Source: Symbiodinium natans
Lineage: Eukaryota > Sar > Dinophyceae > Suessiales > Symbiodiniaceae
NCBI GenBank assembly: GCA_905221605.1
Contig: CAJNDS010000483.1
Coordinates: 62,001 to 126,000 of the forward strand
Direction: 5' to 3'
DNA: 64,000 nt
The notes under the pieces were generated by a model. The model ran no database searches and was not told where the DNA came from. It saw only the letters and a program-made list of their open reading frames with translations. Positions 1 through 64,000 of this stretch are shown piece by piece (position 1 is the stretch's first letter; each line of letters begins with the position of its first letter). Made by a program: the position numbers and the translations under genes.

Positions 1-1164
1 CTGCCGATGGCGCATGCCGACACGAAGGCAGCGGGAGTTGAAGGTGAGGAAACCCGGGAACTGCATGGCTAACTCGCTTACTACGTGGACTTTCTCAGTC
101 CTACAAGGAGGTCCTACATACTCGTTGCATCGATGGCATCGTTGGATATCGTTGGTATATCAGACATGGCAGCTGACTCGGCCGAGCATCGATCTTCCCG
201 CCCGTGGCATTGAAGCGCTGCAAGTCCTACGGAAGCAGCTGTTTAAGAAGCACCGTGGTTTGTGCGACCCAACAGGCACATGGCGTTGGAGGTGTGCTCA
301 AAGCCAGGGCTTTTCGAGACAGTTGCCGGCCACGCCCAAAGCCCTGGAAAGGGCATCGTGCAATACAAGGCGGCATCTCAAAAAACAAGAACCGAAACTC
401 AGCACCCCTGAAACTGCTCCTCTACAACCCAAATCAGCTTTATCAATGTACTCCATTGTACTCCCCAAGTTGTTTGGGAGATTCGCGAGCTTGAAAACCT
501 ACTCCTTCTTGAAATTTCTTGAAGGTTGGTTCATGGGCGGCTGAACGTAAAAGTAAGCGTTTGTAACAAAAATCCTCAACGCCAGATCAAGAAACCTTCT
601 ACTGAGGGAAACGGATGGGCGGGGCTCTTGCAAACCGAGTCGGGCCGTCGCTTTGTATCGTTTACAGCGCTTTACGAGGCACGCTGCCGCCGAGACATTC
701 AGAGCATCAGCATGGGTTGACCTCATTGCTTGTTCATCGACTTAAGCATTCGTGGCTTGTGGATGCTGTGCGGATGCTTGCAGACGCTTTTGCAGACGCA
801 GACGCTTCGCCGATGTTGGGTCACCTCCTGAACCCCGAGAACCCCAACCTTCAAAACGGGAACCCTTCTGATACACATTCGAAAACAACGTGTCCTCCAG
901 CCAAGCGGGTCACCAATACCAACGTCAACAAAACCACTTCGGACGCCAACTTTGTTATTGGGAACTGTGGGTAAGGGTTTGAAGTGTGGGGCTCAAAAGG
1001 CTCAGTATATCATTGTCAACCTACAATTAGTTGTGTTTGTACACTTGGCTTGTAAGAAGTAGTGTTGCTAAGTATGTGGCGGGTGGCCAGGCGTAGAGCC
1101 GGAGGCACTGCAAATACGGGTCACTGTAACTGTGACTACTAAGTATGATTAAAGGTAATCGGTG
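1..1164. other. No gene recognised
   Basis: Both strands hold only short open frames without recognisable family motifs, periodic repeats or convincing splice-bounded segments. The stretch could be the 3' flank or further introns of the hydrolase gene that begins to its right on the minus strand. Confidence 0.4.
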
Positions 1165-1431
1165 CTGCGCCTGTCGTACAGAGCCCTTGTGCCGTAGCGC
1201 CCAGGGGCGCCAGGCCAGCCGAGCCCAAAAGGGCCAAACCGCCTGCAAAGCTTTCGAGCGCTGACGAGACCCGACTTCTTTCTGCATTGCCTTGCGTGCA
1301 GAAGTCTTAATCCGTAGACTGGCCTAGCCGAAACGGGGCTCGCAGCGCCGCGAAGGCGCTGAGGGCACCGCCCGCCGAGAAGCCAACCAAGACCAGGCGC
1401 TGGGCCGAGATGCCGGAGATGCTCGCCTCCT
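1165..1431 (-). CDS. Alpha/beta-hydrolase fold protein, internal exons (partial)
   Basis: Two adjacent minus-strand exons are visible. The right exon starts at 1431 after a TGCAG acceptor and encodes EASISGISAQRLVLVGFSAGG, then ALSAFAALR. GFSAGG is a classic GxSxG nucleophile elbow: a beta-strand (LVLV), the catalytic Ser in a tight turn, then a small-residue helix. The left exon starts at 1242 after a GCTTTGCAG acceptor and reads GGLALLGSAGLAPLGA, which fits the next core strand. The spacing resembles acyl-protein thioesterase/carboxylesterase-type hydrolases, where the strand after the elbow is LGG-hydrophobic, but the exact subfamily is inferred. The catalytic Asp and His and the N-terminus were not found, so the gene is incomplete as read. 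The donor after the right exon is not canonical GT; a GA or GC donor near 1340-1350 would keep the frame. Confidence 0.55.
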
Positions 1432-1837
1432 CTGCATCGTCAGGTCACGTGATTGACATTCTCAGGCGGAGCCATCCCAATCTTTAATCGTGGTAGGAGG
1501 GTTGATGCGGAGAGAACGGGACGCTGGAGGAAGGCAGCCGTCCCAGGAAAGGCCACTGCCAATCCGTGTGTGTCCTGCCGTATACGGGCTTTCAGGACTA
1601 AATGCATCTACGTCTCCGTTTCGAGGATGTTGATGAGCTCTTTGGAGCTGGCCTCGCCCGTGAAATCTCAGATGAATCTCAGAGACTCTGCTCAGAACGA
1701 GACGCTGCACGTACATGAACTGGGCTACAGAACAAAACACGCTCAGCATTTTCAGAGCTTAGATCTCATGTCAACACTGCTTATGTTGATGACGGACACA
1801 TTTTTGGATCTGCCTTGACTTCTTGCCTAGGTGACAT

Positions 1838-1864
1838 TGTTGGTTGGTTGGTTGGTTGGTTGGT
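1838..1864. repeat. (TTGG)n microsatellite
   Basis: About six perfect TTGG units; simple repeat with no coding meaning. Confidence 0.9.
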
Positions 1865-2040
1865 CGGTGGACCGGCTCACAGCAGTAGCCGCAGCCATAC
1901 AACCGCGTCCTGTTCATTTCTCAGAAGGGCTCTGCAGACGTCATCGCCCCCCCTCCAGGAACAGTTCAAGCGGAGGCTTACTAGCGAACTTGCAGCCAAG
2001 GTGCGGACTGGGGACAGGAGGGGACGAGTCGGAATGCATG

Positions 2041-2171
2041 AGGAAAGAGAGGGGAAAAGGGGCAAAAGGGTGGGGGGGAGGGGAGGAAGAGGGAAGGCGG
2101 GGGAAGGAGGGAGGGTGGGAAGGGGAAGGGAGGGGGAGGGGAGAGAGGGGGAAAGGGAGGAGAGGAAGGAG
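2041..2171. repeat. Purine-rich G/A tract
   Basis: About 130 bases almost entirely A and G on the plus strand (GGGAGG/GGAAGG variants), a homopurine-homopyrimidine tract. The open frames across it (Gly/Glu/Arg-rich) are composition artefacts. Confidence 0.85.
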
Positions 2172-3921
2172 TGGTTCAGGTTTGGGCTTGCAACCTTGTG
2201 GGTTTGCGGTTTTGGGCTTTGGGTTTCTGACTCACTGCTCTGCCAGGGTAGCAGGAAACATCATCAGGTCACCCGGCTTAGACAACACACTGCAAGCAAC
2301 CGAGGTTTTCCGCGATGGGAGTCCCACCAACGAATACTCTGCATAACGAGAATGGTCACCGATGTTCTCGAAGGGTAGCAGAACGCATGGGCCGAAAACA
2401 CGCACAACCAGGACGATTTCTTCCCCCAGTCAGACAGAACTCTGCAAATACCCATATAATCGCGCCAAATTTGAGAATTACTCGGTGTCGGAGCACCGTC
2501 GGCGCCAACAACAATCTGTCTCGGTATGCAATGACGAAGCAGCTGAGTTCCAATTCTGCTTCACAGTGTTCGATATCTGGCCTCCAGTTGCTCTGGCAGC
2601 TGGCCTCGCGCCACTTGGTTTTCAAGCACTACACTGAATGCACTGTGGTCGGTTGGTGGCTTGGTGGCCGCTGTATGTTGGGGTTTCCAGCTTTCCGGAT
2701 TTGGGCAACACGCGACATCCAGCTGCCTTGCGGTGGGGACTTGGTGGTGTCGAACCAGGCGGGGCCAAAGCCGAAAATCGAAGGCCTGCAGCTGAAATTC
2801 AAGCAACAAGATGCCCGACGAAAGCAGAATTCCCGGAATCCAGCAATACGCCGAGAAGCATGGACGGCGCGGTGGGAGCCACGAAGCGTGCGAAGGGGAG
2901 GCCTCAGCAGATCTGCTTGAAACCTCCTTGTCCCGAGTGCAGCGTCGAAACATGTCGAAACCATTAGCAGACAGAGCCCATTGTCTCTCAGGCCCAAGCC
3001 CTTGGAGAGGCCTCGAGCCAGTCGCTCGAGCATCGGGCCTGACTGGAGGAGGCCATGAAGTAGCACCACCTTGCAGTGCGCTCAATCTGGCAGCAGTCTG
3101 CATCAGCTGGCAGGCTTACAAGCCCTACATGCGTGCTCTTTCTCTCCCTGCGCCCAGGGGCAGTGGCAGTGGGCTTCTCCCAGAGAGGGTTCAGAACCAG
3201 AACTGGGCGCAGTGGCTCTGACACCAGGATCGTGACCTCAAACAAGAAAACGTGTTTGCCGATGCTGCGGCAAAACGGACCGGCTTGTCTCAGCGAAGCT
3301 GCCGATTTCAAATTGTCCGTGGCATCCCAGAATATTTGCGTTGGGTGTGCCGTTGTTCGATGTTGGGTTATATAGGACAAAACGCAACTTCAAGCCGAAA
3401 GATTTGCTGCGCGATGCGGGGCTTTTCGATCTGCTTGGAATTCATTTCACGCCGGCCTATTGCAGGCATGAGCGCAAATCGATTTCAAGACACTCACTGT
3501 CGTTCTCTGGGCTCCTCGGGTAAAATCAATGTTACAGCATGTTAAAGCCGTTTCCTAGTGTAAGGATATACTGCTAATCTCTCTCCCCTCCACCGCCCTA
3601 TCTTTCTGTGGACATCTGGTCTAGAATCGATTTGTCGGAGCAACGTGGAAATGCTGCATCTATTCTTCGAGGTTTGGATGTGCAAGCAATCTGGGCGACG
3701 ACACCGAAAAGACTCTAGGCAACAGTTCCTCAACCGCATTCCTGTGCCACCCTCTCAAGGGCCCTCACCCCAACTCCAACTTTGAACACTCTACAACCCT
3801 CCCGCAACACCCTCAACACAGCCCCACATGCCAACTTGAGAAGTTCCCTTTTTTTGTGGGATCGGGGGGGGGACTCAATCATGGTCAGCATTATCTAAAG
3901 TTCAAAGGGAGGGAACCGAAT
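2172..3921. other. Unassigned; overlapping open frames, no family recognised
   Basis: Between about 2560 and 3220 all frames of both strands are unusually open (a 180-codon frame on minus, 136 on plus), which can be a sign of GC-rich coding DNA. No frame shows a motif I recognise and the strand cannot be chosen. The remainder to 3921 shows nothing beyond short frames. Confidence 0.3.
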
Positions 3922-5445
3922 TCATTGAATCCCTTGGGCGGCCTCGTGGTCTGCCGTGGCCTCACGCTCCCGGCGCTTGGGCGGGGCGACGCCGCGGGAG
4001 CTGCGGAACTGGAGCCCACCGAGGCCCAGACGGTTGCGCACCTGCAACGACGTGTTTTCGGGACTGTTCGGGTTTTCTGCGACAAGGTTCATGGATTCAT
4101 GGAATGTTCTAAACTTGAGCAGACTTCATGCACCTTACATGGGGTCACTGCCCCCCACCAGTTGTCTCCCTACCATACCTTACCTGTAGCACGTTGTAAG
4201 AGGGCGTTGGAATCAAGGGTTCCACGATGGCGCTGTAGGAGATCGCAAAAACTCCAGCTTCTCAGTATGAGTATCGCTTGCTCCTGGAGAGCTTGCCGGA
4301 CCTGGGCAGCTGCACCAGGATCCAAGGGCAAAGGGAGCGACTCCAAGATCTTCTCGCGCTGATCCAAAGAGAGGCCTCGAACGGTTCAGTGATGAGGATG
4401 AATGAGGATGACATGACCACCACGAACACCCTCACTCGAAGTAAACAAGCAGCGTGGGGGAGTTTGAGCCGGCATGCGCTCGGACACCAATTTGACTTCT
4501 TTTGCTTGCCAGTCGTGTGCTCGGCCTTTGCGCGTGAACAGCTCGAACAACTTCTGCACAGGAGGGCTCAGCCTCAGTTTTCGGCTTACAAGCCTCAAGA
4601 GCGTGCGAAGTAAGGTTTCCATCGTCAGCTGCATCGAAAGGACACCACCCACATCCCCAAAGAGCCCTGCTTGCACTCCAAAAACTCAATCTGAACCCTA
4701 CTTCATGTTGCAAACTGCAGGAAATCGCTTTGCGAACCCAAGCCACTCTAAATTCCGATGGAAGGATACATGCTGGACACATGAAATTGACTTCATACTG
4801 AAACTCTGACATACTACTGCACGTCTGTTCGGGCTCCGGAACCTTATGCAGCAAATGCTTCCCGTTACTCATGGAACCACTCGCTCGTCAGCCTCGTCTG
4901 CACCCTCAGCCCGCGGCTGACCGTCTGCCTCCCGGCACACGCTGGGTGGCGCTCGGCGAGAAGGCGCGGCACCGTGGCCCAGCAACAGCGAGACGACCTC
5001 TGAACTCCGAACAGTTCTGTGGCTCGAACTTCGGCTGACGGGAGCTTGATGACCCTATAAGGACTGTGTGGGGAGACAAGTTGCCCTTGCTAATGCACTG
5101 CTTTTACTCAGTTGTTGGTAGTAGAGGAAGGCAGATCTCCAGGGCTCCGACGTCGAGATCGCCCTGGGCGGCTGCCTGCAGGCTTAATCATATTGATTCT
5201 TGTTTTTTTTCTCCGAATGCTTCCTGAGAGCCAGCAAGCGTCTGGAATTCTTTTCTGATCTTGGTAACTAGTACAGCTTTCATCTTACACAAGCTGCCGG
5301 CCAGCAGAAGCAGGTTGCCCTGTTGCCATTTTGAAGTGTCTCAATCTGCGAGCGCGGCCTGAAGCAGCGGCGTCTCACCCGCCGCGTCAGCATGATTCGG
5401 GTCCGCCCTGTCGCGGAGCAGAGCCTGCACCTTCGGCTTGCCAAG
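3922..5445 (-). CDS. Ankyrin-repeat protein 1 (multi-exon, partial)
   Basis: Minus-strand exons carry ankyrin consensus pieces. At about 5350-5440: KVQALLRDRADPNHADAAG then ETPLLQ, the L-L-x-x-x-A-D-P-N helix end and the TPL start of the next unit. An exon beginning at 5175 after TGCAG reads AAAQGDLDVGALE and continues TPLLQ in phase if the previous exon uses a GC donor (CAG|GC). At about 4905-5012: SSEVVSLLLGHGAAPS. About 4190-4360: REKILESLPLPLDPGAAAQ and QVRQALQEQAIL, a helical segment. The likely C-terminal exon, about 3922-4060, ends GVAPPKRREREATADHEAA followed by QGIQ and a TGA at 3922-3924. Ankyrin repeats bind other proteins; no enzyme domain is visible. The frame in 4390-4680 is undecided because two minus frames are open there. 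The N-terminus lies right of 5445 and was not found. Confidence 0.6.
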
Positions 5446-8159
5446 GGTTCGTGGCTCAGGTTCTCATTTTATCGCGGGTGTCTAAGGCTACTGTTGTGGA
5501 GACGCACTCCCCATGTGTACTTGGGGAAAATTCAGTGGTCGGGTGGCCCTGCCATCGGCTGCCTCAAAGTTGCACTTCCAAGCTGGCCAAAGAACACGGA
5601 CGAGCTTGAGATCTGTTGGGTTGGCATTTGTCTCAAATGCGCAATCGAAGCACTTCGAGTGCACTGTGACAAATACATCCAAACCAGACAGTTTGACAAG
5701 AACAACCTGACCATGCGACTTGCTAGAGAGCCCACTGAAAGAAGCTCGACCGACTATTGGTCATCTTTGGCCATCACGAGCAGCCTAACAGCAGATGTGA
5801 AGCCCGTACAGCAGGCCCTCGGATGCCTTTCAACTTCTTAAACCCGAAAACTCAGTGTGCACCTGAAAGAGGTCACGCCGGCGGCAGGCGCGTGCTAACA
5901 GAGATTCCTCCACATTCGTGGAGTCTAAATGCCATGGCGAGACCATGGCCCCCCGAACTATGATAGGCTGTGTAGTGCTGCTGTTGAAAAAAATCAAATT
6001 GGCAACCTTGACTCAAATGGGGTCCGGTGCGGCTCAATGACTTCTTCGACTCTACTCTTTTATTCGACTCGGAAGATCTTGCCTCTCCGCACCCGGACAA
6101 GCTTTCTTTTGCGAACCCCAGCCCATAAACCCCGATTCTCCGTGCTGTCACGAGCCGAAAGGCATCCAGGGCCGTGCTTCAATTCTGGCATTACGGATCA
6201 GTACAGATGGCATGTGCAGCTGACGAGTAGGCGAAGAAACTGACGAAGAGAGAGAGAGAAAGAGAGAGAGACATCCCAGATGTTCTTGGTTTCCCCGGGC
6301 CCAAAAGGCCTCGCCATTCCGCAGTGAATACATGGGTGCAGTCTTGCAAGCCACTCTGCCACGGAACTCGGAAGTTGACTCGTGCAGAATCGCAGCTCGG
6401 CGGTCTAAGCCATACATGCCTTTTGCAAGCATCCAGTGCGGTTCGACAAAGAAAGATAGGCTGCCTAATTGTGTGTGTCTCCAGTGAAGCTACCTGAGCC
6501 AGAATGGGTCGACAGGCCGGATGAAGTCGTTCAAGTAGACCAGGGACGTCAAGCTCCGTCGGGGACTGCGAACCCTACCCGTATGAAGAGTGTTGCACTA
6601 TGTGGCATTGAATAGTGTTGAATGCTGCTTTTAGTTGGGGGGGAGTGGTATTCTGAGACGAACATCTCTCAAACCGTCAGCTCCCTAGGTCCCTCTTCTG
6701 GTCCCGGTTACGACCCCACCTCGAATTTGTTGGGAGGGTGTCTGTAACGGCATGAATCATGTAGCGACTGTATTCGTATGAGTGCAAAGAACAAGTGAAC
6801 GAGTCTGTGATCAAAGAATAGAATGAAGATATGAATGAACAAGGAGTCACATGGATGCCCCGATCATTATCTTGTCCCCTCAAACACGTAATTCTTGGAG
6901 CGAGTTGTTCATTGTTATTTCCTTGCGGCTTTCTGACGAATTCTTGCATGCCGCGGAGAAAATAGTAATGATACACTTAAATTATAGAATGACATGCATG
7001 AATTTATATAGCAATTTTCTAAGCCTTGATGGATTACGAATAGAGGGCGTTTCTAAAGATACGACTGGAAGGACCAAAAATGAATTACAATGCAATCATG
7101 CGTTCGAACCGGAGCGCAACGCATGCAGAGAACTGGCTTTTGCCCGCAGTACTCGAAAAAAAACAACCTTCAAATTTAAACATCCTAAGCGCTTGGGACT
7201 CCTTCCCCTTCCCCACCTCCCCATATTCCCGCGCCACATCCCAACCCAACCTACGCAAGCCCAAGTCCTGAAAACCCGGAAGCCTTGAACTGTTGCCATG
7301 GAGCATCTCCCTCCCATAAATCCCAGGACCTACTTAGACTCTCAACAACGAAGTGAGGACATTTGTAGGATCCTCCTTCTTGCCTTCGCCCCTCCAACTA
7401 GACCCCGATAGCCATGTTCATGGACTAGTGACTCATTCGCTTTTTCCGAAGCTATGTACAATCTCCCATGCCCCCCCTTCTGGCGCATGGCCAAATTTCA
7501 AAGCGTGGTGGTGGGGGCAACTCGATCTGATACACAACTGCATCGAAACTTGCTCGCCTGTCCTGCTGACGCCTTCTCACAGCACGTGGGCGAAGCCACA
7601 TCGCGGGCTCTGTGTTTCTGTGTGTATTGTACATCTGAAGAGATATCTCACCACTGCCTCCGGCTGGGGTCTCGGAGCCAGCGTCTTCAGAGACCATGCC
7701 TGCTCAGACACAGCAACATGGTGATTGCGACTAAATTGAAGCACACACATATATCATCTGCATGAAAGCTCATGACAGTAGTACCTTACCACCCCTCCAA
7801 CACCTGCCAGTCCATTGTTGAGGGCTGGATCCAGCACAGGCCCGTCTAACCAACCCAGCAGGGGACCCTAGCAACCCATACTCAGGCATCTCCGAAAGAG
7901 CACAAACACTCCCAAAGGCCGTGCCTAGGACGTCACTTTGCCCAGGCCCTCGAAAACAGCTGGTGGCTGCACCCTCGGCGTTTTGACTCCGTTTCCCTCA
8001 CACGGATTGTTGCCCTCGATACACCCTCGGAACAGGGAATGCCTTTCAGGGACGGACTCTGTAGATCTCGCCTGTAAGCGGCACCAGGGCTGCGGCAGGC
8101 TGAACCAGCCATAGAAAGCTGCCAGACATGCGAAGAGGAGCAAGTTGATCCAATTGAGC

Positions 8160-8160
<1 letters not shown>
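5446..8160. other. No gene recognised
   Basis: Only short frames without recognisable motifs. The 6600-7100 stretch is more AT-rich than its surroundings. It holds one GA microsatellite (6246-6271), listed separately. Confidence 0.4.
6246..6271. repeat. (GA)n microsatellite
   Basis: Imperfect GA/GAA dinucleotide run, interrupted once by an extra A. Confidence 0.85.

Positions 8161-8161
<1 letters not shown>

Positions 8162-8200
<39 letters not shown>
8162..8200. repeat. (CT)n microsatellite
   Basis: Perfect CT run of about 19 units; the Arg-Glu or Ser-Leu frames across it are artefacts. Confidence 0.95.
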
Positions 8201-8202
<2 letters not shown>

Positions 8203-8261
8203 GCTGACAATAAGTATGGGTTTGTTCGACATAATTAGGGGGCGGGCGACAGGTGTTGGGA

Positions 8262-8400
8262 TCAGGGTGTATGTTTCGTGGGTATGTTTCGGGGTATGTT
8301 TGGGGGGGGGGGGGTATGTTTCCAGGTATGTTTCGTGGCATCATGAGCTACTTTAGATGCAGTTTCGGGGGTGTGTTTCGGGGGTATGTTTCGCGGGTGT
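8262..8400. repeat. Degenerate GGTATGTTTC tandem repeat with poly-G
   Basis: The motif (G)GGTATGTTTC(G/C) recurs at least eight times at roughly 10-24 base spacing, broken by a G-run around 8307-8319 and by a unique insert at 8338-8370. It is a decayed minisatellite. Confidence 0.8.
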
Positions 8401-10865
8401 GCAACCCGCATGCCCCGACCAAACCTGAGCCCCCACAAAACGAACAAATCTATAACAAAGTTATAACATCTGGCAATGCGCTGCGTAGCGGAATGCTTTG
8501 AGCTGGCATGCCCGGGCACCGCACTCTTGCTGGAACGTCCTTGGGCCCCTGCGTGCCAAGTGGAGTCCGTGAGTTGCGCTCGCAGCAAAGCCAGCGTGGT
8601 CAGGCCAAATACAACCTGGCACAACCACATCGGTGGGTCTATAGGAGACCCCAATCTTGCAGCGCTCACGAGCATACCCCAATGTCCCAGTCCCTACACG
8701 AACTTATAAACCATCGCAAGCAAGTTCGACCGGTTGGAACAACAGCCTTGTGCGATGTCTTCGGTCCATTTTGATACAGCAAGCGACATGCCACTCGCCC
8801 CATCCCAACTCCCATCTTGGCCCCTAAAATTCCTCCCAAATCCCCGCCAAATCAAACCGCAGGCGGTGTGGCGGCATAAGCCCTGACTGCGGCGAGGCGC
8901 ACGCGGCCTCTGAGGTCCAAAGGCCGGCACTTGTTTTGGGATCTCGTGGGTCTGCTCTTGATGGTACTTTCCTTGAAAAAACTCGGCCACAATACCGCAT
9001 ATAAGCATGCCCACCACTGCACTCAACACCCATCTTTTGCGCCATCTTTTGCCGGGTGCTCGGTCCATGCCATGGCGTTTTGGGTTCTCTCGTTCTTGCT
9101 TTCAACTGATCCCTTTCTTGCTTGGCCTTGGCCTTGTTGCAGCCGATTCACAACTTTACACTGCACTGGGTACCCTGCCGTCATCGGTCTGCTTTGCAGC
9201 GTATGTCAAGAAGGACTGGCCCAGGATCAGGGCCTCAGAGCGATTTTCACGTGCTTTCCACCGAGATCCTGAGTTTCAAGAACGCCTGGCCTCCCAGGGA
9301 AATAATGGGGCGCAGGCACCATAGAGTCGGATGACGACGTGGGTGATCTTCACCTGGTGCACTTCCGAAACCAGTCAGCCAACAGCTCTAAGGTGCAGAG
9401 GCCCTACACAGAACCAAAAAGGGTTGCCGGAACACCGATATCAAAACATCTCAAATCACAGCTCTGAAGGAGCCAACTCATGATGCCGGATGCATGCAAC
9501 TTATTCCAGCAAGACATTCCTTGAAAGATAGTGTGCGCCTCAAAACACACGCATCAGCACGCCTCCGCCAACCAAAAAAACTAAACTCTCCTGACTCTTG
9601 AACCTAAGGTGCTGGGAAACATCCGCCTACCTCAACCGGAAGAAATAGGACCCGGCCTGGCCATCATCTGGGTTCCAGCGGAACGTGCCATGCCACCTTG
9701 AGGTTTGCAGAGTCCGGCTGTCTCTTGGAGAGCAATGCGGAGCCACATTTGGAATGTGGCTTAGTCTCAGATGATCTCAAAGGCATGATTGAAAGTGTGA
9801 TGAAGTCGTGTGGCGTCGTCTTCGGGGTTGGGGAAGGTGCCCTCTTGATGAGCCCCTGGCTCCTCTCCCAGGAAGAAGCCGAACAGGTGGGGCAGCAAGA
9901 ACCTTCCATCGCAGCCACATATGACCAAATTGGCGGGATCTGTGACACTGTGACAGGCCCTTAGACCTCGTGCCTCATAGCTCACATGTGTATCTTCATT
10001 GCTTCCTTTGGCTTGGAAGCCCTGTTTCCTTCTCCAGCCAGACTGCAGCTTGCAACTTCAGCTCTCCGAGGTGCAGGCGCCGAACCACCAAATCCAACAG
10101 CAACGGCACAATGAATTGTCAGCAGCAAGTTGAGACCTTGATAGAGGCCGAACATGGTGTAAAATTTCAAACAGAAGCAAACAACGCTTTCACACACTGA
10201 GATCTGAATAGCCCTATGCTGAAGCCTAGCATAGTCTAGCCAACAAGCAGACCCGGCCATGACTGCCTAAAGGCTGCCGTCACCGAACTGCACACCTTGT
10301 GTGCACAACTTGCAAAAAGCTCAGCGTGTTCGGAAATCTGATGGCAACGGCCTGGAACTGATTGTGAGCTGCCATGATTCGGGCACTTGGGTCCATTCAT
10401 GGTCCCTGGTCCTTCAACCTGGGCGTGAATGTGGTCCCTCGGCTATGCCTGAAGACAATGCACTGCAGAGCGAATCTTAACTTGGGCAGAGTCATCCTCT
10501 TGCCATGCCAAGTTCGAAAAATGGGTCTGAAAACCGGATACCTTTGAGCCAGGCTGACTGGAACTTGCTGGTCAATGTCAAGCTATGTCAAAGTGTCAAA
10601 GTGGCAACTATAAAGGACCCTAATGCCTACCTGCAAGCTGTGGCACTAACGAACATCCAGTCAAGCCAGGGCAAAGGTCCTGACGTGAGACAGCTAAATT
10701 AGCAACGGTCAGTCGCTGAAAACCTCATTTATGTCGATTGCTCTGCCTTTGCCTGGACAGGGGAGCTGGCAGCAGCATAACTCCTCAAAAACTCTTCAAC
10801 CCCTGCACAAGCGCGTACAGAAGTCTGCAGACACAGGTTGCGAGCGACCCACAGACCATGGCCTA
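8401..10865. other. No gene firmly recognised
   Basis: Between 9698 and 9985 a plus-strand frame and a minus-strand frame are open together and neither matches a family I know. The rest shows only short frames. It may hold the 3' part of ankyrin gene 2. Confidence 0.35.
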
Positions 10866-13800
10866 TTGTGCCACTGGCGCCCGCCGCGCGCAGCTTGCGC
10901 ACGACGTCCGGGTGACCATTCCTGGACGATTAGGAGACGGAAAGCGATGGATCAGAGATCGGCAGCCGCATGGCCTTTGTGGATACCTCCTCCCGCCCCG
11001 CATCACTACCTAACTGTATCTTCCAAGCCCCCGTAGCCTTCTTCCTGCCTTCTGCTACCCGCGTTCAGTTCACACAAGCATCCCCTGACATGTTGGTAGG
11101 AGGCTCTGCTTGGCGATCTTGATCGCAGTCACGCCGTTTTTGTCCACCTAGGCTGCGAGCCATCTCAGATTCCTGGTTTTTGAACAGTCTTGTGCCATCT
11201 TGATCATGAATGCGCCCTGTACGAAGCAGACTGGATGGGCCATTAGCATGAGCCTCTCCACCGCAGTGCCAAGAAACGTTGTTGGGATCTGCTCTGGCCT
11301 GCCAGGAACGCAGCTGGCCACTGGGTATCAGAGCTTGCTTTGTAGGAGTGCGCTACTTATGTTGCGGTTCCTGGATCTTCTTGTGAACGCAGACGCATGA
11401 AGGTTACGGCACGGTTCTTGCGAACGCAGGTAAGTTTGCCCGCGAGTACCACATTGCGGCCAAAGACTTCTTTGTTTTCGGATTCTCCTGGCCTGCAGTA
11501 GCACGTCCACAATTGGGCTGTGCCCCGACATGGCCCCAAACATCAGGGCCGTGCATCCATCCTGGCCAAGGATTCTTGGGCCGCAGACTCAGGACTTAGG
11601 CAGCGCCATGACGCTGAAGACTGTCAATATCACTGAATCCCCTACGCTGCCATTACACTCCCTGTCATGCCCTGCAGTTGCAGAGCCTCGCGCGCAAGCT
11701 CCAAAGTGGCGTTCACCTGGAGGAGCTCTTGGATGACACCACCCTGGGCCACACCGCTCGGAGAGCTTTCAACTGAACTTCTGCAGGACTTCTTTCATGG
11801 ATTGTCGGTTCCCGTATGTTCCCGTGGGGTTGATCACAAGGATGGGCCCTTACAGGCAGACTCCATCAACCGAATGCTTCGCTGGGCGCCTTTCCACCCT
11901 GTGCAGCGACCATCAGCGGAGAGGCACCATCCTGTTTTCTAGGCACAAGCCCTCGGTTCACACAATGCTTTCGCCAGACCCCCAGACCCCTGCCAACCCA
12001 AGGCAGATTCACGCCTAATATGACATTCATCCTTTTGTATGGCTACGCACACCCTGGAATTAACTGCGCGCGACATTCCCGAGCTTCAGTTTCGCCAGTT
12101 TCTTTGACAGGTCCCCCCCTATTATGTTTTTGACAGCAGGGCTTCAGTCTGATACTTTCCTTTAGCGTGAAACGAGGCTTCAAAGTATCCTCAACACCCC
12201 TCCAGAGCCCAGGAGCTTGAGGCAACAAAGCTGGGCAGGGCTTTCTAGGTGCCTATAGAGAGTGAGAAAGCGAGTGCCTCGGGGCGCGAAGTCTTAGCCC
12301 CAAAAGTATATGGAAAGTCATGAGTTCAACAGGCACCAACCATCCGACACCGATGGGTCCTCACGCTGCACATCCACGTCCGCCTCGAGCGCAAGCAGCA
12401 GCGCGGCAGCTTCCGACTGGCCGCACCTCTGCCAGCCTCCCTCTAACCCGATCGGTCATGAGGGTGCTAATCGATTTGAAGCTTCTCAAAACACGTGAGA
12501 TTTGCCTCACAATCCGCCCTTATGTCCCTACATGTTGGTCTCTTCAGTGCTGCGCTTCCGGGCCTGGCTGCTTCGAAGAGAGCTGTGCCGCCTGCATGAG
12601 GAGCGGATTTTGAGTCAACAGAAGGCTTGGGAATTCTATGTGACATTCTGAGACTGCCACTATGTACCGTAATAGTAAACACCACATGGCAACCTTGAAC
12701 TATCTTGAACTTCAAAAGCCCCGTTGAGAGGAAACCTACAGACCCCGCCCTTCTTCTCCCGCAGCTCGATGTCGGCCCCAGCTTCAATGAGCTCAGCCAT
12801 GACATCGCCTTTGTCCCGTGCTGGGTCTCTGTGTTTCTGTTAAACTCTGTGCCGTTGATGCTGGTTGCGCATGTTGCCATGGCAGCTCTCCCGGAATAGG
12901 AGAAGCACAAACCATCAGGACTACTGTACCCACCTGCGAAACATGCATATGCCCCCCCCTATGCGATCAAGATTCTGTGACCTGCGCGTGCCGCCAGCAT
13001 GAGGGGCGTAAGCAGTGCATCCGTGGTGCAGTCCACACCGGCATCAGCCTGCAATCTCAGAATAGCATGAGCCAGCGGTTACATGGCTGAGTGGACATGG
13101 CACGACTTCCCAAACGATCTGGAGCATTCTTAAGCAATGCACGGGGCAAGAAACTGCTCCACAGCACCAAACTCAACTGCAATCTGTGCGGAACCCCCAA
13201 AAACATAGCTCTTCGATCCCAATGCGGCGCTCATAGTTCTGCTAGTGTTCTTAAATGTTATTATGACTCAGAGCCTCTAGAAGTTCCAGGACAATGTCCA
13301 CCAGCCCGAACATGGCCGCGCGGTGCAGGGGCGTGACCTGGACTCAAGAGCGCGATGAGAATCTTTTTTTCTCAGAAAGGTACCTCTGGTGAAATGCAGG
13401 TTGGCTCTCATTGATTACTACCATGTTGAAGTCAGATCAGGCCAAGATGTGGGCATTTTTCAACATCATATTGCTGAGTTTCGGCCAGGCCTTGTCTGCC
13501 GTGTACAAAGCATCGATTCGTATCCCCGCACTAAATAGAACTACACAACACTTCGCAGCCATGCATCCTCCCCCGTCTCAATCATATCCTCAGCTTCAGG
13601 CCCCACTAGCATCCGCGGAATCCACACGTGCGCCGGCGGCGAGCAGCTCGGACACTGCCTCTGTCTTGTTGCCTGCCCGGCACCATCTGTCGCACCGGCA
13701 CTGCCAGACCCGAACGAAGATGACGATGAGGATGAAGACAGGCACGATTATAATCATGGTGATGATGGTAAGCGATGATAAATGGCGGCGGGGGTGACAG

Positions 13801-13990
13801 TGTTGGTGGTGTTGGTGGTGGTGGGGCGGGGGGAGGGGTGGGGGAGGGGGGGATGGCGGAAAAATCAACTCCGATGTTGCAAAAAGCACTTCCAGGCGCA
13901 TCTCTTGCGGCCCAAAATCCCTATCACAGACGTCGGGGCCTTCGGCGGCGGCAGCCAGGGGTGTTGCGCCGGAGGCAGTTGCAGCCTGTT
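10866..13990 (-). CDS. Ankyrin-repeat protein 2 (many short exons, partial)
   Basis: At least nine minus-strand exons carry successive ankyrin units. Right to left: 13931-13990 TASGATPLAAAAEGPDV; about 13611-13682 TEAVSELLAAGARVDSADA; 13275-13337 VTPLHRAAMFGLVDIVLELL; 12982-13048 VDCTTDALLTPLMLAARAG; about 12741-12820 GDVMAELIEAGADIELRE; about 12355-12425 SEAAALLLALEADVDVQR; 11870-11931 DGASPLMVAAQGGKAPSEA; about 11680-11750 GGVIQELLQVNATLELA; 11493-11561 DGCTALMFGAMSGHSPIVD; 10866-10921 NGHPDVVRKLRAAGAS. Each begins after CAG and most hold one helix pair, so repeats and exons are nearly in register. Exons 13275-13337 and 11493-11561 end at a GC donor (GAG|GCTCTG, CAG|GCCAGG); 12982-13048 ends at GT. 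The product is a protein-binding solenoid; partners are unknown. The start codon, the C-terminus and possibly a few units are missing from this reading. It sits just downstream of the RCC1-like gene on the same strand and could be one or two genes. Confidence 0.75.
13796..13853. repeat. G/T-rich low-complexity tract
   Basis: GGTGTTGGTGGTGGTGGGG-type sequence passing into G-runs, inside an intron of ankyrin gene 2. Confidence 0.7.
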
Positions 13991-14201
13991 CATAGGCCCC
14001 AAGAACAAATCCTACCGAATTGAGCTCAAGCCTCTATCTCGCGTTCTCCATGCTCGCAATTGCCGTCTCTTGCCAAATCTCATCGTCTTATAGAACTGGA
14101 ACCTAACATCCTCCACATGTCGATGATCAAATGATGAAGAAAACCCAGGCACGCGATTCGCACATTCAAACAAAGAGCCAAAGCAACTGCCATTTTCAGC
14201 A

Positions 14202-15860
14202 CTACCAGTTCAGCAGCACATCTTGAACGGCCCTGCTATCGCCACCGGTGGCAGGATTTCCCCAAGTCACAATGGTTCCATCCTCCAGTTGAGCGGCAAA
14301 CGCGCTCTCGGTGGCGTGAATCACGTGAACCTTTACGAGCTGTGCCCGGACAGAGCTGCTGTCCCCTCCGAACTCGGGATCGCCCCACGTTACCACAGAC
14401 CCGTCCTCCATGATGGCAGCAAATGCTCGTTTTGTCGCCTGGATTTCACGGACGTTTTTGAGGTCCTGCTGGACAGACGTGCTGTCGCCGGCATATCGGG
14501 GATCGCCCCATGTCACCACGGAGCCATTGTGTCGAACCGCAGCAAAAGCACCCCGGGTAGAATAGATCTCCCGTACATCCTTCAGCTGGGCCTGTACTGC
14601 TTCGCTGTTCGCCGCCATCACCTGCTCTCCACCCCAAGTAACCACAGAACCGTCTTCCAGGAGTGCTGCCATAGCGCTTCCATCAATTGCCGAGAGGGAA
14701 CGAATTTCCTGAACCTTCTGTAGCTTGCTCTTCACGGCACTGCTGTTACCGCCCTCATCATCAGAACCCCAGGTCACAACGCTTCCATCCTTCAGGACGG
14801 CAGCAAAGGCACCTGCAGAAGAGTAGATGTCTCTGACATCCCTCAACTCTTGTTGAACGCTACTGCTGTCGCCGCCAAAATCCCTGTGGCCCCAAGTCAC
14901 CACGGAGCCACTGCCCAAAATAGCTGCAAAAGCCCCCAGGGTCCATCGAAGTGCGCGAACGTTCCGCAACTTTGTGTGCACACTGGAGCAGTCCCCACCT
15001 CGTTGGATGTTGCCCCATGTGACCACGGAACCGCTCTGCAGGACCGCCACGAAGGCACAGCCGTTTGTGTGGACCTGCTGCACCTTTCTCAGCAAGCCTT
15101 GGACACCGCTGCTGTCACCACCGGCCGACTCCTTACCCCAGGTGACCACTGATCCATCTTCCCGAAGGGCACAGAAAGCTCCAGCCGAGGCATGAACTTT
15201 TTTCACGTTCCTCAGCTGCTCCTCGACGTGGCTGCAGTCACCACCTGCTAAGGGAGGCTGCTGCTTTCGGGGTCGTTTTGAGCTCCAAGGTTTGAGAATT
15301 GGCCGGTGCATTTGAAGTGATTTGCAGCTTAGAGTCTTACCAGTAGAGCTACCAGTAGAGGGTGGAACATGTGGATCCATTGCGTCTACAGCTCATGACT
15401 TTGCTGGCAAACCCTGCTTAGCTTTCCCCAAGTTCCCACCGCACTCGGAGCGCCCCCATGCCACAATGTTTCCGTTGTGGAGCAGGCCAACGAAGGCTGA
15501 AACGCCGGCCGTGATCTCCCGCAGCCGCCCGCGCACAGCAAGCCGGTCATTGCGAGCAAATTTTCCCCAGGCGACAAGAGTTCCATCGCCTAGAATGGCA
15601 CCAAATCCCTCCTGGCTGGATGTCAGACGGGGAGGGCTCGTCTTCAACGTAAGCACCTCACCATCTTGGAGGTTCACGGCACCGACTGTCTTGTCCCCAT
15701 CGAGAATGATGTGGCCGCGTATCAAGGTACCTCTTCGCACTTCCAGCTTGCGCTGTGCCTGGCGCTTCAGCTCATCAATGGGGGCGCTGCGTGCCACCTC
15801 GATGACTTCACTGCGCCCGCTGATCAAGCAGACAGTCACTGTGATTCCACCTTCGGTCAT
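14202..15860 (-). CDS. Ubiquitin-like/RCC1-like repeat protein (complete, two exons)
   Basis: Proposed CDS is complement of 14202-15244 joined to 15440-15860, 487 residues. The chosen ATG at 15858-15860 opens MTEGGITVTVCLISGRSEVI, the start of a ubiquitin-like fold that runs on through LKRQAQRKLEV and VGAVNLQDGEVLTL (to about residue 75). Ten repeats of about 51 residues follow, each ending near GSVVTWG (eight in exon 2, with GTLVAWG and GNIVAWG in exon 1), then a Gly-Gly-Asp turn. This resembles RCC1/UVR8-type blades but is shorter and more regular, and is usually annotated in dinoflagellates as HERC- or UVR8-like; no HECT domain is present. The 195-base intron (15245-15439) has GT at 15439-15438 and CAG at 15247-15245, restores the blade sequence as ...SEC-GGDC..., and contains an in-frame TGA at 15393-15395. 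An ATG 40 codons upstream (15980) is in frame but precedes no conserved sequence. The function is probably protein binding; no active site is visible. Confidence 0.85.
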
Positions 15861-16444
15861 GCCTGGCACGTCAATCTGGCATTCGAGGAAATCTCGCATT
15901 GCGGAGTCGCTCCAAGTCTTGCAGTTTTCAACGTGTCGGTCATGGGCCAGCCCGAAGACGAATCTACCAATGCCGTCCATCCACCAATGCCAGCGACAGC
16001 GGCGCCAAAAGCTTCAAAAGGCCGAAAGCCACTATATGAGCGTACAGTTTGAAGTAGAACTGATGTACTTGGGAGGGCCTAGAGCTCACAGCCCACACGA
16101 AGAAATGTCAACGGCACCTTGTCTGTGTCTACGAAAACTTCGCTTGGCTTAGCCTTCTTTGTTCTTGGGGTAGACTGCCCTTTATCAAAAACTGACTGGC
16201 AAGTCTAGAGCCGTCTGCGGGACGCATTGGCATGGACCAAGTCAAGCGCATGCGAAACGTATGCGAAAAAAAAAAGCCCAGCCGCTTGCGCGTTTGTAAA
16301 CAGCTCATTTGGCATCAAGTAAAGGGGCTCACTGGCTCGCTCGAAAGACTCTGAAGCAGCAAGGCGTGAGGCATGCAAACGCTGCAAGTACCATTTTGAA
16401 GCGCGATCCTACACTTGTCTGCAGCACATCGCGGAATCTCGGGG

Positions 16445-17765
<1,321 letters not shown>

Positions 17766-18123
17766 CTCGAGCCGGCACGAGTCCTGCTTCTTTTGATGGT
17801 CCCAAGTTCCCAAGCAAGCGGGCTCGGAAAGCTTGGCACATGTTTGTTGAGGCGTGCGTGTCTATTGTTCGACTGTTGCCAGCCACTTCCTGCGCGATCT
17901 TCGAAGGCCGATTTATCTGGAAGTCACATCCACACATTCACCTCAACGAAACTTCACCCATGACGGGGGGAAAGCGAACCGCCTGCGCAGCATTGCCACC
18001 ACCAGCAGCGGCAACCAGGTCGCCAGTGGCCCGCAGTGCCACCTACGAGCATGCTTGATGGCATGAATTGCTCGTCCTGTCAGACTTGAATTCCGCATGC
18101 AAGGCTGGGCGTTGTAATGTGTC

Positions 18124-18180
18124 ATGTGTGAGTATGTGTGTGTGTGTGTGTGTGGGGGGGGTGCGGAGTCGGGGGGGGGG
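18124..18180. repeat. (TG)n plus poly-G
   Basis: About 13 TG units followed by two G-runs around a short spacer. Confidence 0.9.
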
Positions 18181-18413
18181 TTAATGCAGTGGTTGAGGAA
18201 GATCATATCACAGCAACGTGTTGCTAAGCCAGCCTTCCAAGTCCGTCCAGGGTGAAAATCTCGCGAAGCCCAGAAACTGCCTCAGCCGGCAGTTCGTCTC
18301 GGAGTAGCTTCCTGGTCTCACTTCAAACCTTGTATCGTTAAGCAACGCCGAGCAGCACTCATGGAGCACAGGTCAAAAGGACCCCATCAATCGACTTGAC
18401 CTCCGAAAGTCAC

Positions 18414-18507
18414 CCCTTGCAGCCCCTTTAGCCCGGGCACCGACAAAGGTGGCACAGAGTGGCGCCAAAGCTGCCAACAGCACCACGAGGCCGCGGAGCC
18501 GGGCCAT
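18414..18507 (-). CDS. Signal-peptide first exon, gene unknown
   Basis: A minus-strand ATG (18505-18507) opens MARLRGLVVLLAALAPLC then ATFVGARAKGAAR. A short basic start, a 15-residue Leu/Ala/Val core and an Ala-x-Ala-like site make a convincing secretory signal peptide. The frame meets GT at 18413-18412 after 94 bases, a usable donor, and would stop soon after if not spliced. The rest of the gene is not identified; ankyrin gene 3 follows on the same strand but need not be linked. Alternative: a chance hydrophobic frame. Confidence 0.4.
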
Positions 18508-19452
18508 GAGGAGCGAACAAAGGCGCTGAAGATCCCGGACTTATCTTAAGGCTTAAGCGGGGTTTGGGCTGATTAGGATTGGGGTCAGGGAGGTGATCTC
18601 CAGAACCTGGGCTGTCAGGAGTTGAGGAAGTTCTTAGGTCGGTTTGAGGTACAATGCTTCAGTTCAGTTCGAGAGATGAAGGCTCAGCCCCTCAGCACCA
18701 TTTAGGGCCTCACTCAGGATCTGTGAAAAGCGGTAGGCCTCCTCAAGTTTCAGGGTTTTTTTTCGGATGGAATGTCCATGTGTCTGACAGTATCTCTTGT
18801 TCTTCAGCCCAAAGGGGCTTCGGGCGGCGACTTCGCAGCAGTTCGGTCTGCAAAGATGGGGCGTGTTGTTGCATCGCCCAGAAAAATGGCCCATCTACTT
18901 ACCGGCCGAGGTTCCTAAAGGCGACTGCTCCTCTTTGACCCTGCGTAGACTGGGGTCGCCGCGCTGCTTCTGGGTGCTCGTAGAGGCCTGCATTGCCTGG
19001 TGCACTCTGACCAGCAAGGCAAAACAAGGTCACTTTCTTAGATCTCTTTCAAGGCCTGGCGATTCTCAGGCTGGGCTGTTGCGAACCCCGTGCCCTCTCA
19101 GCTGAAGCCATCGGCTGCAGCGTCGTTGCGGCTCCACAAGGCTTGTGATCATGCGCGCATCAACTGATCATGAAGCTTCATGCGTAGTCAGAAGAGGGCG
19201 GCAAAAACACCCCCCGAAAGGGCATTGCGAGTTTGCATTGGGGAGGCAGCTTCCATCCGTGCAGTCCACGACCCAAGTCTTACAGGAAGTCGCAGGCAGC
19301 ATTGAGTGGGTCGAAACGAACCCTTCAACAAATTTTGAGCAGCTGGCATCTTGTGGGTGGCGCGACAGCAAGACTGCTGGTCCAAACGATCCGCACTCTA
19401 TCATCCATTATCCACACATCAGCGTAGCCTTGTGCCGGGAGGGGTGCATGGG
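18508..19452. other. No gene recognised
   Basis: Short frames only on both strands, with no family motifs or repeats of note. Confidence 0.35.
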
Positions 19453-19565
19453 TCAGGCTTTCCAGCGGCGCAGCGCCACGGCAGCAGACACGCCCATGGC
19501 CAAGGCGACACCGATGAGCAGCCAGTGCCTGACTTTGGACCAGAATGTACGAGCATGCGAGAGTT
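19453..19565 (-). CDS. C-terminal exon with a tail-anchor-like membrane segment
   Basis: The minus strand encodes FWSKVRHWLLIGVALAMGVS then AAVALRRWKA and a TGA at 19453-19455. One 18-residue hydrophobic helix flanked by Lys/Arg on both sides and a four-residue basic tail look like a C-terminal membrane anchor. The acceptor is probably AG near 19530-19535 but is not certain. The protein it belongs to is unknown. Confidence 0.4.
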
Positions 19566-20486
19566 GGAATGGGCAAGGATGTTTTGGGATTGGCCGGTTT
19601 CAAAAGTTTGCGGCTTCAGTTTGATAGCCGATTCTGTCAGGGAGTTGTGGTGGGCCCTCCATGATTTCGCGTTGACATTGGGACGCGAAGCTTGTTTTGC
19701 GTCTGCTGCGAAGGTTGGGAGAATGTCGCCCGAAGTGCAACCAAGCGTCAAGGTCCTGTCATTCTGGCGTTCTTGAGCCATCTGCCGACGGCCTCGGGGA
19801 TACCCAGCACATCAGATTTTGATCGCTCATCCGTGCCGGCTGCTTTGCAGAAGGATTCTCAGAAAAAATGTTGAGGGTGTGGGTGTTCTACATTAGGGTA
19901 CCCGTTGAAAGGCACTCAGAGGCCAGGGCACCCCCAAAAGGGAGCCTGATTTTCGACAATCACCACATGAAGTTTTGGTACCCGACGCACAATCAGGGTA
20001 CCTTCCTTGCATTTTCGAAGCTTCCGACTGGTAGAACGATAAGGGCCGGGCACTCCTCGACGAACGCCACCACCTGCATCTTGGTCTCCTGGCACAAGTT
20101 AACTAAGGCTCAGGTATGCATACCTCAGCTCTCAAGAGCCCACATCCCAAAACCGAACCTTGCTCCTCCTTTCCCAGCTCATGACTTTTCCAACAGTCCA
20201 GCCCACTTAAAGCCCCGGCATCCCTTGGCGCTCTTCCAGGGTGAGCCCAGTATCTACGATGCGGTCGGACAGCGCTCGCTTCTCAACATCCGGGACCTGC
20301 AATTTCCCACTCAATCAAAGCCTCATGTCTGGCAGGTCTTATGCGGGTGCGAGTTAGGTGGGTCTTCGGATAGTGCTCTGACGTGTCTTGTGTTCCTCAC
20401 AGCCTTGCACGGCGCTACTTTGCTGGATGTCACGCAGGCACTTGCACGCCTCCCAACCATGTGAAACTTTGTGTTTAAAGGTCAGC

Positions 20487-20575
20487 CTACACCTGCTTCG
20501 GCGCCTGCTTGGCCAGAATCGCCGTAAACTTCTCAGGGTCCATGTCTTTCCGTGCCAGCACGCGCGCACGCCTTT
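20487..20575 (-). CDS. C-terminal exon of an unknown protein
   Basis: The minus strand reads RARVLARKDMDPEKFTAILA then KQAPKQV and a TAG at 20487-20489. Its amphipathic, charge-balanced composition is unlike the random frames nearby, so I call it a terminal coding exon. There is no family match from memory and the acceptor is not fixed. Confidence 0.35.
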
Positions 20576-20721
20576 GCGATGGTGGCTCCCGTGGAACTAT
20601 GGTTTGACATGAAGGAGGAAAAGCCCTGGACGGCCCAATGACTGGCAGCGCAGCTGGGCTTACAGCAAAAGAGTCCTTGGGCTTCGTTGGGCTTGCCTAC
20701 CATACGTGCTTTTATTGACGG

Positions 20722-20742
20722 TCCTCTCTCTCTCTCTCTCTT
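20722..20742. repeat. (TC)n microsatellite
   Basis: About ten TC units. Confidence 0.85.
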
Positions 20743-21239
20743 CGTCAAGTCGGTGCGACCCACATCGCTCGCCGTGAGTCTCTGGCTGTTGTTCAGCTGG
20801 TGCGCTAACGACCACGACCAAGTCGCAATGTTGCTCCTGAATCAAAAAGTCTATACTGAAACAAGCCACATCCCTTCTTTGATCCTTCAGATCCGCCATC
20901 AGGCTCGGGAACTTGTGCAGTACTGGAAGAAATGCACACAGCACTCTGCCCAGGCTAGAATTGGGAACTTCTCAATCTCTCCGGCCTCTTACTGTCAGCA
21001 TGGCACATACTTTGTCGAGATCATACCCCGATACCTGCAACCCACACATGGTGTCCAGCTGCTTCTCGAAGAGCAGCGGAATGTCCAGGATGCAAAGCGG
21101 CTGAGGCACGCAAAGGCGGACAAGAACACAACTTCGGCTTAGAACTTGGCGCGTGTCTCAGCTCCAGCTCACATCCGATGTCTTCCTGGCAACCTCTATA
21201 TGGTTCTACTCCCAAACCTTTCAATGATTTCAACATATT

Positions 21240-21960
21240 TCAACCTTTTGAACGGCGGAATCGCACCTCCGACTGCCGAGATGCCTCGGCGATGAAGGCA
21301 TCGCGCGCAGCCTCTACGAGGGGATGGACGATAGCCTGGCAAAAGAATGGCAAATGAGCGTGGTCACAACCTTTGAAATTGTAGTGCCGTTGTCTGGTGG
21401 TCCCTGAAAGCGTCTGATATTGGTGGTAGACACCCTGCATACAGCTCACGGCCATCTGTTTACGACCCGAAGTTGAATGCAACTGCCCGAAGCCAAACGT
21501 TCTGCAAGTTGGACGACCTCCAGCTTTTGCAGCTTCTCTTTGTTCTCCTGCATGCGCAGCGCAAGTAGCCAAAATTGCCAAAACTTGCCCCTGCCTCACA
21601 CTGTGAGCGAAACTTCCGTTGACAAGGAGGATGTGCAGCAAGTCGGACAATTTTCGGCGGAGGTCTTGCAAATCGGGCATTTTGTCAGCCACTTGCCCCA
21701 CTTGCCCGTGCCCCACTTGTCTCACTGCAGCAAGCGGGTAAATTGTGTGGAGGCGGGACAATAAAACAAGTGAGGCGTGTTGGCGAACTCCAAATTTGGC
21801 CCGAAGTACACGACATGAATCCCTGTAATAGCCCTCCGTTGCTTCAGTTCGGATTTCATAGCCAATCTCAAGCCAGATGTCCTCTCCCACCACCAGCTTG
21901 GAAAGGGCCTTGCGGTCGATGCTACCGTCCTGATTCAGGGGCGAGGATGTACGGAATTTG
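21240..21960 (-). CDS. Unknown multi-exon protein with a basic C-terminus
   Basis: Three minus-strand pieces look coding. About 21800-21960: LNQDGSIDRKALSKLVVGED then IWLEIGYEIRTEA; the first part resembles an EF-hand-like D-x-D-G-x-I loop, though it lacks the final Glu. About 21475-21570: LRMQENKEKLQKLEVVQLAE, a probable coiled coil. The terminal exon 21240-21335 starts after TTTTGCCAG and encodes AIVHPLVEAARDAFIAEASR then QSEVRFRRSKG, ending TGA. The continuous 217-codon frame includes intron sequence between these, so it should not be read as one protein. A hydrophobic frame upstream (near 22085-22161) resembles a signal segment but begins with TTG, so the true start is not known. Function is unknown. 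Confidence 0.5.
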
Positions 21961-22266
21961 GGTTTGGGATGCTTGTGGGGCTTGTGGAGTCCTAGCCTTC
22001 AGGGCTTGGTTTTGGGGAGCAGCTAGAGAATGGCCCGGATGGAAGATGAAGCGATCTGGCCTGGGCCAAGACTCCGTCACCGAAAGCCTCGCGAGCCACA
22101 GGGAAGCTGCAAGAAACGAAGCCCACAGAGACACGTAAAGCAGCACCAGTACCAGTCGCAATGTTTTTCAGGGCCGCTCGTCAGTTGCGATGACATATGT
22201 GATTTTGATCAAGTGTGGTCAAGTTGTTGAAAAACCCTGTAAACCAAAAAACCGACATGGGTCTCC

Positions 22267-22306
22267 CTAAACCCTAAACCCTAAACCCTCAACCCTCAAC
22301 CCTAAA
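22267..22306. repeat. Interstitial telomere-like repeat (CCCTAAA)n
   Basis: Five to six units: three perfect CCCTAAA, two CCCTCAA and a final CCCTAAA. Confidence 0.85.
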
Positions 22307-22980
22307 TGATGCCAGAAATCCTGCCTTCTGGATGGGCAGGACGGCCTGACCCCCGGGCCTTGCCACTCTGGGGCAACAGGGTCCCAAAATGGTAAGGGAG
22401 TCCTTCTTGAGGCGGGGCTCGACGACTCTCATTTGGGGGTAGAAAAAGGGTCCCCTGATGTTGAGAAACTCCACTTGAAGGTTCATCAGTAGCCATAGGC
22501 GGTGTGCCCTGGTCAGGAATGAAACAAAATCATTCTACAGATAACCCCCGTATGACTAATTACCGGGAGCCTTCAGAAAGGCTTATAGGGTTTGCGGCTA
22601 AGCATGGGTATCTGCTCATGAGCCTACAAGTGAGAGGCTGGCACTCGCATTGAAGAACCCTTGCATCCGCAGATACAGCCGGTCCTGTCTTACCTCTTTG
22701 GGTTGATCAAACGTGCTGGGAATCCAACGCGTACAGTCGGTGAACTGTGGCATCAGCATCGTCCACGGGAATCTTCATCTCCTTGCTCGGGCACATGCAG
22801 CTTCCTGTGTCGCATGATGCACATGTGTTGCAGATTTTGAATCAAAGTTTGGCGGCATGCGACAGTGCTCCATGCAAGCTGGCACGACATCCGGATCCAA
22901 TCACGAAACTTCGCTCCCGAAGCCAGTTCGTCACCGTGCTCTTGCCCATCCCAATGCTGCCAGTCAGGCCTCCGGTGCCA
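22307..22980. other. No gene recognised
   Basis: Short frames only, with no motif or repeat. Confidence 0.35.
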
Positions 22981-23094
22981 CATGGGGGTTACGAAATAAG
23001 GGACCCTGAAAAAGACCCCAAATAGTAGGATTCCCTTCTCAGAACCCAATCCAATAAGGTACCCCTAATTTCGGAAAGCCCCACATCAACTGGG
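22981..23094. mobile_element. Foldback/MITE-like element 1
   Basis: Left end CATGGGGGTTACGAAATAAG (then GGACCC) and the reverse complement of the right end, ATGTGGGGCTTTCCGAAATT (then AGGGGTACC), match with a few mismatches and one-base gaps over about 28 bases. The 114-base unit is too short to code. The same terminal sequence recurs at 26131-26245. Confidence 0.6.
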
Positions 23095-25928
23095 TGCAGT
23101 TTGGGCATCTTCTGATACTTGCAACAAGCATGCCTTGGAGCTTTGGGCATGTAGCAGTCATGTGCATGACCTTCGATAGCAGTGAGGCTCTGCACAGGCC
23201 GGGACTTCTGATCCCCTTTTCCCTTCTCTTTGTGCTGCCAGCCCGAGCTGCTGCGGCCAGCTATTGCCGTGATCTCAGCACACAAGTGCGAGCTCCCCAG
23301 CTTCGGGAGGTCGACCGTTTGAAGCCGAGATGTCCCAACCAGCCGTCTTCCAAGTTGACAAGCTGGACTGAAAAAAGGCCGAGCAACAGCACATCTACCC
23401 CAAGAGAGCCAAGACAGTAACGAGGGGGACGCTGATCTGCTGCTGGACCACAGGAATCGTGAAAGTGGCTGATCATCTTTGACCTGCCAGGACTACGTTG
23501 CCACGTCTGGGTTTCCTGAGGTGAGTATGAGGACCCCTGCGCGCCCTGCTTCAAGCGCAGCAGTGTCCAACGAAATCGCAGAGCCAACAAACCATCATCA
23601 GCAAGTCACAGACCCCAGCTAGTCTCGGATTTTGCCTTCTCAGTCCCCAGCATGGGCTGTACAGAAAAACTTCAATAAAATGATGTAGACTGTACAGAGG
23701 TGGTGGAGCTCATCCCTCGCGGGCAAGCCATGAAGGCGGGTCAAACTCACACAGAAGTTTGAGACCCACCCCCGAGCGCGCAATTGTCGAAAGAGGTACT
23801 TCGTTGGGGAAAACTGGACGAGAGAGCAACCATTGTTGACACAGGTTTGCTTACCTCTGGCTATATGAAGGTACAAGAGTTTCCATCTAGTCCTGGGTCC
23901 CATGTGTTCGCTGCGAGGGGTGTTGGGTGCCTTTGCCAGATGCTAGGGTTCGGGACACCGGCGCAGACTGGAAGACGAGACGGCCTATTCTGAGAAAAAG
24001 GGAGCCGCAAGGTTTGCCTGGCTGCTGGGCACCTAATTCATGAACTTCTTGCCAAGAACGGCATCCTCGGCATCCGGCGGTGAGTTCCCCATTCCCTGAA
24101 CCCCTAACGTTTGCACCTGGAACCCTACACCCTAAAGCCACACACCCAAACTCTAAACCGTATAAATCCTACCGTGAAACCCTGAAGCACGCTGGCCTGG
24201 CTTCCTGAAACGGTTGGCTCCAAATCAGGGTACAAGTTTCCGTAGTCAGGGCCCGGCCCCCCCCTGTGTATGGAGGGCTCTGGGATTAGGTTTGGGGGAG
24301 GGGGGGGTGGGGGGGTGGGGATAGACGGCGCCACTACCACTCCGGCGGTGTGGGCGTTACATTGACGTTGAATGTCAAGAGAACTCATGCCCAGGAATGG
24401 GGCTTTGGGTTTGGGGGGGGGGGGGCCTTCCACGACCAATCTCATGCAAGGACGCGGGGAGACTCAGAACTCCTGTGGCCCGAGCCTCCCTGTCCACGTA
24501 GTTCACTGCAGGAGGGCGCACTGAATAGGACTGGATGCTGCCAATTAGTTGAGGCCCTGAGTCTCTGCAGAGAAGCAGTGAGAGACAAAATTGTTTGGGC
24601 AGGCAGCCGTCTTAGCATGTCACCCTTGCGTCAAGTGCTGCCTCCGCCAACGAGCGATCGTGACCTGAGCAGACAAAGCGTTCATGTCGTGTTCTTGGTG
24701 TATAGCATTGGGCTGCGTGCTACATATAAGCAAAATACACCAATACATAGAATAAACTTGAGGGGCTAGCCGAGGACAACGAAACCTAGCTCAAGTGCGT
24801 GGCACTTGAGCTAAAACCCTAGCTCCCAACCTCAAACTCCCAATCCCCTGTGCCCCAAACCCCTTCCCCCAAACCCGTAAAGCACAAAACCTGAAAGCCC
24901 TAAGCTCCTAAACCCCTCAACCCGAAATGCTGAAAAAAAAAAACCTGAACTCCCAAACTCCTGAACCAGTGAACAAACCAATATGGATTCCCGCTCCCCT
25001 CGACCCCCTCCCAAAAGGCCAGGTTCTCTTGAAAGCATCAATAAGGATGGAGATGGTGGTGAACCGTTTAATCTTGACCCCCCTCATCCTATGACACAAT
25101 CACTAGCTCGTAGCTCTCCACACCTTCTTGAGCTTTCCACACCTTGTCCGACCCATGATGATACCTTGTCCGACCCTACCTGCTTAAGCACTACAAAACT
25201 CAAGCACTCCGCTAGCTTTCGTGAGAAGTAACCCTACGTAGCGCTTTCTTGGCTGGGACTGCTTGATTTAAGGTCTCAAAGCCTCCCTTGCGCAAAGATC
25301 TGAAGCGCACACAATGAGCTGGGGCATGGGCAGCCAACGGCGTAGAACATGACGCCCTCGGTTCGGGGGCTGGAAATCTGATGGCTCACTGCTGGAAGCC
25401 TTTGACGCCCTGAAGCTCTGCGTAATTCAGCCTCTGAGCTCTGAAAGCTCCGAAGACTTGAGCCCAGCAGCTGGATGGATCTCGCAAGCCTCCGCCAAGC
25501 ACCTTGCGCGAAGTGATTCTTGACGCTTGGAAGCCTCGTTAGGTTGCTGTCGTAGGCGCGTAGCCTACCTCCTTGCCTGCTCTTTGCCTCTGGCTGATCT
25601 CCGATAGCACAGAGCACACTCCGCAGCCCAGCATGCACTTCTCAAGCCCCTAAATTCTCAACAAGCCCCCTGAATGGCGCCATACGCCGTAGAAAGCCTT
25701 GAGACCCTAAGGACCCTAAGCCCCATGAACATCCATGAGGAGGTCACGCCCTCTCTTTGCCGCGGTGCATCAGCAGCTCGCGGAACTCACGGGCCGAGGT
25801 CAGCGAATTCCTGGCCTGGCTCCCGGACTCTTTTTGAAGACTTAGGGGCTCAGGATTTGGGGCCTGGGGTTGTTTTGGGGTTGAGGGGTGTCTGTAGGCC
25901 TTAACTCTCTAGGGCCGAGGGGATGTTT
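23095..25928. other. No gene recognised; telomere-like remnants
   Basis: Only short frames. Degenerate CCCTAAA/CCCAAAC-type runs lie at about 24090-24180 and 24800-24965, and G-runs at 24293-24330 and 24412-24425. Confidence 0.4.
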
Positions 25929-25990
25929 AGGGTTGAGGGTTGCTGAGGGTTGCTGAGGGTTGCTGAGGGTTGTTACGGGTTTGTTGCGGG
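25929..25990. repeat. 10-bp tandem repeat GGGTTGCTGA
   Basis: Four near-perfect copies followed by two or three diverged ones (GGGTTGTTAC, GGGTTTGTTGC). It may derive from a GGGTT-rich telomere-like seed. Confidence 0.8.
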
Positions 25991-26130
25991 TTGTTGCATC
26001 GTGGCCCGTCCTCGGTGTCCCGGTGGGTGATGTTGTAGAAGAGACGGTCTGCATCGGAGAGGCGAACACGGCTCTTGAGGATGGGGTTCCTCTGGATCAG
26101 CTGTACCTCAGCTCTTGGACTCATTCGGGA

Positions 26131-26245
26131 GGGGTACCTTACTAGGGTTCTTATTATTATTGGGGTCCTTTTTGGGGCCCATATTATAAGGGAATATTGC
26201 TATTAGAGGGTCTATGTTAGGGGTCCCCTATTTTCGTAAACTCGC
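26131..26245. mobile_element. Foldback/MITE-like element 2, related to element 1
   Basis: The reverse complement of the right end reads TTTACGAAAATAGGGGACCC, close to the left end of element 1 (TTACGAAATAAGGGACCC). The left end (AGGGGTACCTTACTAGGG) is close to element 1's other end. The interior is AT-rich with GGGGCCC and TTATTATTATT. Boundaries are approximate. Confidence 0.5.
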
Positions 26246-26542
26246 ATTCGGGTTCACGGTGATGTTCAGTAGCTCACTACCTGGGGAAGGCCAGTGGCCG
26301 AAGAAACTGAGCCTCCCACAACTTTCTGCCATTCTCTGAACCGAAACTCACCTTTGACGCACATATGCCTGAGCGGCACAAGCAAGCAGCACAAAAAGAC
26401 GCCCCGCTTTTACAGGTTTTTTGCCAATTTTACGTGGCACAAGACCGGGAAAGCCGGCACATACGAGCCTCATGGTCTCAGGAGCCTCTCATGTGTCATA
26501 GCCACTACCAGGGACTCCACAAGCGCCACAGACTTTCAGATT

Positions 26543-26941
26543 TCAGAGCATGCCAGAAGCTGAATAAGCTGCAGATGCAGAAGCATGAGACTCTGGAGTT
26601 GAGATCCGTGAGGGTTTAGGAGCGGCAGTGACTCCAGTGACGACAGGTGAAGTTCTTGGACGTTTGCAGGCAGGTCGCTCGAAGACAGCGTCCACCCAGC
26701 GTTTTCTTTGGCCCTCCTCCTTCTGTTCGCTTTCTGTGTCGCCTTGGCGACATGTCGACGTCAAGTGGGGCTGTGAGGGTGCAGATGATACTGCTCCTCT
26801 GAGATCTTCAGCTGGGCGACTGGACGACTGGCGGAAGACCCACGAAAGGTCCTCCGCTACCTTGCGAAAGTCTTTGCGCTCCTGGGACGTACTGGGAAGG
26901 AAGCTGGGCAGTTCAATCGAATGAGCAACACCTTGGGCCCC
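26543..26941 (-). CDS. Ser/Pro-rich C-terminal exon, unknown protein
   Basis: This 399-base minus-strand exon starts right after TTACATCAG and stays open for 132 codons to a stop at 26543. It begins GAQGVAHSIELPSFLPSTSQ and ERKDFRKVAEDLSWVFRQ, then turns into a low-complexity Ser/Pro/Glu region with RKRWVDAVFERPACKRPR, a possible nuclear localisation signal, and ends SASGML. The phase at the acceptor is clean (GGG GCC CAA). No catalytic motif is seen. The length, the sharp acceptor and the composition favour coding. The gene's other exons, upstream on the minus strand, were not recognised. Confidence 0.5.
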   Translation of the reverse strand, partial: GAQGVAHSIELPSFLPSTSQERKDFRKVAEDLSWVFRQSSSRPAEDLRGAVSSAPSQPHLTSTCRQGDTESEQKEEGQRKRWVDAVFERPACKRPRTSPVVTGVTAAPKPSRISTPESHASASAAYSASGML

Positions 26942-27628
26942 CTGATGTAACATAAACGAATCAAAAAAAGTGAAGACCCTGGTTCTTCAAAGTTAAATCC
27001 CCAGCTTTCCCTCCTGAATCACGGAGCTGCGTCGGTGTCGGAAGAGGATCCTAAGTGGCATCGCAGGTGGCACCAGGAGTCAGTGTGCCTACAGCAACTG
27101 GTGCAGGGCATCTGCCAGCCACGCATCTTGCTGCTACAGTAGTACTACATTGCCAGACTCGAGAGGGAGGTGGCAGAACCATCTAGCACGAGCTGTCACC
27201 ATGAGAAGAAGCTGCCCGAGTAGGAATTTCACTGTTCTGAATCCACAAATCCCCCAAAGGAACACGCTCCGACCAAGGAACTGTCCGGCCACTTCATGGA
27301 AGTGGAGAGTGCTCCGTGATACGAGCATCCTGTTTCGACATGACTGTTTAAACAGATCAGTCGGTCCGGTGGGCCCTTTTTGGCACCCTGTTACCATACG
27401 TCCCCTTTTTTGAGGGCACCAGCACATCGGAGGACTGCAGGTTTTAAGGAATGACCGAGAACTTTTTGTGTGTGGGGGTGAGGACTTGTGGTATACATGA
27501 CTTGCAGTTTGGCTGTCCGCGAGGAGGCATCCCAAGCCCGCCTAATCAAAGGCTCAGACCTACGAAAAGCCATTAACGGAAGGGACGTAAACAGAACTGA
27601 ATGCCCCTACCCAACTACTGCAGTTCAT
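26942..27628. other. No gene recognised
   Basis: Expected to contain intron or upstream exons of the 26.5 kb gene. None could be identified. Confidence 0.3.
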
Positions 27629-27780
27629 GGGTTCAGCTACTACCCACCTCTATACTACCCCCCTAGATTCCCCCACAATTAAGGCTATTCAGGGATACCT
27701 TAAGCTTAATTAGGGTCATTTAAGGTGGGAACTTAAGGGGGGGGGGGGGGGTAGTATAGAGGGGGGCAGTAGGGGAACCC
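27629..27780. mobile_element. Foldback/MITE-like element 3
   Basis: About 45-base imperfect inverted ends. The left end GGGTTCAGCTACTACCCACC, then TCTATACTACCCCCC, matches the reverse complement of the right end (GGGTTCCCCTACTGCCCCCC, then TCTATACTACCCCCC). The AT-rich centre (TTAAGCTTAA) is itself partly palindromic. Total length 152 bases, non-coding. Confidence 0.7.
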
Positions 27781-29422
27781 AAGAGCAGTGGTGCACGTGC
27801 CCTAAGTCCAAGAAGCTGAACCGCGGAGACGAAGATTTGGGGCTTGGAGCTGAAGGTTGACGTCCCGGCCTGCGGACCAAATGGCCATAAGGGGTCATAA
27901 GGGGCCTTTCGGGTCCTGCTTCAAAGAACCCTTTCGCAAAGAGCCAATTGTCGAAACAAAACACTCCGAACTCCGGTCTCCGTTGTGAGGGTATGGGTGA
28001 GCTTTCCGATGTCCGATGTGTTGAAAGGCATCATGTGGGCTGAACTTGGGCTGATGAGCGTTACATGTGATGTGTCTCTCTATGCGAAGGCACAGCTATT
28101 CAACCGTACCCAGACAGCTCCGCTCAACGCCGGGTCAAAGTAGCCACAACCGCGCCTCACCCACTGAGGCTTTGGAACCACTCCTTCGTGGAGGCTCCGG
28201 GTCCCAGGGCGACACACTTGCCCCAAAACCTGTTTCAGGGGGCACGCTCGACCGGCAAAAAGATTCCCCAACGATCAAGATATGAACTTTGCAGGATAGA
28301 CCAAGGTTGGGTGCATGCCAAGTCTTGAACCGTCAACCCTGGACCAATCTTTCTTGTAAACGCCAAGACCCTGAACATCCAGACCCTAAGTCCCCTACCT
28401 TAAACCACTTGCACCTTTCGTAGCACTTATGCCTCAGAACCTTAAACAATAACCCTTCGGACAGGCCTGATGCCTGCTTCGACCTTGAGGAGCACCTTGC
28501 TGCGAACTCTACTGTCGACCAGTTCAGGGATGCTGAGATGCTCAAAGTCTCGAGTTTACTATACTGGCAGCGTGTACTGGGCTGCCGTGAAGGGCGGTGG
28601 GCGGGGGGGCTTCATTCGCAGGGAGTTGGCAGGAAGCGCGTTTAACCTCAACGTGGCACAATGTCTGAAGTACGTCCGGCTGACGCAGAGCCCGGTTGTG
28701 CCTTTGGTTCATGTCGGGCTGCTTGCGCTGCAGACCAGCAGGGCTGCGAACGGGCAGCAGATTTGGAAGCAGCAGCGCCGACGAAGGGTTCTGCGAAAGG
28801 CTGAGGCAAGACTGAAAGGGGTGCAACGGTGCAAAGAGGCACTAAGTAGGGATGCCTACCCTGACGACTATTCGAATGACATGTAGGACATCACTGAAGT
28901 GTGCAAGAGTCATGTAGGGAAAGTTGGCTCTCCAGCTACGAGCAATGCCCTTACCGCTGACCGCAATCGCAGATGCAGCGCTCTCGCCCTCTCTGCCTCG
29001 TCTGAGGAATCAACCAGTCCACCTGTGCTGCACAGATTCTGTCTTGCGACACACACCGCACTTTACGAAATGCCATGCCCCAGCTTGCCACGCTTCAACT
29101 TGCTAACGATCGCAAGCTCCGTGACGTCGGGGCACCAGTCCACGTCGGAGTGTCCACTTTGCTCCCAGCTGGCAGCCTTTGCAGCAGGGAGCAGCAAGCA
29201 AAGGTAGGTCAAGTTGAGATCAGAAGCATATCTCATACCGGTGTTGGCGTAAGCTGGATGCGCGTTGGCATGTTTCGGCTCTCGCAAGTCTTGTTTTCAG
29301 TGGATCTGTGCAATCAATCAACCGCCTGAAGCGTGTAGCTACACTAAAGCTGTCGCAGCCGTCTTGACATGGGCAGTCGGCCATATCGGCCAAACATCAA
29401 ATTAGCAATCGATCTATTGAAC
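27781..29422. other. Unassigned; one ambiguous open block
   Basis: At 28470-28890 one plus frame (138 codons) and two minus frames are open together. The sequence is GC-rich and could be coding, but no frame shows a family motif. The rest holds short frames and CCCTAA-like remnants near 28370-28450. Confidence 0.3.
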
Positions 29423-32400
29423 CTACTGATTCTTCTTGCTTCCAGCCGGTTTGGGGGGCAAAGCCCTCCCCCGACAGCAGCAGCACCACCATGGTTTGTG
29501 TACATGCACTCTGATACAGCAGCACAGGTCGCAGTACACCGCCCAAAAGATCAGTCCGATGAAAAGTGGCATCAACCGGATCCACAGGCTGGGGCACGGC
29601 GGTATATGCAAGTGGAACTTTCCTGTCGCCTGGTTGACGATGACCTGCACTGCCCTAGACATGTCACGGCGCTGATCGTTCAGCTCTTTAATTTCCCACG
29701 ATCGTCGGCGGAAGGGCTCCGTCGCAATCTTGCGGATGGCTGCAACAAAATCCTCTGGAGTGGCGGAAAGCTTGTCCAAGACGACGGCAACCCCAAGCTC
29801 TCTGTGCACCACAGCAACCATCATCTGATCCCCGAAGAAGGGCATGATGGCCAAGGGCTTGCCGAAGGCTAGGGCTTCGTTCACACTGTTCATGCCACCG
29901 TGTGACAAAAAGCCGAAGACAGCCGGATGGGCAAGGACTGCACGCTGAGGTGCAAATCTCGTCACCAGTACGCTGTCCGGGAGGGCCACATCTGGCTTCA
30001 CTTTGGAAGCCCAGAGAACAGTGAAGCCGCCTGCTTTAAATGTCTCCGCCAGCAGCACCGCGTGCGTCTTTGACACGCGGACCTTGTGGGAGGGGAACAC
30101 TTCGACGGAGGCACACCAAAGATGACGAACCAAAAGAAGCATAACACAAAACAGAGACAATGCACAAAGTGCAATGCCAAGATGTCGATCTGCCTCGGAG
30201 CCAAACGCCACATAGAGAACCTCTCTTGAGGCCTTTTGCTGCTCATCGAGCCAGGCCATGACCCTTTCCTGGCAAGAGGTGAGGCAATCAAACCTTCGAG
30301 CTTAAGGCATTCAGGTGGCTGGCCAAACTGTTGCCCTGACCGTTCTCGCTCATGGACCCTAAGCATGAATGTGATCTCTGAACTCGAACTCTGCAAGACA
30401 ATCGCCCCCCCCCCCATAACGAAGTCTGAAGACCATGAGAATCGGAGTGCAGGGCTTCTGTACAGGTATGCACATCGACAGCTTCCACGTCCTGGTCATC
30501 ACTCTTCATCATGCCACTCCCCGCGAGCGCAGGGTGGTCCAGGATGCCGACAGTGAACCTTCACAAGCACTCGGGTGTGAGCTTTGAACTTGGGATAGGG
30601 CCAGCTGCTTTCATGGATGGGGGGATGACCTGGTAAGCTCTTTCGAGCACACAGAGACATAGTTTTGCCGAGAAGCGTGTATGGGCTCCAGGCAGTCGGC
30701 ATGCCTGTGGTCAGTTCCTGGGCTGGGGTTCATCGCAATAAAGCTTAGACTCATGAGGTCCTTCAGAGGTGGCGCCGGTGGCGCTATCAAAACCTTCGAG
30801 ACAGCCGCCCAGACTCTGGAAGGGTGCTGATGATGGCTGGGTGCTGTAGGACGGTGTCAAACTCCCACACCTCTCAGCGAGGCGCTTCAATCTGGTGCAA
30901 CGCGGAGGCGAGGCAAGCAACATGTTACTGAGATGTGCAATACACCATGCGGCCGAAGAAAGGACATATCTTCCGAGTGCTTTTGCACGGCAGCTGACGT
31001 ACAGGTCTTGCCCCGACAGAGCTCTTGACCGCAGTGACTACAGCTGTCGGACGGCTGTCGGGCGATGAACTCCCCAAACCCTGGAGGCCGAGCAAGATTT
31101 GGAGGGTCTTGCCCCACATTTCTTCCCCGCTCACTCTAAGAAAGGACCGGGAACCCAGCGCGAAGTGGTGTGATTGCTCAATGCATTCGGAGGTCTAGGC
31201 GCGTCTTGTGCCCCTGCCTCCAAGGGCCGAGGATGCCCGAGGCGGTAGCGCAAGTACCTGGGCTACCCCTTAGTGAAGCCTTAGTGCAAGTGGAAGGTTT
31301 TTGAGAGAGGTAACAAGGAGGAGAAGGGCTAAAGTGAGCTGAGAGTTTCTTGCCGGGGTGCATGTTGAGGACGCTGGCGATGCCTGGAGCTCAAGTGCTG
31401 TCTTTTTCATTCTGGCGCGACTGCCACGAACCCACGTGGATGCGGCTCACCCCGATCCAATCCAACAGCTCATCCCCTTTCGGCACTTTTGCCCTCAACT
31501 CTTGGCAGTTTTGCACTCAGAGCAGTCGACGTGAAGCATTGCGAGCGCGCTCGCGGATGAAAGCTGCCAAGAAGGTTGGTTCAGGGCTTAGGGGCTGAAG
31601 GCTGGCTGAGGGGTTTGGTTTTCAGGTTTACTTGACAGCTTGAGAGGGCGATCCGGTGAGACTTTCGGAGTCGAGGCCTATAGGGCTGAAAGCGCTTTAA
31701 GGGGGTGGGGTCTAGTTTGTGTGTTAGGGAGTTTCACGTCTCCGCCTTCACAGGTACCTCCTTTTGTGAAAACAAGCCACAGCGGCAACAACCACGCCAA
31801 AGTCCCAGCTGAAGCCAACCAAAGGCAAGAAATCAACGCTGGAACTGCAGTTCCTATCCTCAAAGCACGTTTCGCATTTGCACCTTTAAACCATGTGTAC
31901 AAGCCCGCGGTGTTGTTGTCTGGGACATTTGTGATCAAATCAGATTCCATGTCAGAGCTGCAGTTTGAATTGCCAGGATTGCAGTAGCTGCAGTAGCATG
32001 CCTTAGACGCAGTGATGATGCTGCCCAGGTGCGCAAGGCAAAAAAACCGAAGATGCGTACCATGGTGTTCTCCAGCAACAGCAGAGGGCTATCATAGAGC
32101 TCCTGGGAAGAGCGAACGGCTCTATCCACTTGTCAGTCGAGATTGTGGCTACAGCAGATTTGTGGTGGGGAACTCTTGAGCCGCATTTGCTGTGCCTGAA
32201 GAGGGGGGTTAGGTGTACAAGATGATGATTGGGTGGTTTTGTGGGGGCTTCTTGGGCCAGCTTTGAGACCCCGCAGCCTGGCGCGAGCGGATGGACCCCA
32301 CGTTGGGTTCGGTGGCCCAGGGCAGGTCGATCCTAGGTGAAATATCTGAAACAGGCCAGGCTGAGGCCAGGGCTGAGGGCTGAGAGCTGAAGCTCAAACA

Positions 32401-33797
32401 ATTCAGAGCTCGGCAAGCTAATGCCCAGTGTCTGGGAAGTTAGCCAGCTCGGTGTGCCCCAACCGATGCCCACGACCGGTATGCCCAATGCCTGGAGAGG
32501 GGCTTCGAAACTGAAGTTCTCAAGAGTACGACGCTGCCGGCACTCACAGCTGCAAGGCTGAAATCAGAGTTCAAGGGCAGTTTGAGTGCTCCGGCCCGGC
32601 CCTGAATCCGTCGTCCCTCCCCGCACCTCCCCCAAGGCGTAGTGGGCAGGATAAATGAAGGACACGCAGAGCACGTCAGGCCTCATCTCCTCAAATAAAG
32701 CTGTGGCTCGAGCATGTTCACGTTCAAAGACCACTGCTTCTCAGACGCGCCAAGACTCCATCAGGTGTGGCTTCAGCGTCAGCGCCATGGAGCCTTCAGG
32801 GATCTTAGCCTTCTTTATCCTCCTCTTCATTCGGGATGAACCCAGAGCTGCGAAACATCTGTGAACACAAACGAAAACATGTGAAGACATTTGAAGACAT
32901 GTCATTGTGAGCACAGTGCCATCTCCACTTGTGCTTCTCAAAATATGCATGTTGCAGTCGCAGCCCTCCCTTGTCACCTCCGAGCAGGCTGCCCAACAGC
33001 GGCATGGTGAGGGACGAGAGGAATTGCGCCACCCCGTACGACACAGTCTGCAGGGCCTCCCTGGCAGGGCATAGGGCTGAAAGGTTTAGGCTGTTCTCGC
33101 TTACGCACTCGCCCAACTCAGGAACAAATCTGCAGCAGAGCATCTGCACTGGCGCTCCCTTCTCCCGGTCAAACCCGGAGGAGCCGATGTCCACCAAAGT
33201 GGCCTGCGGCACCAACATCCTGAGCTGGGCGACCTTTCTGCGTTTACTTGTGCTGGAATTCGTGCTGACATTCGCCGATCTGGTCTCCTTCCCCCTCTCA
33301 ATTTGCTGTCCACACCCCCCCGCCCTGGACCTCTCTGGGACCTCCCTCGGACCCTTGCTTGGTGGGCTCCCCCCTGTACAGGACTGGAACTCTACCTGCA
33401 TCGCTGTGTGAGTCTCGCGGCCCAGGCTCTTGATCTTTTTGACCGTTTCGTCGTGGGCCAGGAAGCTTACCGAATGGCCTTCATCTAGGAGACCGTGGGC
33501 AATCGGCAGCATTGGCCTGAGCTGGAAAAGGCCCTGGCTCCTGATGCCTCCCTCCAGCAATGAGGATGGTGTACGGATTCGGGATTTTGGTTGAGTTTTT
33601 CTTTGAGAGGAAATGAGGACTCTGAGGAAGGACACTGACGCAGTAGGGGGAAGGTGAGGTCTTCGGAAGAAAAGGGCAGGTACGTTTTCTAAACTCTGCC
33701 CGCGCGGCGCGTAGTGGGAGAATGGAGGTGCCACGAATGCCACGTGCACCGCCGAGGCAGTGCACCATAGCCAAGTGGCAAGGATGGAGGCCCTCAT
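29423..33797 (-). CDS. UDP-glycosyltransferase (GT1 family), ER-membrane type
   Basis: Exons, right to left. From 33797: MRASILATWLWCTASAVHVA (signal peptide) and FVAPPFS. 33396-33521: LRPMLPIAHGLLDEGHSVSF then LAHDETVKKI. 32978-33203: ATLVDIGSSGFDREKGAPV onward. 32627-32739: FEEMRPDVLCVSFIYPAHYA then LGE. From 32491: ALGIPVVGIGWGTPSWLTSQ. 32061-32102: ELYDSPLLLLENTM. 30194-30268: ERVMAWLDEQQKASREVLYV then AFGSE. 29423-30082: the donor-binding half, VTRFAPQRAVLAHPAVFGF, LSHGGMNSVNEAL, FFGDQ. Phases agree at four of these junctions. UGTs transfer a sugar from a UDP-sugar to small lipophilic acceptors. After the catalytic part come a membrane helix (LWIRLMPLFIGLIFWAVYC), a Cys-rich stretch and a C-terminal KKNQ, which fits a dilysine ER-retrieval signal. 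The intron 30083-30193 has a GC donor and is frame-neutral, so the last two exons look like one open frame. Exons between 30.27 and 32.06 kb (acceptor loop to linker) are not resolved. Confidence 0.85.
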
Positions 33798-36469
33798 GGC
33801 AACTCCGAGCGCCGGAGTTCTAAGCAATGTTGGCTCACAAATTGTCACAAAAGTCTAGCTCTGAATGCTTCTGGGCAGAAGTGTCAAGCTATTTGTCTAC
33901 ATCTGATCACCCAAATAGATGCCCTTCTTCCCCTTGCGGCATGAAGCCCCAAGCCTGAAGGTAAAGCATGTCTGCATGGCTCTTTGGTTGAAGACGAAGC
34001 TGTTCATGAGACTTCCACCTCTAACGGCACATACCGTGCGAGTCGATCACAGCTTGAGCCATTGCGCAGCAGCATTCAGGATTTGAAGCTATGTAGTCGC
34101 CTTCGGGGAAGTGAATGAAGATGGGCAAATCCAGATGGTATCTGGCCTTTGAAGAAGCCATTGAAATTGTTGCTGGGGCTTCGGCAGAGAAGCCTCTGAA
34201 GCAACCACTGCCTGTTGGTGCAGAAGCTCTGCACTTCTCATGTCCCTAGCGCAAAAGTGCCCAGGATCGGAAATTTCCTGAATGACGTGTGCATTGTCAC
34301 TGGAAAGTAGGCGAGCAATTAGGAGGCTCCATTTTCAAAAGTGTCCCACTACCATCCACAGCCTTCGCCGGGTGTTGATGCAGTAACTGCCTTATAGCAA
34401 TAACTACGAAACGATAACACAAAAAATGTAGACCAGCACTGTGTCAAGAGTCGCGAGCGGTCTCCGCGAGGTACTCCCTCGCTTACATAGCAAAAGGCAC
34501 TCTCCTACAGCTGAGCAGGAGTATCTACAATGGTGATTCAATAGTGTCGAAGGAGGTGCCTGAAGGATGCTCTCTCGCGTGAAGGCGAGAGCCCCTTCCT
34601 GAGAGTGGATCTGACCTAGGGGTTCGGATGCGACCAAACGTGCGAACCAATGTGTGAGCCAACGCAAGCCTTCAATCATTTGCCACTGAGCGCTTTATCT
34701 GAGAGCTCCAGCTCAACGCAACCACATGACAGAAAGCTTCAAAGCTACGATTCAGGAGTTGCCGGATGGAACACCCTTCTTGGAGCAAGAAGCCAGCATA
34801 TTGAGCAGACTGTGTTGCTGCGAAGTCGCCCAAGAGGTTGACAGCAACATCGTGGACCGACTGCTCTGAGGTAAAGTTCTGCACCTCTGGGTATCGCACG
34901 CACATTGGGCTACTGCACAGATGGTTCGAATGACCTTTACATTTCTTAAAACCTGAAACCCCTCCAGTACATGTGTCAACTCTCAACCTATCCCTCTAGA
35001 GCCGACGGATCATGGTGCTGAAGAGAAATGTTTGAGAGACAGTGCATTTTTGTGTCCGCAGCAGTAGCCTTCCCCAGGCATCCATGTAGCAATTGCACAC
35101 AATACAGCAGGGGCTCCTCTCCCCCGGCGCTCGGAGCAAGCAGCGCCCCCCTCCCCAAACACCCGGAGCTCGGCTGTGTACAAGTTGTTTGGGATGTGGG
35201 ACTGATTTAAGGTTTCTATTCTTAACCACCGAGATTCGTGGACCAGCCTCACACTGACCGCTTGCACTGCTTGCACTGCTTGCACTGCTTGCGCTGCTTG
35301 CGCTGCTTGCACTGCTTACAGCCCTCTCTCACCTCCAGGCTTATGGGCAAACAAACATGGTCAGCGAAGCTCATTGCAACACATGGCACGAGAGCTCGAA
35401 GCACCTTCTCCTGCACAAGCAATACGCCGCCGTTGTTGTGGAAGTTGAGGGCTCTCTCGATTCTTCCATTAGTCCCGACAACCGCTGGGCGAAGGTCGAG
35501 GCAGGGAAGCTTGATTGCTTTATGGATGTACGGCCTGAAGACAATCCGTGTTGTTGTCCATGCAGCCATGCAGTGTGTACTTCGTGTGTTCCGAGGTCCC
35601 CCCCCCCCCTTTGAAACTGCGGAACGGCCGCTGGCCTGGCTGGCGGACTGTCGGGAGCAGACATCACCCGAAACAGCGCCAGAACCTAAACTTGCTCAGT
35701 CAGGGTGCGTGGCTGGCTCAAGACAAGCCGAGAAGGTTGGGAGGGTAGTGGAAAAAATTGCTGGGCGCCGAAAGTGTTACGTAGCCAAAAAAACTCCACG
35801 AAAGTGAAAAACTCACAAATGCTTTGTGAGCCCGGCGGGTATGATTCTGAGTGTCTCTGTTGGCTTCGGCTCACAACGCTGTGCCACCCCTGCAGTCCAA
35901 GGCACTCTTGCTGGGGCTGCGCTTCGAGCCACCGCGCTTGCTCGGAGAGCCTGCAGAGCGCAGCGGTCGTAGCGTGATAGAAACAAGGCGCCAGATGCGC
36001 AAGAAAGAGAACGAGAGACGGAGACGCGGAAACTGTTGTCCATGCGCGCATCGTCATACAATTTCTCGACACTCGACACAGTGTGGCAGCCGTGTCAGTC
36101 ATGTCATGGCCAAACCGAAGAGTAGGGTTCTGCGAATCTTCCATCTCTAAAGCCATGCAGCACTGCCCAGCCCCCACAAGTACCTGCAACAACCTCAGAA
36201 CCCAAACACCCCAAAAGCATCCGAGAACCCTACAGCCTCCCTTTCGCCCTGCCTCTCAGAGCGCTTCCCGAGCGCAGCGAAGGAGTCGAGGCGCTTCGAG
36301 CCTTCGCCTGGCTCTTTAGCAAAACGTTGCAAGGGTCTGCATTCTTCCGCATTCGTAGCCTGATGTGGCTATCTAATGAACAAAGGCAAATTGCAGGATA
36401 GAAGTGTACACCTACTCAAAAAAAAGGAATCGTGGAATCCCTCTGCTTGAGATGCCCTCTCGTCAGAAG
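33798..36469. other. Mostly unassigned; one possible exon
   Basis: On the minus strand near 34750-34950 the frame reads VQNFTSEQSVHDVAVNLLGD then FAATQSAQYAGFLLQEG, protein-like but unrecognised and without fixed splice sites. The remainder shows only short frames and the 9-bp repeat at 35261-35318. Confidence 0.3.
35261..35318. repeat. 9-bp tandem repeat CTTGCACTG
   Basis: Six to seven copies, two with CTTGCGCTG and the last cut short. The unit is a multiple of three, so it stays open in every frame. Confidence 0.9.
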
Positions 36470-36578
36470 GAGTCAGGACAAAAACTCCGGCCTCGCCCCG
36501 CGCGCGGACCTCACGAACCGCTGCCAGCGCGGCGCCGGCCGCCTCTAAGGCCGCGGGCGCGGAGCGGCGCCGAGGAAT
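36470..36578 (-). CDS. Ala-rich helical exon, unknown protein
   Basis: The minus-strand frame begins right after TTTTTCAG and reads IPRRRSAPAALEAAGAALAA then VREVRARGEAGVFVLT. Heptad-like Ala/Leu/Val spacing followed by a strand (GVFVLT) looks like a real alpha-beta segment. The donor is not fixed; GAG|GCC or GAG|GTC are possible. There is no family match. Confidence 0.35.
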
Positions 36579-37234
36579 CTGAAAAAGCGTGAGGGGAGGA
36601 TTTGCGTGGAAACTGGAGTTGGACGATTGTGGGCAATGCCTGATTGTGGGGAAGAATGACAGTGCCCTTGACCGCTCGTTTCGGCTCGGCTGCCGAGACT
36701 GTTGAAACAGTTCTTTGGAAGACCTTCGAAGATTGTGTGCGGACTTCCGTGTGGGTCTGAACGGTCGAAACCTCTAACTGTCCATGATAGGCTGGTGCAA
36801 GCAACGTGTCCTTGTGAAGAACGATCCCAGCCTCGACATCTTGGTGGCTGCTGTCCATGGTGGCAGGGCACCGAACTGTTCATGCGTCTCTGAGATGGCA
36901 GCGGGATGCGAGCTGAAAGCTTGCAGAAGCAAAACAACTAGACCAAAGCCACAACACTGCCGCGCCCTCAGTCCAGAACTCGTACTGCTGGCATATGCTG
37001 GGCATCACACCAACGACCAACGTCTCGCCAACTCGCCTTCTCTTTGGTGTGCCGGATGTATGACATGCAAATGGGGCAAGGGAGACATGAGGAGCAAAGT
37101 AATTTAATTCATGCGAGGCAAACGGCAAGCAACATCGAGAAGTGTGCAACCATCATGGTTTGGGTTCCATCCTTGCTGTCATGCAAGTTTTTGACAGTCT
37201 CAATTCCATGTGTAGGAAGAGAAGCCTGACCCAC

Positions 37235-37377
37235 TAGCCATGAACGGCGGCCTGCCAGCACGTCGCTTCCCCTGAGCCTCACAATGGCATCAGGGTCAGG
37301 GTCGGGGTCACCAAAACAGCTGTGCAGCACCCAGGTGATATCAGGGCAGTTCCGTGCCTTCCCATCGGGATGCATGG
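37235..37377 (-). CDS. Internal exon of an unknown protein
   Basis: Bounded by a GGTGCAG acceptor at 37378 and a strong GTGGGT donor at 37234. The open frame reads MHPDGKARNCPDITWVLHSC then FGDPDPDPDAIVRLRGSDVL and AGRRSWL. The DPDPDPD acidic turn followed by a hydrophobic/basic segment is not a motif I can place. Good splice sites on both sides are the main support. Confidence 0.45.
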
Positions 37378-37823
37378 CTGCACCAGGCTAGGCAATGGCA
37401 CAATGCAGGGCTAGTCGCAAAGCTCGATGAAATCCGGTTTCAGGCGGTTTGCGACGGTTTCCCCGCTCAGGTTAAGGACTTAGTCGCTTAGTCATGGTCT
37501 GATTGGTCTCGTAGTAAATTGAGATGACCAAAGCTGCCCTAGGCCGCTCATAGAAATTATCATGGCCTGTCTGGATCATCCCGAGGTCTACGAGGCTGCA
37601 GCGAGTCTGTGGCTCGTTCCAAGCTCTGCTGAACCAGGTCCCAGAAGCCGCAAACTTGGAGGGTGCTTCGACTGAGGCTGAATCATAAGCAGGGATACAT
37701 GGCCTAGCGGCTTAGCGCAGAGGGGGCCACAATTGCGACTGGCCTACAAGCACACGAGCCTAGACTTGGTGCAAGCCGAGCACAGCGGCCTTTTGTATCT
37801 GGCTCCGCCATGAACATGCTTAC

Positions 37824-38000
37824 CTCGGGTCTGCTGTAAAAATCAATGCCGACCTCCCAAGATGCAGAAATGCAGACTTCGGGGGAAGTGCTGCCCACGA
37901 ATGGATCGAATGGGCGGAGGAAGGGGGCCGCTGGTGCCTGACTGCCATGTTGGGCAGAGTGAACCGGCTAATTTGGTCTGCAGAACGGCGCCGTTCTGCA
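37824..38000 (-). CDS. Probable exon ending at a consensus GTAAGC donor
   Basis: The minus strand has a near-perfect donor (CCCGAG|GTAAGC, exon end 37824). The frame open up to it reads PPSSAHSIHSWAALPPKSAF then LHLGRSALIFTADPR; a second frame is also open, so the reading is provisional. Candidate acceptors are GTTGCAG or TTCTGCAG near 37985-38000. It may belong to the same gene as the exon at 37235-37377. Confidence 0.3.
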
Positions 38001-38382
38001 ACCACCAAGATATGCTCAGGACGGCACACGGCAATTCTGCGAGACAGCGAGATCGGAGTTTATCCAAGCTGGAGACACAAGTGTCTGCTGTTTTTTTCTC
38101 GGAGAGCTGATGAGAAGCACAACAGGATCACACTACAGTCACCACGATAGTCCGGCGGAGTCCGGCGGTCCGGTAGGTGTGATTCGGTGTGATGCTTGCG
38201 AGACCTCTGAAGTGACGCCTCCTCCCGCAGCAAAAGCGCCGTGAGCCGGCCAAGCACTGGGTTGTGTCCACTGATCAGCTGTGCACATGGAGGTTTCCGA
38301 GAAGTGGGCGAAGAAGGATTGTCGCAGTTTGAGGCAACCTAGGAGTACCTCTATCTTTGGGAAAAACCGGCATTGCAGCTCA

Positions 38383-38414
38383 CGCGCACGCACGCACGCA
38401 CGCGCGCACACACG

Positions 38415-38465
<51 letters not shown>

Positions 38466-38498
38466 ACGCACGCACGCACGCACGCACGCACGCACCCA

Positions 38499-38529
<31 letters not shown>

Positions 38530-38595
38530 CACAACACACACACACACACACACCCACACACCCACACACCCACCACACCCACCCACCCACCCACC

Positions 38596-38681
<86 letters not shown>
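38383..38681. repeat. Compound (CA)n/(CGCA)n/(CCCA)n microsatellite
   Basis: About 300 bases of CA units with blocks of CGCA (38383-38412, 38463-38495), CCCACA, CCCA (38572-38605) and a final perfect CA run of about 38 units. The block order suggests successive point changes spreading within one array. Confidence 0.95.
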
Positions 38682-38698
38682 ACTTGTCCGTCACCACC

Positions 38699-39722
38699 CT
38701 ACACGAGCGCCCTGTCTGCAACAGTTCTAGAAACACCATCAACATCCATCAACCTCCTCTTGCGAACATGCTTCCTGAGCAAGCTGACAACTACGAGCAA
38801 AACTTGCGACTTTGAGGAGATGATGTGCCAAAGCAAGGTGGAACAGCCTTGTGCTTGCGCCACGCTCTTGAAGTCATTCCGTGCAACTGTGTCGCAAGAC
38901 AAGGCCAAGCCAGTGGTTATCGGCCAGGTCTTCTCAGCCATCGTCAGCCCACGGCTCACTTGCACGGATTGACATCGAGCCAGTGGCAGACTATCGTTTG
39001 GTCACGCCTCAACGTGATCACAACTACTGTACAAGACCTGCGCGAGTCAACGTCCACCCTTGCCCACAGGAAGCAAGTCCGTGGGAACTCGGCTGATCGA
39101 CCCAGTGAGCTAAGGCAAACGTTACTTCAGGGTACCCCTGGCACTCAGGGGCAAGCGAAAAACATCAAGTTGAAAGAAGTTAGTGAAAGAGGTTTTCATT
39201 CCTTCCACAAGGGGGGGAATCTAGTGTGGGGTGATGAATGCACGAATGCAGCTCGTGAAGCTGCTGCTCAATGGTGGTGACCATTCGGCGGTGGGGTTGG
39301 TGGCCGGCTTGGCCCCAAGCATTTATCATAGGCCTGACAATTGAGCTCCAGCTTTGGAAGGCGGACGTTTCGGGAAATAGATCACGCGTGTGCGGTGATG
39401 GGAATCGCTCGCATGAAGAGAAATGCGGCGACGAGCCTTCTGCAGGGCATGCTGAAACTTGAACGAGTCGTTCTTCATGGTATAGTGAAGGTCTAGTCTC
39501 CTTTCCTGGCAGGGGGCATGCAAACCCTGGAGGTGCACGACGTCGGCATGTTACAATGGCACAAGAAAGTAGAAGTTCCAAGGCATTGAAAGGCCTCCAG
39601 GGTCGACTGTAACTTGTCCATGACCCGGAGCTGTGCCTGCACAGCCCGAGTGCAGTGCTGCACTGTGAAGCCCGGGAAGAAGGGAGGGGCGATATGTATC
39701 CAGATCCTCCACACATTCCAGC
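38699..39722 (-). CDS. Unknown multi-exon gene (several exons)
   Basis: Minus-strand pieces that look coding. About 39595-39722, after CAGCTGTAG: WRIWIHIAPPFFPGFTVQHC then TRAVQAQLRVMDKLQSTLE, a helical/coiled segment. About 39370-39505: MKNDSFKFQHALQKARRRIS then LHASDSHHRTRVIYFPK, strongly basic. About 39230-39290: TTIEQQLHELHSCI. About 38770-38940: FKSVAQAQGCSTLLWHIISS then KSQVLLVVVSLLRKHVRK. No catalytic motif is recognised. It follows channel copy A on the same strand, so these could be that gene's C-terminal tail beyond the 40-41 kb repeats, or a separate gene. Confidence 0.4.
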
Positions 39723-40065
39723 CTACAGCTGAAGGTAAGAGTGTTGCTCTCGGTTGTGCTTTCGAAGGTGCGCCAGGAGCGTCGCATCACGATCATGTAT
39801 CATGAGAACTTATCCGCCTCAGCTTGAATCAGCCAGAGCAGAGGAGGGAAGGGCTGTTTGTACTCCAAAAGCCCCCCTTGTGAACCCCCTGAGCCCATCA
39901 AAACTCTTGAGCCCCTGTACGTGCTAAACCCTCAACCCTGAATCCCAACTCAAATTCATCGTAAAAGCCAATCGAAGGACCCAATGAGAACGTGAGCCAA
40001 CGCGGGCCCCGGCGCGCCTCGAGCTCCTGCAAGCGCCAGTTTGCGACCGGTATTATCTTCATGTA

Positions 40066-40680
40066 ATGATACTGTTACTGCTACTGTTGCTGCTGCTGCT
40101 ACTGCTACTGTTGCTGTTACTGTTGCTGTTGCTGTTACTGCTACTGTTACCGTTACTGCTACTCTTACTCTTACTGTTACTGGTACTCTTACTCTTACTC
40201 TTACTCTTACTCTTACTCTTGCTCTTGCTCTTACTCTTACTCTTACTCTTATTTCTACTATTTCTACTATTGCTACTACTACTCCTATTACTATTGCTAG
40301 TACTATTCCGATTCCCATCACGATTACCATTGCCAATACGAGCCCCTGACAATTACCATTCCCGCTACCGTTCCTGCTGCACTTCCTGTTACCATTACTA
40401 TTGCTCATACTATTACCACTACCATTACCGTTACTGTTACTTTTCCTGTTCCTGCTACTATTGCCAGTACTCTTATTTTTTTGCTCCTATTGCTTTTCCT
40501 ACTGTTACTATCACTATTACTTTACTTTTACTGCTTCTATGACTATTACTATGACTACTAGTCATAGTACTCTGACGATTACCATTCCTAGTACCTGGTA
40601 TTATTGCCTGGAAATATTACCTGGTTGGATTGCCATTACCGTTAGCTTTACCGTTACGATTACGATGACTACTACCTGGT
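40066..40680. repeat. Degenerate (ACTGTT)n / trinucleotide minisatellite
   Basis: Over 600 bases of TACTG/TTACTC/TTGCTG units with mainly 6-base and 3-base periodicity, most regular at 40066-40260 and increasingly decayed to the right. The open frames (Leu-Leu, Thr-Val, Ser-Asn) are artefacts. Confidence 0.9.
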
Positions 40681-40698
40681 ACTAGTACTTACCTAGGT

Positions 40699-40757
40699 CT
40701 CCTCCCTACCTCCTCCCTACCTCCTCCCTACCTCCTCCCTACCTCCTCCCTACCTCC
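40699..40757. repeat. 10-bp tandem repeat CTCCCTACCT
   Basis: Five to six perfect copies directly after the decayed hexamer array. Confidence 0.9.
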
Positions 40758-40953
40758 GCCTACCTACTGCTACTTGTGCTATGGCTATTACCACTGGTGT
40801 TGTTACGATTGCTACTCCATTTCTGTTTTCGACTTATTGTTTTACGATTAGTCTTGTTGTTCTATCATGTTGGTGCATAGGGTTGGGTTTGATCTGTTCG
40901 TGTGGGCCGAAGGCCGAAGGAGTTCAGAAATTCCTACCAAAACCCTGCACTTC

Positions 40954-41070
40954 GCCCCCCCTTCCCCCCCCCCCCCCTCACCCCTCCCCCCCCCTCACCC
41001 CTCCCCCCTCCCCCCCCCCACCTCCCCCCCCCCCACCTCCCCCCCCCCCCCTCACCCCTTCCCCCCCCAG
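40954..41070. repeat. Poly-C tract with T/CA interruptions
   Basis: About 115 bases of C-runs (5-11 C) split by T, TCA and A; a possible four-stranded (i-motif/G4) former. Confidence 0.9.
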
Positions 41071-41185
41071 CCAGTGCAAGTGGGAGTACAATGGGGAAGT
41101 TGACGCGCTCTGCGGTTGTGGGCCAACTGGACTTGACCCAAAGCTGTTGACAGGCTGTCACACCATTCTCCCAGGCCTCACGGAC

Positions 41186-44100
41186 CTGACTGGGCTTCTC
41201 TTCCTCCTCGTTCTCCTGGCAAAATTTCAGAATTCGGATCGTTTTTCCTGGACCCCAAAGGGGTGCAAAGAGCATGGAGCCTCTCATTCACTCATGAGCT
41301 GAAACAGCAGCCGCTATCCCCTTCATCCGGCTCTGGGAGCCTCCTCATCCTCGGCTTCCTCCTTGATGGCCAGGTAGTACTCAATCGTAAAGGCCTCGGA
41401 ACACTATGCGGGTACAGTGCAAGCACTTGCTGGCTGCTGGCAGCTCAACCACAGCAGGAGTCTGGAGCATCATGGGACCCCAAAAACCCATGAATGCCTT
41501 TGGACTGGCCTTGGTGATTTCGAAGATGATCGCCACGCCGAGGAGATAGAAGGCCCTGGGATCTGAGAAGGATAGATCCAATTTGTTTCATTTCTTCTGC
41601 AGGATTCTGGCACCAGGGAAGCCCAGAGCAATGATTGCTAGAATCACAAGAAACCAATTTTCCGTGCTCGTGTGCAGCTGCATGCAGCTGAAGGGCGGGA
41701 AGACGTACCAAGCAACGTCCCCCCAGGATGAGGCCGCCTGTTCAGAGCTACATTGACAGGGAGAACGACTTGATATGAACAGCTTCGGGCTGAAGGCATA
41801 CAGGATGCTTGCAGAATGCTTACAGAGAGTGGAGAACAGAGGAACCTCACAGGAAAGCAGCAGCTCTTTGTTATTTGAATGTATTTGCCCTGCGCACTTG
41901 CTGCGAGCGCCTGAAGGGCATCCGCATTCTCTGGGACGTACTCACCTGAGGACATTCGAAACGCATCGGCGTGCAGTACATCATCCCACCACGTCAACGC
42001 TGCTGACTTGCGCAGTTACGTGAAGAACATCTAATTGTTCATCGTAGGGGTCTCAAGCCCTGGTCTTCCATTCGCACCAAAACTGCACTCTGAAGATCTG
42101 ACAACACAGGCATATGAGCCCGTGAGCTTATGAGACCCTTGCCCACATGAGCAGGAACAATGCCAAAGTGGTCTTGTTTTTCAGCAAAGGGTCTAAGAAG
42201 CTGCGCGAAGAAGGTGGTGAAGGCCATGGACATGTCGTTGAAATTGAACACATACCTTGGTGGGCATGCCGTTTGCCTTGCAACTTCGGTTCCGTCTTCC
42301 ATTTGGAGCTCCTGCTGCCCTTTGCTCACACCTAACTAAACTCTGCCCTGTCAAGACCTCAGGGCTGCAAGCTCAGATTCGTCATGGTCTACAGGCTCTT
42401 GCCACTGAACTGTCCTTTGGGTCTATTGCTCCAACATCCTTGTTTTGGGAACTAGATTACTATAGACTATAGACTTAGGGGCGATGGAAAATGTCTTACA
42501 GCACAAGAAACTTTGTGCAATCCAAGACTTACTCCTGAACACTCGAATCACCTGTAGCAAACCTTCAAGCAAGAGTTGATGGCCCGAATAGGAGAAGGCC
42601 AGCTGGTAAGGACCTTGAGATTGTAACTCGGTCGCGGCCTTCTGTTACGACACTATTGTCTATTCATATCATGCGAGTCACATGCAGAGAGTTTAGTAAA
42701 CCAAGATAGAGCATCGTGCCAAGCCCAAGGTCAGACTAACCCATTGAGCTGTGACCAAGTCGCAGATGTTTCTTTCCATAATCGAGCTCCTGCATAGCTG
42801 CTCTGGGGAGGCTGAAATAACATAATGGAGAGCGCTTGAGCCGTTGGTGGTAGGCATGCGCAGCTGGGCAGGGCAAACATGAACCAGCAAACTCCCCAAA
42901 TTTCCTTAACATACCGCCTCGAACAGCTTTTGTGATTTTGCCATCGTGTCCAAGATGATGCGTGTGGCTGCGTGTGGTGGGTCCTTCAGAGCTGGCTGAC
43001 CTTCGTACAGGACTCCGCCCCACAGATTCCTCAGTACGCCGTGGCTCAAACTCCCTCTCCCAAACCCTTGGGAGGATCCAACTTGTAGAACCCCCAAATA
43101 GTACCCCCATACCACTTTTAGGGCACCTTAAGGGGATCTACTTTTTGGATCCTCCCAAGGGGTCTGGGCTTGCAGCTGCAACCTCTTGCAGTCCGGCCAC
43201 ATGCTAAGCGCGGAGAAGAAGAAGAGCAAAACGCCCAAGAGCTGAAGAATATCACCAGCCTTAGATGTGGGCATTGGGCATCCTTGTCTTGGTCGTCGCT
43301 GTAGCTACTTTCGTGGAGGGCAAAGGCGGCATTGTCCCGGCTTTTTTGTTTCATGAAGCAGCTGAGAAAGAACCCTCGAAGATCCCTTGAGGCAGTGGCT
43401 GCATTCACCATGCGCGAGATCGTGCGCACCATGAACTGCACTCGTGGGAACTGCTTCAGCTGCTTGACCTCAGAAGACTTCGGCGCTGACGACATTTGCC
43501 CAAGATGTCCTTTTGATGACGTTACTGGCGTTCTGTTCGTTAGGATTCGACACTCCGCCCGCAGGGAGAGCATACTACGCAGGTGCGCAGACTGCAGTCC
43601 AAACATGTCCAAATCCACCACGCGAAGCCGCATGCACCGCTACTGTGCCAACCTCAGGAGGATATAATAACCACATGGCGTTCCCCTGAAAATGAACACC
43701 CCTGCTCCTCGCTGACTTATCCCTCCGGTCTCAGGGCCACACCACGCGAATGAGTCTGAGGAGCCGGAGGATATTGGCATAATGCTTCAGGTCCTTGGGC
43801 TGTACAATACACAATATTCCGTCTGCCCTGGGAGCTTGGATTTCCTTGAAGCTCATCGGGCAAGCATCCACGAAACCAGAAGTGACTTCGCAATGCATGC
43901 CTTGATCCTGCGAACTACTCAGCGACTCTCCTCTTACATCGCTCTGACACCCGTGATTTGGGCTTTAGGCTGCCAGAAGGCCAGCTGGGCATCCGAAGTC
44001 AGCAACTTCGCGTTTAACAATATCATGGACCCACAAATGCAAACATCGGTTCATGCTCACATCTCACATGCCAAGGTTCTGCCTGCACCGTCGCAAACGG

Positions 44101-46381
44101 CAAATAAGGAAGCACGGTCGTCGCTAACAGCAGCCAAGTTGTGAAAAAGTCAAACCTTGCATGTGGACGATGAGCGTAGCTCGCGCGTTTTGTTGGTGAC
44201 GTCACTATGTGCGGGTTGGGTAAGGGTTGGTATGAAATTTTAGCGTTCCGTGTGACTGGCCAAAGCACCATTAGATTCCATATCAGTCTAGTGCTCATGC
44301 TGTCGTGAGTGATTGCCATCGGCAGTCGGATGCCTCAGTGGTACAAACTTCTCAGCCAAATCTGTCGAGGTGCTTGTTGGCCCAAAAGCTGCAGTACTCG
44401 GCCCAGGACTTGACCTGCATGGATGTCGGACAAGGCCGGGTAGCATTCACCGAGCACAAAGCAGTCTGAGGGCCATCGACTGTGTTCTGACTGAGCGCTG
44501 TGCAGACAGCTTGATGATGACCTCACCTGCGCTTGTCTAAACGCTGCAGGGCACAAGCAAGTCGCTGTCAGGCATCAACATAAGATTCCAAACAGATTCC
44601 ACATGATGCTACAAGCTTGTAATCGGCGCTGTTGCGTGCCGTTAACAAGGTCAAAAGAGCTCTGCTGCATTCGTGACGCGTTGGTCAGACCTTATGTCAG
44701 CCTGAACCCCGAGCCCTAAAACCCCAGGGTCCCGGCCAACGTAGGCAAATGCAAAGATGAGGTCCAGGATTCGGAAAGCATCTGGCTGGGGGCCCCAATC
44801 GTTGAGGTTGTAAGCCGACCTTAGGAGCATTGACATTTTGTTCCTCAAAATGAGAAAAACGAATTCTCTGCATGAGGGGAACAAAGAAGGAGCCTTGTAT
44901 CAAATTTCCCCACCAACCCCCCCCCCGCCCCGTGTGGTCCCACTTGATTGCCGTTTGATGGCCACCTGTTGGATACACTATGAACCCAAGAGGCTGCAAG
45001 GCGCCCGTAAAGTCATTCGGCACCACTTGATGACTTGGGTCATTGATTTGTTGTTTAAATTGCCTCCCGATGAGCAGAGCATCAGCCTTCACACCGAGGG
45101 TGGGAAAACGGCGTCTTCGCTCCGGGAAACATGCGCAGTGGGCCGCAATAGGGGGCTTGCGCGAAATTGGCCAAAATGGGCGTCTTCATCATCCCTCCCA
45201 CCGTGTCAAGATGTGCCACACATGCTTACTTCGCCATGTCATGGCTCCCCGCGCACGGCGGACCCCGCCCCTTGAAGAGTCTCAGACAGCGGCTGAAGCA
45301 GCACAAGTACCAGGTTGGCAAGGAGCACCTGGCATGAACGGGCGAGCAGTGGGCATGTCGCAAAACAATGTCTGTTGTGACACCGGCGGCCTCTGAACTC
45401 TGAACTCAGCTACGATCCCCGAATAGCCGCAAAAGGCCCTCTTTGCAATCCGCGCACATTGTTCATGAAGACGTCGAAGGCCGGGAGCTCTTTGGGCTCC
45501 CAAACTTTGTGCCTTCCAAGCTTGCGCTCACGCCAAGCCACGGGGCTCTGAGCTTAGGTGGCGAAGCAGTTGAAGACAGTCTAAACAGTCTAAGCTCATG
45601 GGGTTAGATTCTTATCAGATCGCTACAGTCTATCGCGGTGCCTCAGGGATACAAACCAGTCCTGGTTCCACATCCCGGGCGCGCAGTGCTTTATGAACGA
45701 GTCCTCCAAGCAAGTAGAATGAGCAGACATGTACTCAAGCCAGCACACAGGCACTACTTCGTCATGCATCAACTGAGATAGTGAAATCTCCCCATCGGAC
45801 ACAACATGTTGGCAGGAAATTGAACAGAGCAACAGAGACCAAACCGCAAACCGGTCCTTGGGAGTCGCCCAGACTGGGTTCTGAAAGACTCGGCAAGCGT
45901 CCAGGAACTTCTCCTGTCACGGTATACCGTACAAGAGGGCACACAAGTGTCCGGAGACCCTTGAAGTCAGTGAATTCCCCATCTTTTTCTTTCCCAGCAT
46001 TTGCCAGCTCTACAATGTGCCTCGGTGACGTCGCCAAAGTGCTCGAGCAACAGCTCTGCCTTGCTGCCACGCCAATTGAAGTACATTGTCGTCAGGGGGG
46101 ATGCGCATGAGCAGTCAGATGCTCAGCTTCACACCGTTTCTCGCGCGATTGGGAACATGCCTCAGGGATGTCAAAGGCTGGATATCCCAAAACGATCAAG
46201 GGCTAACCCTGCTACGGCTGCTGCTATTCTTGGAAGAACCAAAAACCTGTACAAACAGCTTTGGTGTGCGGGGGAGGGGAAATCTCTTGGACTTGGCCCA
46301 GCCGCGGGGAGATTTGCCCAAATCCTCCACAAACTCGAGGAAGGTCTCCTCTGGAACTACTCGATGGTCGCTGGAGGCAGC
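41186..46381 (-). CDS. Voltage-gated cation channel, copy A
   Basis: Exons, right to left. 46247-46381: VVPEETFLEFVEDLGKSPRG (cytosolic). 45.8-46.1 kb: further exon(s), frame unsettled. 44723-44867: FVFLILRNKMSMLLRSAYNL then NDWGPQPDAFRILDLIFAFA (S2-S3). 43743-43799: DLKHYANILRLLRLIRV, an S4 voltage sensor with Arg every third or fourth residue. About 43390-43480: VKQLKQFPRVQFMVRTIS (S4-S5). 43183-43259: ILQLLGVLLFFFSALSMWPD (S5). 43001-43029: NLWGGVLYE. About 42190-42257: YVFNFNDMSMAFTTFFAQLL (pore). About 41610-41745: WGDVAWYVFPPFSC. 41342-41395: AFTIEYYLAIKEEAEDEE, the end of S6. 41186-41215: ENEEEEKPSQ. Junction phases agree for 44723-44867 to 43743-43799 and for the last two exons. The order S2-S6 plus the FNFND pore resembles two-pore/CaV-like cation channels of protists; ion selectivity is not predicted. 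Copy B has the same exons in the same order. The N-terminus and some exons are missing. Confidence 0.7.
43064..43162. mobile_element. Foldback/MITE-like element 4
   Basis: The left end CCCTTGGGAGGATCCAA, then CTTGTAGAACCCC, is matched by the reverse complement of the right end, CCCTTGGGAGGATCCAA then AAAGTAGATCCCC. The arms are about 31 bases with four or five mismatches, unit 99 bases, and it sits in an intron of channel copy A. Confidence 0.75.
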
Positions 46382-46423
46382 CTGAATGGATTTCATGAAG
46401 GAGCTATGCTTCTCCAGACTTCC

Positions 46424-46440
46424 CTAAACCCTAAACCTTA
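46424..46440. repeat. Telomere-like CCCTAAA pair
   Basis: Two units of CCCTAAA in tandem, the second slightly altered, just upstream of copy A's first identified exon. Confidence 0.6.
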
Positions 46441-46818
46441 AAGACAGCTGCCTTTCATCCCAGAGTTGGCTTCACGCCGGTGCACCCCCTCGAACTTTGA
46501 ATCTCAGGCTTTCTTCCCCATAGTGCCGCAGAGAGTCTGAGAGAGTCTTGAAAGCACCGTGCATACTTTGCGCCTCTGTGCCAGCGCACTTCCCGAGGCT
46601 TCCGGCTGAGTTTTACATGGTACATGGTACCTGGTGGCCCAGCAGCCATGTTGTAGTACGGGTACGCTTTTGGTGGTGGCTGTGTTGAGAAAGCAACCCA
46701 GCGTATCACTTGGGCAGCAAGAGAACACGAACATGCTGAATGGTCTGAGCTGCATCTGATCCGCCCAAGAAGTCTATAAAGTCTCGACCGGCCTTGCATG
46801 ATAGATTGATAGACCTAC

Positions 46819-48993
46819 CGAATCCCTGCATTGACTGCCTCCGCTGAGGCTTTCCTGTCCAACTCCTGCAGCACACGCCACAAAGCCAGCCGAGCTTTCA
46901 AGTGGGTGTATCAGCAGGGGCCCAAGAAAACCACACAAACATAAGGATCCTACAAACAGGGTTTTTCGGAATCTCACTCAGAGGGGCTCGTAGGATCCTT
47001 GTGTTTTTGTGGTTGTTTGGGCCCCTCATCAGAGTGCCATGAATGTCAAAAGTGGGCATCTGCTCTCTCCGCATTCCCAGCTCGCCCAGCTCCCACGTTC
47101 CTCTTCTGAGCCTTTCAGGTACGCCGCCACGAAAGCGTCGATGACTAGATTGAGCAGCCTGCGGATCTCTGGTGAAATTTTCCTAGCCCATGTCTCGGAA
47201 ACAAGCATGCAGAGGTAGTAACAATGAAGCACAGCCCTGGAATGCCCGGACCCTCTTCTGGGAATGGTGGCCGCCATATACACAATATAATTGTAATGAA
47301 GTATTCATGCCAGATCATTAGACTTGCCTCAACAAGACAGACCCTGAGCCCTGGCCCCAAACCCTTTTCTGGGTAGTGTGGTTCCTTTCCCGCTGGGGCC
47401 CCGCACAAGATCTGACCGATCACCAGGAAGATCAGCCAGAAGACGCCTCTGCACAGTCAATGCATGTCAGGGCTTCCCTAAACCCTAAATCCTAAACCCT
47501 AAACCCTAAACCCCAAACAAAATCTTCTGCTCGCGTTCTCGCGCCTGAAAGTCGGTAGGTGAAGAAGGACGGCAGGAAGTTGCTCACGAAGCCTTCGCCT
47601 CGGGTTCTCGTTGGGAGTGGGACAGTGAGCATCCAAAAAACAAGGCTAAACAACTCAAAACTCTGAACGCCAGACCGCCAAAATCGCCATCCCAAGAGAC
47701 CCCCGAAACCAGGACGTGAACAAGGCAGAAGCGCACAGACAACCCAACAAGCCACCCCAATTCCCGAAAGCTGCCGAGACACCAATGCCGGCAACGAACA
47801 AGGAGTAGGTGGCCTGGGTTACAAGGCCTAGAGTTTACTGCAGAGGGCATGCTGAAAAAGATTGCGCAAGCCTCTCATGCCAAGCATGTTGAAATATCCA
47901 TGTCTTGACTCTTGACTTCTTTACTATCTCCATCTCGCAGCATGGTTTTGAGCACTGCAGAAGCGAACATAGACGAATAAATTTACACATGTGCGCTTTA
48001 AATACGCCTAACCCATCATCAGATACAGCCAGCTTCGCCCTGGTCCCCTGAGTGTTGTCCGTGCTCTGCAGCCAAGACACCTCCCTCAGTGTTGATAAGC
48101 CCTGTTCAGGCAGCTGGCAAAGCATCACAAGTCTCTCCCACCAGGCTGGGACTGAGCTTGAGGTCTAAACTCAGCTGGGTCCTCACAAGTCCAAGTGCCA
48201 AGCCCCGCCTTGTTGGCAGGGACGATCTCCTGTCCGGACAAGTGTTCAAGCACGTTTCGTTAGGGCTTCGAGTCGATGCACGGCTCCTCGTCTTCCTTGA
48301 ATGCGGGGGCGTTCAAGTCCTTGAAGATGATGACCGTAACCCATGCGAAGAACATCCTCAAACACACATCAGGCTTGGCATGATGTCTGGAAACAGCCCC
48401 AAAAGTGCGGCTCCCACACGAAAAGCACAAGATAGCCTTTCATACATTCCGGAGCCTACGTCGTGCAACAACGGCTCAAGGATGGAGACACCAGATGCCA
48501 CCAAGTGGCACCGTACCAACGAAGAAAACTGCAACTGACCTTCACTGCCGGGTCTCCACAAGTTGCTGAGCCACGGAACGGACAAAGAGCAGCCCAAATA
48601 AATCTAAACAACAGTGTCTGCAGTGCCATGCCGGCTGCGAACACAGATCTGTACCCTGCTGATGCAGGGAAGTCGCGCGAACTCTCCGATCATCCGCCTC
48701 GGCACGTGTGCGCAGGTAGTTTCCAAAGGCGAGCCACATTCACCGCACAGTACTGGTGTTGCTCCTACTTGGAGTAGCTGGAGGCTGCTTCAGCTTGGCT
48801 TGATGTTCCAGGTTGCCACATCTCGTGTGAAAATGTGTTTCCGGCGGTGCAAGAACATCCGACCCCAGCATCCACCCGACCGTCCACACCCGCCCAGTCT
48901 GCAGCCAGAGCAGCTTGTTGAAAATGAGGGTGTAGACTCGCTGCACACCCGGCAGTATGAAGAGAAGGCCCGTCCTGAAAAATGCTGGGTTGT

Positions 48994-49028
<35 letters not shown>

Positions 49029-51544
49029 AGCCGCAGGTGACAAAGCTAAGCTGATCGAAATGTTCAGAGACATTCTCTGGCGGCATAAAGCTTTGCCGAT
49101 GTTGGGGTCACCACGCACTGCAAACATGACGAGGAGCCAGTCCATGCGATTCTTGGATTCTGCTATGCACTTCTGCCCTTACCCAAGCCAAGAGGCCTGA
49201 AAATCCAGGTGAATCGAATAGGCATCCGAGCGAAGGTGAAGACGAGCCTCGTGAGAAGCGGCCGTATGGCTGGCTGGCTCAACGCAGTGTGAGAGTGTTA
49301 AGTTTCACTCGTGGAACATTGCAGTAGAGGTGACAAGGGGCGGAGAATATCCAGACAGTAAGACAGTAAGACCACAGGACAGCAACGTAGGTTTGTGTGA
49401 GTGAGATCTGAAACGGATCGAGGGCTTGTTGATTCTATCCACCCGAACGAACGCAAAGATCTGGCTCAACGCCTCTTCACTCTGTGATATCCTGACAGAC
49501 TGATCAATCCCCTCGACAAACCAAAAGAAGCTGGACATCTCACTCTGAATGACCGGTCGGTGTCCGACAAGGAGCGTGTCGAGCATGCTACCGACGGCCA
49601 TCAGCAAGCCCGCGACAACCAAACCTTCGCTTGGATAGGCTGGCATGCACCAGCGAGACCCGTCCGAATCTAATGCGCTTCTGTTCTTGGATTTATTGTT
49701 GCTAATCACCCTATGACGTTGCTATGTTTACGAATCACCTGATGATATTCTGTACTGTAGGAGCTGGCTGAAAGAGCCACGGTTCAATGTCGACCAGTCT
49801 ACATCCAGATGCCTTTGTGGCCTTAGCTTCTGCTACCTCATTTAGGGTTCGCTTATTGGTTTCTTAGAGTTGAAATAAGAGCAGAGTAACTGTAGTGTTA
49901 GCCCTAGCCCACGCGGGGAGACCCCATCGGCTTAGCAGGCCGACGCCTTAGCCACTCGACCAAAGTGTCTTCTGGTACTAAAACCTGACGACTTACCGCT
50001 TTGAAGACGACTGAGAACGAGAGCCGTGAGTACCTTCCGAGCACAAAGCAAGTTGTAGCGCAAACTATACTGTAGAACCCTACACTTATAACTACCCATG
50101 ACCCTTCAAGTATGAGATCTTGTACAACCTCTCCTATCCTGTTCTATCGAAATCAGAGAGCGACGGGCAAATTGACAAGCTAGCGTCTTGACTTGTACGA
50201 TCGCACCTCCACGGAGTACCATGTGCCATAGGAAGCATTATGTCTCCCATGAACCCGGGTACTTGATAAACATCTCGAACCCTCCACGCCGATGGAAAGG
50301 TGAGACCCGGATGCACGCAACCTCCATGTTTCTACATGTTGGGCGTGTACTGTGCAGACGTTCCCTCAGCCCTACCCGGTTGTGGCACATTGAGCTGCAC
50401 CAGGCCACTGTGGTCGAAGTACTGCGTGCCAATCGCCCGGAAGTGCTGCTGGTCCAGGTTTAAGTTCAGCAGAAACTGCCCAGGCACGTGGTTTGGCTTC
50501 CACTGGAACATTGGGAGCTGACATCTTGAAGATGTGGCTGGGGGTGTTCTGTTAAAGCAGGGTGCCAGCTACCTTTCATTTACGTGAATTCCTGATAGTA
50601 GGACCCCAAGCAATGGAACTGCACTTCCTTCGATGCCCGCGCAAAGGACAAGCCGAACTAGTCCGTTCCCGTTCCAAGATTAAGCATCGTCCTGGCAGCC
50701 GATCCACTGCAGGAACCCTAATGCTAGGCTTAAGAATTCGGATTGCCCTATGCCCTCTGGCCACGAGTGGCATTTCTGTGCTATTGGAACGCGACTTGCG
50801 CACGACCCTGGCAAGGCATCTGTCACTCATTTTCCCCTATCATAAGCATCATCCTGCCGGGCAAAGACATTGGTGACTGAGAAGCCTCAGAATGCTGCAA
50901 TAGGCCACCCTCACCCCACGTGAGGGTCAAACTTGCACCCAACTCTCACGCTCAGGTCGCACCTTCCGAAGGATGATGATCTCGATCACAAGCTCGATGA
51001 TGAGCCCAACGCCAGGTGGTATGTACCAGATGTTCGACAGATACCTCGGAGCGAATGTCTCCGAATGTCTTCACATTGATCTATACCCCCCTTAGAACCT
51101 TAATAAACATACTATTTTTAATGTCCTCTTGGGATTTATATAAACAAAAATGCAAAATGGGATATAGTGATTCCATAGGGGCTCCTGATGCTGCTGAGCC
51201 ACGGGTTGCCACCGTTGGGCACGTGGCACCACTCCCCAGGCGGAACCCAGCTCCAAATGTCCTGCCACAGCTCTTCGGGAGTCAATATTCTTATTGCTAT
51301 TATGATTATTATTATTATTATTATTCTGTGTGTGTTTTTCTTCTAGCTTTGGAAGTCGAAAGTAAGCCTAGCACCCGGCTCAAGTGCACCCATTACCGTC
51401 GCGTTACATCCGGCATCAGTGCTGCTACGACTTTGACCTCTCGCTGCAATACCAGGGATTGCAAGGCGGCTCCTGCGTTGGTGATCGCTCGTGGCACCAG
51501 GGTGGCACTTCGCAAAACGTCAGGATGACCAGCGCGACAATGGC
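46819..51544 (-). CDS. Voltage-gated cation channel-like gene, copy C
   Basis: Right to left. 51438-51544, after GTCGCAG: AIVALVILTFCEVPPWCHER then a Cys/Pro-rich loop, donor GTCAAAG; this resembles the S1 helix of protist two-pore/CaV-like channels. 51.2 kb: an exon with unsettled frame. 50963-51044: YLSNIWYIPPGVGLIIELVI then EIIILRK, donor GTGCGA (S2-like). 50376-50502: WKPNHVPGQFLLNLNLDQQH then FRAIGTQYFDHSGLVQLNVP, donor GTAGGG, bounded by good splice sites, role unknown. Hydrophobic pieces at about 49105-49170 (NRMDWLLVMFAV) and 48270-48365 (LRMFFAWVTVIIF). About 47395-47450: GVFWLIFLVIGQILC, aligning with WGDVAW-L/Y-I/V-F in copies A and B. About 47098-47158: LLNLVIDAFVAAYLKGSEEE, the S6 end. 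46819-46865: ELDRKASAEAVNAGI, donor GTAGGT (cytosolic). I could not find its S4. It may be a complete diverged gene or a decaying copy. Confidence 0.5.
46916..47026. mobile_element. Foldback/MITE-like element 5
   Basis: The left end AGGGGCCCAAGAAAACCACA, with AAGGATCCTAC after a short gap, pairs with the right end (reverse complement AGGGGCCCAAACAACCACAA, then AAGGATCCTAC). The arms are about 38 bases with small gaps and the unit is 111 bases. It shares the GGATCC core with element 4. Confidence 0.75.
47475..47514. repeat. Interstitial telomere-like repeat (CCCTAAA)n
   Basis: About five units on the plus strand (CCCTAAA with one CCTAAAT and one CCCCAAA), inside channel copy C. Confidence 0.85.
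48994..49025. repeat. Poly-G run (about 32 G)
   Basis: Uninterrupted G-run; on the minus (coding) strand it is poly-C. Its length is unreliable in any assembly. Confidence 0.9.
49905..49970 (-). tRNA. tRNA-Ser(GCU)-like sequence, probably a truncated pseudogene
   Basis: The minus strand has TTGGTCGAGTGGCTAAGGC (a class II D-arm/A-box), the anticodon arm TCGGC-CTGCTAA-GCCGA with anticodon GCT, and a Ser-type long variable arm TGGGGTCTCCCCG. After that the T-arm fails: no GGTTCRANNCC B-box follows and no 3' acceptor strand pairs with the 5' AGACACT. It is either a pseudogene or the tRNA-derived head of a SINE. On the coding strand it lies inside channel copy C. Confidence 0.55.
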
Positions 51545-51857
51545 CTGCGACATGCACATGCAGAAAAGTTACATTGCCGATCAGGACTTCTCTAGGCTCT
51601 GGACCATAGTCTGACATCGTCTATGCCTATGCTTAAACAAAGCATGTGGCTTCCGGACAAGCTGGCCAGGCATCCACGTCACTTCAAAGCTGGGCATAAA
51701 GTTGATCCTTACGTGCTTACCTTCTAGACGGTGAAAGCCAGAGCCTTGTAGTAGAGCTTGTTGTGGCGCATCACCTAAGCTCACATGGCGCGCGCTGGAA
51801 CGAAGCAGCGCCTGCTTGAAATCCAAAAAACGCTCAAGCCTTGGAAAATACATGCAG

Positions 51858-51858
<1 letters not shown>

Positions 51859-51945
<87 letters not shown>

Positions 51946-51957
51946 GCAACAACAACA
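51859..51957. repeat. (CAA)n microsatellite
   Basis: About 33 CAA units with two point changes near the right end. The poly-Gln, poly-Thr and poly-Cys frames are artefacts. Confidence 0.95.
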
Positions 51958-51975
51958 AGGTTCAGCCGTAAAGGA

Positions 51976-52841
51976 CAAACAACAAACAAGTACAAACAAA
52001 CAAACAAACAAACAAACAAACAAACAAACAAACAAACAAACAAACAAACAAACAAACAAACAAACAAGCAAGCAAGCAAGCAAGCAAACAAACAACAAAC
52101 AACAAACAACAGACAAACAAGCAACAAACAAGCAACAAACGAGCAACAAACAAGCAACAAACAAGCAACAAACAAGCAGCAGACAAGCAACTAACAAGCA
52201 ACAAACTAGCAACAAACTAGCAACAACGAAGCAACAACTAAACAAACAAACAAACAAACAAACAAACATACAAACAAACAAACAAACAAACAAACAAACA
52301 ACAAACTAGCAACAAACTAGTAACAAACTAGCAACAAACTAGCAACAAACTAGCAACAACGAAGCAACGACTAAACAAACAAACAAACAAACAAACAAAC
52401 AAAGAAACAAACAAACAAACAAACAAACAAACAAACAACAAACTAGCAACAAACTAGTAACAAACTAGCAACAAAAAAAGCAACAAACAAGCAACAAACA
52501 AGCAACAGACAAACAACAGACAAACAACAAACAAGCAACAGACAAACAAACACACAGAACACACAAACAGAACAAGCAAACAGAACAAACAACAAACAGA
52601 ACAAACAAACAGAACAAACAAGCAACAAACAAGCAACAAACAAGCAACAAACAAGCAACAAACAGGCAACAAACAGGCAACAAACAAGCAAACAACCAAC
52701 CAACAAACAAACAACAAACAAGCAACCAACAAGCCAACCAACAAACAAACAACAAACAAACAACAAACATACAAACAAACAACAAACAAACAAACAAACA
52801 AACAAAAAAACAAACAAACAAACAAGCAAGCAACAAACGGT
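51976..52841. repeat. Composite (CAAA)n and 11-bp (CAAGCAACAAA)n array
   Basis: About 860 bases of C/A-only sequence: CAAA blocks, CAAG blocks, an 11-base unit CAAGCAACAAA and its variant CTAGCAACAAA. A block with CTAGCAACAAA, AACGAAGCAAC and AACTAAACAAAC occurs at about 52200-52300 and again at about 52320-52430, so a segment of about 125 bases was duplicated. Confidence 0.9.
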
Positions 52842-53849
52842 TGCTTTTTCGCTTCTGCTTGGATCCAGGAACCTTGAAGTGCTGCTGCCGCGCCGCAGCA
52901 GTGTCCTCGGGATACCTCTGAAGCTTCACAGAGGCAGCTAACTGCACAGTGGAGTCAGGCTGTGGTCCGAGCTGTTTAGCACGGTTAGATCGACTCTCTC
53001 ACGTCCGCTCTCTCAAGAAACCCCCACGCGGCCCTAGTTACACCGAAACATCTAGCACTGCAAGCGCCCGAGTCTCCGATACGCAGTGAGTTCATACCAA
53101 AAGGTGCGAAATCAATCCTGCGACCTACCGACGGGACAGCCTAAACTCGGCAACGCTGTGCGACAGTTACTGAACGACCTGCGCACCTTGCCCACTCAGT
53201 GTGGAAGATCGCATTTTCAAACTGCCAGGCTGCCTTGCACATGCTGCAACCGCATCTGAAGCAAGCGGCTACTTCGACTGGCAAAACTACCGAAATACCG
53301 AATCAGCAAAGCCCATAGCTACACTCCAACATATGAGGGCCGAAAGCTATGCTTGGCAACCTTATTGATAATGGCGTGCCACCTTTACATACCAGCCGCC
53401 CGGCAGACCAACAGTCAAAAGAACTTTCTACACCCTCCCAAAACGAAAGTTGCCCCAAAGATGGCGACACGGTCGATTGCGTTGCAGCTGAGCCTTGGCA
53501 ATTCGTTCATGCGAGAGCGCCTCGGTTGATCATGGTAGCTCTTGGGCTGATCCAGGGCTCAAGCTACACAAATGGGTGCTTCGGAAGAGGTCCACAATCC
53601 ATGCCACAGAGCTGGGTAGTCATCGACCTTCTTCTTCTCCAAAGCTTCTTCATAAGCCTCATGGTTCGAGTCATTGCAGGGCTACAGGTCACACCTAAGT
53701 GCTGCTTTGGGCCGTAAGGACAAGCAAGGATTCAGATTGGATTGCACCACTTTGAACGTGGACTTCTTGCGGAAGGGATGAAGAGTAACATGGGCCGCAC
53801 GTACCAGAGATGTCCCGCACATTTTACAGATAAGCACCCTAATCTTCCT
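52842..53849. other. No gene recognised; one possible exon
   Basis: Near 52850-52950 the minus strand reads QLAASVKLQRYPEDTAAARQ then QHFKVPGSKQKRKSNR, a basic, protein-like frame without fixed splice sites. Elsewhere only short frames are seen. Confidence 0.3.
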
Positions 53850-56800
53850 AAACACCTCAGCCGGAAGGAGCCCAGCCTCCTTCAACAACTTTGGGAAGTT
53901 CGGCTCATCCTGACAGGGCATCCGGGCTCAGGCATGTGAGAACGACACAGGTATGGCTTGGGGTTCGTGACCCTTGCTTCAGTTGCGCTCTTTGCGTGCT
54001 TGCTGGCCTGCGTGACGTAGTGCACCTGCATGTCTCTTTTCTCAAACTTCTCCTGGACCTGCGCGGGACATGCTGCGAGTCGCACAAGAGGCATGTGCGT
54101 CCCGGCACGTCCAGGCGATATCCCATTTGTGCTGAATGTGCCCCAGTGACCTAAAGTCTCCCAGCAACCCCTTCGGCTACATGAAGGAAGCCTGCCACGA
54201 TCATTCACGCAAATCCCCTGCCATTTTGGGATCGTCAAGCATTGGAGCTGAGCCTCTTCGAAGAATTCATCCTGGGTTGAAAAGTGGCAGCTTGCCTTCT
54301 CATGCCTTCTCTACTTTAAGCACCTTGACCCGTGACTTGCTGAGCATGCCGGGGATGTGCAGATACTGCTACCGAGCATTCTGGGCAGGATCAACCTGGA
54401 TAATCCTTCACGCTCGCGACCTGACCCGGATCCAAACAGTGCCGCTGCTGACCAAGCTTCGATGTCGAAGCCTTTGCTGGACTTGCCCTCTTCGTGCTCC
54501 TGCAAAACACTTTCATCACTGTTTCACTCTTTTGTTCTTCCTTTTCTTCTTCCTGCAGGGTTTGGGGTCCAGGGCCCTTCCTCCGCGCACCCAAGGGTGT
54601 CAGCGATTCGAAGCTGGAGTCTTTCTAGTTTTTCTTCCGAGGGGCTTGAGGATGGTAAACCCAGCGCACGCGCGCGGGCGCGCCTTCGGGAGAGACTCCC
54701 TCCCTCCCTCCCTCCCTCCCTCCCGCGCCCTCCCTCTCTCGCTCTCCTCGACGCTCCTGACCTCCGGGCGCCGGGCGTGCCCTCCATTCACGGTCGTGTG
54801 AGTGCCAACGGCTTCTATTATGCGCACACATGCACACCTGCAGTTCCAGCTAGCAAGGTTCGAGGTGCACCCGGTTCTCCCTTTTGCAGAGTGGATCGCA
54901 AAACATCATTCATAATCTTGGTACTGGGTAGTTGGTAGCGGGCCAATCGATGTTAAAGACACACGGGCTCCTCCTCTCCATGACCATGCTCCGCATGACC
55001 ATGTTCAGCGTGTTCGGCAGGTCCGTGGGCATTCTCGTGCCCCTCCTGCAATCTATCAAGCTTTGAGAATGGAATTCCAGCACACAGCTTCCCAACAACC
55101 GCCAGATGATAACCCGACACTCGTACAATCTCATCATGCGCAGCCAATCGGCCCTTGTGCATTATGCACAGCCTCTCAGCCCTGAATCACTGATTGGGTC
55201 CTGTAGGCCTCGAACACCACAAGCCCAAAGCCCCAAACTAGAGACTTGCTCTATCTCCACATTGGGGGCCCTGTTCATGCAAACCTTAGAGCATAGAGAC
55301 GCTGCTTGCTCCAGTCCAGCATTGGCGAAGGACTCGAAGCCCCAAACACAGCCTAAATCCAAAAGACTTGCGCTCTTCGAGGGAGAGCCTCTTCCTCCTC
55401 CTCCTCCTCTTCTTCTTCGCCCTGGTTGACCATCCAGGGGCCAGCTTGCGTGGATGTAAAGCACAAGCGAGAGGGGTCACATGAGATGTTTTTTTACCGT
55501 GTAGATGCGAGGCTTGCAAACACCAACGTAGCCTCTTCTTTCTCGTTTTCCTGCACCAGCTGGACTGAAGGAATGTAGGATATCCAGGGCTCGCTTGAAT
55601 TGCATGCCGTCAAGCAGTCAACCGGTCGCGTGCAAAGATATGCTAGTTGACGACAGTTCTGACTCCCAGAAGCTACGTTTAACACTCACTTTAGGATATT
55701 ACAGGTGATTGGACTCGCACATGCCTCTCGGAGCTCGATGTAGGCTTCAACCGTGAAGGCCAAGAGGATCTCAAACATAATGGCCACCTGCCGGCGAGCT
55801 CCGTGAATCCGAGTAGTGCCAAGCGTGCCATGACTGGCCATCGCACATGGGGGCCCGGCTCCCAGAAAGTAGAAAATTGGGAAGATCAACCAAGCAACAT
55901 CACCCCACCTCGGTAAAGGTGGTCTGATCGCTTGATGGATCCATGGGCGCACGCTCTCAGAATGCGCAAGGGCATGGCAGAGAGTTCCACTAGTGAGTGT
56001 GAGTCTGGTGTGACGCGCACACTACAAGTCGACCCTGAATCCATGAAGTGGCTCCCCATTCCAATAAGCCTTCCCATTCCAATAAGCCTTCCTCGAAAAA
56101 AACACAAGGCCACACTATATCATCCCTTAAAGGGTATATAAAGGGGGATATAGGGCCCTATATATGTAGATAGATATATATATATATATACCCTACAAGG
56201 GATTATGTCCCTTCTACGTCCCTGAAAGGCAGCAGACTTGGTCTCATCTGGGGCCTGAGATCAACTCCTGGGGCCGCGACTCCGAAGCGGCCTCCAGGGC
56301 CTGGGGAGAGCACGGATACGAACTTCTATGAGCGCAGCTCTAGACCTGCGCTCATAGCGAAGACTATATGGACACAGAGAGATACATGTATATAAATGTA
56401 TGTGTATATATATATACATAAATATATATATATATATATGTATACATTTCTATATATATATATATGTGAAGTGGGGTTATGATAATGACTAGGGAAGCCC
56501 TCTCGGAGCCCTCAGACCGTCGCGCCCTTCTTGCGTGCGACGACATGTGGCAACTCGGAGTTTAATTGAGTTCTTCTCGTGGCGCGGAGAGCTCGGCAAG
56601 TCAGGCACTTTTTGAAAGGCCGACAACAAGGCGCGGGCACGGGTACGGGCACATGTTGTGGGCACCAGCTTGGCAGCAGCCGACAGCTAATATAATATGA
56701 TTCATGACTCACAACCCAACTCCCATGCGCTTCCCTTCGGCCTCAGCGTTGGTGGGAACATACCTTGGCCCATGCACCAGCTTACTAAGTTACAAAGTTC

Positions 56801-59800
56801 AGCCACCACATTGTTCAGCTTTCTGTTCAGCGAACACCAGTTGCCCAGGGCCATGGCTCACAGAGAAGCTGCGTAAAGAAGAGGGCGAAAGCCTCACGGT
56901 CTGGGCATGCATTTAGTGTGACAATCAGACGTCACTAGCCTGTTCTCGGCACGATCCTGTAAGAGAAACGACGCGACAGCTACCAGCATCTGTTCAGCGA
57001 CTAGTTCTCTGAATTGTTGTCCATGATCGGGTCTCTGCTAGCACCCGGCCTTTAAACTTCGGGCACCCCCAGAAGCCCATCATGTATGGAGGGCTCGAAC
57101 GGCCGAGATCGAGCTCCCAGCCATGATAGCATCGTTAAAGTTGAAGACGAACCAGTGCTTCTCCTGATGCTGTTGTCAAGTTGTTCAGCGCCTCAGCTAA
57201 TGATAAATACGTTGTCTATTCAATCCTTCGGCAGATTCGCCAGCGCAGCCAACAGTGGTGTTTCTCACCACCCGGCCTCGTACTCCGTGTGCTTGAGATC
57301 TGGATTGCCCTGCATGACACCCGTGCTTAGGTTCTACATGGCGTCAAACTGTTACTTGCCTCGGTCGTCTGTGGTGCTACTCAGGAGCTGTTCTGAGAAG
57401 TCAAGCAAGCTCGCCTTGTACAGAACACCACCAAACAGGTTGACGCCGAGAGTCATAAAGAAGAACACCACCTTGCAGCATGTCAGAGTTTCACGCCTTC
57501 AGTTGGAGCCTTGCGACAATACTGGTAGCATTGACTTTGGACTGGCAGGGTGCCACGGTGAAGGCATCCAGTGATTACTGGGTGGGTTGTGTCGAAATAA
57601 CAAACTTGTAGACCCTAAACTCGTGTTTGAGCACACTCACCCAACCGTGCCAAGCGGCGCAGCCAAGCATGAGGAGGATGCTGCCTGTAAGTCTCAGCAG
57701 CTGTCTGGTTCAGAATTTCGGGATGTCTGAAACTGCCCGAAAGGGATGATTGCAGACTGGCTAGGGATCGCTACCCCATAGTGCGCGACAACCTTTAAGA
57801 AGCTCAGCCAGCCAGCCAGCCCTCAATGTTCAATCTCAATAACTTAGACAAACAATCCATGTGCCCCGTTGGAACCAGCTGGGCACCTGCTGCAGAAACC
57901 ATTTTGGAGACTGCATTGGCTAAGAACCTGGCGGGCGGAGGCGTTAAGCTACGACCTTACGACTGCTACAGGGTAGCTGTGACGACGGACGGAGGCTCAG
58001 CTGGAGGTTTGGCTGCGTTCTGTGCAATCAGTACACCGGGCTCTTACCACGTGCGTTGCAGCAAGGCACCATGGCTTATAAAAGCGTCAAAGATCTACGA
58101 AGTATACCCTGGAATCCAAAGTGGCAGAGGGGTGCATTCCCTCGAGCTTCCAAGTGCCACACTGCACGGAGCGAAGCGATTTCAACTGCTTGACCACCTC
58201 AAGACTTGTCAGGACAGCTTCAAAGTCTAGGAATCTAGGGTCCACAGCTGCCATGCGCAGTCCTATCCTAGCCAACTGAGAAAGTGCTCCTATGCGCAAG
58301 TTCGATATTTCCTTCTGAGCTTCAGACACGCAGCAGGCGCAGCAGTCGCAGGATGTTCGCGTACTGCTTTAGATCAAACGGCATAACCTCAGGCGACAAG
58401 TGCAGCTACGGCACCGCCTACAGTTTGATATGGCCATAGCAGAACATCCCATGGATGTCTGAAGACTACAAAACAGCTTGGCTGTTTTCACCGCCTGGTG
58501 GCGGCCTTTTCAAATCTTATGATTGGCATGCAAAAGTGCACAGAAACCCTTGGAAGCTCATCATCTTCGAGCTGAGCCCTGCGACGTAGACGAGGCCCCG
58601 GCGCTGTTTGGTAAGTACGGCAACACGCTTGTGAACAGCAACAGGAAGGTCGTGAAGAAATCGAAGCCTCAAAGCCAAAGGAAGGTCGGGTTTCTCTGCA
58701 TATCTGCCATCTTTTGCATAGACATCGGCTTAGACATGCTTAGTAAGGTACACTTAACACCACATCTGCGGCCCACGCGGTTCGCAGCGGAGCGCCAATA
58801 CGCGTCCCAGGAGCGCACCGTCACCTTGACTGCGACCTTGGCCAGCCCTTTCAAGTTGACTCTGGTTAGTATTATTACTAAGGGGTTTATAAGGGGGCCA
58901 CAAAGTACTATTAATATGGGCTTCTTTACTCCCAAGGCAGAAGCCGAGCTCTGGCGTACGCAGCACACTGGGCACGAGGGCTGTCACTTCACAAACACTG
59001 GTTCAAAGGTTATATTAAAGCTAAGGCCCCAAGTAGACCTATAGAACCTGTTCAACTCTGCAGATGCAGTGCCGGACCTCGCCCAAATACACGAAGGAGA
59101 AGACTAACTCGACCTTCGATGGGGCGAACTGCTTGCAATCACCAGATCTGCTCTACACGGGGCGCACCTTGCGGACCAATGTGACAATCAAATGGACTAG
59201 CATAGGCCGACTGTCCTGTTTCACACTGTAAGGGCCAAGCATATCCGGTCCAAACCTGGGCGGAAACGAAGGCGTCGCGGCCACTACCACTGATGAATAA
59301 ATCGCTGGCGATTGAGAGTCCGATCCCCGCGATGTGAAAAGTGCTTAGCAGAAACGGTGAATTCTCGGGCACCGCTAGACCTCGCCATCGATTCTTTTGT
59401 TGGCATTCTCACTTCTCCCGGATGTCACATGTGAAATGAGTGCTGGCCTCGGCGGTCATATATTCAGGCCCCCCAGCCACTCAGTTTTCTTGTGAACATA
59501 TGCTCACACACAGCGCTCACATAAACACACATTGTATAGATGATAGATAGACATTTCATACATAATTACACAGCCTGAACATGGGGCGCCTCTGCACCCA
59601 GGCTCATTGGGCGCCGTTTTTTCTCCGGGCGCAACTCATTGCCCACGAAAGTGCTACCAAAAGCACATGGTAGACATGATTGTCACTAAAAAACTCTTAC
59701 TAGTAGTACCTTTTTCTTCATGGTAACGTAGCAGAACCTAAGCTTCGCCAAGCTGACTGCGCTTCACGGTTGCGAAAGTAAAACAAGAATGCAGGGCGTC

Positions 59801-60060
59801 CACTGCAGTGGGTTCCCTGAGTACCTGTTTCTTAAGAATCCTATACGAGGCATCGATAAGGGGGCGCTAACTTAGAGCAACTCGCACAAGTGCGGAAAGG
59901 ACCAGCAACTGCGCTCGCACTTCACAGATTTCGGGCCTCCCGGGCTGTTGCAACTGCAGCCACGGAACTGGTGGGTCCCCCCAGTCGTTGAGGTTGTAGG
60001 CCGACCTCAAACCACAGGCACAGCCAGACTTCCAAAAGCCTGCTGCGAGCTTCGCATAGA
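53850..60060 (-). CDS. Voltage-gated cation channel, copy B
   Basis: Right to left. About 59970-60050: LRSAYNLNDWGDP (S2-S3 start, shared with copy A). 58328-58387: MPFDLKQYANILRLLRLLR, the S4 sensor. About 58165-58225: EVVKQLKSLRSVQ (S4-S5). 57646-57684: SILLMLGCAAWH (S5). 57415-57471: VVFFFMTLGVNLFGGVLYK, GC donor. About 57115-57163: EKHWFVFNFNDAIMAG (pore). About 55865-55908: WGDVAWLIFPIFYFLG. 55725-55787: VAIMFEILLAFTVEAYIELR, then E, with a GC donor (S6). 55533-55550: ENEKEE. 54965-55045: EGHENAHGPAEHAEHGHAEH then GHGEEEP, a His/Glu-rich cytosolic insert with donor GTGTGT. 54421-54499: EHEEGKSSKGFDIEAWSAAA then LFGSGS. About 53975-54058: VQEKFEKRDMQVHYVTQASK. About 53850-53909: DEPNFPKLLKEAGLLPAEVF. 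The exon order matches copy A, so the two are paralogues or repeated domains. The tail exons after S6 could in principle begin another gene. A foldback element (56122-56203) sits in one intron. Confidence 0.7.
54695..54725. repeat. (CTCC)n microsatellite
   Basis: About seven perfect CTCC units within an intron of copy B. Confidence 0.9.
56122..56203. mobile_element. Foldback/MITE-like element 6 (TA-rich)
   Basis: The left end ATCCCTTAAAGGGTATATA pairs with the right end (reverse complement ATCCCTTGTAGGGTATATA): 17 of 19 positions. The interior is (TA)n with a palindromic TAGGGCCCTA. Unit 82 bases, in an intron of copy B. Confidence 0.75.
56393..56466. repeat. (TA)n with TATG/TATC variants
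   Basis: About 74 bases of TA-rich dinucleotide sequence, an AT-rich island in otherwise GC-balanced DNA. Confidence 0.85.
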
Positions 60061-62890
60061 GATTCAAAGGCTCTCCTAGCCACAGATGTCATGTAGTGTA
60101 GCTGGATCCATAAAATACTGTACGGTTACACATGCTGCCACAGTGGCTCGACCAGAACAAGCACCTCGGCACTGAATCACACTGCATCACCCTACGGCCC
60201 TCCGTGCAACACTGGATTGAGGCTTGGTGGCCGCCTGGCAGTCGGAGTGAGAGACCATTACTACGGATAGGTATCAGCCAAATGTGAGCCTGCAACAACA
60301 TTTTGTCGTACCCTGTGACCCTTTGAGAAGCAGATGGTGGGCTCTGAAGCATCGCCCAAGCCCGTGGGATGGGGAGGCCCAAGGAGGTATCCTGGGATGT
60401 TCTTGAGCCGCTGGTGTGACCCGACTCTAAAGCCAGGCGCCAGATTCAGAAGCAGCACGCTGTTCATGAGCTTGTCGAAGTCGGGGGTCTCCTGACAAAA
60501 CATGGACATCCGGAGACACGAGTGGCCTCAGTAGGTCATGCACTAAATCTGGGCAAGTGCAGACTATAGGGTATGATTGCAGCAATACACATCGCCCCAG
60601 TAGCCTCCGGCTCCGTCACATAGTGCTTCAGCCTGCAGACAACATGTATCTACGGCACCGCAGATAGGTAAACTCCGACTGAAACTGCGAAAGCCAATGC
60701 AGCCCCAAAAGTGTCGAAAGCATCGCGCAGATGTAAGCCGAGCAGCATCTGGCCAAACGGCGAGCGAGACTCTGGCTCCTCCACGCGAAAGCGCCCTTCG
60801 ACTGTGACTGTAGCGAACTAAAGTGAGTTTATGATCCACCGCTATCATCATCACCACGAGCCGTGATGCTCAAGACCCCTCCATCCCACAGGCGACGCGG
60901 ACGAGTCCTGGGAAAGCAGCCTCGCACACACAAGAACTCCAAAGGAAGGGGTGGCACATTCATTCATTTGCGCGATGTACCTTTTTGAAGGACATTGCAA
61001 GATGCAGGGTTTGGTGAGCTGTACTGCGACCCTTCGGCAGCATGCGCGAACATGTGGTGCAAAGGCTATTTCAGTGACTCAGGGACCCTCGAGGGGATGA
61101 ACCGCTCGCAAGGAGGCAAGTAAGGCCAAGCTGCAGATCGCTTTCAAGCAGGAGAGATGCTTTGCAGAAGTTGTCCTTGGAAACCTGAGGACACCAAGCC
61201 CAGAGTGCACTAACACGAGATGGACTCTAACCTGACACTGACACTCATGGAAGCCACAATGCCAAAAGGCAGCCCTAGGACTAAGAACGTTCTCTCTCCT
61301 CTTCTTCTTCTCCTTCTTATCCTTCTTCTCCTTCTCCTTCTCCTTCTCCTTCTCCTTCTCCTTCTCCTTCTCCTTCTTGTTCGTCTTCTTCTCCTTCTTC
61401 TTGTCGCGCACCCGTACAAGTTCTTTGCTACTCGGGGGAGAGGATCTTGCCCTTGCCCTTTCTTCCCGGAAAAAGCACAGACTGAGTTGGCTCCAAGCTG
61501 GCACCAAGCACCAAGCACAGAAAAGTTCTCACCCAAACCAAACAGAGACCTCCTGTCCCGCCTCGGGGTGTGAGAGTACGTGTGGACTTCCCCCCCCCCC
61601 CCCGACAACAAGCAGCGGTGTTGCAGTTGCTGCGGCATACTCCGGCTCATTAGAGGGACATGATCAGCAGGATTCAACTTGAGACGACAGCGAGCAGGTA
61701 CACGCTAGGAGGCATGTCCATTGTCTTTGCTGCTCTGGGTCTGTCACTGGTTGCGCGCACACTTCAGCAAGGCTGCAGGGGTTGCGGCAGCGTTGAGGGC
61801 TAAGATTTAGAGTGCAGGATGCATGTAGTGAATCTGTGAAAGCACCAGTAGCAGTTTCGAGCTTAGGGGTCCGGCGCCATGTTCTCACCGGGGACTTACA
61901 AGCTCGCTTCTTGATCGGCATAGCTAGTATCCGACACGAGCACCGCACCCTACAAGCCACCTGCGGATTCTCGCACCGGGTTTGTTTCCCTATGATTCTG
62001 CTCGCATGACCTCCACACAAGAGCTCCCTCGATTGCAGCGCAGAGGACTGACCGCTTGCTCTCTGCTCATGTTTCTTCTTCTTCCTCCTCCTCCTCCTCT
62101 TCTTCTTCTTCTTCTTATTCGTGTGCTTCTTCTTCTTCTTCTTATTCTTCTTCTTCTTATTCTTCTTCTTCTTCTTCTTCTTCTTCTTCTTCTTCTTCTT
62201 CTTCTTCTTCTTCTTCTTCTTCTTCTTCTTCTTCTTCTTCTTCTTCTTCTTCTTCTTCTTCTTCTTCTTTGTCTTCGTCTTCGTCTTCTTCTTCTTCTTA
62301 TTCTTCTTCTTCTTCTTCTTCTACTTCTGCACCCCTCTCCCTCTCTCCCTCTCTCTCACTTTCTGATGACCGCGGATCCAGAGTTCTGTTGGCATTTTTG
62401 GCAAGTGGCACCACCAAGCTCATCGTACCTGAGACGGTGGCCCAGTGATATCACTGTGTTGCACACAACGGTCGGCGCTCGCATTAAGGAGGTCTCTTTA
62501 TCGTCAAGCCAGTCCTCATGAGCCAAGCTGCAAGGCGCTCGCGAACTCCTTGGGCACGAACCGCATCGCCGGAGACCTTTGGAAGACAACACCCATCAGC
62601 TGTCCACCAATGACACGCTGAAGCCGTGCTGTTAGCCAATGGGCTTTAAGGGGCCCAACAGCATACCAGCGGTGTACACGTTTACTGCAACAAAGGTCAG
62701 ACAGGCTGAGTCGGATGGCAGCTGCCAACAGAAGTAGCAGAGCAAAGCACGATGAACATTGCAAAGACAGCTCCTATTTCCTGCAGCTCCCAATCATTCC
62801 CCATGCTCGCCTGCTGAAAACATTCACGAACTCCAAGAATAGGTCCTGCACAATGGTGATTGGGGCTAGCTGCGGTAGCTGGGGTGTCGT
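60061..62890 (-). CDS. Channel-like fragments D (incomplete paralogue)
   Basis: Three minus-strand pieces resemble parts of the channel copies to the left. About 62812-62890: LPQLAPITIVQDLFLEFVNV, comparable with the proline-then-hydrophobic start of copy C's S2 exon or with FLEFV in copy A's first exon. About 60650-60760: RDAFDTFGAALAFAVSVGVY, aligning with DAFRILDLIFAFAYV of copy A. From 60491 after TTTTGTCAG: ETPDFDKLMNSVLLLNLAPG, aligning with DEPNFPKLLKEAGLLPAEVF of copy B. There is no room between the last two for S4, the pore and S6, so D looks like a deleted or scrambled copy, or these are extra exons of copy B. The evidence is similarity by eye only. Confidence 0.35.
61297..61395. 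repeat. (CTTCTC)n/(CTT)n tract
   Basis: About 95 bases of CTTCTC hexamers flanked by CTTCTT; GAGAAG-type on the minus (coding) strand. Confidence 0.9.
62070..62332. repeat. (CTT)n / (GAA)n microsatellite
   Basis: About 85 CTT/TTC units, interrupted by TAT, GTC and TCC near both ends. On the coding strand of the neighbouring genes it is a GAA expansion-type repeat. Confidence 0.95.
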
Positions 62891-63495
62891 TCTAACTCGG
62901 GGGCTCCTGATAGACTTAGAGGTACTGTCTCTAAAGCTCATGGTGAGCTGCGGATGAAGAATGTTGCAAAGACTGAGAGCCTTTGGGCGTGATCGCATTT
63001 CTCTTAAGCCCACCTGGCACCATGGTCACCATATAGTGAGGCGACATGACTTTCCTATCTTTCCTCGTATAAACAGGGCATGTTAGTGTCAGGACCCAGG
63101 CGGTGTGCAATGTGGTTCCATGGTCCCTGAGGTGCCTACAGTTACTGCATGTCACTGCAGTTGCCCGTCCTTTGAAAGGACCTCGCCACCTTGCTCGGCA
63201 GCTCCCAAACCGTCCACAGACCTCCGAAGGTCCAATGACCGTGACGCATGAAGGGAGGTTCGACAGGGGTCATACACCTTCCGATAAATCTCAATCACAT
63301 AAGCCCCAAGAAGGCAGTTCGAGCATGTGCCCAGCAATTGCTCGGCCTCAGGGTGTCAAAGGCTGCGAGGGTGCCTGACATCGAAGCAACTCGAAACACC
63401 CTTGTGGCCCACGAGGGTCGTGGAGTCCCAGAACCCCGGAAGCAGAACCTGAAAGACCGCCAACCTCTGCACTCTGCACCATTACACCAAAATGC
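62891..63495. other. No gene recognised
   Basis: Short frames only; possibly upstream intron of fragment D. Confidence 0.3.
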
Positions 63496-63570
63496 TCAGA
63501 CAGACAGACAGACACACAAACAAACAAACAAACAAACAAACAAAGAAACAAACAAGCAAGCAAGCAAGCA
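63496..63570. repeat. (CAGA)n, (CAAA)n, (CAAG)n tetranucleotide series
   Basis: Three abutting four-base arrays: about four CAGA, about ten CAAA (one CAAAG change) and about four CAAG. Confidence 0.9.
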
Positions 63571-63808
63571 CACGCACACACGCACACACGCACACACGCA
63601 CACACGCACACACGCACACACGCACACACGCACACACGCACACACGCACACACGCACACACGCACACACTCACACACGCACACACGCACACACGCACACA
63701 CGCACACACGCACACACGCACACACGCACACACGCACACACGCACACACGCGCACACGCGCACACGCGCACACACGCACACACGCACCCACGCACACACG
63801 CACACACA
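63571..63808. repeat. 8-bp tandem array CGCACACA
   Basis: About 29 copies, a few with CGCG, CTCA or CCCA changes. The period is exactly eight for most of the array. Confidence 0.95.
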
Positions 63809-63915
63809 CAGCCACACAGCCACACAGCCACACAGCCACACAGCCACACAGCCACACAGCCACACAGCCACACAGCCACACAGCCACACAGCCACACAGC
63901 CACACAGCCACACAC
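63803..63915. repeat. 8-bp tandem array CAGCCACA
   Basis: About 13 perfect copies directly after the CGCACACA array. Confidence 0.95.
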
Positions 63916-63930
63916 ACACACACACACCTC

Positions 63931-64000
63931 GCATGCTCACATGCTCACATGCTCACATGCTCACATGCTCACATGCTCACATGCTCACATGCTCACATGC
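63931..64000. repeat. 8-bp tandem array CTCACATG (runs off the window)
   Basis: About nine perfect copies reaching the last base, separated from the previous array by a short CA run and CCTCG. The array continues beyond the window. Confidence 0.95.

Follow-up and report, generated by a model that had tools for sequence, protein, structure and literature searches.

The window, a stretch of 64,000 nucleotides within a 129,006-bp contig of Symbiodinium natans, very probably carries the 3' three quarters of a gene encoding a cation channel with four domains (24 transmembrane segments), which arose when a two-domain two-pore channel (TPC) gene was duplicated head to tail and the copies fused in frame, giving the domain order I-II-I-II. 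Sequence comparisons support the gene structure on the contig, three domains in one frame, four domains in relatives, and the TPC ancestry of the halves. The protein annotated on this contig is a 794-aa 'TPC1 [Symbiodinium natans]'. The first-pass annotation of 41,186–62,890 had described voltage-gated channel copies (A, B and C) that formed either a tandem array or one giant channel. The giant channel prevailed over the array, as B, C and A lie in one open frame and their homologues have four domains.

Gene structure on the contig

We modelled the gene by spliced alignment to the genomic contig, guided by P0048 and P0021. The model (spliced score 5,212) has 86 small exons with a median size of 42 nt, 84 of them in the window and two in the 2.3 kb past its end. 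It runs on the minus strand from 66,331 down to a TGA stop at 39,270–39,268, with no stop or frameshift across 3,738 nt and AG at all 85 acceptors. Its translation is 87% identical to P0048 and, from 54,031 onward, matches P0021 at 794/794 residues. Furthermore, the exons are colinear with the open reading frames (ORFs) of four-domain homologues. The exons are real and belong to one gene rather than an array. In a single frame, the contig encodes three domains, which correspond to copies B, C and A (domains 2, 3 and 4), and the end of a fourth:

39268..64000, minus strand: window part of the putative four-domain TPC gene (84/86 exons by spliced alignment; the other two at 66,331-66,060, outside the window)
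63375..64000, minus strand: window part of a 2,685-bp intron (66,059-63,375; spliced model)
60605..63374, minus strand: domain 1-2 linker exons 63374-63347, 63221-63170, 62845-62811, 62576-62532, 62428-62410, 61184-61135, 60920-60908, 60778-60747 and 60632-60605 (spliced model)
55725..60491, minus strand: domain 2 (copy B), TPC domain-II type, S1-S6 (spliced alignment to P0023 and P0048)
58328..58387, minus strand: S4 exon of domain 2, MPFDLKQYANILRLLRLLRV (BLASTP pair and spliced model)
56756..56868, minus strand: filter of domain 2, LLCEYVP, intron-split (spliced model; homologue alignment)
53494..55550, minus strand: domain 2-3 linker, including the internal Met at 54,031 (spliced model)
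47101..53502, minus strand: domain 3 (copy C), TPC domain-I type, S1-S6 (identical to P0021)
47590..47789, minus strand: filter of domain 3, GIGEGF, intron-split (homologue alignment and spliced model)
45458..46865, minus strand: domain 3-4 linker, about 119 aa, its last exon carrying the start of domain 4 (spliced model)
41341..45481, minus strand: domain 4 (copy A), TPC domain-II type, S1-S6 (identical to P0021)
43743..43793, minus strand: S4 exon of domain 4, DLKHYANILRLLRLIRV (spliced model)
41934..42200, minus strand: filter of domain 4, LLSEYVP, intron-split (homologue alignment and spliced model)
39268..41215, minus strand: C-terminal tail exons 41215-41177, 40026-40018, 39636-39595, 39505-39437 and 39333-39271, plus the stop codon (spliced model)

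The introns are rich in repeats and the exons strongly fragmented. GC donors are in excess among the splice donors of the model; these counts hinge on the penalties used (GT 0, GC 3, GA 5), which act against such an excess. An intronless WD40-repeat ORF (65,649–64,354, outside the window) is nested in the 2,685-bp intron in the same direction, and its position inside the intron led us to reject it as an upstream neighbour bounding the channel gene.

The motifs quoted in the first-pass annotation held up. They share one direction, as claimed, and lie on the minus strand, and BLASTP matched two exon pairs between A and B, those of S4 (81% over 21 aa) and of RSAYNLNDWG (86% over 14 aa). Homologues place RSAYNLNDWG in the S1-S2 loop, ruling out an S2-S3 position, while FNFND leads into the pore helix and AFT(I/V)E ends S6. 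Hand-spliced A and B scored 25.5 and 36.3 bits against the Pfam Ion_trans gathering score of 25 (A barely above it), so the absence of a hit that was said to speak against a channel was not observed. Searched alone against the PDB, draft B matched Cav1.2 best (E 2.6e-9); draft A retrieved no channel at E <= 1, only an unrelated protein (E 0.08). Copy C, linked earlier to the channel exons by shared pieces, is a complete third domain that covers 305/305 positions of the domain-I HMM. The proposed span was too narrow, for the gene extends to the stop at 39,270–39,268 and to 66,331. The four-domain arrangement suggested for 41–63 kb stood for the gene, but only three of the domains are in the window: no fourth domain was found within 41,186–62,890, and the exons at 63.4–60.6 kb form the domain 1-2 linker. 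The family, a doubled TPC rather than a canonical Cav/Nav channel, had been missed.

Domain 1 begins elsewhere. The exon for its S6 is at 66,331 on the same contig (C483), outside the window, and most of the remainder was placed on contig C384, about 23 residues falling between the placed exons of the two contigs. Homologues suggest that C384 joins C483 in S. natans, with the Met at C384:5183 as the likely start. A first exon at C384:8532-8514 was discarded as a chance 19-nt piece, and a three-domain channel starting at Met 62,941 was rejected once the domain 1 S6 appeared at 66,331. The exons at 62.8–62.5 kb, once taken for S1 and the S1-S2 loop, were assigned by homologues to the domain 1-2 linker. 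A shuffle control covering the 64,350–60,440 stretch also rejected domain 1 there: domain-I queries reached 66 and 68, their own shuffles 52–81. In the same stretch, four real linker queries scored 90–105 and shuffled linker and domain queries 44–81.

Four-domain and two-domain relatives

Sixteen ORFs of about 1,500–1,800 aa show all four domains, so the chain is not limited to two 6-TM domains, and the order is I-II-I-II in 16/16. Their sources are JGI, Logan, EukProt and NCBI, with JGI or Logan contigs supplying most of the long ones, and they include P0052 of Effrenium voratum, predicted as a single protein. All 19 proteins P0048–P0066 cross the domain 2-to-3 junction within one ORF, with 94–257 aa between the domain matches, domain I starting late in a few. 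No four-domain TPC is described in the accessible parts of the open-access PMC literature covered (PMC7312350, PMC7576140, PMC6259924, PMC8045281, PMC11085791, PMC5824947). A search of the S. natans genome for a two-domain TPC returned only a 114-aa spliced piece (C2003, L021); further copies may be missed because the search proceeds exon by exon and the median exon is 42 nt.

The nearest proteins outside the four-domain group, within the set used, are two-domain TPC relatives (P0029–P0034, P0036, P0038–P0040, P0042, P0043 and P0068–P0071). They have the same domain types as the four-domain channel but only two domains, with an acidic filter residue in 16/16 domain I and 15/16 domain II loops. 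We built a tree of halves with 16 two-domain proteins in which both domains are nearly whole. P0021, P0022 and P0025 entered as C-halves, labelled beforehand; P0048, P0053 and P0066 were represented on the N side by domain 2 alone; and partial proteins (P0024, P0026–P0028, P0035, P0037, P0041 and P0044–P0047) were excluded. In the best tree the N-halves are split, one of their groups falling with the C-halves (support 95), although monophyly of the N-halves is not rejected (AU 0.439). The groups formed by the N- and C-halves agree, suggesting that the halves co-evolve.

The existing annotation implies a tandem array, with B in one TPC gene and C-A in a separate two-domain TPC1. The 794-aa NCBI/UniRef protein is indeed C-A plus a short N-terminal stretch, it has a Met at its start, and the spliced model reproduces it. 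Yet no stop codon interrupts the frame as it passes from B across that Met, and the Met is not conserved: the homologues compared read RDLQVHY (P0048), RGQVVHY (P0049) and QDQVVHY (P0052) at this site. With the junction crossed in 19/19 proteins and P0052 predicted as one protein, we consider an array improbable. The idea of half a gene at B next to a complete C-A gene was likewise abandoned. It is even less probable that the four-domain ORFs result from read-through, from polycistronic transcripts or from adjacent TPC genes wrongly joined in assembly. The prevalence of JGI and Logan contigs could point that way, and P0023 and P0067 illustrate how gene prediction can go wrong in this family; against this stand the four sources with one invariant domain order, the colinear S. 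natans exons and the agreement of the N- and C-half groups. Decay into a pseudogene might be read from the fragmented exons, repeat-rich introns and nested ORF, but is scarcely conceivable for an intact frame with uniform AG acceptors, 87% identity to P0048 and conserved filter and S4 residues. Based on the genomic sequence and homologues from which the gene is known here, the submitted TPC1 would be about half a protein, the C-half only, starting at the non-conserved internal Met (54,031). According to the genome paper, the work on S. natans drew on PacBio IsoSeq data (PMC8045281).

TPC ancestry of the domains

An ordinary four-domain Cav/Nav-type channel (FVCC) would also have four Ion_trans domains and one acidic residue per pore loop, a resemblance to the EEEE locus of Cav, Nav and NALCN channels. 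The Cav1.2 match of draft B fits this too, as does the domain-II HMM, which matched 21/21 other multi-domain channels; domain II alone cannot, therefore, separate the families. However, the domain-I HMM reported only 1/21 of these channels, at 21 bits, and profile bit scores and fold Z both favour TPC over FVCC, so the domains are not all nearer to FVCCs. FVCCs are reported to have a short III-IV linker of 53–57 aa (PMC6259924). The domain 3-4 linker of the S. natans channel is long, at about 119 aa between the domain matches 493–797 and 917–1167. We regard an FVCC as very unlikely. Independence from FVCCs rests on profiles and folds, as the tree was built without FVCCs and the TPCs of other eukaryotes.

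Domains 1 and 3 correspond to TPC domain I and domains 2 and 4 to TPC domain II, as in a covalently doubled TPC. The TPC-type succession of domain I then domain II is present, and the HMM matches are complete for domain 2 (domain II, 381 bits, 251/251 positions), domain 3 (domain I, 473 bits) and domain 4 (domain II, 390.6 bits, 251/251). A profile of related TPC sequences matches nearly the whole chain of Arabidopsis TPC1 (E 1e-75). AtTPC1 (5e1j/7fhk) and human TPC2 (8ouo) share the domain I/II sequence types and order, the charge pattern of the domain II S4, and an N-terminal di-leucine-like motif (MTEKNRAFLRSTTPLL in S. natans). Their fold also resembles the predicted half of a four-domain protein, an AF2 model of the half only with moderate confidence (pLDDT 76.1, pTM 0.69). 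In contrast, they have two domains per chain instead of four, and filter II of AtTPC1 is M-G-N rather than C/S-E-Y. We therefore file the channel as TPC-derived, not as a standard TPC.

Predicted function and origin

Every pore loop has an acidic residue in 16/16 four-domain proteins. The four loops of the channel, with one such residue each, read TGE, CEY, GEG and SEY. Filter II is LCEY or LSEY, not of the VNN or MGN type. Plant and animal TPC filters are neutral at these positions. One acidic residue in each of four loops predicts a Ca2+-preferring pore; the acidic residues of domains 1 and 3 are offset by one position in the alignment, so the four carboxylates need not form a regular ring. 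The domain II S4 retains R-R-R-K, spaced R-x-x-R-x-x-R-x-x-K, in domains 2 and 4 (R567, R570, R573 and K576 of P0021 are invariant in a 23-row alignment). In domains 1 and 3, the S4 stretch has just two arginines, set far apart. Domains 2 and 4 are most likely the voltage sensors.

The canonical EF-hand loop pattern occurs in 0/16 four-domain proteins versus 7/16 two-domain relatives. No such loop was seen in the translated domain 1-2 linker exons (60605..63374), nor did Pfam detect an EF-hand at E <= 0.1 in P0049, P0052, P0054 or P0021. This loss predicts weak or no direct gating by cytosolic Ca2+. A PLL-type motif is present in 13/15 four-domain proteins with an N-terminus versus 3/16 two-domain relatives, suggesting a vacuole-type membrane. 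A partial parallel is the diatom TPCL, described as a divergent TPC that lacks EF-hands and has an acidic residue in filter II (VND), a di-leucine motif and a vacuolar membrane location (PMC11085791); the likeness is one of description, and TPCL has two domains. Other channel families of the same organism group have also undergone internal oligomerisation by gene doubling, but with two repeats, not four.

These features are consistent with a model in which a two-domain TPC gene doubled head-to-tail and fused in frame. One I-II-I-II chain should then do the work of two TPC subunits, folding into a single pseudo-tetrameric pore. Such a channel would sense voltage through the S4 of domains 2 and 4, prefer Ca2+ owing to its four acidic loops, respond weakly or not at all to cytosolic Ca2+ and be directed by its PLL motif to a vacuole-type membrane. 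Gating, selectivity, location and single-chain pore assembly are predictions from sequence. On balance, we lean towards the view that the 24-TM four-domain channel arose a second time, independently, in dinoflagellates. A TPC whose filter was already acidic would have doubled and fused there, yielding a voltage-gated Ca2+ channel that resembles Cav, sits in an internal membrane and has an acidic residue in all four pore loops.

TPCs are regarded as two-domain model intermediates between one-domain and four-domain channels (PMC6259924). If our proposal is true, a living lineage has repeated the two-to-four-domain step proposed for the Cav/Nav ancestor. A natural I-II-I-II TPC with surviving two-domain relatives makes the doubling step testable: did fusion free the halves to diverge, and did gating change with the acidic filter already in place? 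The 1,501-aa protein of Effrenium voratum would be one such four-domain channel, and the S. natans gene, listed in databases as an ordinary two-domain channel, appears to be four-domain by doubling. Should the predicted location hold, the channel would be a candidate for vacuolar Ca2+ signalling in relatives of coral symbionts.

Structure of the channel gene, probably split between two contigs

The channel motifs that the first-pass annotation had read in this DNA are present on the minus strand, and the hand-spliced copies A and B both exceed the Pfam gathering score of the Ion_trans HMM, A barely. A protein search retrieved 'TPC1 [Symbiodinium natans]', a submitted two-pore-channel (TPC) protein of 794 aa (P0021). 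Using a spliced protein-to-DNA aligner written for this analysis (permitted donors GT, GC and GA), we placed the protein in 47 exons to residue 736, the last overrunning by a few residues, and its tail in four further exons. Guided by P0021 and a long relative (P0048), the part of the gene on contig C483 (129,006 bp, in a 759-Mb genome; the window covers its bases 62,001–126,000) was modeled as 86 exons (3,738 nt) running from 66,331 to 39,271 in window coordinates, with a TGA directly after them and no stop or frameshift over its length. Within the window the exons lie at 39,271–63,374. The second part of the model equals P0021 at 794/794 residues. The exons are short (median 42 nt, range 9–83). 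Across the whole model, which includes a few introns past the window end, donors are GC (54/85), GT (18/85) or GA (13/85); acceptors are AG in 85/85, followed by G in 83/85.

The submitted P0021 is truncated at its N-terminus. Spliced alignment puts its annotated start within an exon whose upstream frame is open, the start Met being an internal residue of the linker between domains 2 and 3. In a relative, P0023 (EukProt g23527.t1), the sequence comes from a further channel domain and continues across the position of this Met. Domain I and domain II HMMs, built in this analysis and run on the translated C483 model, returned the following (model residues, minus strand):

From 1, minus: end of the missing domain I (last 21 HMM positions, only 13 bits)
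139–389, minus: domain II (copy B)
493–797, minus: domain I (copy C)
917–1167, minus: domain II (copy A)

First-domain exons up to the filter lie on the minus strand of a second contig, C384 (5,129–567), heading to its start; an in-frame Met at C384:5,183 gives MTEKNRAFLRSTTPLLADISSRNRKATVVK. About 23 residues between the C384 and C483 exons are unplaced, and in P0048 both sides of this join fall within one ORF. Long simple repeats occupy introns at 40,070–41,068, 51,858–52,838, 61,301–61,402, 62,073–62,328 and 63,500–64,000, and the start of C384 also carries them; such repeats are perhaps the cause of the assembly break inside domain 1.

The copies had been proposed to be either a tandem array or one multi-domain channel. 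Copies B, C and A share one open frame, which supports the second reading; three of the four domains are in the window, the first domain being mostly on C384. The exons, the single frame for three domains and the TPC ancestry are certain enough; an S. natans protein with four domains is likely.

Other reading frames noted are:

64,354–65,649 (L009:354–1649, beyond the window end), minus: intronless ORF of 432 aa with five WD40 stretches (Pfam)
14,202–15,980, minus: RCC1-repeat ORFs (PF13540)
29,423–30,259, minus: ORF of 278 aa

The WD40 ORF is nested in a same-strand intron of the exon-rich channel gene and might be a retroposed gene; an exact-pattern search for a spliced-leader remnant there matched none. 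Of the RCC1-repeat ORFs, the upstream one has a weak, below-cut-off ubiquitin-like stretch. The 278-aa ORF includes a stretch resembling the sugar-nucleotide site of UDP-glycosyltransferases.

Four-domain relatives and the history of the halves

Among the 7,995 candidates sharing the most words with a 1,180-aa query, 55 proteins matched at E ≤ 1e-6. Sixteen are complete four-domain proteins arranged I-II-I-II (P0050 without its very start); two others have a cut first domain (P0048, P0066) and one has none (P0053). Two gene predictions have the order II-I (P0023, P0067), and four are I-II halves or half-like (P0021, P0022, P0024, P0025). The remainder comprises nine TPCs with two domains and 21 multi-domain channels of other kinds, chiefly Cav/Nav from animals. 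The species named among the TPC-type matches are S. natans and Effrenium voratum, the latter with a 1,501-aa protein (P0052) on a 418-kb contig. Sixteen of the long relatives (P0048–P0066) are on short contigs (ORFs of 3.5–5.4 kb in 3.7–5.7 kb); these contigs could not be genomic if the genes are split as in S. natans. P0067 (NCBI 'TPC1B') continues after its channel domains into apparent retrotransposon sequence, judged by eye, and is probably a fused gene prediction. The S. natans genome also contains a piece of a second TPC gene, one of the two-domain type (G000:C2003:209177–209302, L021); the piece is 114 aa spliced from 5 exons, for which P0029 was the top-scoring of three queries.

A phylogeny was built on 555 columns from 57 sequences: 19 N-halves, 22 C-halves and 16 two-domain TPCs. 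It grouped the C-halves in a single clade (support 100) and the N-halves in two groups (100 and 96). The best tree joined one N group to the C-halves (support 95), which counts against a single doubling; however, constraining the N-halves to one clade was not rejected (AU 0.439). The branch between the four-domain and two-domain sets carries ambiguous labels, 69 and 100 both being printed after rerooting. The same 19 proteins divide identically in the N-half and C-half groups. One doubling before the two-group split, followed by co-evolution as one protein, fits these results without being proven by them.

Predicted channel properties

In the 16 four-domain proteins, pore loops end in (T/S)(G/D)(E/D)(Y/F) in domain 1, (C/T/L)EY in domain 2, (E/D)GF in domain 3 and (S/C/G)E(Y/F) in domain 4. 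The profile alignment sets C-E-Y here against M-G-N in AtTPC1. Because two-domain relatives also have acidic filter residues (domain I 16/16, domain II 15/16, P0029 having RAY), the acidic residue probably predates the doubling. In S4, R567, R570, R573 and K576 of P0021 are invariant across 23 alignment rows. A single regular expression found a canonical EF loop in 7/16 two-domain and 0/16 four-domain proteins. A loosely defined PLL/PLI-type N-terminal motif occurs in 13/16 four-domain versus 3/16 two-domain proteins; P0059 and P0060 lack it, and P0050 is cut short at the N-terminus. One report describes an N-terminal di-leucine motif of plant TPC1 as required for the tonoplast, and that of diatom TPCL as similar (PMC11085791).

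From the filter, S4, EF-loop and N-terminal data we predict a cation channel that is gated by voltage, sits in an internal membrane and is probably permeable to Ca2+. The gene is real, intact and misannotated, and very probably encodes an architectural variant that would be new to the TPC family.
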